Assembly (NCBI GenBank): GCA_905221615.1
Contig: CAJNDT010005390.1
Coordinates: 1-64,000, forward strand
DNA length: 64,000 bases
Reading direction: 5' to 3'
Source of the DNA: Symbiodinium sp. CCMP2592
Lineage: Eukaryota > Sar > Dinophyceae > Suessiales > Symbiodiniaceae
Shown: piece after piece, positions 1-64,000 of the stretch
Numbering within the stretch: position 1 is the first letter of the stretch
How the letters are laid out: each line of letters begins with the position of its first letter
Position numbers and translations under genes: made by a program
The notes under the pieces: model-generated
Seen by the model: only the letters and a program-made list of their open reading frames with translations
Database searches by the model: none
Told to the model about the DNA's origin: nothing

Positions 1-649
1 ATGCTCACAGGGAATGAATTAAGATGACAGCGCTGTGCCGGATCCCGTCGCAGCTGTTGCTCAGCAGGCCATTTGGCACACCTGCGATGTAACAGATCCC
101 GGAGACTTGGTTTGCTTCGGCGTAAACATCGCCCGCAAAGCGCCGATAGAAACAAACCAGGCACAGGCCGAAATCACCCTGTGAGTAGCAGGCTCTAGGC
201 ACAGCTGGCGGCTGGGGTAGTGGAAACTTACAGCAGGCTGCTACACTGCCACTCCAGGCCATGCCAAACGATCAACGATAGACCTGATCCCAGGGCCACT
301 TGCGCGCAAAAGTGAGCACAGGCAAGAACTGAAGAAGGCACTATCTCACCCTTCTCTTTACAACACAACTCAAGCGGCCTCCCTTTTTAGGATCTCACCG
401 GGGGGGGAAGGACACACCCGCCCCCCATTTAAGCCACCCCCAGCAGGCGCATTAGCGCATCGCCCTGCTGTCATACCCCTCGGGCTGTAGGGGAGTTGGC
501 CCCAAGGGTGGCCGCCACGAGGCCACGCAGGCGTCAGTGGCCAAGCTTTCAGCTCCGGATGGATCGCTGCCCCCAACACGGCCAACAAGATGGAACCTGG
601 CAGGTCTCTAGGGCCCCCTCGGCCAGCCCGCTGCTCAGGTTTAGGTCGG

Positions 650-784
650 GCAAGCGAATCGACAAGGACGTTTATGATCAAAAGCAAGCACAGCAAACCA
701 CTAAACCCTACTAAACCCTGAGAAGTTTTACTGGCACTCTGCCTTTGGCACTCTGCCTTTCAAAAAATTGATCACAACCTGACG
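650..784 (+). repeat. Direct repeat, copy 1 of 2
   Basis: Starts with GCAAGCGAATCGACAAGGA and runs through CAGCAAACCACTAAACCCTA, a doubled 13-bp element 14 bp apart, and ACAACCTGAC. The same order of words returns at 1215-1350 with only scattered changes, about 565 bp away. The doubled 13-mer was therefore already present when the unit was copied. Confidence 0.85.
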
Positions 785-1214
785 TAATTGCTATAATACT
801 CGATTCGGCCTCCCAAGTTGCAGAGGAGGACACTCGGGGGCCGACCTCGGACCCAGCCAGCACGTTAGCCCATGTCACACCGGGCCTCCCCTCCGAACCG
901 CCCGAGCGATGCTCACGCAGAGACTAAGGAGCTCCCAGCCGGCACGTTAGCCCATGTGTCCGACTGTCATACAGAGAGCACAGAGCTCTCTGCGTTGGCC
1001 TCAAGAGCTCGAAAAACTCGATGCAGCGGCCCCCCAGCACCCGGCCAGCGGTGCTGCAGCACACAACTCGAACTGAATCTCGAAAGAAGCGTTCGGCGGA
1101 AGTGCACCGTGGGTAAGGGCAGGAGACTTGTAAGCTGCCCTGCACTACGTTCTTCCCTCAGAGCCCTGTGCGAGACACAGCGAGTCCTGGGTAGCGGCCA
1201 CACTCCACATGCCG

Positions 1215-1350
1215 GCAAGCGAATCGACAAGGATTTTCTGATCAACAGCAAGCGCAGCAAACCACTAAACCCTACTAAACCCTTAGAAGTTTTACTGGCA
1301 CTCTGCCTTTGGCACTCTGCCTTTCATAAATATTAAATGCACAACCTGAC
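1215..1350 (+). repeat. Direct repeat, copy 2 of 2
   Basis: Second copy of the unit at 650-784, in the same orientation, again carrying the 13-bp element twice (1297 and 1311) with the same 14-bp spacing. The main differences lie in the AT-rich stretch between the 13-mers and the ACAACCTGAC end. Confidence 0.85.
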
Positions 1351-1807
1351 TTAAGCATCCCTTTCTGTAACGGCCTCCCCGGCGTCTTTGCAAAGACGAA
1401 CGTGCTCTGACAGTCATGCGGACCGGAGACTTAGGCCACCCCCATTCGGCCGAGATATGGGGTCACCCCGCTCTGCCATGGGGATATGAGGCTCTCAACG
1501 ACCACTAGCAGCTGCAAGCATTTGCCCGCGCTATGCTTATGTCGCCCTCTGCTCGCAAAGAAGCAGGACGTCGTGGTCGTCGTGGTGCCATCCCAGAGTT
1601 CGCAGCGGATACTTCTGCCCCCGACATTACCTTCTGCTGGACTTGGCCAACAGCTTGGCGCAAGAGCCGAACGTCGGGTCGGCCATGGCAAGAGCGGTAG
1701 TCGAATTTAGTTCGACTGTGGCGCGGGTACGTGGCATCAAATGAATGTGTGACAAAGAATTCACTAATCTTAAACAACTGGTTAACAAAACAACATTCTA
1801 CTCCATA

Positions 1808-2860
1808 TCAAATCACCAAGGAACCATGCAGGTCGCTGCGTTCGTCCTGGTTCTTGAGAATGAGGGCTTGTCGCAAAGAGGTCCCACTTTTTGCAGCGCC
1901 CTCTAGCAACTTCCAGATGCTTTTGATGTCCACAGTCTTTTTCAATGGAACACGCTTGCCCAGAAGTGCCCTGCGAGACGTCACAGGCACACCAGCATCA
2001 TGTACACTCAAGTAGTGCCCAATGACATACACCTGGAGGCCGGCTGACAATGTCTCGGACAGACACTCATGTATGTGCATGAAGGCATTCACGACTGTCT
2101 TGGCAAATCCATGAGCCTGCCCCGACGGTTGAAGCGCTCTGTGTTTTTTTGCCATGGTTGCAAAGGCGATGATGTCGTAGATGCTAGTTTCAACCTCCTC
2201 CCAATCTCGTGGCACTCTGCCTTCAGATTCATCTCGGAGAGATGAAGACAGCGTCCTTGCATTGAACATAGATTCCCAAAGCTGACGCAAAGATCGGGAC
2301 GTGTTGCCTGCCAGCGACTTCATCATCCAAGCGGCAAAGCCTGACACCAACCCAGCTGATTGAAGAAACCATGACACTCTGCCTTCATCCAACTGCATGA
2401 CCAGAGGCTCATCACTGATAGTTTCACACACACGTACCATAGCATCATTCAGTTTTCTCTTGTACCATTCCCTGTGGGCGTCTGTCCTTGTGTCGAAGGA
2501 TGCTTGCAACATGAATCGGGCCAAGGCTGTGGAAGATGCCACATCCTCCTGCACAGCATCAGGGTTTGGCACTCTGCCTTTTTGACTTTGCACATGTGAC
2601 CCCCAGTTCGCAGCCAAGGGGGTCTTCCTGAGAAGATCACTGAAGAAGTTGTACCATTTGTGGTACTGTCGACGTTCTGAGCCGTTCCTGTTGCTCTCAT
2701 CGAAAAACAAGTCCAGACGCCACCACAGTTCGCCCTGTGAGAGCCAAGCTGCTCTCGCTGGCAGTTTTGCATCATTTTCCAAGTTAAGCAATTGCCCATC
2801 ACGGAGCAATAGCATGACCCACAGTTTCAGAAGCATCACCGAAATCCTCCAAAGCAACAC
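1808..2860 (-). CDS. Unrecognised 350-aa protein
   Basis: An uninterrupted frame of 350 codons. I recognise no family. The first ~45 residues are hydrophobic and of low quality, and the minus-strand sequence offers a CTCACAG|G acceptor just before GELWWRLDLFFDES, so the real coding exon may begin there rather than at the first Met. The rest is a normal-looking soluble protein with charged helices and Trp-containing segments (HKWYNFFSDLL, HREWYKRKLNDAMVRV, SIWKLLEGAAKSG). The 13-bp element lies in frame three times, reading KGRVPNPD, DEGRVSWF (diverged) and SEGRVPRD. It is the last minus-strand gene before the left edge, about 600 bp from the methyltransferase-like gene. Being a downstream part of that gene cannot be excluded. 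Confidence 0.5.
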   Translation of the reverse strand: MLLWRISVMLLKLWVMLLLRDGQLLNLENDAKLPARAAWLSQGELWWRLDLFFDESNRNGSERRQYHKWYNFFSDLLRKTPLAANWGSHVQSQKGRVPNPDAVQEDVASSTALARFMLQASFDTRTDAHREWYKRKLNDAMVRVCETISDEPLVMQLDEGRVSWFLQSAGLVSGFAAWMMKSLAGNTSRSLRQLWESMFNARTLSSSLRDESEGRVPRDWEEVETSIYDIIAFATMAKKHRALQPSGQAHGFAKTVVNAFMHIHECLSETLSAGLQVYVIGHYLSVHDAGVPVTSRRALLGKRVPLKKTVDIKSIWKLLEGAAKSGTSLRQALILKNQDERSDLHGSLVI

Positions 2861-3464
2861 TGTACTTGAATCTTACTAAATACTGACACACACCTGCACT
2901 TGTGTAACAAGCCCCAGTTCACAACACATTGAATTCTTAAGAAATCAACCCAAAGACTCACGATGACATGTCAGCAGCCACATCATGTCACTCGAACTTG
3001 AGACAGGAAACTATCGCAGATGGCACTGAACTGACAACCACATGGAATGATTAACACAGGCCACCGATGCCTGCAACTGGAGGTCGAGACACCAGCAAGG
3101 TCATTGCCACCTGCACGACAGCAGCATACGAACTGAGACAATACCGACAAACACATCTGATCACGGAGTGACTGAAGCTCTCTACATTTTCATTGCACAG
3201 CTGCACCAGCTCGGATCACTCAGATCCTTACACGAGGCGGCGAGGATTTTCCTCGGCACCTCGTGGAGGGAACGGACGGGGTCCAGGGCTCAACCCAGTC
3301 CCAACATTGGAAAGCAGAATACCAACAAGACAGAATGTCGAAAGATGAAGCAAGCTCATTTAACTATAGAGAATTATGGCACTCTGCCTTATTGGCACTC
3401 TGCCTTCAGCTACAATTCATGTTGGGACATCCCTCATCATATGAAAGGCCACAGCCTTGCCGAA
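2861..3464. other. Intergenic stretch
   Basis: About 600 bp between two minus-strand genes. It contains two copies of the 13-bp element 16 bp apart (3378 and 3394), a spacing that is not a multiple of three, in contrast to copies inside coding frames. No other feature is visible. Confidence 0.5.
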
Positions 3465-4574
3465 CTACGGGGTGTACTCCTCTGACACCTGAAGATCTTC
3501 AGGACGACCGGTGAACTTCTCACCATCTCGATCAACGCAACCAGCACTTCCTCTGACATGGGAAGGATAGCTGAGCCGCATACCATTGATGTGCTGACAG
3601 TTGCTCCACAGTTGAAGCGGTTTCAGGATGGGCTGGCCGAAGGCACCACCATAGGTTTTGACCTTCATAGCCTGGATCATTCCCATGACACGATCGACGA
3701 GGGGAATGTCGAACAGCATGCTGGAGCAAGGCTGCTCGATCACAAACCGGTTGTCATTCAAAGCCGCGAGCAAAGTCAACAGCAGCGTCACATACATGAA
3801 CCGATTGCCTTCTTGGCATGCCAGCGATCGCTCAGGTTCTCCCATCCAGTCATTGGCAATGGACCTTCCAGTACTGTATTTACAGAGTTGGACGAAGGAA
3901 GAGCATGGAGTTACAAACCACAACAGGCCGTGTTTGTGTGTTTGACACACAGCATTGACAGCCAGGCGAAGTCCTCTCACAGAAAGAATATCATGATCTG
4001 TGCCGTACCTGATGTCCAAGGCTAGCCCCTGCCAGCCAGCACGGAGCATCTCCCGACTGAGGTTGCCCTGCCCTGCAAAGATCTCCAGGAAGTGGAACCT
4101 GGAACTCTGCCTTATGTTCCGCTTCCAATGACAAAAGTTGATGAGGAATCTCATCTGTTTCTTCCATGGCCACGAAGTCATGATGGGAAAAGTTTCTGAT
4201 AACATTTGTTGCCAGATTGATATCATCCAGGAAAACCCACTGGCTTCAAGAATCACATCATAGTTGCACTCAGGCAGAACTTCATAAGGACCTTCATGAT
4301 GGAACTCCAGAAGCGACGGGTCAACTTCGCAAAGGCGCAGAACATCCTGTCCTCTCGAAATGGCCAAGAATCTCTTCTCCAGTTCGATGTTTGCATCAAA
4401 CTGCCGCCGAATGTCTGCTAACAGTCTTCTTCTTGTTTCAGCCGGGTCATCTGCTGCTGCAGACATGGCACTCCGAATTGCACTTTGCATGGCACTCTGT
4501 CCTATCCGCAAGAAAGTGTAACACCTTAACCTCAAGGGTGTTCGAATTAACAACGTAATTGTGAACCAGCACAT
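3465..4574 (-). CDS. Cytosine-C5 DNA methyltransferase-like protein
   Basis: A 369-aa frame whose middle carries a class-I methyltransferase fold signature: FLEIFAGQG at residues 162-170 (SAM-binding FxGxG motif), ALDIRYGTDHD at 185-195 (the acidic end of strand 2), VTPCSSF at 221-227 (matches the Pro-Cys catalytic loop of C5-cytosine methyltransferases) and FVIEQPCSS at 277-285 (position of the ENV/ENP motif, here EQP). Length and order fit a compact Dcm-like domain, but I see no target-recognition domain, and the ENV change makes activity uncertain. In dinoflagellates such PC-containing proteins are often linked to retroelements; here no reverse transcriptase is adjacent. The first ~36 residues are weak, and a start at Met37 (MSAAADDPAE) is plausible. 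Diverged 13-bp elements lie in frame at RQSS (155-158) and near GQSA (26-28). Confidence 0.55.
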   Translation of the reverse strand: MCWFTITLLIRTPLRLRCYTFLRIGQSAMQSAIRSAMSAAADDPAETRRRLLADIRRQFDANIELEKRFLAISRGQDVLRLCEVDPSLLEFHHEGPYEVLPECNYDVILEASGFSWMISIWQQMLSETFPIMTSWPWKKQMRFLINFCHWKRNIRQSSRFHFLEIFAGQGNLSREMLRAGWQGLALDIRYGTDHDILSVRGLRLAVNAVCQTHKHGLLWFVTPCSSFVQLCKYSTGRSIANDWMGEPERSLACQEGNRFMYVTLLLTLLAALNDNRFVIEQPCSSMLFDIPLVDRVMGMIQAMKVKTYGGAFGQPILKPLQLWSNCQHINGMRLSYPSHVRGSAGCVDRDGEKFTGRPEDLQVSEEYTP

Positions 4575-4873
4575 TCAGCAGTTGACACACTTGTGAGTCG
4601 ATTGATCCATCACAAGACAAGGATGAGACAGACATGATGCAATCACTCGTTGAAATTCACATGTGGCATAGTTGTTGCAGACCATGACTTCATGCTCAAG
4701 CAATCAAATACAGCCCTGCCAGACCCTCACTCGATTCTCGTTTTTCTGGTACCGCACACAGCAGTCCATCCATCGTCCTCGACGATTCCGAGGCCACCGA
4801 GGTGGCAGACACAAGCATTCTTGGCACTCTGCCTTCTGTAAAGTTTCCAAGCTGTCATTGAAAGACATAAACC

Positions 4874-5884
4874 TTAGGGCCACCAGAAATCTTCAGGTGG
4901 CTCACAGTCGGAGGGTGGTTCTGAGGAGATATACCCCGATCGACGACCACGAATGCGAAATCCTTTGCCTTCACCTGCAGACTCATACTGATTTGAGTCT
5001 GGGGACGACTGAGCTTCGTCCAGTGCGTCCATCTCCTCATTGTCTGACTCCTCACCTTCCTCCACATCTGAGGGGGCTCCATCATCCGCTGAGCCGCGCT
5101 GACTCCAGTCCGGGTCTTCTTCTGAGATGTTCCCATAATCAATACCCAAACGACCCCGCCCTCCAAGCTCACCAAGACGAACATCTCGAACACCTTCCTC
5201 AATCACATCTGAGTCTGAGGCGTGAATCTCACCTTCGGAACGAGCTGGCCCAGTCAACCAGGCATCCGGGCGAGATTCCAAACGAAAAAACATTTGACCA
5301 CGAACTCCACTTTCGAACTCATCTGGCACTCTGCCTTCCGGCACTCTGCCTTCTGGCACTCTGCCTTCAGTAGCTCCACTGTTGGCATTATTGTTAGGGC
5401 CAGGATAGCCATTTTCAGGCATCGGCCTTGGCGGCACTATTGGTGGCGGGGGGTTGTCTGGAGCATTGAAACACATGGCACAAATTCGCCGTCCCAACTG
5501 CCGACGTTGCATCTCTTCAGGGGTCAAGTTATCAAGGGTGACCAGAACAATGCGGCCCTCCCTAACAGTAACCACATCCGGCTCGAAGTTGATCATGATC
5601 GGGGTCTCCATAATGTCCAACGCTTCTGCCACAGCTTGGGCAATCTCAAACTCATGTCGCGCAGGGGCGGGAGGTCTTGGGCCAGGTGGGTAAGGTGGCC
5701 GATTCACAGGCGGTGGTGGCGGCGGACCCATTTGTGGCCCTGGCACTCTGCCTTCCGCCCCACCACCTTCTTCACCAATGCCATTCACACCGGTTGGCGG
5801 CACTCTACGAGGCCGTCGCTTCGGAGTCCTCACCCCGCCGATCCTCCCCGCTGCTGCCGGTTTGGCCTTCGGTTTCGGTGCCAT
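4874..5884 (-). CDS. Proline-rich protein, function unknown
   Basis: I start the frame at the second Met (MAPKPKAKPAAAGR), because the 11 codons before it look non-coding. Order: a basic N-terminus (about residues 1-30), a Gly/Pro-rich linker with PPPPPVNRPPYPPGPRPP, a folded-looking segment of about 75 residues (ARHEFEIAQAVAEALDIM to RRQLGRRICAMCFNAP), a second proline run, then a long acidic low-complexity tail (DVEEGEESDNEEMDALDEAQ). The 13-bp element appears once before the first proline run and three times in tandem at a 15-bp period (5325, 5340, 5355), giving EGRVPEGRVPEGRVP. The period of three codons keeps the frame. No family is recognised. The upstream region is AT-rich. Confidence 0.5.
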   Translation of the reverse strand: MAPKPKAKPAAAGRIGGVRTPKRRPRRVPPTGVNGIGEEGGGAEGRVPGPQMGPPPPPPVNRPPYPPGPRPPAPARHEFEIAQAVAEALDIMETPIMINFEPDVVTVREGRIVLVTLDNLTPEEMQRRQLGRRICAMCFNAPDNPPPPIVPPRPMPENGYPGPNNNANSGATEGRVPEGRVPEGRVPDEFESGVRGQMFFRLESRPDAWLTGPARSEGEIHASDSDVIEEGVRDVRLGELGGRGRLGIDYGNISEEDPDWSQRGSADDGAPSDVEEGEESDNEEMDALDEAQSSPDSNQYESAGEGKGFRIRGRRSGYISSEPPSDCEPPEDFWWP

Positions 5885-6399
5885 GGTGCTTAACTTTAAA
5901 GATCTTTGATCCAACAAGCTGCAAGCAACTATATGTGTTGGATAGTACGAACAGGTACTAGAAGTTGATTGTCATGTCCGTTTCAATACCACATGCAATA
6001 GGTTCCACTGGACGACACAAGCATTTATGCACATGATCAGTAGATTAACACATATTTGAAGACAGAGTGCTATTAATAGATGATGTAGTTTAATGTTCGA
6101 AAGCAGTATGCCCAATAATAAGTGTATGCATATAATCCATACATATATCTATATATATGTATGTATGTTATACATATACCTAGGTCTATGTGTAAACTTA
6201 CCACACACAGTAACGGTTTAGGGTTTAAAAGAGCTTCAGGGTTTTAGGTTTTAAGGAGGTCCATGGTTTAAAGGTACTTCAAGGCAGAGTGCCACCTAGT
6301 TTATGCTTCATCATAAGATGTGTTGCTACTCGTAGGGATTTGGTTGGGTTAGCTGGACTGTGCCGATTCAATGGGATTCGATATTGTATAACTAGCTCC
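5885..6399. other. AT-rich spacer with telomere-like words and an inverted 13-mer
   Basis: An AT-rich stretch with a TATATA/TGTATG run at about 6145-6175, then GGTTTAGGGTTTAAAAG and GGGTTTTAGGTTTT (6218-6255), which are degenerate telomere-type words. At 6281-6293 the 13-bp element occurs as AAGGCAGAGTGCC on the plus strand, the only exact copy of that orientation I found. Confidence 0.6.
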
Positions 6400-6960
6400 C
6401 AAGATTCAATAAGCTCCAACAAGACTTTTGGGAGGGGATGCTACATGTGTGCAATTGTCTGGTACAGGGTCGGTGTGCCTTCAAAACGTGATGGCCAGAA
6501 CACTAAGATTCAATAAGATTTTTTCGGGTAGTCCACAATCCTGCAAATGTCTTCTAAGATTCAATAAGATTTTTTGGGCGAGCTGGAGGCTGTGTCCCTT
6601 GTAAAACCGATAAGATTCAATAAGATTCAATAAGATTAAATAAGATTCAATAAGATTCAATAAGATTCAATAAGATTCAATAAGATTCAATAAGATTCAA
6701 TAAGATTTTTTCGGGGTAGGCCACAATTGTACAAATGTCTTCTAAGATTCAATAAGATTCAATAAGATTTTTTGGGGCGATCTGGAGTCGTGTCCCTTTT
6801 AAAAATGATGGACCAATAAGTTTCAATAAGATTCAATAAGATTCAATAAGATTCAATAAGATTCAATAAGATTCAATAAGATTTTTCCGGGGCATGCCAC
6901 AAGTGTCACAAATGTCTTCTAAGATTTTGCAGGGCCTGTGGGGCGGTATGGGGATGGTGT
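6400..6960 (+). repeat. 10-bp satellite (AATAAGATTC) in a higher-order array
   Basis: Runs of the 10-bp unit AATAAGATTC occur at about 6611-6706, 6744-6770 and 6818-6880. Between them a longer phrase recurs about four times: AATAAGATTTTTTCGGG, then CCACAA, then AAATGTCTTCTAAGATT, then a GGGCG...GTGTCCCTT segment (starting near 6400, 6506, 6697 and 6873). The array is therefore a higher-order repeat in which the 10-mer expands to different lengths inside each unit. No coding potential is seen. Confidence 0.85.
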
Positions 6961-7382
6961 CCCTTCAAAGGCCATATGTTTTTTTAAACACGGATGCACC
7001 CCATTGCAGACTTCAGTGGTCCTTTGTTGGGTCCCTCCCAACTGGTGTTCTAGGACAGGTTGGATCCTGCCTTTGGCGCGGATTTGTCCACAGGCATCTG
7101 CAGTATCCTTGTGAAATCGACAGACCGCCTGGGATTACAAAGAGACATACATTCCTGATGGCATAATGCAACACAAGGCAACACACAATCATGTCAATAC
7201 ATAATGATCATGGAACACATGTTACAACCCATGGCACTCCGCCTTCAGAAACATGTCTGTGACAATGGCATTGCCACACCTCCAAAATTAATAAGACTCG
7301 AGGCCACATCACCGACAACACATACACATGAGCCAGTTATTGTGGCCCTCTGCCTTGTTACCGAGCCACCTTGTCGACGCAA
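6961..7382. other. Intergenic stretch
   Basis: About 420 bp between the satellite and the 3' end of the RING gene. It contains two diverged 13-bp elements (GGCACTCCGCCTT at 7233 and GGCCCTCTGCCTT at 7343). I see nothing else. Confidence 0.4.
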
Positions 7383-8148
7383 TCAGTCCACCACGGGGTC
7401 GTTGACCTCAGGAGCTTCCTCTTCACGAGTGCGGTCGTCAACGAGTTGAGCTTGTATTTCCTGAACGATTGCGTCCACATCATTAGCATCATCTTCGACA
7501 GGAACAGGGGCATTGCTTCCCGTGGACCCCCTCGGACCCAAAAAGAACCTTGCCATAGAGGCTGAGCTCGCACCCTTGAGAGGGCAAGCGGTGGCCTTGT
7601 TCCGCCCGGTCGACTCACAGTATCGATTGATACATTCGCTGTGAAAGAGGTGGCCACACGATAGCGCTTCCAATTCCTGCATTCCAGGGAAGCAACAGAA
7701 AAAGACACGTCATGTGAGAGGTACTGTTCTGAGGATTAGTGGAATGTACAAACAGGACAGGCACCACTATCAATGGTTCATTAACCAAAGGCAAACGAAA
7801 CCAGCCTGCCTGGCCGGGGTGCATCTCCGAATGGCAAATGACACAGAGGTCCTGGTTCCACCGGTTCGCAGGTCTGCTCGACTCATTCGGAGCATCCTCC
7901 TCCTCCTCCTCAAAGAAGGCACTGTCGTCGGCCTCGCGCTCGACCTCGGCCTCGACCTCGGCCCCGGCCTCGACCTCGGCCCCGGCCGCGGCCATGACCT
8001 CATCATCGACCTCGACTGCGACCTCGTCCTGCGACTCTGTGTTTGGTGCCGTCGCCCTGGCCTTGGACTTGGCCTTGGCTTTCGACTTGCCCTTGGCTTT
8101 TGCTTTGGCTTTCGACTTGGGTGTCGCAAAGGGCACAACGGCATTCAC
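7383..8148 (-). CDS. RING-H2-like zinc finger protein, two exons
   Basis: Exon 1 (8148-7786) encodes a Lys/Ala-rich basic start (KSKAKAKAKGKSKAKAKSKA), an acidic EVEAGAEVEAEVE stretch and the first zinc ligands CVIC (C102, C105). Exon 2 (7676-7383) supplies ELEALSCGHLFHSECINRYC and ACPLK. Joining TTG|GTTAAT at 7786/7785 to TGCAG|GAA at 7677/7676 (a 109-nt GT-AG intron, phase 0) gives C-x2-C ... C-x-H-x2-H-x2-C ... C, a RING-H2 order. The last ligand is odd: CPLK lacks the usual second cysteine. The family acts in ubiquitin transfer or protein binding. The acidic C-terminus ends EVNDPVVD. The start is uncertain: the frame just upstream (8191-9006) may be an earlier exon of the same gene. Confidence 0.65.
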
Positions 8149-8190
8149 GTCAGCACCGGCTGTCGAGTCACTGTTCGTGGAGGTGTCTGG

Positions 8191-9006
8191 CTATGGCAAC
8201 TCAACTGTTTGAGGTGCAGTGGTCACTTCTGCAGGAGGCATGACGATCTCCTGATCGGGCCTGATCTCTGCCTCTGCCGGCGCTAGACCATCGTCATCCC
8301 TGGCAGGAGCATTCGGATCAACTGGCACTCTGCCTTCCACAACCCTCGGCACTCTGTCTTGTTCACTTCCTGCAGCCTGGCTGCCTTCGGTTGCCTGGCT
8401 TGCATTGGAACCCGGAACGGCATGAGGGGAGGCAGGCGGCTGTTGAACCGGCACTCTGCCTTGTTCCCCAGCCGGGCTGCGACCCACAGCCTGGCTTGGA
8501 TTGGAACTAGGAGCAGTCGTTGGCAAAGGACCAGAACGGACCACGTCTGGCACTCTGCCTTCCGACGGCGGAACCGTTGGCGGGGCAGCTGGAGCAGGAC
8601 TCGGATTGAAACTGAGACGTCCCTGCGTCTCAGGGGACTGCCTTGCTCTCGCTCTACGCCTGGCATAGGTCGTGACATCCTCGGTCATCCATGTGGACTG
8701 CCATCCACACTCCAAGGCAACCCTGTCAACAGAATGCTCAGACATATTCACCCCCAGGCCCAGAACCGGTTTGGCTATGCGGTTCCAACTGCTGCTATCG
8801 CAGACGGATTGACGCTTATGGGCATTCGCACATCGCTGACCAAGCAAGCTGTATTTCATATCGACCCTGAGTTCACTGACCTTTGTGGTCGGCTTCAGAT
8901 TGGTCAATATGAAGAGCAGTGGCAGCGCTGTTTGTTGTGGCAGGTCAGCCGTGACCGCAGCATCCCATGCACTATGAACTCGCTCGAGCAGAGCTTTCAC
9001 CTTCAC
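8191..9006 (-). CDS. Pro/Ala-rich protein, possible upstream exon of the RING gene
   Basis: A 271-codon frame with no recognised domain. The N-terminal half (residues about 1-125) has ordinary composition with charged and aromatic residues (MKVKALLERVHSAWDAAVTA, DVTTYARRRARARQS). The C-terminal half is a disordered Pro/Ala/Ser linker. The 13-bp element sits in frame four times, always in the linker, as SEGRVPDV, EQGRVPVQ, EQDRVPRV (diverged) and VEGRVPVD. The frame ends in TAG only 42 bp from the start of the RING ORF, on the same strand. A CGACAG acceptor precedes the RING frame, so one spliced gene is possible; no donor is decisive. Confidence 0.45.
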   Translation of the reverse strand: MKVKALLERVHSAWDAAVTADLPQQTALPLLFILTNLKPTTKVSELRVDMKYSLLGQRCANAHKRQSVCDSSSWNRIAKPVLGLGVNMSEHSVDRVALECGWQSTWMTEDVTTYARRRARARQSPETQGRLSFNPSPAPAAPPTVPPSEGRVPDVVRSGPLPTTAPSSNPSQAVGRSPAGEQGRVPVQQPPASPHAVPGSNASQATEGSQAAGSEQDRVPRVVEGRVPVDPNAPARDDDGLAPAEAEIRPDQEIVMPPAEVTTAPQTVELP

Positions 9007-9066
9007 CTCAGTCAGTAAGGCTTATCTAGGCTTTGTGGGGGGAGGGTTCAGGGATCATTGCTGACC

Positions 9067-9630
9067 TTAGGGATACTCTGTTGAGTGACAAGCAGCCAGA
9101 GGGATCGAACGCAATGTCGTGGCGCTTCTCGGGATTGCATCTGCATCGGTAGTGGACGTTGCCAGCCGATCAATCCCGATCGTTGCTGCTTGCCTTGCTC
9201 TGTTCTTCTTGGTTTCCTTACGAATCCTCCTCACTTCTTGGTCTTCTGATTCCGACGAGAAGGAGTCGTTGGCACTCTGCCTTGATTCACCCACAGCAGC
9301 CATCTGCTGCTGTTGCTGCATTTGCTGCATCTGCTGCATTTGCTGCATCTGTTGCTGCTGCTGCATCTGTTGCTGCTGTTGCAACATGAAAGGGTTCATC
9401 ATGGCCAGTGGGTTTTTCATTCCCATTGCTGGGTTCATTGCCCCCGGCATTGGGAACATCATCTGATCACTCACACGAGCGCTCTTCCTCGACTTTCCCA
9501 TTGCTCTCGGCGACTGTCTCTGGCACTCTGCCTGGAAGCACCCCTGCAGCACTAAGGGACTCGATCTTGAACACACATATGTTGATTGCGGCCAGGTCAA
9601 GAAATTCTTGCGCATCCACTCACTAGTCAC
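9067..9630 (-). CDS. Gln/Met-rich low-complexity protein
   Basis: A 187-codon frame with a polyglutamine-type tract of QQQQQM and QQM units (9300-9385, CTG/TTG-rich on the plus strand), followed by a Ser/Glu segment (SFSSESEDQEVRRIRKETKK) and a basic patch. The region before the tract repeats MNPAMGMKNP-like words. The 13-bp element lies in frame as SRQSAND directly after the Q tract and as FQAECQRQS (diverged) near the start. No enzyme motif is seen. Such tracts occur in RNA- or transcription-associated proteins, but that role is only a guess. Confidence 0.4.
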   Translation of the reverse strand: MTSEWMRKNFLTWPQSTYVCSRSSPLVLQGCFQAECQRQSPRAMGKSRKSARVSDQMMFPMPGAMNPAMGMKNPLAMMNPFMLQQQQQMQQQQQMQQMQQMQQMQQQQQMAAVGESRQSANDSFSSESEDQEVRRIRKETKKNRARQAATIGIDRLATSTTDADAIPRSATTLRSIPLAACHSTEYP

Positions 9631-10211
9631 TAGAGTCCGTACACACTACGTGGCATGGTCCCATCAACGGCCAGATAGCAAGCGTTTCAGCTTCCACAAC
9701 TCACAATCACTTGCATCATGCATTCCAGCCTTGCCATAGTAGCCAACCACCTTTGACGCCAGCACCTGAAAGGTTTTATGGGGCTGTCACAGGAAACCAA
9801 GGTTGAACCAATCAATTCACAGGCACAGTAATTAATCCATCGAGTTACTGCCGACATGACTGTATGCATAGGCATCGTCTTTGTTTTCCAAAACGGCAAG
9901 CTGAAATGTGCCAGATCAGACGGACCGCAAAAGTGACAACATTCAAACGCCCCAAGAAATGCGATTTCACATTGGCACTCTGCCTTTCCGGCACTCTGCC
10001 TAGTGACAGCGACACAAAAATGAAGCTGAACAGGCCACACTGTTTGGTGGCACTCTGCCTTAGTCACACCGAGAACTCTCTGGCACTCTGCCTTGTGAAA
10101 GTCCCCAGTGCCCAAGGACGAATGGGATGAAGAAGAGGAGGTCCACTAGATGGCTTTGTTTTAGCAACACAATTAATAAACCTACTCGTTCAGCTCAATC
10201 ATTGACACTGA
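9631..10211. other. Intergenic stretch rich in the 13-bp element
   Basis: About 580 bp holding three exact copies (9973, 10049, 10082) and one diverged copy (9990) of GGCACTCTGCCTT. The spacings of 17, 59 and 33 bp show no codon periodicity. No gene is supported. Confidence 0.5.
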
Positions 10212-11717
10212 TCAATCCTGAAAGCCATCTGCAGTTACTCCCCAATCAGGAACGAAGTTCGCAGTGGTCTGGTAAACATCCACATACTCTTCATCTTCCG
10301 ATGGCGGGACATCATCACCCATCTGGCTCACCGCGTCTAGGTCTTCCCCCCTTGCCTTCTGTTCCAGCTTCTTCTGACAATACACAAGCATGGTGTCATT
10401 GTAAGCATCCCAAATCTTGCAGGACAAAGGCACAATCCAGCTCTGCAGGTCTTTGGGCTTGAATTTTTCCTTTGAGATGACATCTTCCGTCGTATACATC
10501 TCAACGCGTGTCCTGGAGGCCTCAAACCAGTGCCAGTATGTCAGATGTTTTCCCTTGACTTTATCACGGCCATGTTTTGGCGGAGTGACATTGAACATGC
10601 ACTGGAGAATCCGCTCAATGACCGCCACCCCAGTTTCCCTCTGAAGCCACAGGTGCCAGTCCCCAGGCTCAGAATTGTTTGGAATCTCCTTCACGTTCTG
10701 GTCACACAACAGATCCCAGACAACCACAGTTTTCGAGCCCTTCGACCGAAAGTGATTCCACGCCATGTCCTTTCCATCCACTGGCACGTTATTCTTCTCG
10801 CATTCTCGGACTGTGATCTCATGGACAGCCATGAGCAGCTGGGTCATGACAGTCGTAGTCTTGCTGTTGAACTTCCGATCGTTGTGCTGGGGGTTGAACG
10901 GCTGATCTTGTGGCACCGGTCTCGCCATACGTGCCCGATTGGCGAGGCCGCCCACCTTCGAAGTCGTCACCGCCCTGTGACTGCATGGCAGCATTCCCCG
11001 CAACGCTCTGAGAGTTTTCTCCTCCTCAGTCTCTGGCTGCAAAAGCTCGGGTGGAACCTTGATCTTGTTTTGACCCCTTGGCACTCTGCCTTGGGGGTCC
11101 GTAATTCCGAGGTCCTCCTCCGCTTCCAAGAAAGGCTTCACCTCTCCAGGCACTGGCGCAGTCGCACTCTTGGGGTTTGCGGCAGCCTTCGGGCTCGGGT
11201 CCACATTCATAGCCTCCCGCTCGTTCATGACCTTGGCGACGACGGCATCGTGCTCGCTCTCAGTCACCCGGGTCTCCGGTACAGAAGGCATCGGCTCATC
11301 TTGCTCCTCTCGGAGATGGTCCCCTAGTACCATTGTTGCTTGGCTGTCACCCTCATCCTCGTCCAAGCGATCCGGGTCGGGCTACGCCTCCATCTCAAGC
11401 GGCGGTTGCTCATCCTGCACCATAACCTCGACAAATTCCATTTCATCGTCCGACGGATCTTGCACAGGCTCCTCCTCTTCCACCACAACATCAACCAAAG
11501 TGTCCTCCTCCTCGGCTTCCACCTCCTCCTTGGGGTCCAACCATATTCCTCCCTTCTCCGTCTTCATATGCCGCAAAGAAGCAGGATGAGCTTCGCCTGG
11601 ACGGCCCTTTCCAACAAGGTGAGTAGGGATATTGGGACGGCCCTTTCCAACAAGTGGCACTAGGGCTGGACGGCCCTTTCCAACAAGGTCAGTAGGGATA
11701 TTGTCCTCCACTGGCAC
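10212..11717 (-). CDS. Acidic protein with an unrecognised C-terminal domain, broken by one in-frame TAG
   Basis: Two reading frames that are really one. Codons from 11717 run through DLVGKGRP repeats and a strongly acidic segment to LEMEA, meet TAG at 11384-11382, and continue in the same frame (PDPDRLDEDEGDSQ) to 10212. The C-terminal ~240 residues look folded (VMTQLLMAVHEITVRECEKN, WDLLCDQNVKEIPNN, WHLWLQRETGVAVIERIL, YWHWFEASRTRVEMYTTEDV) but match no family I know. The N-terminal VGKGRP units repeat three times. A 13-bp element reads DPQGRVPRG in the linker and another (11713) lies at the 5' end. The TAG could be a mutation, a sequencing error, part of a tiny intron or a recoded codon; I cannot tell which. 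Confidence 0.45.
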
Positions 11718-12058
11718 TCTGCCTTTGTGGCCCTTTCCGGCAGGCTTGCCCTTTGGGCGAAGTAAGCTGCTTTCCCGATCGGGACGGCGTCGCCCTTGCT
11801 TTTCAAGCCCTGGGCCTTTGCCACCCAGGCCGGCTCAGCGCGTCGGCCCTGCGGAACGAAATTGGAGCCTCTTGCCGTATCGTCAGCATACTCGGCAAGT
11901 TCCTTGGCGAAATCCTGCTAGTCCATCCTTTGCTTTTCCGTCATTTCAGCAGGAGCACTTGCCGACATAAACTGTGGCTTGGAACCAACAGGCACAGGCT
12001 GTCCGTCGCCGAATTTCCTTTTGGCAGGAGGCTGCTTTGCCGGCGGGGGACCCATCGG

Positions 12059-12868
12059 CTATGGCACTCTGCCTTGCTTTGCCGGCGGGGGACCCATCGG
12101 CTCTGGCACTCTTGGCGGGGGATTCGGCTCGGGATCTGGCACTCTGCCTTGCTTTGCCGGCGGGGGACCCATCGGCTCTGGCACTCTGCCTTGCTTTGCC
12201 GGCGGGGGACCCATCGGCTCTGGCATTCTTGGCCGGGAATTCGGCTCGGGATTCGGATCATCGTCATGCCAGGCATCGTATTCGTCCTGGATGACGGGCA
12301 TTCTGGCCGTTCTGCCCCAGCGATGTTGCTGCTGCTGGTGGCCAGGAGGAGGATGAGCTGGTTGCACCGGGCCCTTGCCAGGAGGAGGATGATCTGGTTG
12401 CACCGGCCCCCTGCCAGGAGGAGGATCTGGTTGCACCCTGCCAGGAGGAAGTGGTTCCCACTCCTGCTGCCAAGGGTGATCAGGCAGAGGCCCAGCATTT
12501 CGCAGCGGTCTTACTGGCACCTGCCACGGAGCAGGAGGCCTCGCCTTTTGCTGAGGCGGTTTATGCAAAGGGGGGCGGGCCCCCCTGGGAGGAGTCCCAT
12601 CAGGATGATGTATTGCTTTGCCTTTGCCTGGCACTCTGCCTTCTACTGGCACTCCTCCTTTCATCCCTTTGGCTTTTGCAGTCGCAGATCCAGGGGGATC
12701 CAGGGAGGTGTCGAATCCCAACACTGAGGTGTTGGCGGAGGATTCGGCGGCGCAAGTGCCTGCGGCTGCATTCTGCTCATTACTGCCCTTGTTGCCTCGA
12801 CCCTCATTTGCTGGCATTGTTGCATCAAGTCCAGACCCTGCTGGAACTTTGCTTCCAGATTCTTGCAC
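12059..12868 (-). CDS. Proline-rich repeat protein (exon), frame continues past two TAG codons
   Basis: A frame of low complexity: Gly/Pro-rich text, PPPGRGPVQPDHPPPGKGPV repeats, an acidic patch, then a 14-residue unit EPMGPPPAKQGRVP repeated. The GRVP of each unit is the 13-bp element. The frame stops at TAG 12061-12059, exactly where earlier units have GAG (Glu), and then continues in frame with PMGPPPAKQPPAKRKF until a second TAG at 11920-11918. After that the frame goes on with QDFAKELAEYADDTARG. It overlaps the 3' end of the kinase-like frame by about 200 bp in another phase, so an exon junction or frameshift must lie between 12661 and 12868 if they are one gene. No function is assigned. 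Confidence 0.4.
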   Translation of the reverse strand: MQESGSKVPAGSGLDATMPANEGRGNKGSNEQNAAAGTCAAESSANTSVLGFDTSLDPPGSATAKAKGMKGGVPVEGRVPGKGKAIHHPDGTPPRGARPPLHKPPQQKARPPAPWQVPVRPLRNAGPLPDHPWQQEWEPLPPGRVQPDPPPGRGPVQPDHPPPGKGPVQPAHPPPGHQQQQHRWGRTARMPVIQDEYDAWHDDDPNPEPNSRPRMPEPMGPPPAKQGRVPEPMGPPPAKQGRVPDPEPNPPPRVPEPMGPPPAKQGRVP

Positions 12869-14088
12869 AACTTGTACAGATCGGACACCATTTCACCAAC
12901 TCTCCACTTATTCGGTCCATAGTCCGTTTTGAATTTTTCGCCAGCAGCAAGCATCTTCTTCCAGACCTGTGCCGCGTACTCGGAGACGGTGGCGCTGTGG
13001 TTTGAGGGAATTTGCCAGAAGCTCAGAAAGCAGTTGAGGTGACCCTTCATCTTTTTTGCGGGAACCTCACTAATTGGTAGGCAACCGGCGCAGTCCACCA
13101 AGGCAAACGTCAAATTCTCCGCCCCCACTGGCACTCTGCCTTTGTGGTCCGGCACTCTGCCTCCCATGACAGTAATGTTATTCTCATGGAGGTCCCCCAG
13201 AAGACTCTCTTCCTGCCTAAGGGTATGCATTTGTAGCTTCAAGACAAACTTGAACAGCTTGAAGATGATCAGCATGGTCTCTTTCTCTGGGAACTTGCTT
13301 GGGTCGGAAAACCTCTGGTTGAGGAAGGCTCCCACAGTCGTCCCGTTGCCTTTGGCTTCTGTGACGATCACCGATTTTCTCATCCGCGGTGCCACTACGC
13401 CCGAGGCATGGGTGACCAAGGTTTTCAAGTCAAAAGCGAGCGGGACAGGAAACGATTGCCAGTGGGTTGTGAACATTCGAGATTGCAGAAAACGCCAGTC
13501 AAATTGGTTTCCACACTCTTTTTCATCCTTTGCGAGTGGCCTGTGCAGCTTGACACAGAGGTGCACCTGATCTGTCCGATTATTGAAGTCCAGAGCATCT
13601 TCAGGAATAGAATCCACCAGTCTCAGGGCCTCTGCTGCGACTTCCGGGGCTTTGAGGACTTCGGCACTCTGCCTTTCAGACCGAGGAATCCTGACCTCGC
13701 GCAGAAGCTTCAGAATGTCGACGACCCACGGCTGTGGGATCCTCGCAATCATTGAGTCCCGATTCATTCCATGACCGACGTATTTCCATTCACACTTGCA
13801 CTGTTTGAATCCTTTCCCGCCTCTCACGCGGAATTGCAGGCGGACCTCACCGAAGGCTGTGACATAGTAGTCTAGAGGTTTTTTTTTTTTTTTTGGATAA
13901 TTCGGACCCATCTGCAAGGATCCATCCAGCTGTTGTTCGTAAAACTCACAGGTGATGTTGCCGGCTCGCACATTGGCCCAAAACGTCTGACCAAGCGGAC
14001 TCGTATGCACAGGCGCTGTCATCCTGCGGCACTCTGCCTTGTCCAGCCAGATTGCGGCACTCTGCCTTGTCCAGCCAGATGCAGGCAC
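12661..14088 (-). CDS. Protein-kinase-like fold protein
   Basis: A 475-codon frame. Motifs of the kinase-like superfamily are visible: GDLHENN at residues 298-304 (the catalytic-loop pattern of phosphotransferases, H-x-D-L-H-x2-N with G for the first H) and LVDCAG at 330-335 (the metal-binding DFG position, here DCAG). Upstream, VTEAKGNGTTVGAFLNQRF resembles the end of a small kinase lobe. The domain before it is unrecognised. Two 13-bp elements (RVPDHKGRVP, residues 311-320) sit exactly between the two motifs; others read TRQSA, KAECR and ERQSA. A run of 16 A on the coding strand (residues 65-70, PKKKKK) makes the N-terminal frame sensitive to length errors. The C-terminus is proline-rich. 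Activity is uncertain because DFG is altered. Confidence 0.5.
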   Translation of the reverse strand: MPASGWTRQSAAIWLDKAECRRMTAPVHTSPLGQTFWANVRAGNITCEFYEQQLDGSLQMGPNYPKKKKKPLDYYVTAFGEVRLQFRVRGGKGFKQCKCEWKYVGHGMNRDSMIARIPQPWVVDILKLLREVRIPRSERQSAEVLKAPEVAAEALRLVDSIPEDALDFNNRTDQVHLCVKLHRPLAKDEKECGNQFDWRFLQSRMFTTHWQSFPVPLAFDLKTLVTHASGVVAPRMRKSVIVTEAKGNGTTVGAFLNQRFSDPSKFPEKETMLIIFKLFKFVLKLQMHTLRQEESLLGDLHENNITVMGGRVPDHKGRVPVGAENLTFALVDCAGCLPISEVPAKKMKGHLNCFLSFWQIPSNHSATVSEYAAQVWKKMLAAGEKFKTDYGPNKWRVGEMVSDLYKLCKNLEAKFQQGLDLMQQCQQMRVEATRAVMSRMQPQALAPPNPPPTPQCWDSTPPWIPLDLRLQKPKG

Positions 14089-14269
14089 TCAGCCTTCTCA
14101 GTCCAGCTCAAGGCACTCTGCAAAGAATGGCGCGGCGGCACTCTGCCTTATAATGTCGAAATGATATACTACCTCTGACGTCAATGTGTTGTTAGATTAT
14201 AGTTACTAGTATTTGACACAATTTAAATTATATCAACTATATTTTGATATTATGCTCACATTGACATTA

Positions 14270-14690
14270 AATATCATGCATATGCCATCATTCAAGGACC
14301 ACGACTCACTTTACTTTGAGCAACTCCATCGACAGAATAATCATGACATGACACTTTTATTGAAGCAGCAGCTACACGGAGTTTAACTTAATTGAGGGGC
14401 CAGACAGACTCAGCATGATCGGGAGCTTAGCACACGAATGAAACCTAATTCAAGGGCTGTGTTGATATTCAAATCTGCCATATGCCATGATTCAAGGACC
14501 ACTGCAGCAACATTTGAAAACTGAGCAACCATCATAAGCCATAGGCAAAACAATCATGACATGACACTTCAGAAGCCCGAGAATGCTAAGTTGAATTTGG
14601 CAACGCAGAAGCAGCATGATCGGAAGCTAAGAACAGCACCGATGACCAGCAATCCTGGGGTCTGGAGACGCCAGCTGACGGCCAAAACTT
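14270..14690 (+). repeat. Diverged ~200-bp tandem repeat in an intergenic region
   Basis: CATATGCCATCATTCAAGGACCAC (about 14278), AATCATGACATGACACTT (about 14337) and CAGCATGATCGGGAGCTTAG (about 14412) recur in the same order near 14480, 14549 and 14612. This indicates two direct units of about 200 bp with many substitutions. The surrounding 14.15-15.0 kb shows no supported gene. Confidence 0.7.
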
Positions 14691-15148
14691 GCATGGTCAC
14701 TTTCATTCATACTCAGACTCTCTCAGCACAGTCGCAAACCCAACACATCCAACAGAACTCAGAAGTGCTCGGTCTTCAGAAGTCTCAGCACTCACAGTTT
14801 TGCTTCTGCAGCAAGCAATGCTCTTCTGGAGGCACTACTCTGACAGCGACGAGGCCTTCTCCAAAACACTCCCAACTTTGATCATGACTTGTTGGTTTGC
14901 CTGCACCACAAACAAATAACCTGTTGCTGTGCGAAAGGCAGGCAGAAGTCCACATGAGCAGACATCGGCACTGAAAAACTTGAGAAGAGTCAGTCGACGA
15001 AGCCTGACACACCTGGCACTCTGCCTTCGTCACTGTCCTGGCCTGTAAATTAAATTGATGTTGGAATTTGCCACTCACTGAATGGTCCAATTCTGGGCAC
15101 TCTGCCTTTGGCACTCTGCCTTTTAAGGCACTCTGCCCTTCTTTTTTC

Positions 15149-16325
15149 TCACGATTCGCCGTCCATCATCAGGCTGTTTTCTTGCACAATAGCAGGCTCG
15201 AACTCGTTGTAATCCTCCTCATCGTCCACACGCTCTTCATTCCAGGCCTCCGGATCATCTTCGTCGTAACCGAATCTCACCATGGTCGTGGTCCACAAGA
15301 GTTGCTCACCTTCGCGGACTTCCCCTTCCCACAGCGTCAAATTCTCAGCCCCCCGCGCCCAGCCCTGATGACATGCATAGAGCCATCTTCTCTCCGTCAT
15401 CACTTGCATGCCTGCACCGGTGAGCTCCAGCTTCAGGTAAAGTGGCGGTGCCTGTTTATCGATCCTGAACTGAGATCATGTTGAAGTTGCTACTTGATTC
15501 TAGTCAGTTTTAATTATTAAGATCCGTAGATATAAGATAATAAATAAATGTAGCGTCGAAGCATGGCTTGCATATGAGTGGCCATCTAATGCTGTCTGGC
15601 CACCATTGGTAGCGTTCAAGGGCCAACTGGGCCGTGGGGCGCAAGGACCAGTGCGGATGGTTTTTGGTCTCCGAGGAACCGGGTTGCGCCCAAGCGCTGA
15701 TGCCGTTCCCTTTCAAGAAGTCCCAGCGAATCTGCAGGGGGACATCCAGTCAAGCAGTAAGAAACAGTCACAATCAACACATGCTATGATTATCATCAAA
15801 CACACTGCCCACTGCCTGCAAAACGTCCTCCACGCACATGAAGTATGTGTGAAGGGTCTGGTTGGGGTCTTGCATCGGGGTCTTGCCCTTCTTTCCCTTG
15901 CCCTTGCCAAGATCGCCCTTGCTCGCGCTGGCACTCTGCCCTGTGGCACTCTGCCCTGTGGCACTCTGCCCTGTGGCAGTCTGCCCTGGCTTTCCTGCTC
16001 CCTTCCCGACCTGACTTGTTCTTTGGGCTTGAGCGTTGTTCAATGAGTTGGTCAGCTGCCAATTTGAAAACTCTTGCAGCTGAGTGCGGTGGCGGCCTGC
16101 CCCTGTGTTTTCCATGGCGGATAATGACTTGCCCACTGCACAATTGGGCCAAGGGCACTCTGCCTTACCTGAACCAGACTGCTGCAACAGCACAAGTAGG
16201 CAAAAATGAGCACTCATTACAATCACCGGAGACTGACTGTTAAAGTCACATTTGCACCCACTGAGTCGCCGGCTGGATTCACTCATCCAATCGCCCCAGC
16301 GGCCCTGATCACCATGTCGGCACAA
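15149..16325 (-). CDS. Gly/Lys/Gln-rich multi-exon protein, function unknown
   Basis: Three minus-strand exons look like one gene. Exon A (16325 to about 15813 or 15804) encodes RGRWGDWMSESSRR, a GKGAGKPGQ linker with GQSATGQSATGQSA (four 15-bp copies of a diverged 13-mer), then a folded-looking QTLHTYFMCVEDVLQA. Exon B starts at 15731 after CCCCCTGCAG and reads IRWDFLKGNGISAWAQ, then LRPTAQLALERYQWWPDSI. Donors GTGGGC (15812) or GTGTTT (15803) are both phase 0 and join it in frame (an intron of 81 or 72 nt). Exon C (15409-15149) reads TERRWLYACHQGWARGAEN and ends in an acidic tail (DDPEAWNEERVDDEED). The B-C junction is not resolved. No family is recognised. Confidence 0.45.
15930..15989 (+). 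repeat. Four tandem 15-bp units derived from the 13-bp element
   Basis: Units GGCACTCTGCCCTGT start at 15930, 15945, 15960 and 15975 (the last with GGCAGT). The variant CTGCCCT replaces CTGCCTT in all of them, so one diverged element was amplified locally. On the coding strand they give repeated GQSAT, and the three-codon period keeps the frame. Confidence 0.85.
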
Positions 16326-16630
16326 CCGACAAAGGAACTGACAGTTTCCACAACCGAGACGGGCATGATCTCACTTTCTTTTTAAGCTCAGTCAGTAACA
16401 CCGGCAGCCAGGTTTAAACGCACGAATTAAGCTGTGACTGCCAGCTGAAAGTGGGAATGTAACTATTAGCCTTTTCAAGGTAAGGACTGTGTTTCACTTC
16501 CAGCCAGCAGTCCAGTGTCGGGTCCAGGACTCTCTGGCTGGGCCAGTGTCGGGACACAAATTTCGACGGCTCAGAATCATTCATTGGAGCAGAACTGTTT
16601 GACCATGGACTTCGGGTTCAGTGTCGATGA
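16326..16630. other. Short intergenic stretch
   Basis: About 300 bp between two minus-strand genes. I see a GCCAGTGTCGGG word twice (around 16510 and 16540) and nothing else of note. Confidence 0.35.
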
Positions 16631-17929
16631 TCAACTGTACGTGTGCAGCTCATCCTGCATTTCCAGCAGTGCTTCAATCATGTACTCACGATCCCGGAAT
16701 GGAGCATAGTAGGCTCGGTGGTTGATCCACCTGACAATGGCTTGTTCCATGGTCATCGAGGCAAAGGCCATGACTAGGACACAATAAGCAGCACAGGTCC
16801 TGTTAATGCCACCGTAGCAATGGACAAGCACACGAATTGGCCTCTTCTTGCCTCCACGCTTCCGACCACCTCCCTGAAGCTTCATCGCCTCCAACAAAGC
16901 AAGAGCATTACCGAGCTCACCAGGGAATGTCTCATCGGCCACCTTCAAGGCACTCTGCCTTCCATCGGCACTCTGCCTTCCATCAGCGGCTCTTCCGAAC
17001 AGGCTGCCCATGTCACTTCCCTTGCTGAAGCCCTTGTCATAGGAGCAGCCATAGCCAAATGAGCCCTTCGTCGATGCCTTCTGGCTTTGCATGTGATTGG
17101 AAACCTGACAGGGGCCGCTGTAGCCCTTGCTGATTGTCTTGCCCTTGCCCCTGCCGCCATTGGCCTTGCCCATCATTTTGCCCTTGATGGCACTCTGCCT
17201 TTGACTCTGGCTGAACTCCTCTGCTGAGCGCTGCCAGCACATCATAATCTTTCTGAAATCTGAAATGAGGCGGCGCCAAATGGTCTTGAACTCATGACTT
17301 CTTTGTTCAGCATCAAAGTCATTGGCATGTGTTTGATCCCAGCCACCATACCGAAGATGTGCAGTGCCAAACGGTCCACAATTCGCCAAATACTGATACC
17401 AGTCCCATGGCTCAAAATTCCGAGGTCTGTCATCTGCATTCATAGAGATGACAATGTCAGGCTTGACCCGGAGCTGGTCATATCGGATCGGGCAACCAAT
17501 ACTGCCAACAAACAGTTGCCACTGGGGATGGTCGTAAATCAAAACATCATCCATGGGCCACGTCTCGACATCATGCTGGCATGGCCGAGGTGGCGGGATC
17601 GACCCAGGCAGCACATCTGTCTGGCCGGTCCATGCTTTGTACAACTTCATATCCATATCTCCGAAATCTGAGATGGCCTCAACTGCCAATTTGATTCGTT
17701 GATCCAATTGTGCAGCCCTTTGGATCTTTCGGAGCCCGGTGGTATAGTCGGCAGCTGATCTGCCACAGTGTAAACAATTCCACCGAAGTTGTTGCACGGC
17801 TTCGTTCCAGTAATCACTGCCAAGGTCAATGTGATTGGCCTGATTCTGATGGTCAGCAGCAGAAGTCTGGCACTCTGCCTCGGAACTCCCTGAGCACCTT
17901 GAAACGGTCGTCGGCATCACTGCTTTCAT
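16631..17929 (-). CDS. Dual-specificity phosphatase-like protein with an internal insert
   Basis: A 432-codon frame. The catalytic signature HCYGGINRT (residues 370-378) matches the HC-x5-R-S/T loop of cysteine phosphatases, followed by AAYCVLVMAFASMTMEQAIVRW, the helix after the loop. Upstream, QLFVGSIGCPIRYDQLRVKP (residues 138-157) followed by DIVISMN resembles the first strands of a DSP domain (LFLGS...L...I..V+N). The two parts are separated by about 200 residues, including a Gly/Lys-rich low-complexity insert (about 236-365) holding three in-frame 13-bp elements (QRQSAIK, DGRQSADGRQSALK). A CLHC pair lies at 52-55. An Asp for the general acid is not obvious. The start Met lies inside a tandem repeat unit shared with 18768. 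Likely role: phosphatase or phosphatase-like scaffold. Confidence 0.65.
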   Translation of the reverse strand: MKAVMPTTVSRCSGSSEAECQTSAADHQNQANHIDLGSDYWNEAVQQLRWNCLHCGRSAADYTTGLRKIQRAAQLDQRIKLAVEAISDFGDMDMKLYKAWTGQTDVLPGSIPPPRPCQHDVETWPMDDVLIYDHPQWQLFVGSIGCPIRYDQLRVKPDIVISMNADDRPRNFEPWDWYQYLANCGPFGTAHLRYGGWDQTHANDFDAEQRSHEFKTIWRRLISDFRKIMMCWQRSAEEFSQSQRQSAIKGKMMGKANGGRGKGKTISKGYSGPCQVSNHMQSQKASTKGSFGYGCSYDKGFSKGSDMGSLFGRAADGRQSADGRQSALKVADETFPGELGNALALLEAMKLQGGGRKRGGKKRPIRVLVHCYGGINRTCAAYCVLVMAFASMTMEQAIVRWINHRAYYAPFRDREYMIEALLEMQDELHTYS

Positions 17930-18376
17930 CGAGCACCCAATTGTCCAACGATTAAAACATTAACAGTGACTAATGCATCACTATACAGTACATTAACCAA
18001 TGATATGTAACATTGTGTTACTACTGTTACATCAGTATGAATGAATCACTTGATTATCTGGCCGGCAGATGTCGATCATGTATGGTGCAAGGCAACTCAC
18101 TGACAGACTATGCAGGCAGGCAGGCAGGCAGCCAGCCTCGGAGACAGCAGGGTCCTGAGGACGTCACTGCCACCCGGCACTGTGTAGTCAGCATGTCATG
18201 CTGGGTAACCTTTTGGAATCCAAGTTGCGCACACTACCGCTGAGGTCTCCAATCGGACAGTCTAGCTCTGCTGGCTAGATCGTCGAATTCAAAATCCTCT
18301 AAGCACACGCAAACCCGGCACTCTGCCTTCCCCAACATCCGTAATGCGGTCTCGGAGGCTGTACAAACACGATGAA

Positions 18377-18718
18377 TCACTGATTCATCATTGACGACAG
18401 AGCTTCGTCTCGCACGTCATTGTAATATAAAATTCCTGGCACTCTGCCTTCACTGTAATCCTGCATAAATCTCGGAAAGAGTACGTGCAGGATCATATCA
18501 TTGATATGCCAGTCTACTTGCAAGACATGCCCACGCTCTTCAGAATTCAGAAAGAACCACAATGTCGAAAAGGACTCCTCTAGCAGCGCGTCGAAATAAA
18601 TCACATAATCATCGTAGTCACTGTCCATGATCGAGGCCACAGTGCTTGCACGCTCATCGGCAACCAGAATCCAGTCCGAGTCCAGAGACTCACTGTCACT
18701 GCACGACATCGACGACAT
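18377..18718 (-). CDS. Small acidic protein, tandem paralogue A
   Basis: A 113-codon frame starting MSSMSCSDSESLDSDWILV. It has an acidic Ser/Asp-rich N-terminus, then a compact segment FDALLEESFSTLWFFLNSEERGHVLQVDWHIND followed by LFPRFMQDY. Its partner at 19231-19569 keeps the same plan with many amino-acid changes but no frame breaks, which suggests both are or were under protein-level constraint. The 13-bp element reads SEGRVPGILYYN here and QGRVPGILYFN in the partner, so insertion preceded duplication. About 50 bp upstream of the start (GCCGGCTTGCAGGGGGGCCT) are identical in both units and may hold the promoter. No family is recognised. Confidence 0.55.
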   Translation of the reverse strand: MSSMSCSDSESLDSDWILVADERASTVASIMDSDYDDYVIYFDALLEESFSTLWFFLNSEERGHVLQVDWHINDMILHVLFPRFMQDYSEGRVPGILYYNDVRDEALSSMMNQ

Positions 18719-19230
18719 CTGCCGGCTTGCAGGGGGGCCTACTACGACTTAGACTAGAGACAGAGCAGGTCGTCGGCATCACTGCTTTCATCGAGCACAC
18801 AATTGTCCAACGATTAAAACATTAACAGTGACTAATGCATCACTATATAGTACATTAATCAATGATATGTAACATTTTGTTACTACTGTTACATCAGTAT
18901 GCATGAATCGCTTGATTCTCTGGCCGGCAGATGTCGATCATGTATGGTGCAAGTCAACTCACTGACAGACTATGCAGGCAGGCAGCCAGCCTCGGAGACA
19001 GCAGGGTCCTGAGGACATCACTGCCACCCGGCACTGTGTAGTCAGCATGTCATGCTGGGTAACCGTTTTGAATCCAAGTTGCGCACACTACCGCTGAGGT
19101 CTCAAATCGGACAGTCTAGCTCTGCTGGCTAGATCGTCGAATTCAAAATCCCCTAAACACACGCAAACCCGGCACTCTGCCTTCCCCAAGATCCGTGATA
19201 CTGTCGCGGAGGCTGTACAAACACGACAAA

Positions 19231-19569
19231 TCATTGATTCAGTGACGACAGCCATTCGTCTGTCACATTGAAATATAAAATTCCTGGCACTCTGCCTTGC
19301 CTAAAATCCCGCAAAAGTCTCGGAAACAGTACGAACATGATCTGTTCATTGATATGGAAGGCTGCTCGAAAGACTTGCCCACGCTCTTTAGAATCCAGAA
19401 ACATCCACAATGTCGAAAAGGACTCCTCTAGCATCTCGTCGAACGGAATCACATAATCATCGTCGTCAGCACTGTCCGCGACCGAGCCCGCAGTACTTGC
19501 ACCCTCATCGTCAACCAGAACCCAGTCCGAGCCCACAGACTCACTGTCACTCCACGACATCGACGACAT
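19231..19569 (-). CDS. Small acidic protein, tandem paralogue B
   Basis: A 112-codon frame, MSSMSWSDSESVGSDWVLVD, paralogous to 18377-18718. Conserved core: FDEMLEESFSTLWMFLDSKE, RGQVF, then FVLFPRLLRDF and GRVPGILYFN. The Asp/Glu-rich N-terminus differs in length by a codon or so (ADDDDYVIPF versus DYDDYVIYF). No signal peptide or membrane segment is seen. Function is unknown. Confidence 0.55.
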   Translation of the reverse strand: MSSMSWSDSESVGSDWVLVDDEGASTAGSVADSADDDDYVIPFDEMLEESFSTLWMFLDSKERGQVFRAAFHINEQIMFVLFPRLLRDFRQGRVPGILYFNVTDEWLSSLNQ

Positions 19570-19619
19570 CTGCCGGCTTGCAGGGGGGCCTACTACGACT
19601 TAGACTAGAGACAGAGCAG

Positions 19620-20010
19620 CTGTAACACGACTATAGTAGATTACGCAGGGCAACAGCGAGCACAACTGCTGCAGCGGCAAGTTGCGATACATGACACGCT
19701 CACTGACTATGCAAGGCAGCTTGTCCTCTGCGATGGCAGCATGTCCTCAGGATCCTCGTCATGAGCCTCGGTGCCAGGACTGTACCATAATAATGGAAGT
19801 AGCTGAAGCAAGCTGATGCTGAGATCCCAGCAGTTGGCATCCACTTCTCGATGGGCTGGAAGCCGATGAAGACCGATGGGAGAGAAGGAAATGGAAGAGA
19901 AGGCGTTCACTAGGCTTGGATTCAAACCGAACACTTAGACCTGGCCAACGGTGTGGGGAGCAACCCCGATGGGGCAGGGACTTAAGTAAGGCAACCTCGA
20001 GAGGCTCGAC
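19620..20010. other. Intergenic stretch
   Basis: About 390 bp with no supported gene. The end (about 19935-20010) contains CTGGCCAACGGTGT and related words that also occur in the 267-bp repeat that follows. Confidence 0.4.
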
Positions 20011-20560
20011 TGGCACTCTGCCTCTGTCGATCCAAGTCGCAAGGCTCCCTAACTAACGTGACAAGCATGGATGGCCTCCCCTCCTGGTTGGGAGAAAAAT
20101 AAAAAAGCCACAACCACTGGACCACCCCACCCGGCACTTTAGCCCATGTGCCCGGGTGTCATATGCCACTGCCCTGGCACGTTGGCCCCAAGGCGGTCCA
20201 GGTACCATCGACAACACCTGACACCCGGCCAACGGTGTCCACGAACCGAGATGGGCAGTCGATCCGTGTGGGTAAGGTGGCACTCTGCCTCTGTCGATCC
20301 AAGTCGCAAGGCTCCCTAACTAACGTGACAAGCATGGATGGCCTCCCCTCCTGGTTGGGAGAACAAATCAAGCCGCAACCACTGGACCACCCCACCCGGC
20401 ACTTTAGCCCATGTGCCCGGGTGTCATATGCCACTGCCCTGGCACGTTGGCCCCAAGGCGGTCCAGGTACCATCGACTCAGCACCTGACACCCGGCCAAC
20501 GGTGTCCACGAACCGAGATGGGCAGTCGATCCGTGTGGGTAAGGGCAAGGTCTCAAGGCA
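20011..20560 (+). repeat. 267-bp direct tandem repeat
   Basis: Two units start at 20011 and 20278 with TGGCACTCTGCCTCTGTCGA (a diverged 13-bp element) and continue through CAAGGCTCCCTAACTAACGT, CGGCACTTTAGCCCATGTGC, TGGCACGTTGGCCCCAAGGC and CCGTGTGGGTAAGG. They are nearly identical and therefore recent. Similar but more diverged wording (GGCACGTTAGCCCATGTG, GTGGGTAAGGGCA) lies at 0.84-1.2 kb, on the far side of the region that holds the 13-bp elements. Confidence 0.9.
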
Positions 20561-20589
20561 AGTCAACATGTCACTACGGCCTCCCTTCT

Positions 20590-20967
20590 TTGTTCAATCA
20601 CAACCCAAAACTATTTAAAAAGATTAAATTTTAAAAATTATTAACTTCAACAACAAATAAACAACAATTTTGTAGACATACAGCAGCAGGAAACCAGGTA
20701 GAACAACAGGAAGCCAATTGACTCACTCAGAAACAAAATTCACAAACATGTATTTTTTACACCAAAAATAAAATAAAAGAATTTTAACAACTGTAAAACA
20801 CAAAAAAACCTATTTAAAAAACTTTTAAATACAAAACAATACTTTTAAATACAAAAAAACACTTTTAAACACAAATAAAGCCAACCACATACAAAAATGA
20901 GATTTTGGGTTCCTTTCATATAAGCCTTGTTGATCTAAACCCTGTGGTTCTGGTTCGGCGCAAAGGG
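20590..20967. other. AT-rich stretch downstream of the Gag-like ORF
   Basis: An A-rich stretch with several ACTTTTAAATACAAAA-type units (about 20820-20880). It lies 3' of the Gag-like ORF on the minus strand and might be its untranslated region. No terminal repeat was recognised. Confidence 0.5.
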
Positions 20968-22668
20968 TTAAGGATCTTTGCCCTTTCCTTTGTCTTTGTC
21001 GCCCTGGCCTTTGCCCTTGGGCTTGTTGCTCTTGTCGCCTTTGCCCTGCTTCTTCTCATCTGCGATCCTCTGGCGGCACTCTTCTTGATAGTGCCCTTTC
21101 TTCTCGCAGTACCAGCAGACAATCTGGGACTTGTCCTTGGCACCGCCGGCTTTTCCTCCTTTCGCGCCTTTGCCGTCTTTCCCGCCTTTGTCTCCTTTGA
21201 GACCACGCAAACCACCACTTGGCAGCTCCACCATGCGCAGCTGCTCCTCGTAAAAACGAAGACTCTCCGCCATCTCGGTCCAACTGCCAGTCTTGCCATG
21301 CAGCACCAAGTACTCTCTCGCTTGCACTGACACAGCTTGCAGCAAAATGGCCGATCTGTCGGCGGCGTTCAAGCAGAGGTCGGGAAAACGCACCAGCTTT
21401 TTATCTCCCTTGGAGATTTCGTCCTCGAGGAAACGCACAACTTCCAGAGGGCGCTTCAGCGCTGCAGTCTTTGTGTGGAGCTTTAGCATTTCGTCTCTGA
21501 TATACACCGCCTCCATGCGGCTGTTCACAGAGTACTGCCGGTAAAGCTCTCTCACACCCTCATATCCTGCAGCTGCATTGCTCTGGCGTGTCGAAACACT
21601 CCGGAGGATCTCCAATCCTCTGTCCCACTTTGCCAAAGCTTGCTGCAACAGGTAAAAAAGACGTGCACTTCTTCCCGCAGTGTCACTGGGCAAAGTAACC
21701 TGCTGGATCTCACCAGCAACAAACAAGCACTGCCTTAGCTCGCCAACAAAGGCGTCATCGGTCAATGCTAGCCAGCTGGACAGCACTTCCAGAAAGCGGT
21801 GGAACTCCTCAAGCTCCCGGATCCGGCCTTGCTTCATCTCACCAGCATTGATGAGAGGCAGGGGTGGCAGATACTTCTCTGCACGACCGCCAAAACTCGA
21901 AAAACTTCCGGGACTCACAGCAGGCCCACTCGGAGGGGCAACAAGCGACCCAGTAGGCCCCGTCGGCGCTGCTCCCGAACTGCTAGCAGCCACTGCAGCC
22001 GCAAAGGGGTCCGAAGACACCTTTCGCCGATCCTCGTCGGCTTTCCGTCTGGCTTCTTCCTCGTCCAAACGGCGGTTCAAGAGGGTCAACTGAGCACTCT
22101 GAGCTTGCATCAGAAAGTTCATCTGATTCTGCTGTTGCTGTAAAGCCGTGTTCTGGTTGTTCAGCATCTGCAACATCAACTGCTGCAGTTGTTCACCTCC
22201 CAACGCAAGGAGCCACCGGCGCCACAGCCGGACCACTCACACCTTCTGGCACTGTTGCAGAACCACTCGCAGGTGCAGCCGCTGCTGCTTGCTGAGCTGT
22301 CGGCGACCAGCAGGACTGTTCACAGGTCCTACAGGTCCCACGGGTCCTGGTCCAAACAGGTCGAAGTCCATGCCTTCCTCAGGCACAGGGACGTTCTGAG
22401 GAATCTCACTACTCCCACCTTGCAAAGGCGAGGCCATGGCGCTGTAAGCTCCTTCTAAGTCCTCAGGAGCTCCGCTACCATGTGAAAAACAAAGCGCGCA
22501 GCACTCGGTCTTTTTCTTGAGCCAAAGCGGAGTCGCGTCGGGCTCTGACTGACAGTGGAACACCTTGCAGCTGTTTGTCTCCAAGCAAAACACTTCAGGC
22601 ACTAACGAAACGAGACGAAACGAACGTGCAGTCACTTCCTCAAAAGCACTCCTCACAGCTTCAGGCAT
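20968..22668 (-). pseudogene. Retroelement Gag-like ORF with CCHC zinc knuckle, frame-broken
   Basis: The C-terminal frame (22236-20968) has a Gln-rich helical segment (LQQLMLQMLNNQNTALQQQQ), a helical core typical of Gag-like proteins (LFYLLQQALAKWDRGLEILR, AVYIRDEMLKLHTKTAALKR), then CWYCEKKGHYQEEC (C-x2-C-x4-H-x4-C), and a Lys/Gly tail. CCHC knuckles bind nucleic acid in Gag proteins. The upstream part (22668-22237) is in the same frame but separated by TGA. In between, another frame reads AQQAAAAAPASGSATVPEG and looks like the true linker, so at least two frame changes are needed. No protease, integrase or reverse transcriptase follows. Either it is a truncated element or a domesticated gene with introns I cannot place. 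Confidence 0.6.
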
Positions 22669-23004
22669 GCCGAAAACATCAGAACATCAAGGTCAAATGG
22701 GATTTTCACTAAGGAGAGCCGGGATGGCGGTGCGGGCCAAAAACAAAAACCCCAAGGGCATGCTCGGCGCCAGCCTTTTTTTTTTGGCTTGACTGGGCCT
22801 CGTCGACTACGGCTGTAGCACTCGGTCCCTAAAAACAAGCGAAACTACAATCCAAGCATCAAACTACAACAAAGCGGTGAAAAGCCTTCGCATCAGCAAG
22901 CGTGTGTTCACCCAGGCACACCCCAGCTGCCAAGCTTGTCTCGCAGGATTCGTGCGGTGTCTGTTCGATGTTCGCCGATGATCGGGTTGGGTGCCCCTCT
23001 CCGG
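22669..23004. other. Divergent strand-switch region
   Basis: Genes to the left are all on the minus strand and those to the right all on the plus strand, so this ~330 bp separates divergent blocks. It contains a T11 run (about 22778) followed by GGCTTGACTGGGCCTCG. In dinoflagellates divergent switches are known sites of transcription start, but here both flanking ORFs look decayed, so the region may merely be a breakpoint of the segmental duplication. Confidence 0.4.
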
Positions 23005-26000
23005 TAGCTGCCACACAGGACGGTGGCTGGTGGAGTGACATGGCGCTGGATGGCATCGCCACTGGGCTCCCCAATGTGGAGTTCGATCAGCTTACTTGTG
23101 AGTTCAGTTTCGACACCTGCCTGTGGCAAAGCACTGGTGCCTCTTCATGGCAGCTTGCAGGGAACGCGGATGGCCAGTGGCTGGAGGCGGTGCAGAATGG
23201 TTCCCAAGCTTCGGAACGGATCTTGGAAACCGCGGCGATCTTCAACACCACTGAGGACAAGGTCTTGACTTTCGACTATCAGTTGAACGGCTCGAGCACC
23301 GTGGCGTTGGAGCTACAACACCAAGCCTCCGCTGGCGGCTGGCAGGGTTTGTGGACGGAGTCAGGTAGCCGCGGTGCAGTTTGGCACACCGCCATCGTCA
23401 CCATACCTGCTGGCAGTGTCGGTTTCCGCTTCTTGGCCAATGTCACCGCGCTTGACGTTGTGAAGCTGGATTCCTTCTCGACTGAAAACTCGGCAGTTCT
23501 GGCAAACATCCGGTGCAGCTTCGAGCACGACACTTGCAAGTGGGTGGGAGACTGGCAGCGTGTCAGCGGCCCATCTCAAAATCATTTACTGCCCACAGCA
23601 GCCTTCCACGGCGAGAGCTATGTTTATGCTGGTGGCACCGAGGTGGTGTCCTTCAGGCTCACCAGCCCACTCTTCCGGAAGCTCGCCAACGTCTCCTACG
23701 TGGAGTTTGCTTTCCACATGTTCGGGTTGGGCGTCGGCAAGCTGCAGTTATGGTACCTTAAAGGAGGCAGGTGGCGCTTGCGCTGGTCCCGGCAAGGGAA
23801 CCAGGGGGCTGACTGGCTTCAGGCCAAGGTGAGACTCCCAAGTGGGGTGGAGATGCTCCGCTTCGTGAGCTCCGAGGCCATCACGAGAGATTCCGAAGTA
23901 GCCTTGGACGGAATCCTCGCTTGGGAGGGCCCTGAAGCAGCCCCTGCAGAGTTCCTGAGCCTCTCTTCTGGCAGCTTCCACAACTGTGCAGTTCTCAAGG
24001 CTGAGGGCCTCCTGAAGTGCTGGGGATCTGGAGGTAGCGGCCGCTTGGGTTCCGGCAGCGAAGCAGATGTGGGGACAGCTCCGGGTCAGATGGGTCAGAA
24101 CCTTCCGGCCGTGGACCTCGGGGAGCCCGGCCTTCGAGTGACGCAGGTGACCTGCGGTGTGTGGCACACCTGTGCACTTCTCGAGACGGGCATCCTGAAA
24201 TGCTTCGGGATCAACTTTGGCCAGCTTGGCCACGGACACACTCGCGATGTTGGAGATGAGCCTTCGGAGATGGGCGCGCATTTGCCAGCGTGGACCTGGG
24301 CCCTGGAGCGGAGGTGGTGCAGGTCGTTGCCGGACGTTACCATACCTGCGCTCTGCTTCGGGGTGGGAGCGTGAAGTGCTTTGGCCAGGGACGTCTGCTG
24401 GGGTTGGGAGACGAGCCCGGGCCCCAGAGGTTCGGAGCTGCTGCCAGTGCCACGGTAAGGCGCTCGACAGAGTGAGAACTTGGAAACTGAGGGAGGATCG
24501 TGGCGACGAGCCCGGCGAGATGGGCTCGAACCTGCCCGCCATTGACCTGGGCACCGACTTCGAAGCGGTGCAGCTGGCCTTGAGAAATGTCCACAGCTGT
24601 GCTCTGTCAAGCCAAGGTACCGTGAAATGCTGGGGACGGGGAGATTGCCTGGGACTGGGACTTCCCAAGTCTGTCGGAATCGGCAACGACTTGGGCCCCC
24701 TTCCGGCTGTGCAGATCGCAGCCGGCTCCCGCCACCTGCGCCGCAGCTTGCCCGCATCCAGCGCACTGGGCTCGTTTTGATCGCATCGTGTCACAGTGCC
24801 TAATGGCAGGTGCTGTCCGATGGCTCGGCAAAATGCTGGGGTAGGAATCACAGGGGTCAACTTGGGCACGGCAGCCTTGAAGACGCGGGTGACGAGCCCG
24901 GTGAGATGGGCACCAGCCTTCCAGTTGTGGATCTCGGCGATGGGATGACGGTCGTCCATATCACTGCTGGCGCGCATTACAGCTGCGCCATCCTCCAAGA
25001 TGCAAGCCTCAAGTGCTGGGGCTCGGGCACGAGTGGCCAGCCTGGGCCTCAGTGGGGGGAAGGGTGAAAGGACTGCTTTTGATTCAGTCACAAAAGACCT
25101 GGAGGCTAAACCCTAAACCCAGAACCCAAAACTTTAAATCTCGAGGCTTGGCCAGGGCAACCTGGAGAACTTGGGAGATGAGCCCTCCGAGATGGGCTCC
25201 AATCTTCGCGCAGTCGGCCTGGGCAATCTCGAGGTGCGGGATGTGAGTGCCGGCTATGGCCACACCTGCGTGCTTCTGGACGACGACAGCACGAGGCGCC
25301 CGCAATCCGCAACAAAGCTGTAGGTGCCCCAGAACACAAGGTTCCCAAAAGGATGCTGCCCAGGTGCTGGGGCGATGGCAGTTCTGGGCAGCTGGGCATT
25401 GGCAGCGCACTTAGCATCGGCCAGGTGCCAGGCGAGCTTGGTGTGGCTTTGGTGCCTGCGGAGCTCTTTCCCCAGACCCTTGGTGCTGGCCTTCAGGACT
25501 TCAGCTTGCTTTCCGTTGCCGAAGACCATGGCATTGCCAAAGGGCTGCTCCAACTGCAGCACAACGCCTCGGTCGGATTGGTCTGCGATGATGACTTTGA
25601 CTCTCGGGTGGCGCAAGTGGCCTGCCGTGATCTCGGCATGGCCGGTGGCAGGACGCTGCCAGCCTTGGCGATGTGGGGTTGGGTAGGGGCCGGCACCATC
25701 CTTGCTGACAACATTCAGTGTACAGGCGCAGAAGTAAGCCTTCGCGACTGCGACTTTCGCGGGTGGCATCTGCACGACTGCACTCTTCAAGAAGCCGCAG
25801 GCCGTTGAAGTGAAAGCTAGGAGTTGACGTGGACATGGTATAAACACATGATGTGCTGTTGCTTTTGTGGCCAGTTCTCAGTGCGCAGGTCTTGAGTGCG
25901 AGTCGGATGCGTGGAGCGAGTACACGCCCGCCGCAAGCCCAGCCGGGCGCCAGGACGCGTCTATGGTCTGGGACAGTGAGACTCAGTCTGCATGGATGTT

Positions 26001-29000
26001 CGGGGGCCACGCCAGCAATGCCTTCCTCTACTTTGCGGACTTGTGGCGCTATGACTGGCCTCGGCGAGCTTGGACGGAGATCCTGCCGCTCAACGAGGGC
26101 TCGACACCCGGCAGCAGATGGGGCCACGCGGCTGTATGGGATGCGCATTCCAGGTCTATGCTGATCTTTGGAGGCAGGTTTCGAGTTGCCTTCTACGATG
26201 ACATTTGGCAATTTCGCAGCACGGACAGCACTTGGAGGCAATTGCCTGCCATGGCGAAGCCGTCGGCACGCGCCCACCACAGTGCGATCCTGGACCCGGT
26301 GGAGGGTGCGGTGCTAGTTTTTGGAGGAGAGAGCAGCAGCCAGGTGTTGGAGGACCTCCAGCGCTACAGCCTCGCCGACGGCCAGTGGAGCAAGTCTGGC
26401 GCGACGGGTCCCGGAGCCCGCAGTCGACACACTGCCGTCTGGGTGCCCACAACCCGCTCCATGCTCGTTTTTGGCGGGTGGAGTGGGCAGCAATATCTGG
26501 ATGACCTGCGCAGCTACGATGCTTCAGCAGGCACCTGGACGGACTTGTCAGCTTCAGGATATTGGCCCACGGCTTGCGCGGGGCATGCCGCCGCGTGGGA
26601 CCCAATTTCAATGAGTATGCTAGTCATGGGTGGCATCACCAGTGTGAGCGATGACCTCAGCTACGAGTCCTCGCTGTACAACTACAGCCTCTTGACAAAC
26701 TCCTGGAAGCAAGAGGGCCTGCAAAGCGAGGTCCCAGGCCCAACCGGCCGTACCGGTCATGGCATTGTTTGGGACTACGCTTCTCGTGGCTTGCTGTCCT
26801 TCGGTGGCTTCAATGCTTCTTACTTGCAGCAAACCTGGCGATACGTGGTCAGTCAGACCAGCTCGCCCTTGCTGGTCAGCTGCCAGCAGGGCCGCAACTG
26901 TTCCTTCCGCTGGAATGCCTCGGGCTTGGGCACCGTGAAACGCAGCTGCTCCGACCCGGTGGTCTTGGCAGGACTAGGGCTCCCCACACCACTCTCGGAA
27001 GCGGAGGAGGAGGAGAATCTCGTGGAACCGGGTCATCACCGCCTCTGCTGGTGTGATGTCGTCAACTGCAGCCACCCCGACAACTTCAGCGTGACAGTGG
27101 GCTACTTTGTCCTGGAGGGGCCGCAGCTGCAGCAGTCCGCTCAATGCTACCTAGGCAGAGACTGCACGATTTCAGAGTGGCGAGGAGTCGGCATCTCCGC
27201 GAACGACAGCGTCGTGATGCAGAGCCGATGCGGCGAAGGGCCGCGGCTCTCCTCTTCCACCTACTCCCAGCGCTCGGTCGGCGTCTCCTTCAACGAGTCC
27301 TACGGTTGGCACACCTTGCACGTGGGCTTCCTCGACCCTTCGGAGGGCCTCAAGCCGGAAGCTCTGGAGCTTTGCTGGTGCCCTGCCACGGCGGCCCCTT
27401 GCGCTTCGGCAGAGGACTTCCTCGTGGTCGCCCTGAGCCTGGAGGTCCTCTGCCGGCCCGGCGAGTACAGCGAAGGGCCCGGCTCTTCCTGCCTGCCCTG
27501 CCCGCCGAACTTCTTCTGCCCCGGCGGTTCGGAATTGCAGAGCTGTCCGTCGTCGAGCACTTCGATGCAGGGCTCAAGTCCGCCACCCAGAAGAGAGTAT
27601 GGCGCGCGCTGTTCTGTTCTCACAGCAACAGACCAAGGGCTGTCTGTGTTATGCTGAGAGAGATTGAGAGACCGAGGCCTGCTCTCCGACTGCCGGTGCC
27701 TTCGAGGGCGCTACTGGGATGCAGAGAGCGCCATCTGCCTGGCGTGCCCCGCTGGGTCTTCGACGTTGCAGGCGGGTCGTCTGCAGGTTCGTAGGTAGCT
27801 GCGTGAGCTTTCTTCTGCTTCGTCTCTTCCTCGTGTTGTCGGCTGCACGGCCCTGCTTGTGACTGGAGGAGGGGGCCACCAGCCTGGCGTCCTGCACTTG
27901 CATGCCGGGCTTCTTCGCGACGCAGCCCGACAATCCGGCAGTTTGCGAAGCCTGCGGCGTGGGCTTCTTCTGTGCAGGGGGCCTGCAGACCCCGCAGCCG
28001 TGTGCGCCGTCCCAAACCACCGAGAGCGACACGTCAGCCAACAGATCCCAGTGTGTTTGCAGGCCCGGCAGCTTCTTGGAAGACGGGCTTTGCGCCCCGT
28101 GTCCAGTTGGATTTTTCAAGGGCAGCGTCGGAGACTTCCCGTGCTCGCCATGTGGTACTGGCACCTTCAGCAACGGCACGGGAAGCACAGAGCCTTGCAG
28201 ATGCCAACAGGGCTATGGTTTTGACGAGGAGATCGCACAGTGCAGACCATGCCTTCCGGGCGAATACAAAGCACTGGTAGGCGACACCCCGTGCAGCCGA
28301 TGCTCTACCAATAAGACCTCTATGGAGGGCGCTACATCTCCCCTTGACTGTCGATGCCGCTCAGGTCTTGCAGCAGAGGGTGAGAGCTGCCGAGACTGCC
28401 GAGACGGCTTCTTCTGCCCGGGCCAGGGTGAAGAGCGGCATAGAGCGGCGATGCCAGGATGATGCCACCTCACGCAGAGGCTCCATCCTGCAGGCAGATT
28501 GCCTATGCCTCCCAGGCTACTATGCGCTTGAAGCTCAGGGCCTCTGTGAGCCTTGCCAACCTGGACGCTACAAGCCCACGCTGGCCAACGATCCATCTTG
28601 CCCATTACAGTGCCCCACAAATGGCGAGAGTGCCAATGCGTCCACCAACTTAACAGAGTGCTTCTGCATGCCAGGATTTTACGCAGTGCTCGATGAAGGA
28701 TCCCTCTCCAGGTGCGCCAGTTGTGCCTTCCTTCCTCATTTGCAATGCTTGGGTGGTTTTCACACTCAGGCGGGCATCACTCAGGCAGGGAACCACAAGC
28801 TGCCTGTCGCCCGGCCGGGCTACTTCCAGACAGGGGTGACAATCGCCGTGAAGTGCACGGCTGTCACAGCCACTGGCCTCAGCGCTTGCCTCGGAGGGCA
28901 GCTATGCGCGCAAGATGACACGGTGGAATGCTTCGGCAAGTATGACAACGCCTGCGACGAAGGCTCCACCGGGTTCTTTTGTGGAGAATGCCCAGCTGGT

Positions 29001-32000
29001 TGGGCCAGGAGTGCCTTCCAGCAGCCATGCGAACCGTGTGCTGCTGATGCTGTTTTGCCACTGGTAGCCTCTGTCATCATCGATGTTGGCACGAAGGTCG
29101 CGGGTGCCGAACGGTAGCCGAGTTTTAGGGGGTGTTTGCCAAGCCGCTCTTCAATCCTAGAAGTTGTCTGCAGCAAGGGAAGTGTAACAAGTGGCAGGGA
29201 GCGGGTAATAGCGGGGGTAGCGGACAGGCCACGATCAACTTCGTGGTCGCGGCCATGGCGGCAATGGCAGCAGTCAGAGCCAGCAGCAAGCTCCACACGG
29301 TGATGATCCGCATCGCCGTCCAGTGGCTGGCTGCCTGCTCTGTCCTGACGGCTTTCGACCTCACGCAGATTCCACTCGAGAATGCGGAGACCCAGGGAGA
29401 TCAGGAAGAGTATCCACTCTTCCCATGGCCTGTGCAGGTGGCGGTTGAAGGAGGGTCCTTTGAACCTGAGATTTGACCCGTCCCTGAAAACCCGTTTCGC
29501 CCCACAGCAGGTCAGCGCAGCGATGCGGGGCCTCTTCGAGACCCTCACGCTGACGCCGGTGCTGACATCTGTCAACTCGGCCACACAGTGCTTTGCCCAG
29601 GCCAGGTAACAGTAGGCTCCCATAGGGACACAAATCGAAGCAGCATGTCAATGTGGAAGCTGGCAGTGCCGCAAGGCTATCGTACACATCAAGGGAAAAT
29701 ACAAGTAAGATAAGTAAGAGCTCGAGTTCTGTGTTGCCTGAAATCCTAAACCTATCCACGAGGCTCAAACTCTGGATCAGATTCCGCAAGCCAATATACT
29801 ATACTCCTTAATCAGCTTCTTGCAATCCGAACTGAGAGTGTCGTCTGAATGGTCGTGTAGCGACTCGTGCAGCCTAGCGGTTTCGGACTCCGTCAGGAGC
29901 TTGCTCCTGACATCACTGCCCCACGCGTCGCCTTTGGAGTGTACCACCTCGCCTTGCCCGTCTTGGTCATGATTGGCATTCTTCTGCTCTCCTTCGTGGT
30001 GGTGCATGTGGTGGTGCCTTTGGGGCAGCGTTTCGGCTTCTCCTTCAACGAGTCCGGACGTAGCATGAACCATCTGCGCAAGATCATAGACCCGATGCTC
30101 AAAGAGGTTTTGCGCAAACCCGTCGCCGAAGCCTCCATCACAACGTCGCGTACTTCTGACGCCTTATCCTGGGCGGACTTGCAGCGCACGGGCACCTTGG
30201 GGAACCTCACCACGGCTCAGTTGCAGCAAGCGGCGGAGAACCCGGATGGCTTCTTGCGCACGGCTGCAGCCGGGTCGCGAGAGCTCCTGGTCAGCGCCTG
30301 TGCGGCTCGTGCTGCCCAGCTGCATCCACAGGCCGAGGCCCAGGAGCTTTACCAAGAGCTGGCGAAGGCACCGCCACAGCTGAACTTGACATGCTGCAGA
30401 CTTCCTGTTTGAAGAGCTGTGACATTCTCTGTTGCAATCGCACTTGCGCAGGCGGATCTCCGGCACTTCCTGACCGCGGACTTCGCCACTCGGTCTCCGG
30501 ATTTTACGGCAATGCTGGACAAGGTCTTGGATGCGGCATTCACCTTCGACGAGGAGACCGTGCCCGTACCGAAGGAAGGCCCTGAGCAAGAAGAGGCTGA
30601 TGAGCTCCGGCTCGTGGGCTCGGAGCACGCGCCTCGCGACGTCGTGGTCGCCTTGCCCACGGACGCAATGCGCGGAACCAAGAGCTGAGCTGCCCGTATT
30701 TCCGCCTCCTGAGCGTCGTGCGTTTTGCTCCCGAGGCCAGAGAAGAAACCTGGGGAACAGAGCACCTTGAGCTTTACATCTTTGGAAAACCGAGCAAGCC
30801 TGATGGACTCTCTAAATTTCGGCCTCTTCTCGCCGGCACCTCGCTTCGTCGAGCTCGCATACCAGAGCGTGCCCATCATTTGGGTGAGCCTGGTCTCTCT
30901 ATGGCCTGGTCTACTGTCCAGCTTCCTGCAGATGATCTGGTGCGTGTCAGTTCAGGAAGACGATGTGCTGGTGAGCCGCCTGCTGCCCAACCCTTCCGTC
31001 ATTTGCTGGTCCGACGAGCACCTGGTTTCTGCGCGCTTCGCCATCGCTGGGCTCGTCGTGTGGTGCCTGGGCATACCGATTGTGCTGGCCACCGTCTTGT
31101 TTCGCCTCCCGGATAGGCAGGCTCCTGACAACTTCAGGCTGGGCGAGAGACGGGGCCATGCAGGGTGCGCAAGACTTGAACGATGCTCTGATGCGCAGGC
31201 GCTTCGGCTTTTTCTTCCAGGGCCTGGAGCGACAGTTTTGGTGGTGGGATCTCCTCGTTAAGCGCTTCGCCGTGGCCTCAGATCGAAAACACCTCCGGCG
31301 AGTGCTTGTCTTTGCAGTTTTTTGTGAAAGATTCGCAGTGCCTCGAGAGATTCTATAGAGTACAGCAGCAAAGTCAGCATAGGCTGCACTGAATATGTGG
31401 TCCGCACAGTGCGGCACATTTGAGTACTTAAGCTCCATGTTCGGGCCAAAGATGTGCATTTTCTCAGGACTTGGCGCTGATGATGCTGGTCGCCTACACA
31501 TCCGTCGTGCCGGATCCTAAGGCCAAGCTTGCGCTCTTCCCGGTCCTCTCGGGCTTCCAGGCAGCACAGCCCTACTATGCCCATAGGCCCTAACCCATCG
31601 CAGCCCTGCGTTGAATAGCCGATAGCCGATTGGATGGGCGCAGTTGTACGCGGAGAGACGGGGAGGGCGGAACAAGAACATGTGAGGGCGCAGTGAATTG
31701 CTTGCTGCACGCAGCGAGAGGGAGGAGAGGGCGGAGAAGCGGCTGCCCCACACATGCAAAGGGAAGCAGTGACAACAGACGTTGATGGAGTTGCGGCTTG
31801 CCGTAGCGCATAAGTAACACCTGTGGTCGGCGGTCCAACGCATGCCCGCACCCAAGCCTTGCCCTGCGAACCCTCCTGCTGTGCATTCGGAATACCTACC
31901 TGACTTAGAGTGGGGCGGAGCTGTTGTTCCCTGTGACTGATCTGTTCTCCCATCCATTTGCCCCCGAGCCTGCTGTGCACGCTTGGTCTGCAGCAGGCGC

Positions 32001-32402
32001 TGCTGGCATCGTGGGTCCGGCCCTATGCAAACGACCAGGCTGAGGTGCTGGACGTCTTGGAGGCCATGGCCGCGCCATCCGCTTGATTTAGTAGGGCCTC
32101 TCGGCTCTCAAGGGCTTTCCGCGAGCTTCCTGCAGGTGACACTGTGCTCGATCCGGTTTCTGCTCTTCAGCGGAGTGGCGCTGCTTCTCAATCTGGAGAC
32201 ACCGACAGAGACGGCTCACACGCCACTGTGCCGATACCCTGAAGCTCCTAAGCCCTGTTTCCCATCACCGGTCCCAACCTGAACCCAAGCCAGGGTGGCC
32301 TACCTCCTCCTGCTGGTCTTGGTGCTCGCCTGCCTTTACTTCTTCGTCCACTTCACAGCCCAGGTCTGGCCAAGACACCAGACGGTGACGTCAGTTTTGT
32401 AG
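23005..32402 (+). pseudogene. Receptor-like MAM/RCC1/SRCR/kelch/Cys-rich/multi-pass gene, copy 1 (5'-truncated, frame-broken)
   Basis: Paralogue of the gene at 46.6-60.8 kb, starting abruptly in the end of a MAM-like domain (SDMALDGIATGLPNVEFDQ). It keeps two MAM-like domains, seven RCC1-type repeats, SRCR (25364-25800), six kelch repeats (from 25889), Cys-rich repeats and the membrane region, ending at TAG 32400-32402. Introns at conserved places: 24430-24491, 24743-24809, 25052-25145, 25296-25363, 25801-25888, 27772-27868, 29097-29227 and 29432-29510. Lesions relative to copy 2: one base lost at about 24290 (LPA then frameshift), an exon at 24492-24742 shorter by 38 nt, and a 10-bp insertion at about 28441. 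The other splice sites and most frames are intact, so the decay is recent. It could still yield shorter products. Confidence 0.75.
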
Positions 32403-32611
32403 GTCTAAGCGAGTAAATGCATACGACATCAGGATCGCGGTCTATCGTCAAATGCTGCTTGTCCATCGTGGTTACTATTCGTAGGCCTTAGCTAGCTGTC
32501 ACTGTCGCTGTCGTGATCGTCTTTACATATCTGCAGTCGTATCACTGTTATCCGATATCGACTTAGGTACCAGTGCCAGTACCAGGCTGTCAGATTGGTG
32601 CCCGAAGCCCC

Positions 32612-33180
32612 AAATCAGAATTGGGCTTGGGTTTCTTCTGGAACCCGTGTTTTTTTTGGAACTGTCGTTTTTTTTTTTTTTGCCCTGGGCAGGCCCGGTG
32701 CTCAACAGCTTCTTGAGTATGCATGGACAGAGTCCGAAGCAAGCCCTCCGCCTTGTCCAGGGCTTTGTTTGTATCTCCATCAACGTCGGCAACCCCGACA
32801 TGGTCAAAAAAAAGTTTTCTCTCCCACGCACGGATTTTCTTCTGCCTCGCCACGTATCCTTGACCAAAAAGGTCTTCTCCTCAGCGGACAGGGCTTTCAA
32901 CGGCCCCTTTGGTCCCCGGATCGAGATGCCTCGGGCCCGGGATGTTGAGACAAAAGCCCTCCTAACCCAACGACGGGTTTTGAAAGTCGCCTCGTGCACC
33001 CCTTGCCACCTAGAGGTCTTAAAGAATGCCCTCTCCCTGCCACAATGGGATTCAATTAGGCCTTGCGGTTTTCATGGCCCCTGAGGCAAAAGGAACGAAT
33101 GAAGCCTCGGGGAGGGCAGAAAACACCTGGACAGGCCACACAAGGCTTTGTTTTACTTTTTGACAAGGCTTCATCCAGAC
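32612..33180 (-). mobile_element. Insertion with poly(A) end, probably a retroposed fragment
   Basis: Present in copy 1 and absent from copy 2, where GGTGCCCGAAGCCC is followed directly by the GTGCCGGTATCGTCTGGG that resumes here at about 33180. On the minus strand the insert ends in a run of about 14 A (32670-32684) plus a second A run. Before it lies a coding-like minus-strand frame, RGISIRGPKGPLKALSAEEK onwards. The combination of an A tail and a clean empty site in the paralogue suggests retroposition. I found no spliced-leader relic at the other end and no clear target-site duplication. The parent gene is not recognised. Confidence 0.6.
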
Positions 33181-33289
33181 GTGCCGGTATCGTCTGGGTG
33201 TTTCGCGCTTATGTTGTTAGTCCTCCACGCAATGCCCGACGAATTCGCACGGTTATGCAGGGTTCGATCACTGTCACGCCTTTCCCGGG

Positions 33290-36200
33290 CTCGGGCTTCC
33301 GGTTCTCAAATTCTCCAGTTGCTTTCGAGCAGTTTGCTCCACCTTCTTAAATTTCTTAGTCCTTTTCTCGAGCGGTTTGCTGCTTTCGAACGGTTTGCTC
33401 CTTGTTCTGTTCCTTTGGAGCGGTTTCCTGCGTGTTCTCAAAGTCTCTAGTTTCTTTCGAGCGGATTGCTCCCGTGTTCTCAATCAAATTCTCCAGTCCT
33501 TTTCGAGCGGTTTGCTCTTGTGTTCTCAAATTCTCTAGTGTCTTTAGAGCGTGTTGCTCCTTGCTCTCAAATTTTTTAAGTATCTTTGGGGCAGTTCGTT
33601 CCTGGTGTTCTGAACAAGTTTTCTAGTCTCTCTCAAGCGGTTTGTGCCTTGTTCTCAAATTCTCTAGTCTCTTCCGAGCAGCTTGCTCCTTGTTCTCAAA
33701 TTCTCGCGTTTCTTTCGAGTGGTGAGCTCCTTGTTCTCAACATCGCTGGTCTCTCTCTCTGGGCGGCTTGATTTTTGTTTTCAATGACTCCAGTCTCTTT
33801 CAATCTCGCCGGGGCGGTTTGCTCTTTTCTGTCAATTTCACTCTTCTCTGTTGAGCGGTTTGCCACTTGTCGCAAATTCTCTAGACTTTTGTGAGTGGTT
33901 GGCTCCTGGTTCTCAAGTTGTCTAGTTCCGTTCGAGCCGTTTGCTCTTTGTCTCCTTGTTCACAACCTCCCCAGTTTAGTTTCAGCGGTTGGCTCCTTCT
34001 GTTCCTTTGGAGCGGTGTCCTCCTTGTTCTCGAAGTCTCTAGTCAGTTTCGAGCGGTTTGCCCCTTGTTCTCAACTTCTCTAGTCCTTTTCGAGAGGTTT
34101 GCTCCCGTGTTCTCGTGTCTTTGGAGCAACTTTGCAGTCTTTTTCCTCACATCTCTCCAGCTCCATTCGCTTGGTCTGCTCTTTGTTCACAAATCCTCTA
34201 GCGGTTTGCTCTTTGTTCTGAGAGTCTCTAGGTCCCTTGTTCTCAAATTCGCAAACTAGTTTTGCTCCTTCTTCTCAAAATCTCTGGTCGTTTTCGGGCG
34301 GTTTGCTCCTTGTTCTCAAACTCTCTAGGTCTCTAGCCTCTTTCGAGCCGTTTGCTCCGTGTTTTCCAATTCTCTAGTCCGTTTTGAGCGGTTTGCTCCT
34401 TGTTCCCACATTAATTCCCTAATCTATTTCGAGCAGTTTGCTCCCCATTTTCTGTAAGCTTTTCGAACTTTGGCTCCTTGTTCTCGAATTCTCTAGTCTC
34501 TTTCGAGCGGTTAGTTCCTTTTCTCGAGTTCTCGAGTCTTTGAATCGCTCTCAAACTCGCTACTCTGTTTCGAGCGGTTTGCTCGTTGTTCTCAACTTCT
34601 CTTGTTTCTTTTCGAAAGGTTTGCTCCTTGTTCTCAGGTTGGGCGGTTTGCTCCTGGTTCTCAAATTCTCTAGTCTCTTTCAAGCGTTTTGTTACCTGTT
34701 CTCATGTTCTCCATCTTTTCGCCAGCGGCTGGTTCACCAATCTCTGGTCGTTTCCGAGCGGTTTGCTCCTTACTCTCAAGTTCGCTAGTGTCTGTCGAAT
34801 GTTGCTCCTTGTGTTCTCAGATTTGCTGGCTGTTTTTTCGGAGCGAGTTGCTATTCCGAAGTCAAAGTTCTAATTTCTTTCGCTTGCTCTGCTCTTTGTT
34901 CTCAATTCCCGAGTCTCTTTCGAGCGGTTTGCTCTTTCTCAAAATCTTTAGTCTCTTTCGAGCGGTTTGCTCCTTGTTCTTAAATTCCGTAGTCTGTTTC
35001 GAGCGGTTTGCTCGTGGTTCTGAAATTCTGTGGTCTTTTTCGAGGGGCTTGCTGCCAGTTGTTAACTTCCCTAGTCTCAGTGGATCGGTTTGCTCGTTGC
35101 ATTGTCAAGCCTTTGTCTAGTTTCTTTACAGCGGTTTGCTCCTTGTTCAACAAGTTTTCTGGTCTTTTTCGAGCATTTTGCTCCTTGTTCTCAAATTCTC
35201 TAATCTCCTTCGAGCGGTTTGCTCTTTGTCCTCAAACTTTGTGGTCTTTTTTGCGTGGCTTGCCCCTTGTTCTCAAACTCCCTAGTCTCTTTCGAGCGGC
35301 TTCCGCCGTGGTCTCAAGCTCTCTCATCTCTGTGTGCGCCTTGTGTTCTGAATATATATATGTATATACATAAATGATATATATATATACACTGTTTTTT
35401 GCGTGGTTTGCGTTTCTGTGTTCAAACCTTTTGGTTTCTTTCGCCTGGTTTGCTCCTTGTTCTTAATTCTTTACTCTTTTTCGAGCGGCTTGCTCCTTGT
35501 TCTCGAAATCTCAAGCCGTTTTCGAATGGCTTGCTCCTTGTTTTGAAATTCTTCAGTCTCTTTCGAGCGGCTTGCTCCTTGTTCCCAGAATCTGTAGTAC
35601 CTTTGGAGCTGTTTGCTCCTTGTTGTGTTTGCTATCTCTAATCTCTTCGGGAGGTTTGCCCCCTGTTCTCAACGGCTCTGATCTTTTTAAGCGGTTTGCC
35701 TTCTTTCTGTCCCCTTCGAACGGTTTGCCCAATTGCCGCAAGACCCCTTGCTTCTTTCTCTCAGTTTCTTTAGTCTCGGTCGCTTGGTTTGCTCTTTGTT
35801 CTCAAACTCGCCAGTCCTTTTCGAGCGGTTTGCTCCTTGTTCTGAAATTCTCTAGACCCTTTCGAGCGTCTTGCTCCTTGTTATTACTTTTTGAACTCTT
35901 TAGTCTCTTTTAAGCGGTTTGCTTCTTATTCTTTTAGTCAAATTATCTGGTCTCTTTCGAGCGGTTTGCTTTTTGTTCTGAAATTCCGTAGTCTCTCTTT
36001 CGAGCGGGTTACTGCTTGTTCTCAAATGCTCGAGTCTCTTTCGAGCGGTTCGCTTGGTGTTCCCTTTCTCCAGGCCCCTTCGAGCGGTTTGCTGCTTTGT
36101 CTCAAATTCTCTAGTCTATTTCGAGCGGTTTGCTCCTTGTTCTCAAATGCTGTAGTCTCTTTCAAGAGGTTTGCTCCGCGTTCTCAGTCTTTGGTCTTTT
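33290..36200 (+). repeat. ~41-bp minisatellite, array 1
   Basis: About 2.9 kb of degenerate units built around TCTAGTCTCTTTCGAGCGG followed by TTTGCTCCTTGTTCTCAAAT, with a period near 41 bp and occasional 38-40-bp units. Because the period is not a multiple of three, short open frames appear in every phase on both strands and are not genes. A matching, shorter array lies at 61080-63480, so the array predates the segmental duplication. Around 35350-35395 it is interrupted by a TATATA/ATATAC stretch present only in this copy. Confidence 0.9.
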
Positions 36201-36950
36201 TTGAGTGGAACTATATAAGAACTTTCTACGGTCGATTAGGTTATTTTGCCTCCTTAAAGATTCTGTTGTTCCTGGGGTCTTAAACCCCCCCAACCCAGGG
36301 CGTGAAAAAACCCTGTATGGTCGGTTAGTTCGGCTTAGACCCCAAACCCTGAGGATCTGAACAGGGTGCGAAAAAAGACCCCAAGCGAGAAAGTGAGCAT
36401 GGGGAGCCTTTTCGGGATGTGAAAAAGCCCCGCCCATCAGAAATTCCTAAATCCTAAAGTCGTCAACTAGAAGCTTCTAAACCTTAGCGGTCCTAAACCT
36501 CAAACTCGTGAACCTTAAACCCTTAAGCATTAAAGCTTTTAACCCTAACTGCCGGAGGTCCTTCAGGATGCAGCGACCTGGAAATCGTTAGGCCAGCCTT
36601 TTGCAAAGCACCTGCTGGCTTTGGAGTTTGGTAGGGTTTAGGTTTTAGGGCTTCGCGAGTTCGAGTTAGGGGTTCAAGGTTTTGAGTACAGGTTTCTGGA
36701 GAGAACCTTTTTGTCCCCTAAACCCTCAACGCAGTGGCAGCCCCTTGGAGGTTGGTTTCCGCGCTTTCTGATCGAGTTGGCACTGCCCTTGCTTACAGAG
36801 GCGTGGGCTTCATGAAGGGTGCACACTGAGTTGGAGCACATGTTACGTATGTCCATGCCATAATCATCATAAAAGATACTATACTTTTTGGTAGGTTTGA
36901 GTGGGTTCGATCAGATCAGGTTTTGTTTCGTACTATATCGTCTTATCTTG
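36201..36950. other. Telomere-word-rich block, copy 1
   Basis: Contains many degenerate AAACCCT/TTTAGGG words (TAAACCCCCCCAACCC at 36273, TAAACCTTAGCGGTCCTAAA at 36478, TTAAACCCTTAAGC at 36516, GGGTTTAGGTTTTAGGGCTT at 36632, CCTAAACCCTCAACGC at 36717). The same order is found at 63.48-64.0 kb. No gene is supported. Confidence 0.7.
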
Positions 36951-38279
36951 TATTCCACATTTCAATAGCAGACCGGGTTATTGTGTGTTTTTCGATTATT
37001 GTGGTATATTTCATTGTGTTGTATTATAATATGTCATATTACGTTAAGCTTTCTTGTTTCGAGAGATCTTTGCTTGTAGTGGTATCATATTGCATTATAT
37101 TCCATTGCCTCGGATTGTGTGCATATTTTTGTATAACTTGATTTGGATATGGTCTGTATCATTTTATCTGCCACATATCATAGGCTACAAAATACGTCAC
37201 ACTATAATATGAATTTCTGGTGTATTACATATGACATAGCATGTTTCCCATGTTTTACAGCGTATATATATACACATATACTGCATCGTCTAGTATCTAT
37301 CACATATAATCTGTGATTCGTCATCTCCCATATATCATCTACTGGATATTGCCGATTATTTGCTATGTGTTTTCCTTTGTGTATTATCTGGTGTCGATAA
37401 GTTGTTACATGTTTTACATGTTAACTGTGCTACTGCAATAGTGTATGTTTATATTGTCAATATATACAGCAGTTTTTGTCATGTACATGTTTCTATCGTA
37501 CATCATATTGCGAAATGCCATGTTACATTTTACACCATTAGATCATACTTTGCTGTAATGTGTTTTTATGTTGTGGCATACTATGCCATATTATGTTTGT
37601 ATGTTCTAGCACATTGACTCTTTGTCATGGTTAAACATATAGATGCTACTGTAGTATGTTTTTCTTCGTATTATAGTTTACATTATATCAGTATACCGCA
37701 GCATATCATATTATTTTGTATTCGTTTCTCGCATATTCTGTTATTTTACAGTAGCTATTAACCCTACCATATTCTGTTATACTACATCTTGTTCTCATCT
37801 ATGAAGTCCATGGTATTGGGTTTTGGTCGTATTGTAATATATCCCAGTAGATTTAAGTATATATCATAATAGGATACCATTACCTTGTATTGCCTTGTCT
37901 TTTTAATTTATATATACACAAATAGAACCATATCTTCGATGGTACAATGTTGTTGTTGGGGTCATTTACCAAGCTATATCAAGTTACATCCGTTTGTGAA
38001 ATCCGATCATAGCTTTAGGATATTACTCAGCTTACAAGGTCCGTGCCCACTTGGGACTGGGCCACAGCCAGAAAGGTTAACTCTTCGCGTCCACATTCTG
38101 GATGACGGCAGGTATCTGCAGATGATAGGGCTGGAATATCCAACACCGGCAGTACCTTCACAAGTTCGTACTTATCTGTTTTTCGCTTCCATAAACTTCA
38201 GTCCGCAAAGCGGGTTGAAAGGCTATCTTGTTGAGGGTAACCTTACACCCTGAACCCGTCCGAGGGTTCTGCTTTGCTC
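36951..38279. other. AT-rich spacer
   Basis: A T-rich stretch with TATATA/ACATAT words and many short frames of biased composition (Tyr, Ile, Val). The frame at 37885-38253 has no recognisable domain. I support no gene here. Confidence 0.5.
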
Positions 38280-38945
38280 GTCGTAAACCCTAAACCCTGA
38301 ACCCTCACCGAAGACCCGAAAATCCTGGACCCCAAACCTTTGGAGCAGTGACCGACGCAGGCGCAGTCAGAATCTCTTGAGCTGCTCTGGTCTTTGTCAT
38401 CGGAGAAGATCACACTGACGACTGCGTCACTTGATGCAAGGCACGCATTGTGTGCCAGAGAAAGGGTGTTGTGCGCGACATGTCACTACCCTAATCCTAA
38501 ATCCAAAACCCAGGTCCGGTTGTGGGCATTGGGTTTGGAGCGGCTAACAACGAGAAAACAGGAGCAGCAAAACCCACAGTCCACGACCCTGTCTCACATG
38601 CAAGCAGATGGTGCCAGGAACAGCGGACAAACGTCGAAAACGGCCCTCGGCAAGATCTGTAGCTTGGACGATCTGAATGGCAAGCTTAGGGTTCAGGGTT
38701 TAGGGTTTGGGCTACGGGTTCAGGTTTTAGGATTTATTTCATTTTTTGGGGTGTCCGTCGACTTATCTTGAGCTTTGCGCCCGACAATGCATGACAACTC
38801 CACCGAGCTTTGTCTGTATGCTTCGACAGACAGGTAGATAAGCAGCATGTCCATGTTGAGGGTCCAGGGTTTAATGATAAGGGTGTCGGGGGGTAAGGAT
38901 GTTTAGGTTAAGGGTTTAGGGTTTAGGGCCTATAGGTTGTAAGGG
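38280..38945 (+). repeat. Interstitial telomere-like clusters
   Basis: Three clusters: GTAAACCCTAAACCCTGAAC at about 38283, GGGTTCAGGGTTTAGGGTTT at about 38692, and GGTTAAGGGTTTAGGGTTTA at about 38908. The words are variants of the plant-type heptamer CCCTAAA/TTTAGGG in both orientations, which argues against one captured telomere end. Confidence 0.8.
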
Positions 38946-39359
38946 TTCGAGTTAACACCTCTGTACCTCAATTCTCCGACCCATTGGGTGTAGTCTGTTT
39001 CCCATACGTGTTGACGTTTTACAGATCGCTTGACAGCCTGAATGGTTTCTAAACAACCTGCCATAAATACAGTATCACATGAAGCTCCGTTTGCATGCGT
39101 AGAGCTCATGTCCCCAAACACGAAGTCGAGCATGTCTTGCAAGCTCATGAATTTACCGCAGCACCTAGGTATCAAAGCGTGGCTGGTGCTACGGCAGATG
39201 AGTAAAGCTGTTTTACGACATGGTCCTCTCTTCCAGCAAGCTGCGGTTGCGAAGGCCACGGTTTCGGGGTCAGGAAGGATACCCAAGCATGCAGGTGCAG
39301 CTATCAAGCACAGCATGTGTGTACACGTGAACAGCTGTTTGTCAGTGTGCCGATCTCCG

Positions 39360-40035
<676 letters not shown>

Positions 40036-40097
40036 CACACGCGGCTGGAATGGCCGCAGCAGCGCGGAACTATCGTTAGCCCCAGTGCCCATGGAGG

Positions 40098-40874
40098 GCA
40101 CGCCTTCATCTGGTGCCGCGCTTGCGAGGCGGCATGCAGATCTTTGTCAAGACCCTGACAGACAAGACGATCACGTTGGACGTTGATGCCAGCGGCACGT
40201 TGAATAATGTCAAGGCTCAGTCCCAAGATAAGGCAGGCATCTCGCCCGGCCAGCAGCACCTGATCTTTCCTGGCAAGCAGCCAGAAGACGGCCGTACTGT
40301 TTCGGACTACAACATTCAGAACTTGTCGACCCTTCACTCGGCGATGCGTTTGCGAGGCGGCATGCAGATCTTTGTCAAGATCGTGATGATCAACTTGGAC
40401 GTTGAGGCCAGCGGCATGTTCGACAATGTCAACTCTAAGTCCCACGATAAGGCAGGCATCTCGCCCGGCCAGCAGCACCTGATCTTTGCTGGCAAGCAAT
40501 TGGAGGACGGCCGTACTCTTTCGGATTACAACCTCCTGAAGGAATCGACCCTTCACTTGGCGCCGCACTTGCGAGGCGGAATGCAGATCTTTGTCAAGAC
40601 ACTGACGGGCAAGACGATCACCTTGGATGTTGAGGCCAGTGGCCTTTCGACAATATTAGACGAAGTGTGCGGCAGTGCCGTAGCCATCGGCTTCACTGGT
40701 TCCTTCGTGTACCAGGCCGGGTCTATGCTCTTGCAGCAGCAGCTGAAGATCGATGACCCGGTGGATGCCAGCAACCTAGCAGCTTTTGTGATATCTTACT
40801 TGCTTGATGTGTTATATGTGCTCGGCATGCGTGCTTGTATATGCGCTGTCACTGTGCATGCATGTATGTCTTGA
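40098..40874 (+). pseudogene. Degenerate polyubiquitin joined to an ammonium-transporter-like fragment
   Basis: The frame starts in the end of a ubiquitin unit ([11 protein letters not shown]), then a full but altered unit from MQIFVK at 40134. A second unit has lost three residues near position 10. A third breaks off after TLDVEASG. In unit 1 K29 is Q, K63 is N and R42 is H, while K48, I44 and RLRGG are kept. In unit 2 K27 is N. After unit 3 the frame reads [20 protein letters not shown], then [18 protein letters not shown]. The last word matches the KIDDPVDA motif of Amt/Rh-type ammonium transporters. It is followed by text that may be intron and ends [15 protein letters not shown]. Functional polyubiquitin is almost invariant, so this copy is decaying. 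The transporter assignment rests on one motif. Confidence 0.65.
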
Positions 40875-41820
40875 GCGGGCACGGTTCATTTGACGATCGT
40901 GTGGGGTGTAGCTTTGCTGTTTGCCTCCCCCCAGCTCTGGAGGAAGAGGCGTAAAGCTTTTGTTTGAGATACCAATAGATTTGTGCAGGGATTGCCCCAT
41001 TGACTCCTTGAGGCCGATCCTGCACCATGTAGCGGGTAGTGGTGCTCTGGTGATTGCCTCCCGGGCCCCAGGAGGAACTACCCAGAGTCTTCGTACAGCT
41101 GCTGGTTTGCTTGCTAGGCTTTTGACTTTTGATTTTTGACTGGGGCGGATGTCTGGAGACGACTTTTCGGTCCACGCGACCTGTCGGTTACATCTCCTGA
41201 ATCTGAGCTGCAGTCCTTTCCTGAGTGCATACTGGCGGGGAGAGTGCATAATGCATCTTTGCTCCTGTCAGATTTCTGCTCCAGGTACCCGTCTTTAATT
41301 AGTTTCTGCATGCCCAAAGGGCCACGTTCTACTTGAACTCTACGCTCTACGCCCCAAAAGCGAGAAAGGCAAGATACACACACACACAAATAAGTACATA
41401 CACACAGGCATAAACATTTTCTTGCATGCGGAGGTGTACGTGCGTGCACGCTGCATACATGTACCGTCGTATTTCTTTGCATATCGCTTCTTCTCTTTGT
41501 CTACCTGTCTGTCTGTCTGTCTGTCTGTCTGTGTCTTTCAAAACCTGAGAACTTTAATGATCTGAAAAAATGAACCGCAAATCATCAAGATTATCCTACT
41601 TTGATTTACTCGGATGTGTGATCAGTTGGTGCGTGTAAAGTCATACATATGTCCTTCTATTCATGCTTCTTGCACTCACATTTACAGGGCATTAGTATAG
41701 ACAAGCATACATGCGCGAGTGAAGTACATCAGTAATCGATCAGGCTTCGATACTGGTCTTGTCTCGAACTGCCAGCAAGTCTTTTGAGTCTCAAACTGTT
41801 TATCGTGGTCCGCAAGGCTT
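40875..41820. other. Intergenic stretch with short microsatellites
   Basis: Contains (AC)n at 41372-41388, AC-rich words to 41405 and a GTCT tetranucleotide run at 41505-41530. Reading frames here show no recognisable protein. Confidence 0.5.
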
Positions 41821-42214
41821 GTGAGTATCGAGGAAGGCCAACAACGCCTGTTGCAGTACCTCACCCCCGGTTTATCAGCCTTGGAAGGCCAACGACGACT
41901 TGCTCGTACTCTGGCTTCAGCTTGGGTCGAAGCTGCCTTCACAGCTGCCCTCACCGAAGCACGCCTGTGCTCTTGCAACAGCGTGCAAGGCATTGCCGCG
42001 CTCGCTGGTGAAAAGCCGCATCTGCGTTTCATGGATGCACCAGCTCGAAGCACTTGCCCAGCAAGATCCGCCCTTCAGATGCAACCCCAAAGATCTGGAG
42101 CAAGCGGTTCAGCAACTTGGGAGACTGTCGTCAGAAGACGGTTCCATGCTGATTGAATATGTCGTATCTTTGTGCGATGCGTACATCGAGCCAGAAGCTC
42201 CACTTGAATTTTGA
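41821..42214 (+). pseudogene. Possible broken coding fragment, family unknown
   Basis: Two overlapping plus-strand frames have protein-like composition: LLQYLTPGLSALEGQRRLAR and AWVEAAFTAALTEARLCSCN in one, then LEALAQQDPPFRCNPKDLEQ and AVQQLGRLSSEDGSMLIEYV in the next. One frame shift near 42010-42040 would join them. No domain is recognised and no start is evident, so this is offered only as a possible relic. Confidence 0.25.
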
Positions 42215-42309
42215 TCCGATCTGCACGAAGTGCTTCACCTTAAACATCTTCTGTTCGAAATCGAGCACAGCAAATTCGGACTGCTCCGATGCAATTTCCG
42301 GCTGGCCCG

Positions 42310-42660
42310 AAGGCTCCTGCGAGCCGCAGAACTTGCTCTCAAGTTGAGCTTCAAAATATGTGCGCGGTGCCAAGCGGCATGATATGAACTCTACTGTTAC
42401 TAGACTCTGTAGGCTTTTTCTGGCAGCAGCACGCACATTCTGCACAGCCCGAAGGCATCAAGCTCATGTATCGGCTCATGCAAGACTTGCTCTCAAGTTG
42501 AGTGTCACATGATATGCGTGGTGGCAAGCGGCAAGATACGCAGAAGGTTTGATTATTCATGTACTAGCCATCTTCCGAAGCCTCCTATGAATCTGTGCAG
42601 GTTTGCTTGCCGGCAGCCACCGTGCACATTCCGCATAGCTTCAGCGTCAAGCTAATGCTT
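42310..42660 (+). repeat. Diverged ~160-190-bp tandem repeat
   Basis: Words ACTTGCTCTCAAGTTGAG (42331 and 42485), GTGCGCGGTGCCAAGCGGCA versus GCGTGGTGGCAAGCGGCAAG, and GCACATTCTGCACAGCC versus GCACATTCCGCATAGC with GCATCAAGCTCATG / GCGTCAAGCTAATG recur in order. This indicates two direct units. No gene is seen. Confidence 0.7.
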
Positions 42661-43255
42661 CAGATCATGTTGATGGCCTTAGTCTCCATCCTACAACTGT
42701 AAACCACTAACCCGTACACGGTCCTGAACCCTACCAGGCTACTTGAGGCGAGGTACTCTTCACTCTCGGCAGAATGGCCTTGCTCAGGAATTGGTCCTTT
42801 TAAAGGGGCCTGCCCTTTTTTTTTCTCCTGAGCGGGGCCTCGCCAGATGCGTGCCGGCATCTTTTTACTCCCCCAAAGGGGCGCTTTTTTACTCGTATTC
42901 GCCCGCCCGCCGCCCTTCAGGCAGCTCGAGCTTTTGCTCTGGCATGTTCACGGGGTACTGTTGTGCTACCGGGATAGAGCCGCTTTCTTTCAGATCTGCA
43001 AGGTCCTCTCATACAGCTTTGAAAGCCTGCGAACTACGAACTGCCGAGTCTCCGTGCGGCACGGGTTCGGAATTCCAGATGCATGCGCGGTCAAAAGGCA
43101 AGAATGACATGATCTTCGCCCACACGCCAGTTGAAAGCAACAAACTACTAAACATAACCAGGAATCCATCACCCGCACTCGTGTAGTCATCTGAACCGCA
43201 GCCACTCGGAAAAACATTTCGACTGATGTTGGCGTTTCCATACCACTAGCACCAC
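42661..43255. other. Intergenic stretch
   Basis: A stretch with T runs at 42817 and 42886 and GGGGCCTCG after the first, a phrase that also follows the T run at 22.78 kb. No supported gene. Confidence 0.4.
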
Positions 43256-43450
43256 CATCATAGTTATCATAATGATTAGCATCATGATGATGGTGATGAC
43301 TATCACCCTTGCCATTACCATCACCATCACCATCATCGTTGTTTCTATCTTCATTATTACTGCTGCAACGACCACCAGTGCTGCGACCGATACTGTGACT
43401 GCTACTGTGACTGCTACAGCGACTGCGACTGCTACTTCGACTGCCACTCT
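43256..43450 (+). repeat. Trinucleotide-type microsatellites
   Basis: A CAT/CAC/ATG-rich run (about 43256-43350, with CCATCACCATCACCATCATC) is followed by a degenerate CTGCTACTGTGACTGCTAC array (about 43380-43450). These give His-, Asp- or Thr-rich false frames. Confidence 0.8.
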
Positions 43451-43639
43451 CGGGTGCTGCAGGAAAATGTGGTCTGAGCTTGCCAACCAAAGATATTTCT
43501 CTTGAGATTCCAGTTGGATGTTCAAGCCGTCGATGCGTTTTTGCCGCAACCAGTGGGCTGGCTCCAGCTGATTGCTCCTGCGCTTTGACCTTCGAGCAGA
43601 GGCGACGCGTGAAGAAATGACAAGATGTGCTGGGAGTCC

Positions 43640-44143
43640 AGAGCCCTCAACCCTAAACTCAAAGCCCAAAACTCCTGAAAGCCTTTAAAGGGACCACACA
43701 GTTTCCTTGACCGGTCAGGATCATGGCGGCGCGTTGGATCATTTTCATGACCGGCTTCGTGCAAGGCAATCGCAGTGGGGATCTGGGATCTGCACACACA
43801 AGTCAGTGTTCAAGCTTCCATTCAACAGCAAGCTGGCCATGGGCTGCCCCTAAACCCTAAACCCAAAACCCTAAACCGATGTAGAGAAGAGGTGAACTGG
43901 TTGTGATTGGTTTTCTAGAAGCGCATTGGCTGATTGTCTCCGCCCACATGCAGCCCTGTGGCGGACAGCTGAGTTGGCCAGCCTTGATTGCTTTGGGCAA
44001 CTGCGTGTTTCTGGGCAAGGCAGCCTCAACTTTCTGCCTGCAGGTTCCCTTGACGTCCAAACAGAACCCATGCTCCTTGCAAAACTTGCATCTACCCTAA
44101 ACCCCAGACCCCTAAACCCCCCAACTCCTAAACCCTAAATAGT
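43640..44143 (+). repeat. Three interstitial telomere-like clusters
   Basis: CCTCAACCCTAAACTC at about 43648, CCCTAAACCCTAAACCC at about 43850, and TACCCTAAACCCCAGACCCC to CTAAACCCTAAATAG at about 44093-44141, all in the CCCTAAA orientation. Confidence 0.8.
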
Positions 44144-46639
44144 GTCTCGGGCAAGCAGTGTAGGCCGTCGCCTTTCACGTGGGCTGCAGGTGCATTGAGT
44201 TCACCGGCGTGGCAAGTAAACGTGGGGCTCGAGCCCAAGAGGTCCTGCATCGTGTCGATGCATCATGAGCTTCAGAAATGAAGATTGTAAAGAAAGTGGC
44301 TGTAGTTGTGGTTGTGATCTTTGATTACCCCGCTTAGTCGGCTTCAAGCTTCCCTGCTCAGTCCCTTGATCTACCATTTAGGGTTACGACATGTCCAGTG
44401 CATCCTTTGCAAACAGCAGGAGTGGAAGCCACGACCACCTAGGCCATGCACGATCGAAAAAGATGGCTGCATTGCCAGCACAGACGTGTTGGACGACCAG
44501 ATGCATGACATCTCCTGCTTGATCGGACTCGAACATGGCGGCAGGCGGAGCGATGCTAACGGGGTCATTCCGCTTGGCAGCGTCGCATGCGTGGACATTT
44601 GTATTTCGGCATATGTGCACACTTTTACTTTTCTGGGCCATGTCGTGTGCACATCACTCTGGGCCTTGTGACGACGACGACGATGATGATGATGATGATG
44701 ATGGCGCTGGTGATGGTGATTGTAAGCATGGTGATGACGATATGTGCGATGTACACTGCCCACAACAATGACGGTTCTGCTGCCTTTGTGATCTTCTGTG
44801 ATGCTGTGCTTGCGGCTCTTACTGTCAGTCAGCCTTTCTAAGTAACCACTGAGCTCAGTGAAGGGCCATGGAGATCGAGATTGTGCCTGTCGCGGTCAAC
44901 GACACCCAGCAGGCCAACATGAAGCCGGAGAGCATTCAGTTCAGGTTTGGTCCGTCTCTTGCGTGTCTGACCCTTCTTGCAATGTGCCATGGCCTGAGGT
45001 CCTCGCAGAGTCCAGACATTGCGAAACAAAGTACCGAAATGCCATTTTTGGGGCGAGGCATTTCTTTGTACCTGCAGTTTTTCTTTTGTTTGGACATTTC
45101 GGGAAAGTCTAAGGACGTTTCTACATCCACCCGTTCACAAACAGCAAGCATCCTCAAGCTCTGGAACAAGCGAAAACACCGCAGGGCTGGAAGCTGTGCC
45201 GTGCTGATGAGGACAGGGCGCGTTGCATGGCGTTTGGCCTAGGGCCAAGGGTTCCCAGTCGCTGGACCTAGTCCAGGCTCTGAAGGTGTGCAGGCCGAAG
45301 CATGACCCCTGTTTTCTGGCACCACATGCCCATGCATTTGGGTTACAGACTCCGGACTGCAGACCTGACATGCAGCGCCAGAATCCCGCTCTTCTTAGTG
45401 AGGAGGCTGCAGTGGTGGCGTGGTCAAAGGACGAGACGGCGCCAGGGGAAGGCTCCTACATGTTACATAAAGTAAAGGTCTCTACAAGTGTTATTGCGGG
45501 GGTTGCTATGAGGGTTATTGTGAGGGTATGAGGGGACCCCCATGGGAAGGCGTGATGGCGAATGGACACGGAGCAATTCAGATGGACTTGCTTTCTACGG
45601 CTGTGCAGAAAGCATAGTGCTGAGCCCATTTTGCAGTCACACCTATGAAGATCTCTGCAGAATGATTTGTCGATGGGGCAGCTGGTGTTTTTCCGCTTGA
45701 CTGATTCTTCCATACACCGCAGCCTAAAGCTGCAAGTTTGCGCTGTCTAGGCTCACCTGCTTGGAAGCTTGTCAGTGGGTCCACGCCCCAGCTGCTGCTG
45801 TCCTTCTACCTATAGGGCTACATTCGGTCACCCCCGTGCGAGCGCGCCCACAGCGCACACGCGCGCGCACACAATATCGCTCTCACGCAGAAGCACGCAC
45901 CCGCCAGCCCTGCTACGGACAATGTTTGCCAGTCCGTGAACCCCAGTAACTCGCAAGGTTTTGGTGTCTGACGCACAGATCTGCGTGCATTCGTTGAAGG
46001 ATTCGAAGGGCCGCCAAGGTTTTGCACGCTCGTGGTCTCAGCGATGCTCCTTGTGGACATTTCCACTGGTACAACCCAGACCACGGCTTCAACTCATCAG
46101 CATTCCTCAGCAAGGCTTCTTACGCTGCACATGGGTTGCGGCACTCGAAGGGAAGGCTTAGTGCTTGCAGGTTCAGCTTTACCGCTATGTCTTGTTTGCA
46201 CCCACTCTCCACTTTCTACTCTTTTTGCGGCCAAGGCCGTGCAGACTGGGAGGAGATTGCATCCTGAGGGCTCCGGACGCCTGTGTTGTCCAAGTTGCTC
46301 CCGGGGACAGGCTCACCTGGGCTGAAGTTTCTCCTTCTTTTGTGCGATGTCAGTGCGACTTCCCCCGCCCCCGCAAGAGGTCCATCGTGTTCCGGGCCTT
46401 CTTGACCGGAAGGCACCGGGACCTGGACCTGGACGAGGCCCGAGAAACGCGCCAAGGCTTCTTGTTCCGCCGCCGCCAGCCGCGAAGCTTTGCCCTGCTC
46501 AGGATGGTGCCGGGAGCGTTCTTTGCATGACGTCACACGGCGAGTCTTCTCAGGAGCAGGGAGGAAGCAGTCCCGGAGCTCGTTTGTGCATCTCGCTCTC
46601 TCTTGGCGAGGAGCCTCGCCTTCGTGCACTCCAGGCCTC
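44144..46639. other. Region without a supported gene
   Basis: Holds a GAC/GAT trinucleotide run at 44669-44703, GGTTATTGTGAGGGTATGAGG-like G-rich text at about 45505-45535, and an alternating CGCGCACACAC tract at about 45850-45880. The last ~600 bp may contain 5' exons of the receptor-like gene (a plus-strand frame at 46347-46709 ends in SNWSEVVSCDFE), but I cannot place its start. Confidence 0.4.
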
Positions 46640-49600
46640 CACCCCTGCCACGCCTCTGGCCACGTCGAACTGGTCCGAGGTGGTCAGCTGCGACTTCGAG
46701 GCGCAATAGGACCTGAGACTCCTTTGAGCCTTTAGATGAGGAGCTGCCCTGAAGATGCGAGAAGCTGTGAGGCCAACTTTTGCGGGTGGTCGAATGGTGA
46801 CAACGCCTGGCGGCCTCGTTCCGGATCGACTCCATCATCAGACACGGGACCAGAGCAGGCAGCAGAAGGGGACTGGTACGTCTACGTAGAGTCGAGCTCC
46901 AATGCGAACAAGGCTGGGTGTATCAACAAAGCAAAGGGTCGCGCGCCAGAGCCTGGTCGCAGAAATGCACGACAGGAGTTCATCCTGACCAGCGGCATCT
47001 TCGACACTTCACCAGCAACGCGGCATCTCCATTTCTATTTCCATATGTTTGGGAGACACTTGCAGACGGGCAGCCTGCGAATGGACGCGTTGCGAAGCAG
47101 TGGCTGGACGCAAGTGTGGTTGCGAATCGGAGAGCAAGGGATGCAATGGGGCACAGCATTGGTGAGTCTACCGCAGGACGCCGCAGCTGTGCGCTTCGTC
47201 GGCATCACAGGTGACAGCTGGAGGAGCGACATTGGGCTGGATGGCATCGCCGCTGGGCTCCCCACTGTGGAGTTCGATCAGCTCTCTTGTGAGTTCGGTT
47301 TCGACACCTGCCTGTGGCAAAGCACTGGGGCCTCTTCATGGCAGCTTGCGGAGGACGCGGATGGCCAGTGGCTGGAGGCTGTGCAGAGTGGTTCCCAAGC
47401 TTCGCAATGGATCTTGGAAACCGCGGCGATCTTCAACACCACTAAGGAGAAGGCCTTGGTTTTCGACTATGAGTTGAACGGCTCGGGAACCGTGGCGTTG
47501 GAGCTACAACACCAAGCCTCCGCTACTGGGGGCTGGCAGCGTTTGTGGACGCAGTCAGGCAGCCGCGGCGCAGGTTGGCATGCCGCCATCGTCACCATCC
47601 CTTCTTCCACGATGAGCCTGCGCTTGCTTGCCAATAGCACTGACGACGCAGATGTCGTGCGGATCGACAGGCTCCATGCAGCGGACGTCCTGCACGACTG
47701 GAGCTCCATTTCCTGTGATTTTGAATCCGACTTCTGTGCTTGGTCCACCAGTTCGCACCCATGGCTGCGAGAAAAAGGGACTACTTCTAGCTCAGGTACC
47801 GGGCCGGACGAGGCTGCAGAAGGTGACACGTACATTTATACAGAAGCCAGTGACAATGAGAACAAGGCCGGACCACTTCAGAAAGCTAAGCAGAATGCAC
47901 AATGGTAGTTCTTCACAAGCCCTTGTGCAGGCTTTCATTCTCACCAGCGACCTGTTCGACCCATCACCGGAAGCTCGGCATCTCCGTTTCTATTTCCACA
48001 TGTATGGTGAGGACACAGGCAGCTTGCGAATGGAGACGTTGCGAAGCAGTGGCTGGAGACAGCTGTGGTCTCGCATCGGAGAGCAAGGGACGCAATGGGG
48101 CCTGGCACAGGTGATGTTGCCGCAGGATGCGTGGGCTGTGCGTTTCATCGGCATCACAGGCAGCGACTTCAAGAGTGACATTGGGCTGGATGGCATCGTC
48201 GCTGGGCTCCCCACTGTGGAGTTCGATCAGCTTACTTGCGAGTTCAGTTTAGACACCTGCCTGTGGCAAAACACTGGTGCATCTTCCTGGCAGCTTGCGG
48301 GGGACGCAGATGGACAGTGGCTGGAGGCTGTGCAGAGTGGTTCCCAAGCTTCGCAATGGATCTTGGAAACCGCGGCGGTCTTCAACACCACTGAGGAGAA
48401 GGCCTTGGTTTTCGACTATGAGTTGAACGGCTCGGGAACCGTGGCGTTGGAGCTACAACACCAAGCCTCCGCTACTGGGGGCTGGCAGCGTTTGTGGACG
48501 CAGTCAGGCAGCCGCGGCGCAGGTTGGCATGCCGCCATCGTCACCATCCCTTCTTCCACGATGAGCCTGCGCTTGCTTGCCAATAGCACTGACGACGCAG
48601 ATGTCGTGCGGATCGACAGGCTCCATGCAGCGGACGTCCTGCACGACTGGAGCTCCATCTCCTGTGATTTTGAATCCGACTTCTGTGCTTGGTCCACCGG
48701 TTCGTACCCATGGCTGCGAGGTTCAGGGACTACTTCTAGCTCAGGTACCGGGCCGGACGAGGCTGCAGAAGGTGAGTCGTACATTTATACAGAAGCCAGT
48801 GGCAATGAGAACAAGGCCGGACGACTTCAGAAAGCTAAGCAGAATGCACAATGGTAGTTCTTCACAAGCCCTTGTGCAGGCTTTCATTCTCACCAGCGAC
48901 CTGTTCGACCCATCACCGGAAGCTCGGCATCTCCGTTTCTATTTCCACATGTATGGTGAGGACACAGGCAGCTTGCGAATGGAGACATTGCGAAGCAGTG
49001 GTTGGACACAGCTTTGGTCTCGCATCGGAGAGCAAGGGACGCAATGGGGCCTGGCACAGGTGATGTTGCCGCAGGATGCGAGGGCTGTGCGTTTCGTCGG
49101 CATCACAGGCAGCGACTTCAAGAGTGACATTGGGCTGGATGGCATCGTCGCTGGGCTCCCCACTGTGGAGTTCGATCAGCTTACTTGCGAGTTCAGTTTA
49201 GACACCTGCCTGTGGCAAAGCACTGGTGCATCTTCCTGGCAGCTTGCGGGGGACGCAGATGGACAGTGGCTGGAGGCTGTGCAGAGTGGTTCCCAAGCTT
49301 CGCAATGGATCTTGGAAACCGCGGCGATCTTCAACACCACTGAGGAGAAGGCCTTGGTTTTCGACTATGAGTTGAACGGCTCGAGCACCGTGGCGTTGGA
49401 GCTACAACACCAAGCCTCTGCTGGCGCCTGGCAGCGTTTGTGGACGCAGTCAGGCAGCCGCGGCGCAGGTTGGCATGCCGCCATCGTCACCATCCCTTCT
49501 TCCACGATGAGCCTGCGCTTGCTTGCCAATAGCACTGACGACGCAGATGTCGTGCGGATCGACAGGCTCCATGCAGCGGACGTCCTGCACGACTGGAGCT

Positions 49601-52600
49601 CCAAAATTTCCTGTGGTTTTGAATCCGACTTCTGTGCTTGGTCCACCAGTTCGCACCCATGGCTGCGAGAAAAAGGGACTACTTTTACCTCAGGTACCGG
49701 GCCGGACGAGGCTGCAGAAGGTGAGTCGTACATTTATACAGAAGCCAGTCGCAATGAGAACAAGGCCGGACCACTTCAGAAAGCTAAGCAGAATGCACAA
49801 TGGTAGTTCTTCACAAGCCCTTGTGCAGGATTTCATTCTCACCAGCGACCTGTTCGACCCATCACCGGAAGCTCGGCATCTCCATTTCTATTTCCACATG
49901 TATGGTGAGGACACAGGCAGCTTGCGAATGGAGACATTGCGAAGCAGTGGCTGGACACAGCTGTGGTCTCGCATCGGAGAGCAAGGGATGCTATGGGGCC
50001 TGGCACAGGTGATGTTGCCGCAGGATGCGAGGGCTGTGCGTTTCGTCGGCATCACAGGCGACTTCAGGAGTGACATTGGGCTGGATGGCATCGCCGCTGG
50101 GCTCCCCACTGTGGAGTTCGATCAGCTCTCTTGTGAGTTCGGTTTCGACACCTGCCTGTGGCAAAGCACTGGTGCCTCTTCATGGCAGCTTGCGGGGGAC
50201 GCGGATGGCCAGTGGCTGGAGGCTGTGCAGAGTGGTTCCCAAGCTTCGCAATGGATCTTGGAAACCGCGGCGGTCTTCAACACCACTAAGGAGAAGGCCT
50301 TGGTTTTCCACTATGAGTTGAACGGCTCGGGAACCGTGGCGTTGGAGCTACAACACCAAGCCTCTGCTGGCGGCTGGCAGCGTTTGTGGACGCAGTCAGG
50401 CAGCCGCGGCGCAGGTTGGCATGCCACCATCGTCACCATCCCTTCTTCCACGAAGAGCCTGCGCTTGCTTGCCAATAGCAGTGACGACGCAGATGTCGTG
50501 CGGATCGACAGGCTCCATGCAGCGGACGTCCTGCACGACTGGAGCTCCATCTCCTGTGGTTTTGAATCCGACTTCTGTGCTTGGTCCACCGGTTCGTACC
50601 CATGGCTGAGAGGTTCAGGGACTACTATTAGCTTAGGTACCGGGCCGGACGAGGCTGCAGAAGGTGAGTCGTACATTTATACAGAAGCCAGTGACAATGA
50701 GAACAAGGCCGGACCACTTCAGAAAGCTAAGCAGAATGCACAATGGTAGTTCTTCACAAGCCCTCGTGCAGGATTTCATTCTCACCAGCGACCTGTTCGA
50801 CCCATCACCGGAAGCTCGGCATCTCCATTTCTATTTCCACATGTATGGTGAGGACACAGGCAGCTTGCGAATGGAGACGTTGCGAAGCAGTGGCTGGACA
50901 CAGCTGTGGTCTCGCATCGGAGAGCAAGGGACGCAATGGGGCCTGGCACAGGTGATGTTGCCGCAGGATGCGAGGGCTGTGCGTTTCATCGGCATCACAG
51001 GCAGCGACTTCAAGAGTGACATTGGGCTGGATGGCATCGCCACCGGGCTGCCCAATGTGAAGTTCGATCATCTTACGTGTGACTTTCGTTTTGACACCTG
51101 CCTTTGGCAGAGCACGGGTGCCTCTTCGTGGCAGCTTGAGGGGGATGCGTCTGGCCAGTGGCTGGAGGCTTCTGGCAACAGTTCCCAAGCTTCGGAATTC
51201 ATCTTGGAAACCGCGGCGGTCTTCAACACCACTGAGGAGAAGATCTTGAATTTGAGCTTTGAATATCAGCTGAACGGCTCGGATGCCGTGGCATTGGAGG
51301 TACAGCACCAAATCTCCGCCGGAGACTGGCAGCGTTTACTGTTGGAGTCGGGTGGCCGCGGCGCTGCTTGGCACACCGGTGTCGTCACCGTCCCTCCTTC
51401 TGCTCTTGGCCTCCGCTTCGTGGCCAATGTCAGCACCGATTTCGACATGGTGAGGCTTCTTTTCTTGTCGGCCATCGAGTCCGCTGGAGCCGGAGCGCTG
51501 GCGGATGTGAGCTGCACCTTCGAGAACGACACTTGCAAGTGGTTGGGAGACTGGCAGCGCCGCAGCGGCCCCTCCCCAAATCCTACCCTCACAGGGCCCG
51601 AGGCTGCCTTCCACGCCGAGAGCTACGTTTATGCCTCAGATTCTTATAATGAGGTAGTTGTGCTCACCAGCCCCCTCTTCGCGAAGCTTGCCAACGTCTC
51701 TTACCTAGAGTTCGCCTATCACATGCTTGGTTCTGGCGTCGGCAAGCTGGAGCTATGGTACCTGAAAGGCGGCAGGTGGAGCTCGCGCTGGTCCCGGCAA
51801 GGAAACCAAGGGGCCGACTGGCTTCAGGCCAAGGTGAGGCTCCCAAGTGGGGTGGAGATGCTCCGCTTCGTGAGCTCCGGGGCAACAACGTGGGCGGAAG
51901 TCGCTTTGGATGCAATCCTCGCCTGGGAGGGGCCCGAAGCAGCCCCAGAGTTCCTGAGCCTTTCCTCTGATGGCTTTCACAATTGTGCAGTTCTCAAGGC
52001 CCAGGGGCTCCTGAAGTGCTGGGGAGCTGGTCTTTTCGGCCGCTTGGGTTACGGCAGCGAAGCAGATGTGGGGAGAGCTCCGGGTGAGATGGGGGAGAAC
52101 CTTCCGGCCGTGGACCTCGGGGAGCCCGGCGTTCGAGTGACGGCGGTGGTCTGCGGTTGGTGGCACACCTGCGCAGTTCTCGAAACGGGCGTCCTGAAAT
52201 GCTTCGGGGACAATGATCACGGCAAGCTTGGCTACGGACACACCCGCAATGTTGGCGACGAGCCCTTGGAGATGGGCCAGCACCTGCCAGCGGTGGACCT
52301 GGGCCCCGGTGCGGAGGTGGTGCAGGTGGATGCTGGAGCGTTTCACACCTGCGCTCTGCTTCGAGGCGGAAGCGTGAAGTGCTTTGGCCAGGGAGCTCTG
52401 CTGGGCTTGGGAGACGAGCCCGGGCCCCAGAGGTTCCTAGCTGCCACGGTTAGGCGCTCGAGAGAGTTAAGCTAAGGGAAGACCGTGGCGACGAGTGGGG
52501 CGAGATGGGCTCGAACCTCCCCGCGATTGACCTCGGCACCCACTTCGAAGCAGTGCAGCTGGCCGTGGGAACTTGGCTCAGCTGTGCTCTCTCAAGCCAA

Positions 52601-55600
52601 GGTGACGTGAAGTGCTGGGGATTGAGCAGCTTCCTGGGACTGGGTTTTGGCAGTGGAGGCTACATCGGCAGCAGCCCCAACGAGATGGGTGACGCCCTAC
52701 CTGCAGTAGACTTGGGCCCCCTTCCTGCCGTGCAGATCGCAGCCGGGGAATTCCACACCTGCGCCGCTGCTTGCCTGCATCCACTTCATCCAGTGCACTA
52801 GTCTCGTTCTATCGATCTCATCGTATCGTGGACATGCCGGTGCCAGGTCCTGTCCGACGGCTCGGTCAAATGCTGGGGTAGGAATGACAAGGGGCAACTT
52901 GGACACGGCAACGTTGAATTTGCGGGCGACCAGCCCGGTCAGATGGGCACCAACCTTTCCGTCACAGACCTGGGCGATGGCATGACGGTTGTCCGTATCA
53001 CGGTTGGCGGTAAGCACACCTGTGCGATCCTGCAAGACAGGACCCTCAAGTGCTGGGGCGGGGGAGAGAGTGGCGCGCCTGGGCCTCAGTTAGTCAGGGG
53101 ACTGCATGTGAAACAGTCGTTTTCCCAGAACACCGCAGCAGCCCATGCGACTGGAGGCTTGGCCAGGGCAACACAGAGAACTTGGGAGATGAGCCCTTAG
53201 AGATGGGCTCCAATCTCCGCGCGGTCGGCCTCGGCAATCTCGAGGTGTGGGATGTGAGTGTCGGCGAAAGCCACACCTGCGTGCTCTTGGAGGACGACAC
53301 CACGAGGTGCCTGCACTTCGCAACACAGCTCGTAGGTGCCCCAAACCATGAGTTTTGCGCATGGATGCTGTGCAGGTGCTGGGGTACAGGCAATGCTGGG
53401 CAGCTGGGCATTGGCAGCACCCTTAACGTCGGCCAGGTGCCAGGCGAGCTTGGTGTGGCTTTGGTGCCTGCGCGGCTCTTTCCTCTGACTTTGGGCGCTG
53501 GCCTTCAGGGTCTCAGCTTCGCCGAAGCCCATGGCCCTGCCAGAGGGTTACTTCAAATGCAGCACAACGGTTTCGTGGGCCTAGCCTGCGATGACGGCCT
53601 TGATGATCGGGTGGCTCAAGTGGCCTGCCGTGATCTCGGCATGGCCGGTGGCAGGGCCCTGACAGCCTTAGCAATGTGGGGTGCTGCGGGCGCTGGCACC
53701 ATCCTTGCTGACAACATTAGGTGTACCGGTGCAGAAGTAAGCCTTCGCGACTGCGAATTTCGTGGCTGGCATCTGCACGACTGCACTCTTCAAGAAGCCG
53801 CAGGCCGTAGAAGTGAAAGCTAGGACGGACTGCTTGTAGATGAGCCCATGTGCGTGGATGTGCAGTCATGGTTCATGACGTGAACACATGTGTTGATCAT
53901 GAGCCGAGGTCACGCCAATATAAATAAGAAGGTGGCCTCGGACTGCTAATGCTAATGCTTGCACGAACAGAATGAGGCACATTATCCAAAGGATCCGACG
54001 ACATAGGAATTGGGGCCCCCAGGCTCGCAACTCCACAATCCCCAAAACTCTTCAAACCTTCATCCCTCATCTTTCACACGAACCTTGAGAAACGATCACG
54101 TGGCGTGTCTTCCTTGTGCAGGGGCCCATGCTCACCTGCACGTCCCGTGTTTTCCCTGCGCAGGGGCTGTGCTCACCTGCACATGCCGGCACACCTGCAA
54201 CATGATGTGTTTCTTGAGTTTGTCTGGTGGCTATGCAGGTCTTGAGTGCGAGTCGGATGCCTGGAGCGACTTCACACCCGCCGCAAGCCCAGCCGGGCGC
54301 CAGGACGCTTCTATGGTCTGGGACAGTGAGACTCAGTCTGCATGGATGTTCGGGGGCCATGCCAGCAATGCCTTCCTCTACTTTGCGGACCTCTGGCGCT
54401 ACGACTGGCCTCGACGAGCTTGGACTGAGATCCTGCCGTTGAGTGAAGGACCCGCCCCCGGTGCCAGATGGGGCCACGCAGCCGTGTGGCACGTGCATTC
54501 CAGGTCTATGCTGGTGTTTGGAGGCAAATTCCAAGTCACCTTCTACGATGACATTTGGCAATTTCGCAGCACGGACAGCACTTGGAGGCAATTGCCTGCC
54601 ATGGCGAAGCCGTCGGCACGCGCCTACCACAGTGCGATCCTGGACCCGGTGGAGGGTGCGGTGCTAGTTTTTGGAGGAGAGAGCAGCAGCCAGGTGTTGG
54701 AGGACCTCCAGCGCTACAGCCTCGCCGACGGCCAGTGGAGCAAGTCTGGCGCGACGGGTCCCGGAGCCCGCAGTCGACACACTGCCGTCTGGGTGCCCGC
54801 AACCCGCTCCATGCTCGTTTTAGGCGGGTGGAGCGGGCAGCAGTATCTGGATGACTTGCGTAGCTACGACGCTTCGGCAGGCACCTGGGCCGAGGTATCA
54901 GCCGCAGGATATTGGCCCACTGCTCGTGCTGGGCATGCCGCCGCATGGGACCCTGTTTCAATGAGCATGCTGGTCATGGGCGGCATCACCAATGTAACCA
55001 GCGACCTCAGCTACGATGCCTCCATCTACAATTACAGCCTCTTGACGAACTCTTGGAAGGAAGAGGGCTTGCAACGCCAGCTCTTAGGCCCAACCGGCCG
55101 TACCGGTCATGGCATTGTTTGGGACTACGCTTCTCGCGGCTTGCTGTGCTTCGGTGGCTTCAATGCCTCCTACTTGCAGCAAACCTGGCGATACGTGGTC
55201 AGTCAGACCAGCTCGCCCTTGCTGGTCAGCTGCCAGCAGGGCCGCAACTGTTCCTTCCGCTGGAATGCTTCCGGCTCTGTTGCCGCGAAACGCACCTGCT
55301 CCGACCAGGATATCTTGGGAGGACTCCCCACACCACTCTCGGAAGCGGAGGAGGAGGATCTCTGGACGTTCGGAGTAAATGCATCCCCTTTCTTCACACA
55401 ACCGGGTCATCACCGCCTCTGCTGGTGTGATGTCGTCAACTGCAGCCACCCCGACAACTTCAGCGTGACAGTGGGCTACTTTGTCCTGGAGGGGCCGCAG
55501 CTGCAGCAGTCCGCTCAATGCTACCTAGGCAGAGACTGTACGATTTCAGAGTGGCGAGGAGTCGGCATCTCCGCGAACGACAGCGTCGTGATGCAGAGCC

Positions 55601-58600
55601 GATGCGGCGAAGGGCCGCGGCTCTCCTCCTCCTCCTACTCCCAGCGCTCGGTCGGCGTCTCCTTCAACGAGTCCTACGGTTGGCACACCTTGCACGTGGG
55701 CTTCCTCGACCCAGCGGAGGGCCTCAAACCGGAAGCTCTGGAGCTTTGCTGGTGCCCTGCTGCGGCGGCCCCTTGCGCTTCGGCGGAGGACTTCCTCGTG
55801 GTCGCCCTGAGCCTGGACGTGATCTGCCCGCCCGGCGAGTACAGCGAAGGGCCGGGCGCTTCCTGCCTGCCCTGCCCACCGAGCTTCTTCTGCCCCGGCG
55901 GTTCGGAATTGCAGAGCTGTCCGTCGTCGAGCACTTCGATGCAGGGCTCAAGTCCGCCGCTCAGCACTGCGAGCCTCGCACGCTGGACGCACAGCAACGG
56001 ATCGTCAGATTCGCCCTCTTTTGCCGAGGCCAACTCTCCGAATGCCTTTGCCTTCAAGGGCGCTACTGGGATGCAGAGAGCGCCATCTGCCTGGCGTGCC
56101 CCGCTGGGTCTTCGACGTTGCAGGCGGGTTGTCTGCAGGTTCGTAGGTAGCTGCTTGAGGTTTCTTCTGCTTCTTCTCTTCCTCGTCTTTTCGGTTGAAC
56201 GGCCCTGCTTGTGACTGGAGGAGGGGGCCACCAGCCTTGCGTCCTGCACTTGCATGCCGGGCTTCTTCGCGACGCAGCCCGACAATCCGGCAGTTTGCGA
56301 AGCCTGCGGCGTGGGCTTCTTCTGTGCAGGGGGCCTGCAGACCCCGCAGCCGTGTGCGCCGTCCCAAACCACCGAGAGCGACACGTCAGCCAACAGATCC
56401 CAGTGTGTTTGCAGGCCCGGCAGCTTCTTGGAAGACGGGCTTTGCGCCCCGTGTCCGGTTGGATTTTTCAAGGGCAGCGTCGGAGACTTCCCGTGCTCGC
56501 CATGTGGTACTGGCACCTTCAGCAACGGCACAGGAAGCACAGAGCCTTGCAGATGCCAACAGGGCTATGGTTTTGACGAGGAGATCACACAGTGCAGACC
56601 ATGCCTTCCGGGCGAATACAAAGCACTGGTAGGCGACACTCCGTGCAGCCGCTGCTCTACCAATAAGACTTCTGTGGAGGGCGCCGCGTCTCCCCTTGAC
56701 TGTCGATGCCGCTCAGGTCTTGCAGCAGAGGGTGAGGGCTGCCGAGACTGCCGAGAAGGCTTCTTCTGCCCGGGCCAGGGTGAAGAGCGGCGATGCCAGG
56801 ATGATGCCACCTCACGCAGGGGCTCCATCCTGCAGGCAGATTGCCTATGCCTCCCAGGCTACTATGCCCTTGAAGCTCAGGGCATCTGTGAGCCTTGCCA
56901 ACCTGGACGCTACAAGCCCACGCTGGCCAACGATCCATCTTGCCCATTACAGTGCCCCACGAATGCCGAGAGTGCCAATGCGTCCACCAACTTAACAGAG
57001 TGCTTCTGCATGCCAGGATTTTACGCAGTGCTCGATGAAGGATCCCTCTCCAGGTGCGCCAGTTGTGCCTTCCTTCCTCATTTGCAATGCTTGGGTGGTT
57101 TTCACACTCAGGCGGGCATCACTCAGTTGGGGAACCACAAGCTGCCTGTCGCCCGGCCGGGCTACTTCCAGACAGGAGTGACAATCGCCGTGAAGTGCAC
57201 GGCCGTCACGTCCACTGGCCTCAGCGCTTGCCTCGGAGGGCAGCTATGCGCGCAAGATGACACGGTGGAATGCTTCGGCAAGTATAGCAACGCTTGCGAC
57301 GAAGGCTCCACCGGGTTCTTTTGTGGAGAATGCCCAGCTGGTTGGGCCAGGAGTGCCTTCCGGCAGCCATGCGAACCGTGTGCTGCTGGTGCTGTTTTGC
57401 CACTGGTAGCCTCTGTCATCATCGATGTTGGCACGAAGGTCGCGGGTGCCGAACGGTTGCCGATTTTAAGGGGGTGTTTGCAAAGCCGCCCCTCAATCCT
57501 AGAAGTTGTCCGCAGCAAGGGAAGTGTAAGAAACGGGAGGGAGCGGGTCATAGCGGGGGAAGCGGACAGGCCACGATCAACTTCGTGGTCGCGGCCATGG
57601 CCGCAATGGCGGCAGTCAGAGCCAGCAGCAAGCTCCACACCGTGATGATCCGCATCGCCGTCCAGTGGCTGGCTGCCTGCTCGGTCCTGACGGCTTTCGA
57701 CCTCACACAGATTCCACTCGAGAATGCGGAGACCCAGGGAGATCAGGAAGAGTATCCACTCTTCCCATGGCCTGCGCAGGTGGCGGTTGAAGGAGGGTCC
57801 TTTGAACCCGAGATTTGACCCGCCCCTGAAAACCCGTTTCGCCCCGCAGCAGGTCAGCGCAGCGATGCGCGGCCTCTTCGAGACCCTCACGCTGACGCCG
57901 GTGCTGACATCTGTCAACTCGGCCACACAGTGCTTCGCCCAGGCCAGGTAACAGTAGGCTCCCATAGGGACACAAATCGAAACAGCATGTCAATGTGGAA
58001 GCTGACAGTGCCGCAAGGCTATAGGGAAAATACAAGTAAGATAAGTAAGAGCTCGAGTTCTGTGTTGCCTGAAATCCTAAACCTATCCACGAGGCTCAAA
58101 CTCTGGATCAGATTCCGCAAGCCAGTATACTATACTCCTTAATCAGCTTCTGTTTCATCGCTTACGCTTGCAATCTGAACTGAGAGTGTCGTCTGAATGG
58201 TCGTGTAGCGACTCGTGCAGCCTAGCGGTTTCGGACTCCGTCAGGAGCTTGCTCCTGACATCACTGCCCCACGCGTCGCCTTTGGAGTGTACCACCTCGC
58301 CTTACCTCTCTTGGTCATGATCGGCATTCTTCTGCTCTCCTTCGTGGTGGTGCATGTGGTGGTGCCTTTGGGGCAGCGTTTCGGCTTCTCCTTCAACGAG
58401 TCCGGACGTAGCATGAACCATCTGCGCAAGATCATAGACCCGATGCTCAAAGAGGTTTTGCGCAAACCCGTCGCTCCCATGACCGAAGCTCCCATCACAA
58501 CAAGCCCGTCTGACGCCTTCTCTTGGGCGGACTTGCAGCGCACGGGCACCTTGGGGAACCTCACCACGGCTCAGTTGCAGCAAGCGGCGGAGAACCCGGA

Positions 58601-60771
58601 TGGCTTCTTGCGCACGGCTGCAGCCGGGTCGCGAGAGCTCCTGGTCAGCGCCTGTGCGGCTCGTGCTGCCCAGCTGCATCCGCAGGCCGAGGCCCAGGAG
58701 CTTTACCAAGAGCTGGCGAAGGCACCACACCTGAACTTGACATGCTGCAGACTTCCTGTTTGAAGAGCTGTGGCATTCTGTGCTGCAATCGCACTTGCGC
58801 AGGCGGATCTCCGACACTTCCTGACCGCGGACTTCGCCACTCGGTCTCCGGATTTTACGGCAATGCTGGACAAGGTCTTGGATGCGGCATTCACCTTCGA
58901 CGAGGAGACCGTGCCCGTACCGAAGGAAGGCCCTGAGCAAGAAGAGGCTGACGAGCTCCGGCTCGTGGGCTCGGAGCACGCGCCTTGCGACGTCGTGGTT
59001 GCCTTGCCCACGGACGCAATGCGCGGACCCAAGAGCTGAGCCCTCATGGCCTCCTGAGCGTCGTGCGTTTTGCTCCCGAGGCCAGAGAAGAAACCTGGGG
59101 AACAGAGCACCTTCAGCTTTACATCTTTGGAAAACCGAGCAAGCCTGATGGACTCTCTAAATTTCGGCCTCTTCTCGCCGGCACCTCGCTTCGTCGAGCT
59201 CGCATACCAGAGCGTGCCTATCATTTGGGTGAGCCTGGTCTCTCTGTGGCCTGGGCTACTGTCAAGCTTCCTGCAGATGATCTGGTGCGTGTCGGTTCTG
59301 GAAGACGATGTGCTGGTGAGCCGCCTGCTGCCCAACCCTTCCGTCATTTGCTGGTCCGACGAGCACCTGGTTTCTGCGCGCTTCGCCGTTGCTGGGCTCG
59401 TCGTGTGGTGCCTGGGCATACCGATTGCGCTGGCCACCGTCTTGTTTCGCCTCCCGGATAGGCAGGCTCCTGACAACTTCAGGCCTGGGCGAGAGACGGG
59501 GCCATGCAGGGTGCGCAAGACTTGAACGAAGCCCTGATGCGCAGGCGCTTTGGCTATTTCTTCCAGGGCCTGGAGCGACAGTTTTGGTGGTGGGATCTCC
59601 TCGTTAAGCGCTTCGCCGTGGCCTCAGATCGAAAACACCTCCGGCGAGTGCTTATCTTTGCAGTTTTTTTGTGAAAGATTCGCAGTGCCTCGAGAGATTC
59701 TATAATCTATAGAGTACAGCAGCAAAGTCAGCATAGGCTGCACTGAATATGTGGTCCGCGCAGTGCGGCACATTTGAGTACTTAAGCTCCATGTTCGGGC
59801 CAAAGAAGTGCATTTGCTCAGGACTTGGCGCTGATGATGCTGGTCGCCTACACTTCCCTCGTGCCGGATCAGAAGGCCAAGCTCGCGCTCTTCCCCGTCC
59901 TCTCGGGCTTCCAGGCAGGGAGCTGCTTCGCACAGCCCTACACTATGGCCCTAACCCATCGCAGCCCTGCGTTGAATAGCCGATAGCCGATTGGATGGGC
60001 GCAGTTGTATGCGGAGAGACGGGGAGGGCGGAACAAGAACATGTGAGGGCGCAGTGAATTGCTTGTTGCACGCAGCGAGAGGGAGGAGAGCGCGGAGAAG
60101 CGGCTGCCCCACACATGCAAAGGGAAGCAGTGACAACAGACGTTGATGGAGTTGCGACTTGCCGTAGCGCATAAGTAACACCTGTGGTCGGCGGTCCAAC
60201 GCATGCCCGCACCCAAGCCTTGCCCTGCGAACCCTCCTGCTGTGCATTCGGAATACCTACCTGACTTAGAGTGGGGCGGAGCTGTTGTTCCCTGTGACTG
60301 ATCTGTTCTCCCATCCATTTGCCCCCGAGCCTGCTGTGCACGCTTGGTCTGCAGCAGGCGCTGCTGGCATCGTGGGTCCGGCCCTATGCAAACGACCAGG
60401 CTGAGGTGCTGGACGTCTTGGAGGCCATCGCCGGGCCATCCGCTTGATTTAGTAATTTAGTAGGGCCTCCCGGCTCTCAAGGGCTTTCCGAGTGCTTCCT
60501 GCAGGTGACACTGTGCTCGATCCGGTTTCTGCTCTTCAGCGGAGTGGCGCTGCTTCTCAATCTGGAGACACCGACAGAGACGGCTCACACGCCACTGTGC
60601 CGATACCCTGAAGCTCCTAAGCCCTGTTTCCCATCACCGGTCCCAACCTGAACCCAAGCCAGGGTGGCCTACCTCCTCCTGCTGGTCTTGGTGCTCGCCT
60701 GCCTTTACTTCTTCGTCCACTTCACAGCCCAGGTCTGGCCAAGACACCAGACGGTGACGTCAGTTTTGTAG
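46640..60771 (+). CDS. Giant receptor-like protein: MAM array, RCC1, SRCR, kelch, Cys-rich repeats and multi-pass membrane region (copy 2)
   Basis: Exons that join in frame: to 46700, 46736-46912, 46976-47866, 47931-48815, 48880-49764, 49829-50707, 50772-52432, 52477-52765, 52847-53088, 53157-53306, 53376-53803, from 54239, to 56123, 56221-57438, 57570-57773, 57853-57947, then further membrane exons to TAG at 60769-60771. Between 46976 and 53803 every exon length closes the phase exactly, which is strong support for one gene. Introns are 35-435 nt; donors are mostly GC, some GT. The first donor (46701) is the least sure, and the junctions near 55.96 kb and after 57947 are unresolved. Domain order suggests a cell-surface protein with a large adhesive or ligand-binding exterior. 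I see no signal peptide because the 5' end is not located. No frame lesion was found, so this is the likely functional copy. Confidence 0.75.
46691..51945 (+). repeat. MAM-like domain array built from ~949-bp tandem units
   Basis: About eleven MAM-like domains in a row. Two types alternate. Type A is CDFESDFCAW...IYTEAS...ILTSDLFDPS...RFYFHMYG...DIGLDGI; type B is CEFSLDTCLWQ...WQLAGDADGQWLEA...FDYELNG...VALELQHQ...RLLANS. Each has the paired C-x-F-x4-C-x-W start typical of MAM domains, which mediate adhesion in metazoan surface proteins. Units repeat every 946-949 bp (for example 47628, 48577, 49523), and each carries an intron at the same place (46913-46975, 47867-47930, 48816-48879, 49765-49828, 50708-50771). 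Type-B copies are nearly identical, so expansion or homogenisation is recent. A different final MAM (CTFENDTCKWLGDWQ, 51510-51940) precedes RCC1. Confidence 0.8.
51955..53510 (+). other. RCC1-type repeats, seven in a row
   Basis: Each repeat has the form V..V..G.xHTCA+L..G.+KCWG, then GxLGxG, then GDEPxEMGxNLPAVDLG. The seven start near FHNCAVLKAQGLLKCWG, WHTCAVLETGVLKCFG, FHTCALLRGGSVKCFG, LSCALSSQGDVKCWG, FHTCA|VLSDGSVKCWG, KHTCAILQDRTLKCWG and SHTCVLLEDDTTR|CWG (bars mark introns). Seven is the number needed for a closed RCC1-type beta-propeller. Each repeat has a Cys pair (HTC...KC) unlike cytosolic RCC1, consistent with an extracellular, disulfide-stabilised version. Confidence 0.8.
53511..54253 (+). 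other. SRCR domain (scavenger receptor cysteine-rich)
   Basis: The exon ending at 53803 encodes GLACDDGLDDRVAQVACRDL, GAGTILADNIRCTGAEVSLR and DCEFRGW...DCTLQEAAG. That gives five of the six group-A SRCR cysteines. The sixth comes from the next exon after splicing 53803|54239, giving AAGLEC, which matches the usual AG-x-x-C end of SRCR domains. SRCR domains bind proteins and polyanionic ligands on cell surfaces. The intron (435 nt, GC-AG) holds short GTGCAGGGGC/CTCACCTGCAC repeats and is 88 nt in copy 1. Confidence 0.8.
54270..55200 (+). other. Six kelch repeats
   Basis: Repeats have the form R.gHtAvWd...rsmlvFGG......ddlwrYd....W: MVWDSETQSAWMFGG, AAVWHVHSRSMLVFGG, AILDPVEGAVLVFGG, AVWVPATRSMLVLGG, AAWDPVSMSMLVMGG and IVWDYASRGLLCFGG. 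Six matches a closed kelch beta-propeller. Copy 1 (from 25889) has the same six. Kelch propellers are protein-interaction modules; next to SRCR and RCC1 this would give two propellers in one exterior. Confidence 0.85.
55201..57438 (+). other. CWC modules and cysteine-rich GCC2/GCC3-like repeats
   Basis: First come two related modules, each with a G-x2-C beginning and a CWC near the end (CQQGRNCSFRWNASG...HHRLCWCDVVNCSHPDNFSV, then CYLGRDCTISEWRG...ALELCWCPAAAAPCASAEDF). Then ephrin-receptor-like units CPPGEYSEGPGASCLPCPPS, CLACPAGSSTLQ|EGATSLASCTC, MPGFFATQPDNPAVCEACGV, CPVGFFKGSVGDFPCSPCG, CLPGEYKALVGDTPCSRCS and CQPGRYKPTLANDPSCPLQC. The pattern CxPGxx...C..C....S..GA.....C.C is typical of protist multi-pass surface proteins. 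An intron at 56124-56220 (GC-AG, 97 nt) falls inside one unit. Confidence 0.75.
57439..60771 (+). other. Multi-pass membrane region
   Basis: After GT-AG intron 57439-57569 come hydrophobic segments in separate exons: ATINFVVAAMAAMAAV, VFGVYHLALPLLVMIGILLL then SFVVVHVVVP (about 58270-58370, first V inferred), PIIWVSLVSLWPGLLSSFLQ (about 59218), FAVAGLVVWCLGIPIALATV (about 59384), MMLVAYTSLVP (about 59837), CSIRFLLFSGVALLL (about 60513) and VAYLLLLVLVLACLYFFVHF (about 60664). Between them is MRRRFGYFFQGLERQFWWWD, matching the YGFL..G....WWWE motif seen C-terminally in many protist proteins with GCC2/GCC3 repeats. A cytoplasmic loop (58400-58740) is charged. No kinase or cyclase domain follows; the stop comes soon after the last helix. 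The segment 59940-60340 looks like a long intron. Confidence 0.65.
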
Positions 60772-61079
60772 GTCTTAGCGAGTAATTTCACACGACATCA
60801 GGATCGCGGTCTATCGTCAAATGCTGTTTGTCCATCGTGGTGTGGTTACTATTCGTAGGCCTTAGCTAGCTGTCACTGTCGCTGTCGTGATCGTCTTTAC
60901 ATATCTGCAGTCATATCACTGTTATCCGATATCAACCTAGGTACCAGTGCCAGTACCAGGCTGTCAGCTTGGTGCCCGAAGCCCATGTGCCGGTATCGTC
61001 TGGGTGTTTCTGCGCTTATGTGTTCTTAGTGCCCGACGAATTCGCACGGTTGCAGGGTTCGATCACTGTCACGCCTTTC

Positions 61080-63480
61080 CCGGGCTCGGGCTTCCGGTTC
61101 TCAAATTCTCCAGTTGCTTTCGAGTGGTTTGCTCCTTTTTCTTAGTCCTTTTCTCGAGCGGTTTGCTGCTTGTTTACAGATTCTCTAGTCTCTTTCGAAC
61201 GGTTTGCTCCTTGTTCTGTTCCTTTGGAGCGGTTTCCTGCGTGTTCTCAAAGTCTCTAGTTTCTTTCGAGCGGATTGCTCCCGTGTTCTCAATCAAATTC
61301 TCCAGTGGTTTGCTCCGGTGTTCTCAAATTCTCTAGTGTATTTGGAGCGTGTTGCTCCTTGCTCTCAAATTTTTTAAGTATCTTTGGAGCGGTTCGTTCC
61401 TGGTGTTCTGAACAAGTTTTCTAGTCTCTCTCGAGCAGTTTCGCGCCTTGTTCTCAAATTCTCTAGTCTCTTCCGAGCGGCTTGCTCCTTGTTCTCAAAT
61501 TCTCGCGTTTCTTTCGAGTGGTGAGCTCCTTGTTCTCAAAATCGCTGGTCTCTCTCTGGGCGGCTTGATTTTTGTTTTCAATGACTCCAGTCTCTTTCAA
61601 TCTCGACGGGGCGGTTTGCTCTTTTCTGTCAATTTCACTCTTCTCTTTTGAGCGGTTTGCCACTTGTCGCAAATTCTCTAGACTTTTGTGAGTGGTTAGC
61701 TCCTGGTTCTCAAGTTGTCTAGTTCCGTTCGAGCCGTTTGCTCCTTGTCTCCTTGTTCACAACCTCCCTAGTTTAGTTTCAGCGGTTTGCTCCTTCTTCT
61801 GTTCCTTTGGAGCGGTTTCCTCCTTGTTCTCGAAGTCTCTAGTCCTTGTCGAGCGGTTTGCTCCCATGTTCTTTGGAGCGATTTGCTCCTTGATTTATTC
61901 CCTACTCTCTTTCGAGCAGTTTGCTCCTTATTTTCTGTAAGCTTTTCGAACTGTTTGCTCCTTGTTCTCGAATTCTCTAGTCTCTTTCGAGCGGTTGGTT
62001 CCTTTTCTCGAGTTCTCGAGTCCTTGTATTGCTCTCAAATTTGCTACTCTCTTTCGAGCGGTTTGCTCCTTGTTCTCAAATTCTTCTGTTTCTTTCGAGA
62101 GGTTTGCTCCTTGTTCTCAGATTGGGCGGTTTGCTCCTGGTTCTCAAATTCTCTAGTCTCTTTCAAGCGTTTTCAAGTTCTCTAGTGTCTGTCGAACGTT
62201 GCTCCTTGTGTTCTCAGATTTGATGGTCGTTTTTCGGAGCGAATTGCTCCTCCTTGTCAAAGTTCTAATTTCTGTTGTTTGTTTTGCTCTTTGTTCTCAA
62301 TTCCCGAGTCTCTTTCGAGCGGTTTGCTCCTTGTTCTTAAATTCTGCAGTCTGTTTCGAGCGGTATGCTCGTTGTTCTGAAATTCTGTAGTCTTTTTTCA
62401 AGCCGTTTGCTGCCAGTTGTTAACTTCTCTAGTCTCAGTGGAACGGTTTGCTCGTTGCGTTGTCAAGCTTTCCAGTCTTTTGTCAAGCGTTTTGCTTCTA
62501 TTTTCTCAAATCCTCTAGTTTTTTTCAAGCTGTTTGCTCCGTGTTCTTAAATTCTCTAGTCTTTTTCGAGCATTTTGCCCCTTGTTCTCAAACTTTGTAG
62601 TCTTTTCTTGAGCGGCTTGCCCCTTGTTCTCAAACTCCTAGTCTCTTTCGGGCGGCTCCCACCATGGTCGCAAGCTCTCTAATCTCTTTGAAGCGGTGCG
62701 CGCCTTGTGTTCTGAATTTCTTTGGTATTTCTTTTAGCGGTTTGCTTTTCTATTTTCAACTGTTTTGGTTTCTTTGGCCTGGTTTGCTCCTTGTTCTTCA
62801 GTCTTTACTCTTTTCGAGCGGCTTGCTCCTTGTTCTGAAATTCCCCAGTCTCTTTCGGGCGGCTTGGTCCTTGTTCCCAAAATCGTTAGTACCTTTGGAG
62901 CTGTTTGCTCCTTGTTCTCAAATCCTCTAATCTCTTTCGATCGGTTTGCTTTCTCTAATCTCTTCGGGAGGTTTGCCCCCTGTTCTCAACTGCTGTTATC
63001 TTTTTCAAGCGGTTCGCCTTCGTTTTCTGTCCCCTTCGAGCGGTTTGACCAATTGCTTCAAGGCCTCTTGCTTCTTTCTCTCAAATTCTTTAGTCTCCGT
63101 CGCGTGGTTTGCTCTTTGTTCTCAAAGTCGCCAGTCCTTTTCGAGCGTTTTGCTCCTTGCTATGAATTTTTAAACCCTTTAGTCTCTTTCGAGCGGTTTG
63201 CTCCTTGGAGTCAAATTATCTAGTCTCGTTCGAGCGGTTAGCTTTTTGTCCTGAAATTCTGTAGTCTCTCTTTCGAGCGGGTCACTGCTTGTTCTCAAAT
63301 GCTCGAGTCTTTTTCGAGTGGTTCGCTTTGTGCTCTCTTTCTCCAGGCTCTTTCGAGCGGTTTGCTGCCTTGTCTCAAATTCTCTAGTCTATTTCGAGCG
63401 GTTTGCTCCTTATTCTCAAATGCTCTAGTCTCTTTCAAGCGGTTTGCTCCGCGTTCTCAGTCTTTGGTCTTTTTTGAGTG
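61080..63480 (+). repeat. ~41-bp minisatellite, array 2
   Basis: The same unit family as at 33290-36200 (CTTTCGAGCGGTTTGCTCC with TTGTTCTCAAATTCTCTAG). It is about 500 bp shorter, with blocks missing relative to array 1. It lies at the same place downstream of the receptor-like gene, so it was copied together with it. Confidence 0.9.
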
Positions 63481-64000
63481 GAATTATGTAAGAACTTTGT
63501 ACGACCGATTAGGTTGTTTTGCCTCCTTAAAGATTCTGCTGTTCCTGGGGCCTTAAACCCCCAAACCCAGGGCGTGAGAAAAAACAAACTCATGAACCTT
63601 AAATTCCTAAGCATCAAAGCCTTAAACCCTAACTGCCGGAGGTCCTTCAAGATGCAGCGACCTGGAAATCATTAGGCCAGCCTTTTTCGAAGCACCTGCT
63701 GGCTTTGGAGTTTGGTAGGGTTTAGGTTCTAGGGCTTCGCGAGTTAGGGGTTCAAGGTTTTGAGTACAGGTTTCTGGAGAGAACCTTTTTTCGCCTAAAC
63801 CCTAAACACAGTGGCAGCCCTTTGGAGGTTGGTTTCCGCGCTTTCTGATCGAGTTGGCACTGCCCTTGCTTACAGAGGCGTGGGCTTCATGAAGCATGCA
63901 CACTGAGTTGAAGCACATGTTACGTATGTCCATACCATAATAGTAAAGATACTATCCTTTTTGGTAGGATATTGTGTGTGTTTGAGTAGGTTCGATCAGA
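63481..64000. other. Telomere-word-rich block, copy 2 (runs off the window)
   Basis: Parallel to 36201-36950: TTAAACCCCCAAACCCAGGG, CCTTAAACCCTAACTGCCGG, GGGTTTAGGTTCTAGGGCTT and CGCCTAAACCCTAAACAC, with the stretch corresponding to 36300-36500 mostly deleted. Homology continues to the last base, so the duplication end is not in this window. Confidence 0.75.

Follow-up and report, generated by a model that had tools for sequence, protein, structure and literature searches.

A 13-bp word repeated through a giant terminal-inverted-repeat transposon: a candidate family-specific recognition motif

The question raised by this locus is why a single 13-bp word, GGCACTCTGCCTT, crowds the first 20 kb of the 64-kb stretch of DNA analyzed here (the window) and then stops. 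The window contains 43 exact copies between positions 733 and 19298, 42 on the plus strand and one on the minus strand, compared to none in 100 dinucleotide shuffles of the same sequence. With up to two mismatches there are 66 copies, 63 of them within 733–20291 and three beyond, the chance expectation being 2.75 for the whole window; in the window scan, no exact copy was found in the 43 kb after 20.3 kb. The sequence-only reading, which had reported about 42 exact copies plus near-copies at 0.7–20.3 kb, all exact ones but one in the same orientation, and none in the next 43 kb, is confirmed in these respects. When grouped with a 200-bp cut-off, the 42 exact plus-strand copies fall into 24 clusters. 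Segmental duplication accounts for some of these clusters (649–787 and 1214–1354, 17906–18768 and 18768–19619, 20011–20277 and 20278–20544), and thus the independent events are fewer than the copies.

The first 20,974 bp of the window belong to a giant DNA transposon with terminal inverted repeats (TIRs) and make up its right part; the family has recently expanded to several hundred copies. The contig starts inside the element, with the left ~7.8 kb missing from the window, and other copies in the same genome supplied the sequence of the left end. The TIRs are imperfect, about 43 bp long and inverted in the copies on C1 and C4; the right one lies in the window, and the termini of the element are TC...GA. 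The 24-bp TIR core has 416 exact matches genome-wide, with none for the reversed-pattern control. Perfect 5-bp target-site duplications were observed at all 13 end pairs read, all in copies other than that of the window; of the insertions examined, the C1 and C198 ones are surrounded by simple repeats. Pieces of four copies diverge by only 0.5–1.5%, and the genome also contains 5-kb derivatives, for instance one of 5.1 kb at C51. The word field stops near 20.3 kb because the transposon ends at 20974. A chimeric contig, considered as the source of the 20 kb, was dropped after the TIR and the other copies were found.

Table 1. Features of the transposon part of the window
Feature	Coordinates	Strand	Basis or remarks
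Right ~21 kb of ~29-kb TIR DNA transposon	1..20974	.	C1 and C4 copies, same genome
Word field GGCACTCTGCCTT	733..20291	+	42 exact plus-strand copies up to 19298, plus near-copies
ORF with three word copies (2211, 2373, 2568)	1808..2872	-	14 homologues
Long ORF, two near-copies in RQSA frame	3465..4574	-	no Pfam match at E 0.1
ORF, four word copies in GRVP frame, three in 15-bp tandem	4874..5971	-	ORF list, frame count
Sole exact word in opposite orientation	6281..6293	-	A+T-rich intergenic stretch with telomere-like TTTAGGG
RING-finger-like ORF	7383..7709	-	zf-RING_2 E 5.5e-05 (below curated cut-off); zf-C3HC4 E 0.00017 (just above)
ORF, three exact and one near word copy, all in GRVP frame	8191..9021	-	ORF list, frame count
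ORF, one word copy in GRVP frame (11080)	10212..11381	-	ORF list, frame count
Unclassified ORF, word copies in all three frames	12661..14088	-	homologues; no Pfam match at E 0.1
Phosphatase-like ORF, word copies in RQSA and AEC frames	16631..17959	-	homologues; weak CDKN3/DSPc matches below curated cut-offs
Internal tandem duplication, ~860 bp, 90% identical	17906..19619	.	both word copies exact in both units
Right TIR (GATCTAAACCC...GCAAAGGGTTAAGGA)	20932..20974	-	inverted match to left ends of C1 and C4 copies, few differences

The abundance of the word across the genome goes with this transposon. Genome-wide the word has 16,243 copies, whereas the reversed-word control has 11. In the 60-kb stretches of C1 and C4 every exact word sits between the TIRs, and among the matches listed in contig order past contigs C2 and C3 (4.19 Mb), neither the word nor the TIR core falls on these two contigs. 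For the word site at 10049, 54 of the 57 exact places listed up to C824 are in a TIR pair or at most 40 kb from an exact TIR, and 41 of the 52 places with a right TIR in reach are separated from it by 10.2–12.7 kb (10.9 kb for the window copy). One tested context, the word with AA after it, is missing from the window and from C1 and C4 alike and occurs once in the genome; set beside the 16,243 copies, this indicates that the word spreads inside the transposon family and not as a free micro-element. Thus mobility is involved, as had been suggested from the sequence, but the moving unit is the ~29-kb transposon, and a self-spreading micro-element is not supported; copying through RNA, also suggested, is unneeded for a mobile unit bounded by inverted repeats and flanked by 5-bp target duplications. 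The proposed genome-wide count of orientations came out even (8349 forward and 7894 reverse), which is what an element inserting in both directions would give. At the left end of the element the words lie in ~94-bp repeats and read inward like the right-hand words; in C1, seven copies in the left part of the element have the opposite orientation. The short derivative at C51 retains two exact words at its left end, while no word with up to two mismatches was found in the 2.5 kb adjoining its right end.

Among the 61 plus-strand copies with up to two mismatches, 38 are located inside 16 hand-chosen, stop-to-stop ORFs of the minus strand and 23 outside them. The in-ORF copies occupy all three frames (22, 12, and 4), yielding GRVP, RQSA, and KAEC-type peptides, respectively, and the tandem spacing of words in exons is mostly a multiple of three. 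The assignment of genes to the minus strand is backed by homologues for the ORFs with a homologue search (1808–2872, 12661–14088, and 16631–17959).

Variation among the transposon copies is lower in the word than around it. A comparison of 45 word sites used pieces of four copies, some of which span only part of the sites: 39 sites were exact in every covering copy, and the other six differed by point mutations, such as the substitution at site 733 in the C1 copy. Polymorphic columns number 6 of 755 in the motif and 459 of 20,177 elsewhere, about three times fewer in the motif (p 0.0036, a test that hinges on six changes), and the difference holds in both coding and noncoding DNA. At the left end, the site pattern taken from the short derivative, and typical of 5-kb derivatives, preserves an unaltered word at 44 of its 45 places (p 0.11, not significant alone). 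In the 16 ORFs, whose codon usage is flat, 30 of 31 GRV, RQSA, or AEC peptides, searched by peptide and not by word, are encoded by the codons of the word itself; eight of these sites recur in homologues at about 45–75% amino-acid identity, as read from the alignments. The word therefore appears to be constrained as nucleic acid within the transposon family.

For the word itself we infer a function, with a probability of roughly 0.5: it may be a family-specific recognition motif of the giant transposon, read as a "self" tag by an element-encoded DNA-binding protein. Copies at the left end would act as subterminal binding sites, and those in the interior would allow dense binding along the whole element, which could help its transcription or transposition or counter host silencing. 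Interior words would have arisen via local duplication and gain of new sites and been retained, even in exons, by selection for density. A broader formulation, to which we give slightly less than even odds, is a strand-specific self-recognition word written by selection through exons in all three frames and through noncoding DNA, by which one trans-acting DNA- or RNA-binding factor would recognize either the element over its full ~29 kb or its transcripts. Several observations fit a DNA-binding tag less well. Pfam and PDB gave no match for the candidate 962-aa transposase, whose DDE-like motifs are seen by eye only; the VANDAL21 motif discussed below is mainly noncoding, unlike the word; a DNA site needs no fixed orientation, yet 42 of the 43 exact words share one here; and the right end at C51 manages without the word.

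The DNA uptake sequence of Neisseria and the palindromic elements of Rickettsia are likewise short words scattered through both genes and spacers and read in several frames; the present word differs in being strongly oriented and found with one transposon family in a eukaryote-like genome. Closer parallels are found among transposons. In CACTA elements (En/Spm, Tgm), subterminal repeats are bound by TNPA-like proteins (PMC2613891). The likeness includes a large TIR element and a short dyad-symmetric motif that is repeated in subterminal DNA (here at the left end). CACTA motifs are kept in short derivatives; here the C51 derivative keeps the word at the left end, with none in the 2.5 kb at the right. 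Unlike CACTA elements, the element has TC...GA termini and a 5-bp instead of a 3-bp target duplication, its ORFs have no TNP2 or TNPA match in Pfam, and its word runs on through the interior and the ORFs. The Arabidopsis VANDAL elements carry VANC-binding motifs, mainly noncoding in VANDAL21 (PMC5735166). Like the word, these are short family-specific motifs, dense and in one orientation within one transposon family and partly multiplied by tandem repeat formation; they differ in that more than half of the word copies lie inside ORFs here. No Mutator-type Pfam match was obtained for the element, and its 5-bp target duplication contrasts with the 9–11 bp of Mutator-like elements. Maverick/Polinton elements, reported in the genome of Breviolum minutum (PMC11071213), are likewise giant multigene DNA elements in dinoflagellates. 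The present element differs from them, as scans of 22 of its ORFs gave no match to DNA polymerase B, integrase, or capsid at E limits of 0.1, 1, and 0.001. The target duplication of Mavericks is 6 bp, as against 5 bp here. A recognition word for an element-encoded protein, akin to the CACTA subterminal or VANC motifs though saturating exons almost always in one sense, seems most likely. A transposon tag that has invaded the coding regions of its own element in such a manner is, to our knowledge, without precedent.

The strongly single sense of the word relative to the ORFs could instead reflect a tag on RNA. The sense strand, AAGGCAGAGTGCC, has a 4-bp stem and a 3-nt loop, and in the element transcripts AAGGCAGAGUGCC might fold as a small hairpin marking them for an element or host RNA-binding protein in export, stability, or processing. 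We consider this possible but unlikely. The predicted hairpin has −4.4 kcal/mol and three tandem copies −19.3, but the antisense hairpin is predicted to be almost as stable (−4.1), and the loop is no more variable than the stem among the 63 copies, whereas in most RNA hairpins it varies more. In 32 relatives there are 111 sense-frame peptides versus five antisense-frame ones, the latter, by reading, all GTLP of a conserved non-motif stretch and none from the word. On the other side are the oppositely oriented copies at the C1 left end and the two words kept in the C51 derivative, for which ORFs are listed in the other half only. The same peptide counts (GRVP 67, RQSA 34, and KAEC 10, versus 0.07–0.23 expected from composition in these mutually related homologues) could suggest a selected peptide module, which is hardly credible: the peptides of the three frames are unrelated, codons are fixed as well as residues, and over a third of the copies are outside the chosen ORFs. 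Peptide selection as the sole cause is refuted by the noncoding copies and the three frames, as the sequence-only reading had argued.

Two further explanations were weighed. The word could be a neutral relic of an early expansion in the ancestor of a recently amplified element, its uniformity reflecting only the recent burst. The low divergence of the copies and the 962-aa protein, listed at 100% identity in 47 of 47 scored loci, are consistent with this; we nevertheless find it improbable, as matched flanks from the very copies compared vary more than the word does, the window keeps word codons at sites common to homologues at about 45–75% protein identity, and the independently found peptides use these codons despite flat codon usage. 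Distinctly improbable, too, is a selfish micro-element inserting itself within the transposon or anywhere and hitch-hiking with it. In its favor, homologous sites in related proteins have zero, one, two, or three word copies, which shows that words were gained or lost within the transposon on a longer time scale, and T occupies the −1 base in 46 of 63 copies. Pieces of four transposon copies, however, showed no empty site at any of the 45 sites; the AA context occurs once; and the lineage-specific KKAECQVDNFG and LLEGRVPWEDN involve no net length change versus some homologues in protein alignments. Flanking short repeats were assessed at 25 isolated copies, taken from 60 with at most one core mismatch after three segmental duplicates and copies within 45 bp of another were dropped. 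A few registers gave uncorrected p of 0.004–0.009 (27 registers by three lengths), but the registers differ and would fail correction for 81 tests. Target duplications of the word itself were rejected, the all-copy signal coming largely from tandem copies and the best of the 81 tests among isolated copies being the uncorrected 0.004.

No known RNA family reached its gathering score, an 11-mer string occurs in the text of 12 papers whose titles are on unrelated subjects, and no match was found in viral contigs. The five bacterial loci matching two nearby word copies look like tandem repeats.

The family is a giant TIR transposon in a dinoflagellate-like genome, represented by numerous intact and almost identical copies as well as 5-kb derivatives, and it offers a clean, countable test of self-marking by a mobile element: 16,243 identical words in one family, nearly all in one orientation within the element. 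Identifying a bound factor would open a sequence-specific route to the chromatin or RNA of dinoflagellates and would exemplify how a nucleic-acid signal can override the choice of codons in three frames.

The 962-aa candidate transposase is open in all 47 scored loci and has the full score at 41. A genome search with P0025, a homologue of the ORF at 1808–2872, gave 114 scored loci, 113 of them without stops. Apart from the RING-like ORF, the remaining weak Pfam matches of the element ORFs are too weak for function names. By eye, the ORF at 12661–14088 looks kinase-like (GDLHENNITV...VDCAG).

The word-dense part of the window belongs to a TIR DNA transposon with a composite length of ~28.7 kb. 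In a scan of the whole genome assembly (1.098 Gb, 5383 contigs), the first word-dense place, on contig C1, repeats the spacings seen in the window. Over the parts held in common, the copies on C1 and C4 are 97-99% identical to the window; both stop at window position ~20,975, and in the C4 copy roughly the initial 4.1 kb of the window's part is absent. The two copies also share their left end (in C1, some 7.8 kb to the left of window position 1), and the left and right termini form an inverted-repeat pair. The TIR pattern CCCTTTGCNCCGAACCAGAACCAC has 416 exact matches genome-wide against none for the control, and a perfect 5-bp direct duplication flanks the element at 13 of 13 end pairs read (e.g., CTGAT in C113 and TAGAA in C305); the C1 and C198 insertions sit in simple repeats, where the duplication length is ambiguous. 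These terminal inverted repeats and target duplications identify the unit as a TIR transposon. CACTA termini and Maverick genes were looked for in the element and not found, and the 962-aa candidate transposase from its left part has no match in Pfam or PDB. Protein searches with three ORFs yielded 10, 8, and 14 homologues, two of them labelled Symbiodinium, which points to a dinoflagellate-like source. Among the entries listed by the literature searches, none reported the word GGCACTCTGCCTT or its host element.

The burst of this transposon is recent, as follows from open, near-identical loci and from the divergence of 0.5-1.5% among pieces of four copies. The 962-aa protein is listed at 100% identity and is fully open at 47/47 scored loci, with the full score at 41. 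A homologue of the 1808-2872 protein, used as query, gave 366 first-look candidate loci; 113 of the 114 scored are free of internal stops, and all are 57-58% identical to the query. One 39-base element site occurs at 258 places with at most three mismatches, all 100 listed being exact. For contigs up to C824, which account for the first 100 of the 416 ends, there are 22 end pairs, eight of 4.8-5.2 kb, five of 11-24 kb, and nine of 29-49 kb, the last class including the C1 copy with its internal tandem duplication. According to match coordinates, element copies in C469 and C91 have a right-type TIR at both boundaries, and in C469 site 10049 is present twice in opposite orientation; thus inverted-duplication forms probably exist. 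The right end in the window falls at the C terminus of a gag-like ORF that weakly matches a CCHC knuckle, so the transposon may have inserted into a retroelement.

The window contains 43 exact copies of GGCACTCTGCCTT (span 733-19298), 42 on the plus strand and one on the minus strand at 6281, close to the roughly 42 copies, all but one in a single orientation, of the sequence-only reading; 100 shuffles of the window contain none. Allowing two mismatches gives 66 copies (chance expectation for the whole window, 2.75), 63 within 733-20291 and three beyond. The 61 plus-strand copies are divided between 16 stop-to-stop minus-strand ORFs picked by us (38 copies, in GRVP, RQSA, and KAEC frames 22, 12, and 4 times, respectively) and sequence outside those ORFs (23), which agrees with the reported presence in all three frames and in intergenic DNA. 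By their coordinates, adjacent copies within ORFs mostly keep a distance divisible by three (15, 18, 21, and 24 bp, with 28 the single exception), and for close pairs outside ORFs the distance is 14, 16, 17, or 33 bp. The genome-wide count of both orientations against a control, asked for earlier, gave 8349 + 7894 = 16,243 copies versus 7 + 4 for the reversed word.

That reading had proposed a self-spreading micro-element. The results do not support this and show instead that the word spread as the transposon's passenger; copies elsewhere, probed with a single novel context, may nevertheless exist. On C1 and C4, no exact word of the stretches examined lies outside the TIRs, and a further seven sampled stretches, 66 kb together, contain none. 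With AA directly after it, a context missing from the 59 contexts of the window, C1, and C4, the word is present once in the genome. Site 10049 has 57 listed exact places on contigs up to C824: 15 inside a TIR pair, 39 no more than 40 kb from an exact TIR, and three with neither. The C4 copy carries 53 words and the tandemly duplicated C1 copy 96; 16,243 words over 258-366 copies correspond to 44-63 per copy.

Tandem duplication clearly contributes to the gain of words. The kinase-like loop has two copies in the window, one in the homologous proteins P0011-15 and P0018, and none in P0016 and P0017; the RQSA site has one, two, or three copies across homologues, and GRVP is doubled in P0024-26 and P0030 but single at the window counterpart. 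Two lineage-specific occurrences show zero net length change relative to some homologues.

Features of the window and their coordinates
Feature	Position	Strand	Remark
Right end of element	20968-20974		TTAAGGA
Word sites shared with homologues	2211, 2373, 2568, 13130, 13663, 16949/16967, 17189, 17869		
Decamer array	6501-6926		ATAAGATTCA
Gag-like ORF	20968-22236	-	
Large direct copies	23033-32610; 51014-60984		77-97% identical by piece
41-bp satellite arrays	33413-36176; 61097-63459		TTTCGAGCGGTTTGCTCCTTGTTCTCAAATTCTCTAGTC-like; one after each large direct copy
Ubiquitin-like tandem ORF	40080-40874		Adjoins 0.6-kb ATACAT-type repeat
Tandem MAM units	46973-51400		About 950 bp each

The word varies little. 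In the four-copy comparison, 6/755 motif columns are polymorphic versus 459/20,177 others (p = 0.0036; the test is based on six changes, at sites with at least one copy within one mismatch), with similar ratios in coding (3/447 versus 222/11,676) and noncoding (3/307 versus 236/8,487) columns; control columns shifted by 15-60 bp are 1.6-3.6% polymorphic versus 0.8% in the motif. Site 733 has one substitution in C1, and internal duplicates ~90% identical carry the exact word in the window. Eight sites are common to homologues at about 45-75% amino-acid identity, as judged from alignments, and all retain the word's codons for GRV, RQSA, or AEC in the window DNA, the homologues being compared as proteins. 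These ORFs show flat codon usage, and the per-site chance of the word's codons is about 0.03, 0.009, and 0.09, respectively. A peptide-first search of the 16 ORFs, designed so that sites were not chosen by the word, found these codons at 30 of 31 occurrences, the sole exception being a GRV one base off.

Most likely, an element-encoded protein binds the word as its recognition site. This would fit a dyad word of one family that is dense, oriented, little varied, and retained at the left ends of derivatives. The core GGCACTCTGCC forms a 4-bp stem with a 3-nt loop, the loop being no less invariant than the stem in 63 copies; base -1 is T in 46 of them. A 5.1-kb derivative in C51 has no word in 2.5 kb from its right end and two exact words at the left one, where its sequence resembles the full element's by 82-89%. 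The C51-type left-end site occurs at 45 places (at most three mismatches of a 36-mer; eight haplotypes), six of them located in listed ~5-kb pairs; the word is intact in 44 and the flanks differ from the commonest in 24 (p = 0.11 for this site alone). The decamer array of the window also occurs in this derivative, on the opposite strand, in an interior otherwise different. In CACTA elements, repeated subterminal motifs bound by TNPA are cis-determinants (PMC2613891). The left-end words may be comparable; unlike those motifs, the word here also saturates ORFs, with its sense fixed relative to them.

Owing to this fixed sense, an RNA-level tag is the main rival to protein binding. Relatives contain 111 sense-frame peptides versus five antisense-frame ones, all GTLP and, in our reading, all from the conserved CSGTLPV stretch of P0012-15 and P0018; ALCL, HSAF, and HSAL are absent. 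The predicted RNA folding of the core is -4.4 kcal/mol in sense and -4.1 in antisense. At the left end of the C1 copy seven words have the opposite sense, so words point inward from both ends.

In the rest of the window, each of the two large direct copies comprises several genes, among whose domains are MAM, RCC1, Kelch, and ephrin-receptor-like ones. Five bacterial metagenome contigs (L001-L005) carry two nearby copies of the 13-mer within apparent tandem repeats.
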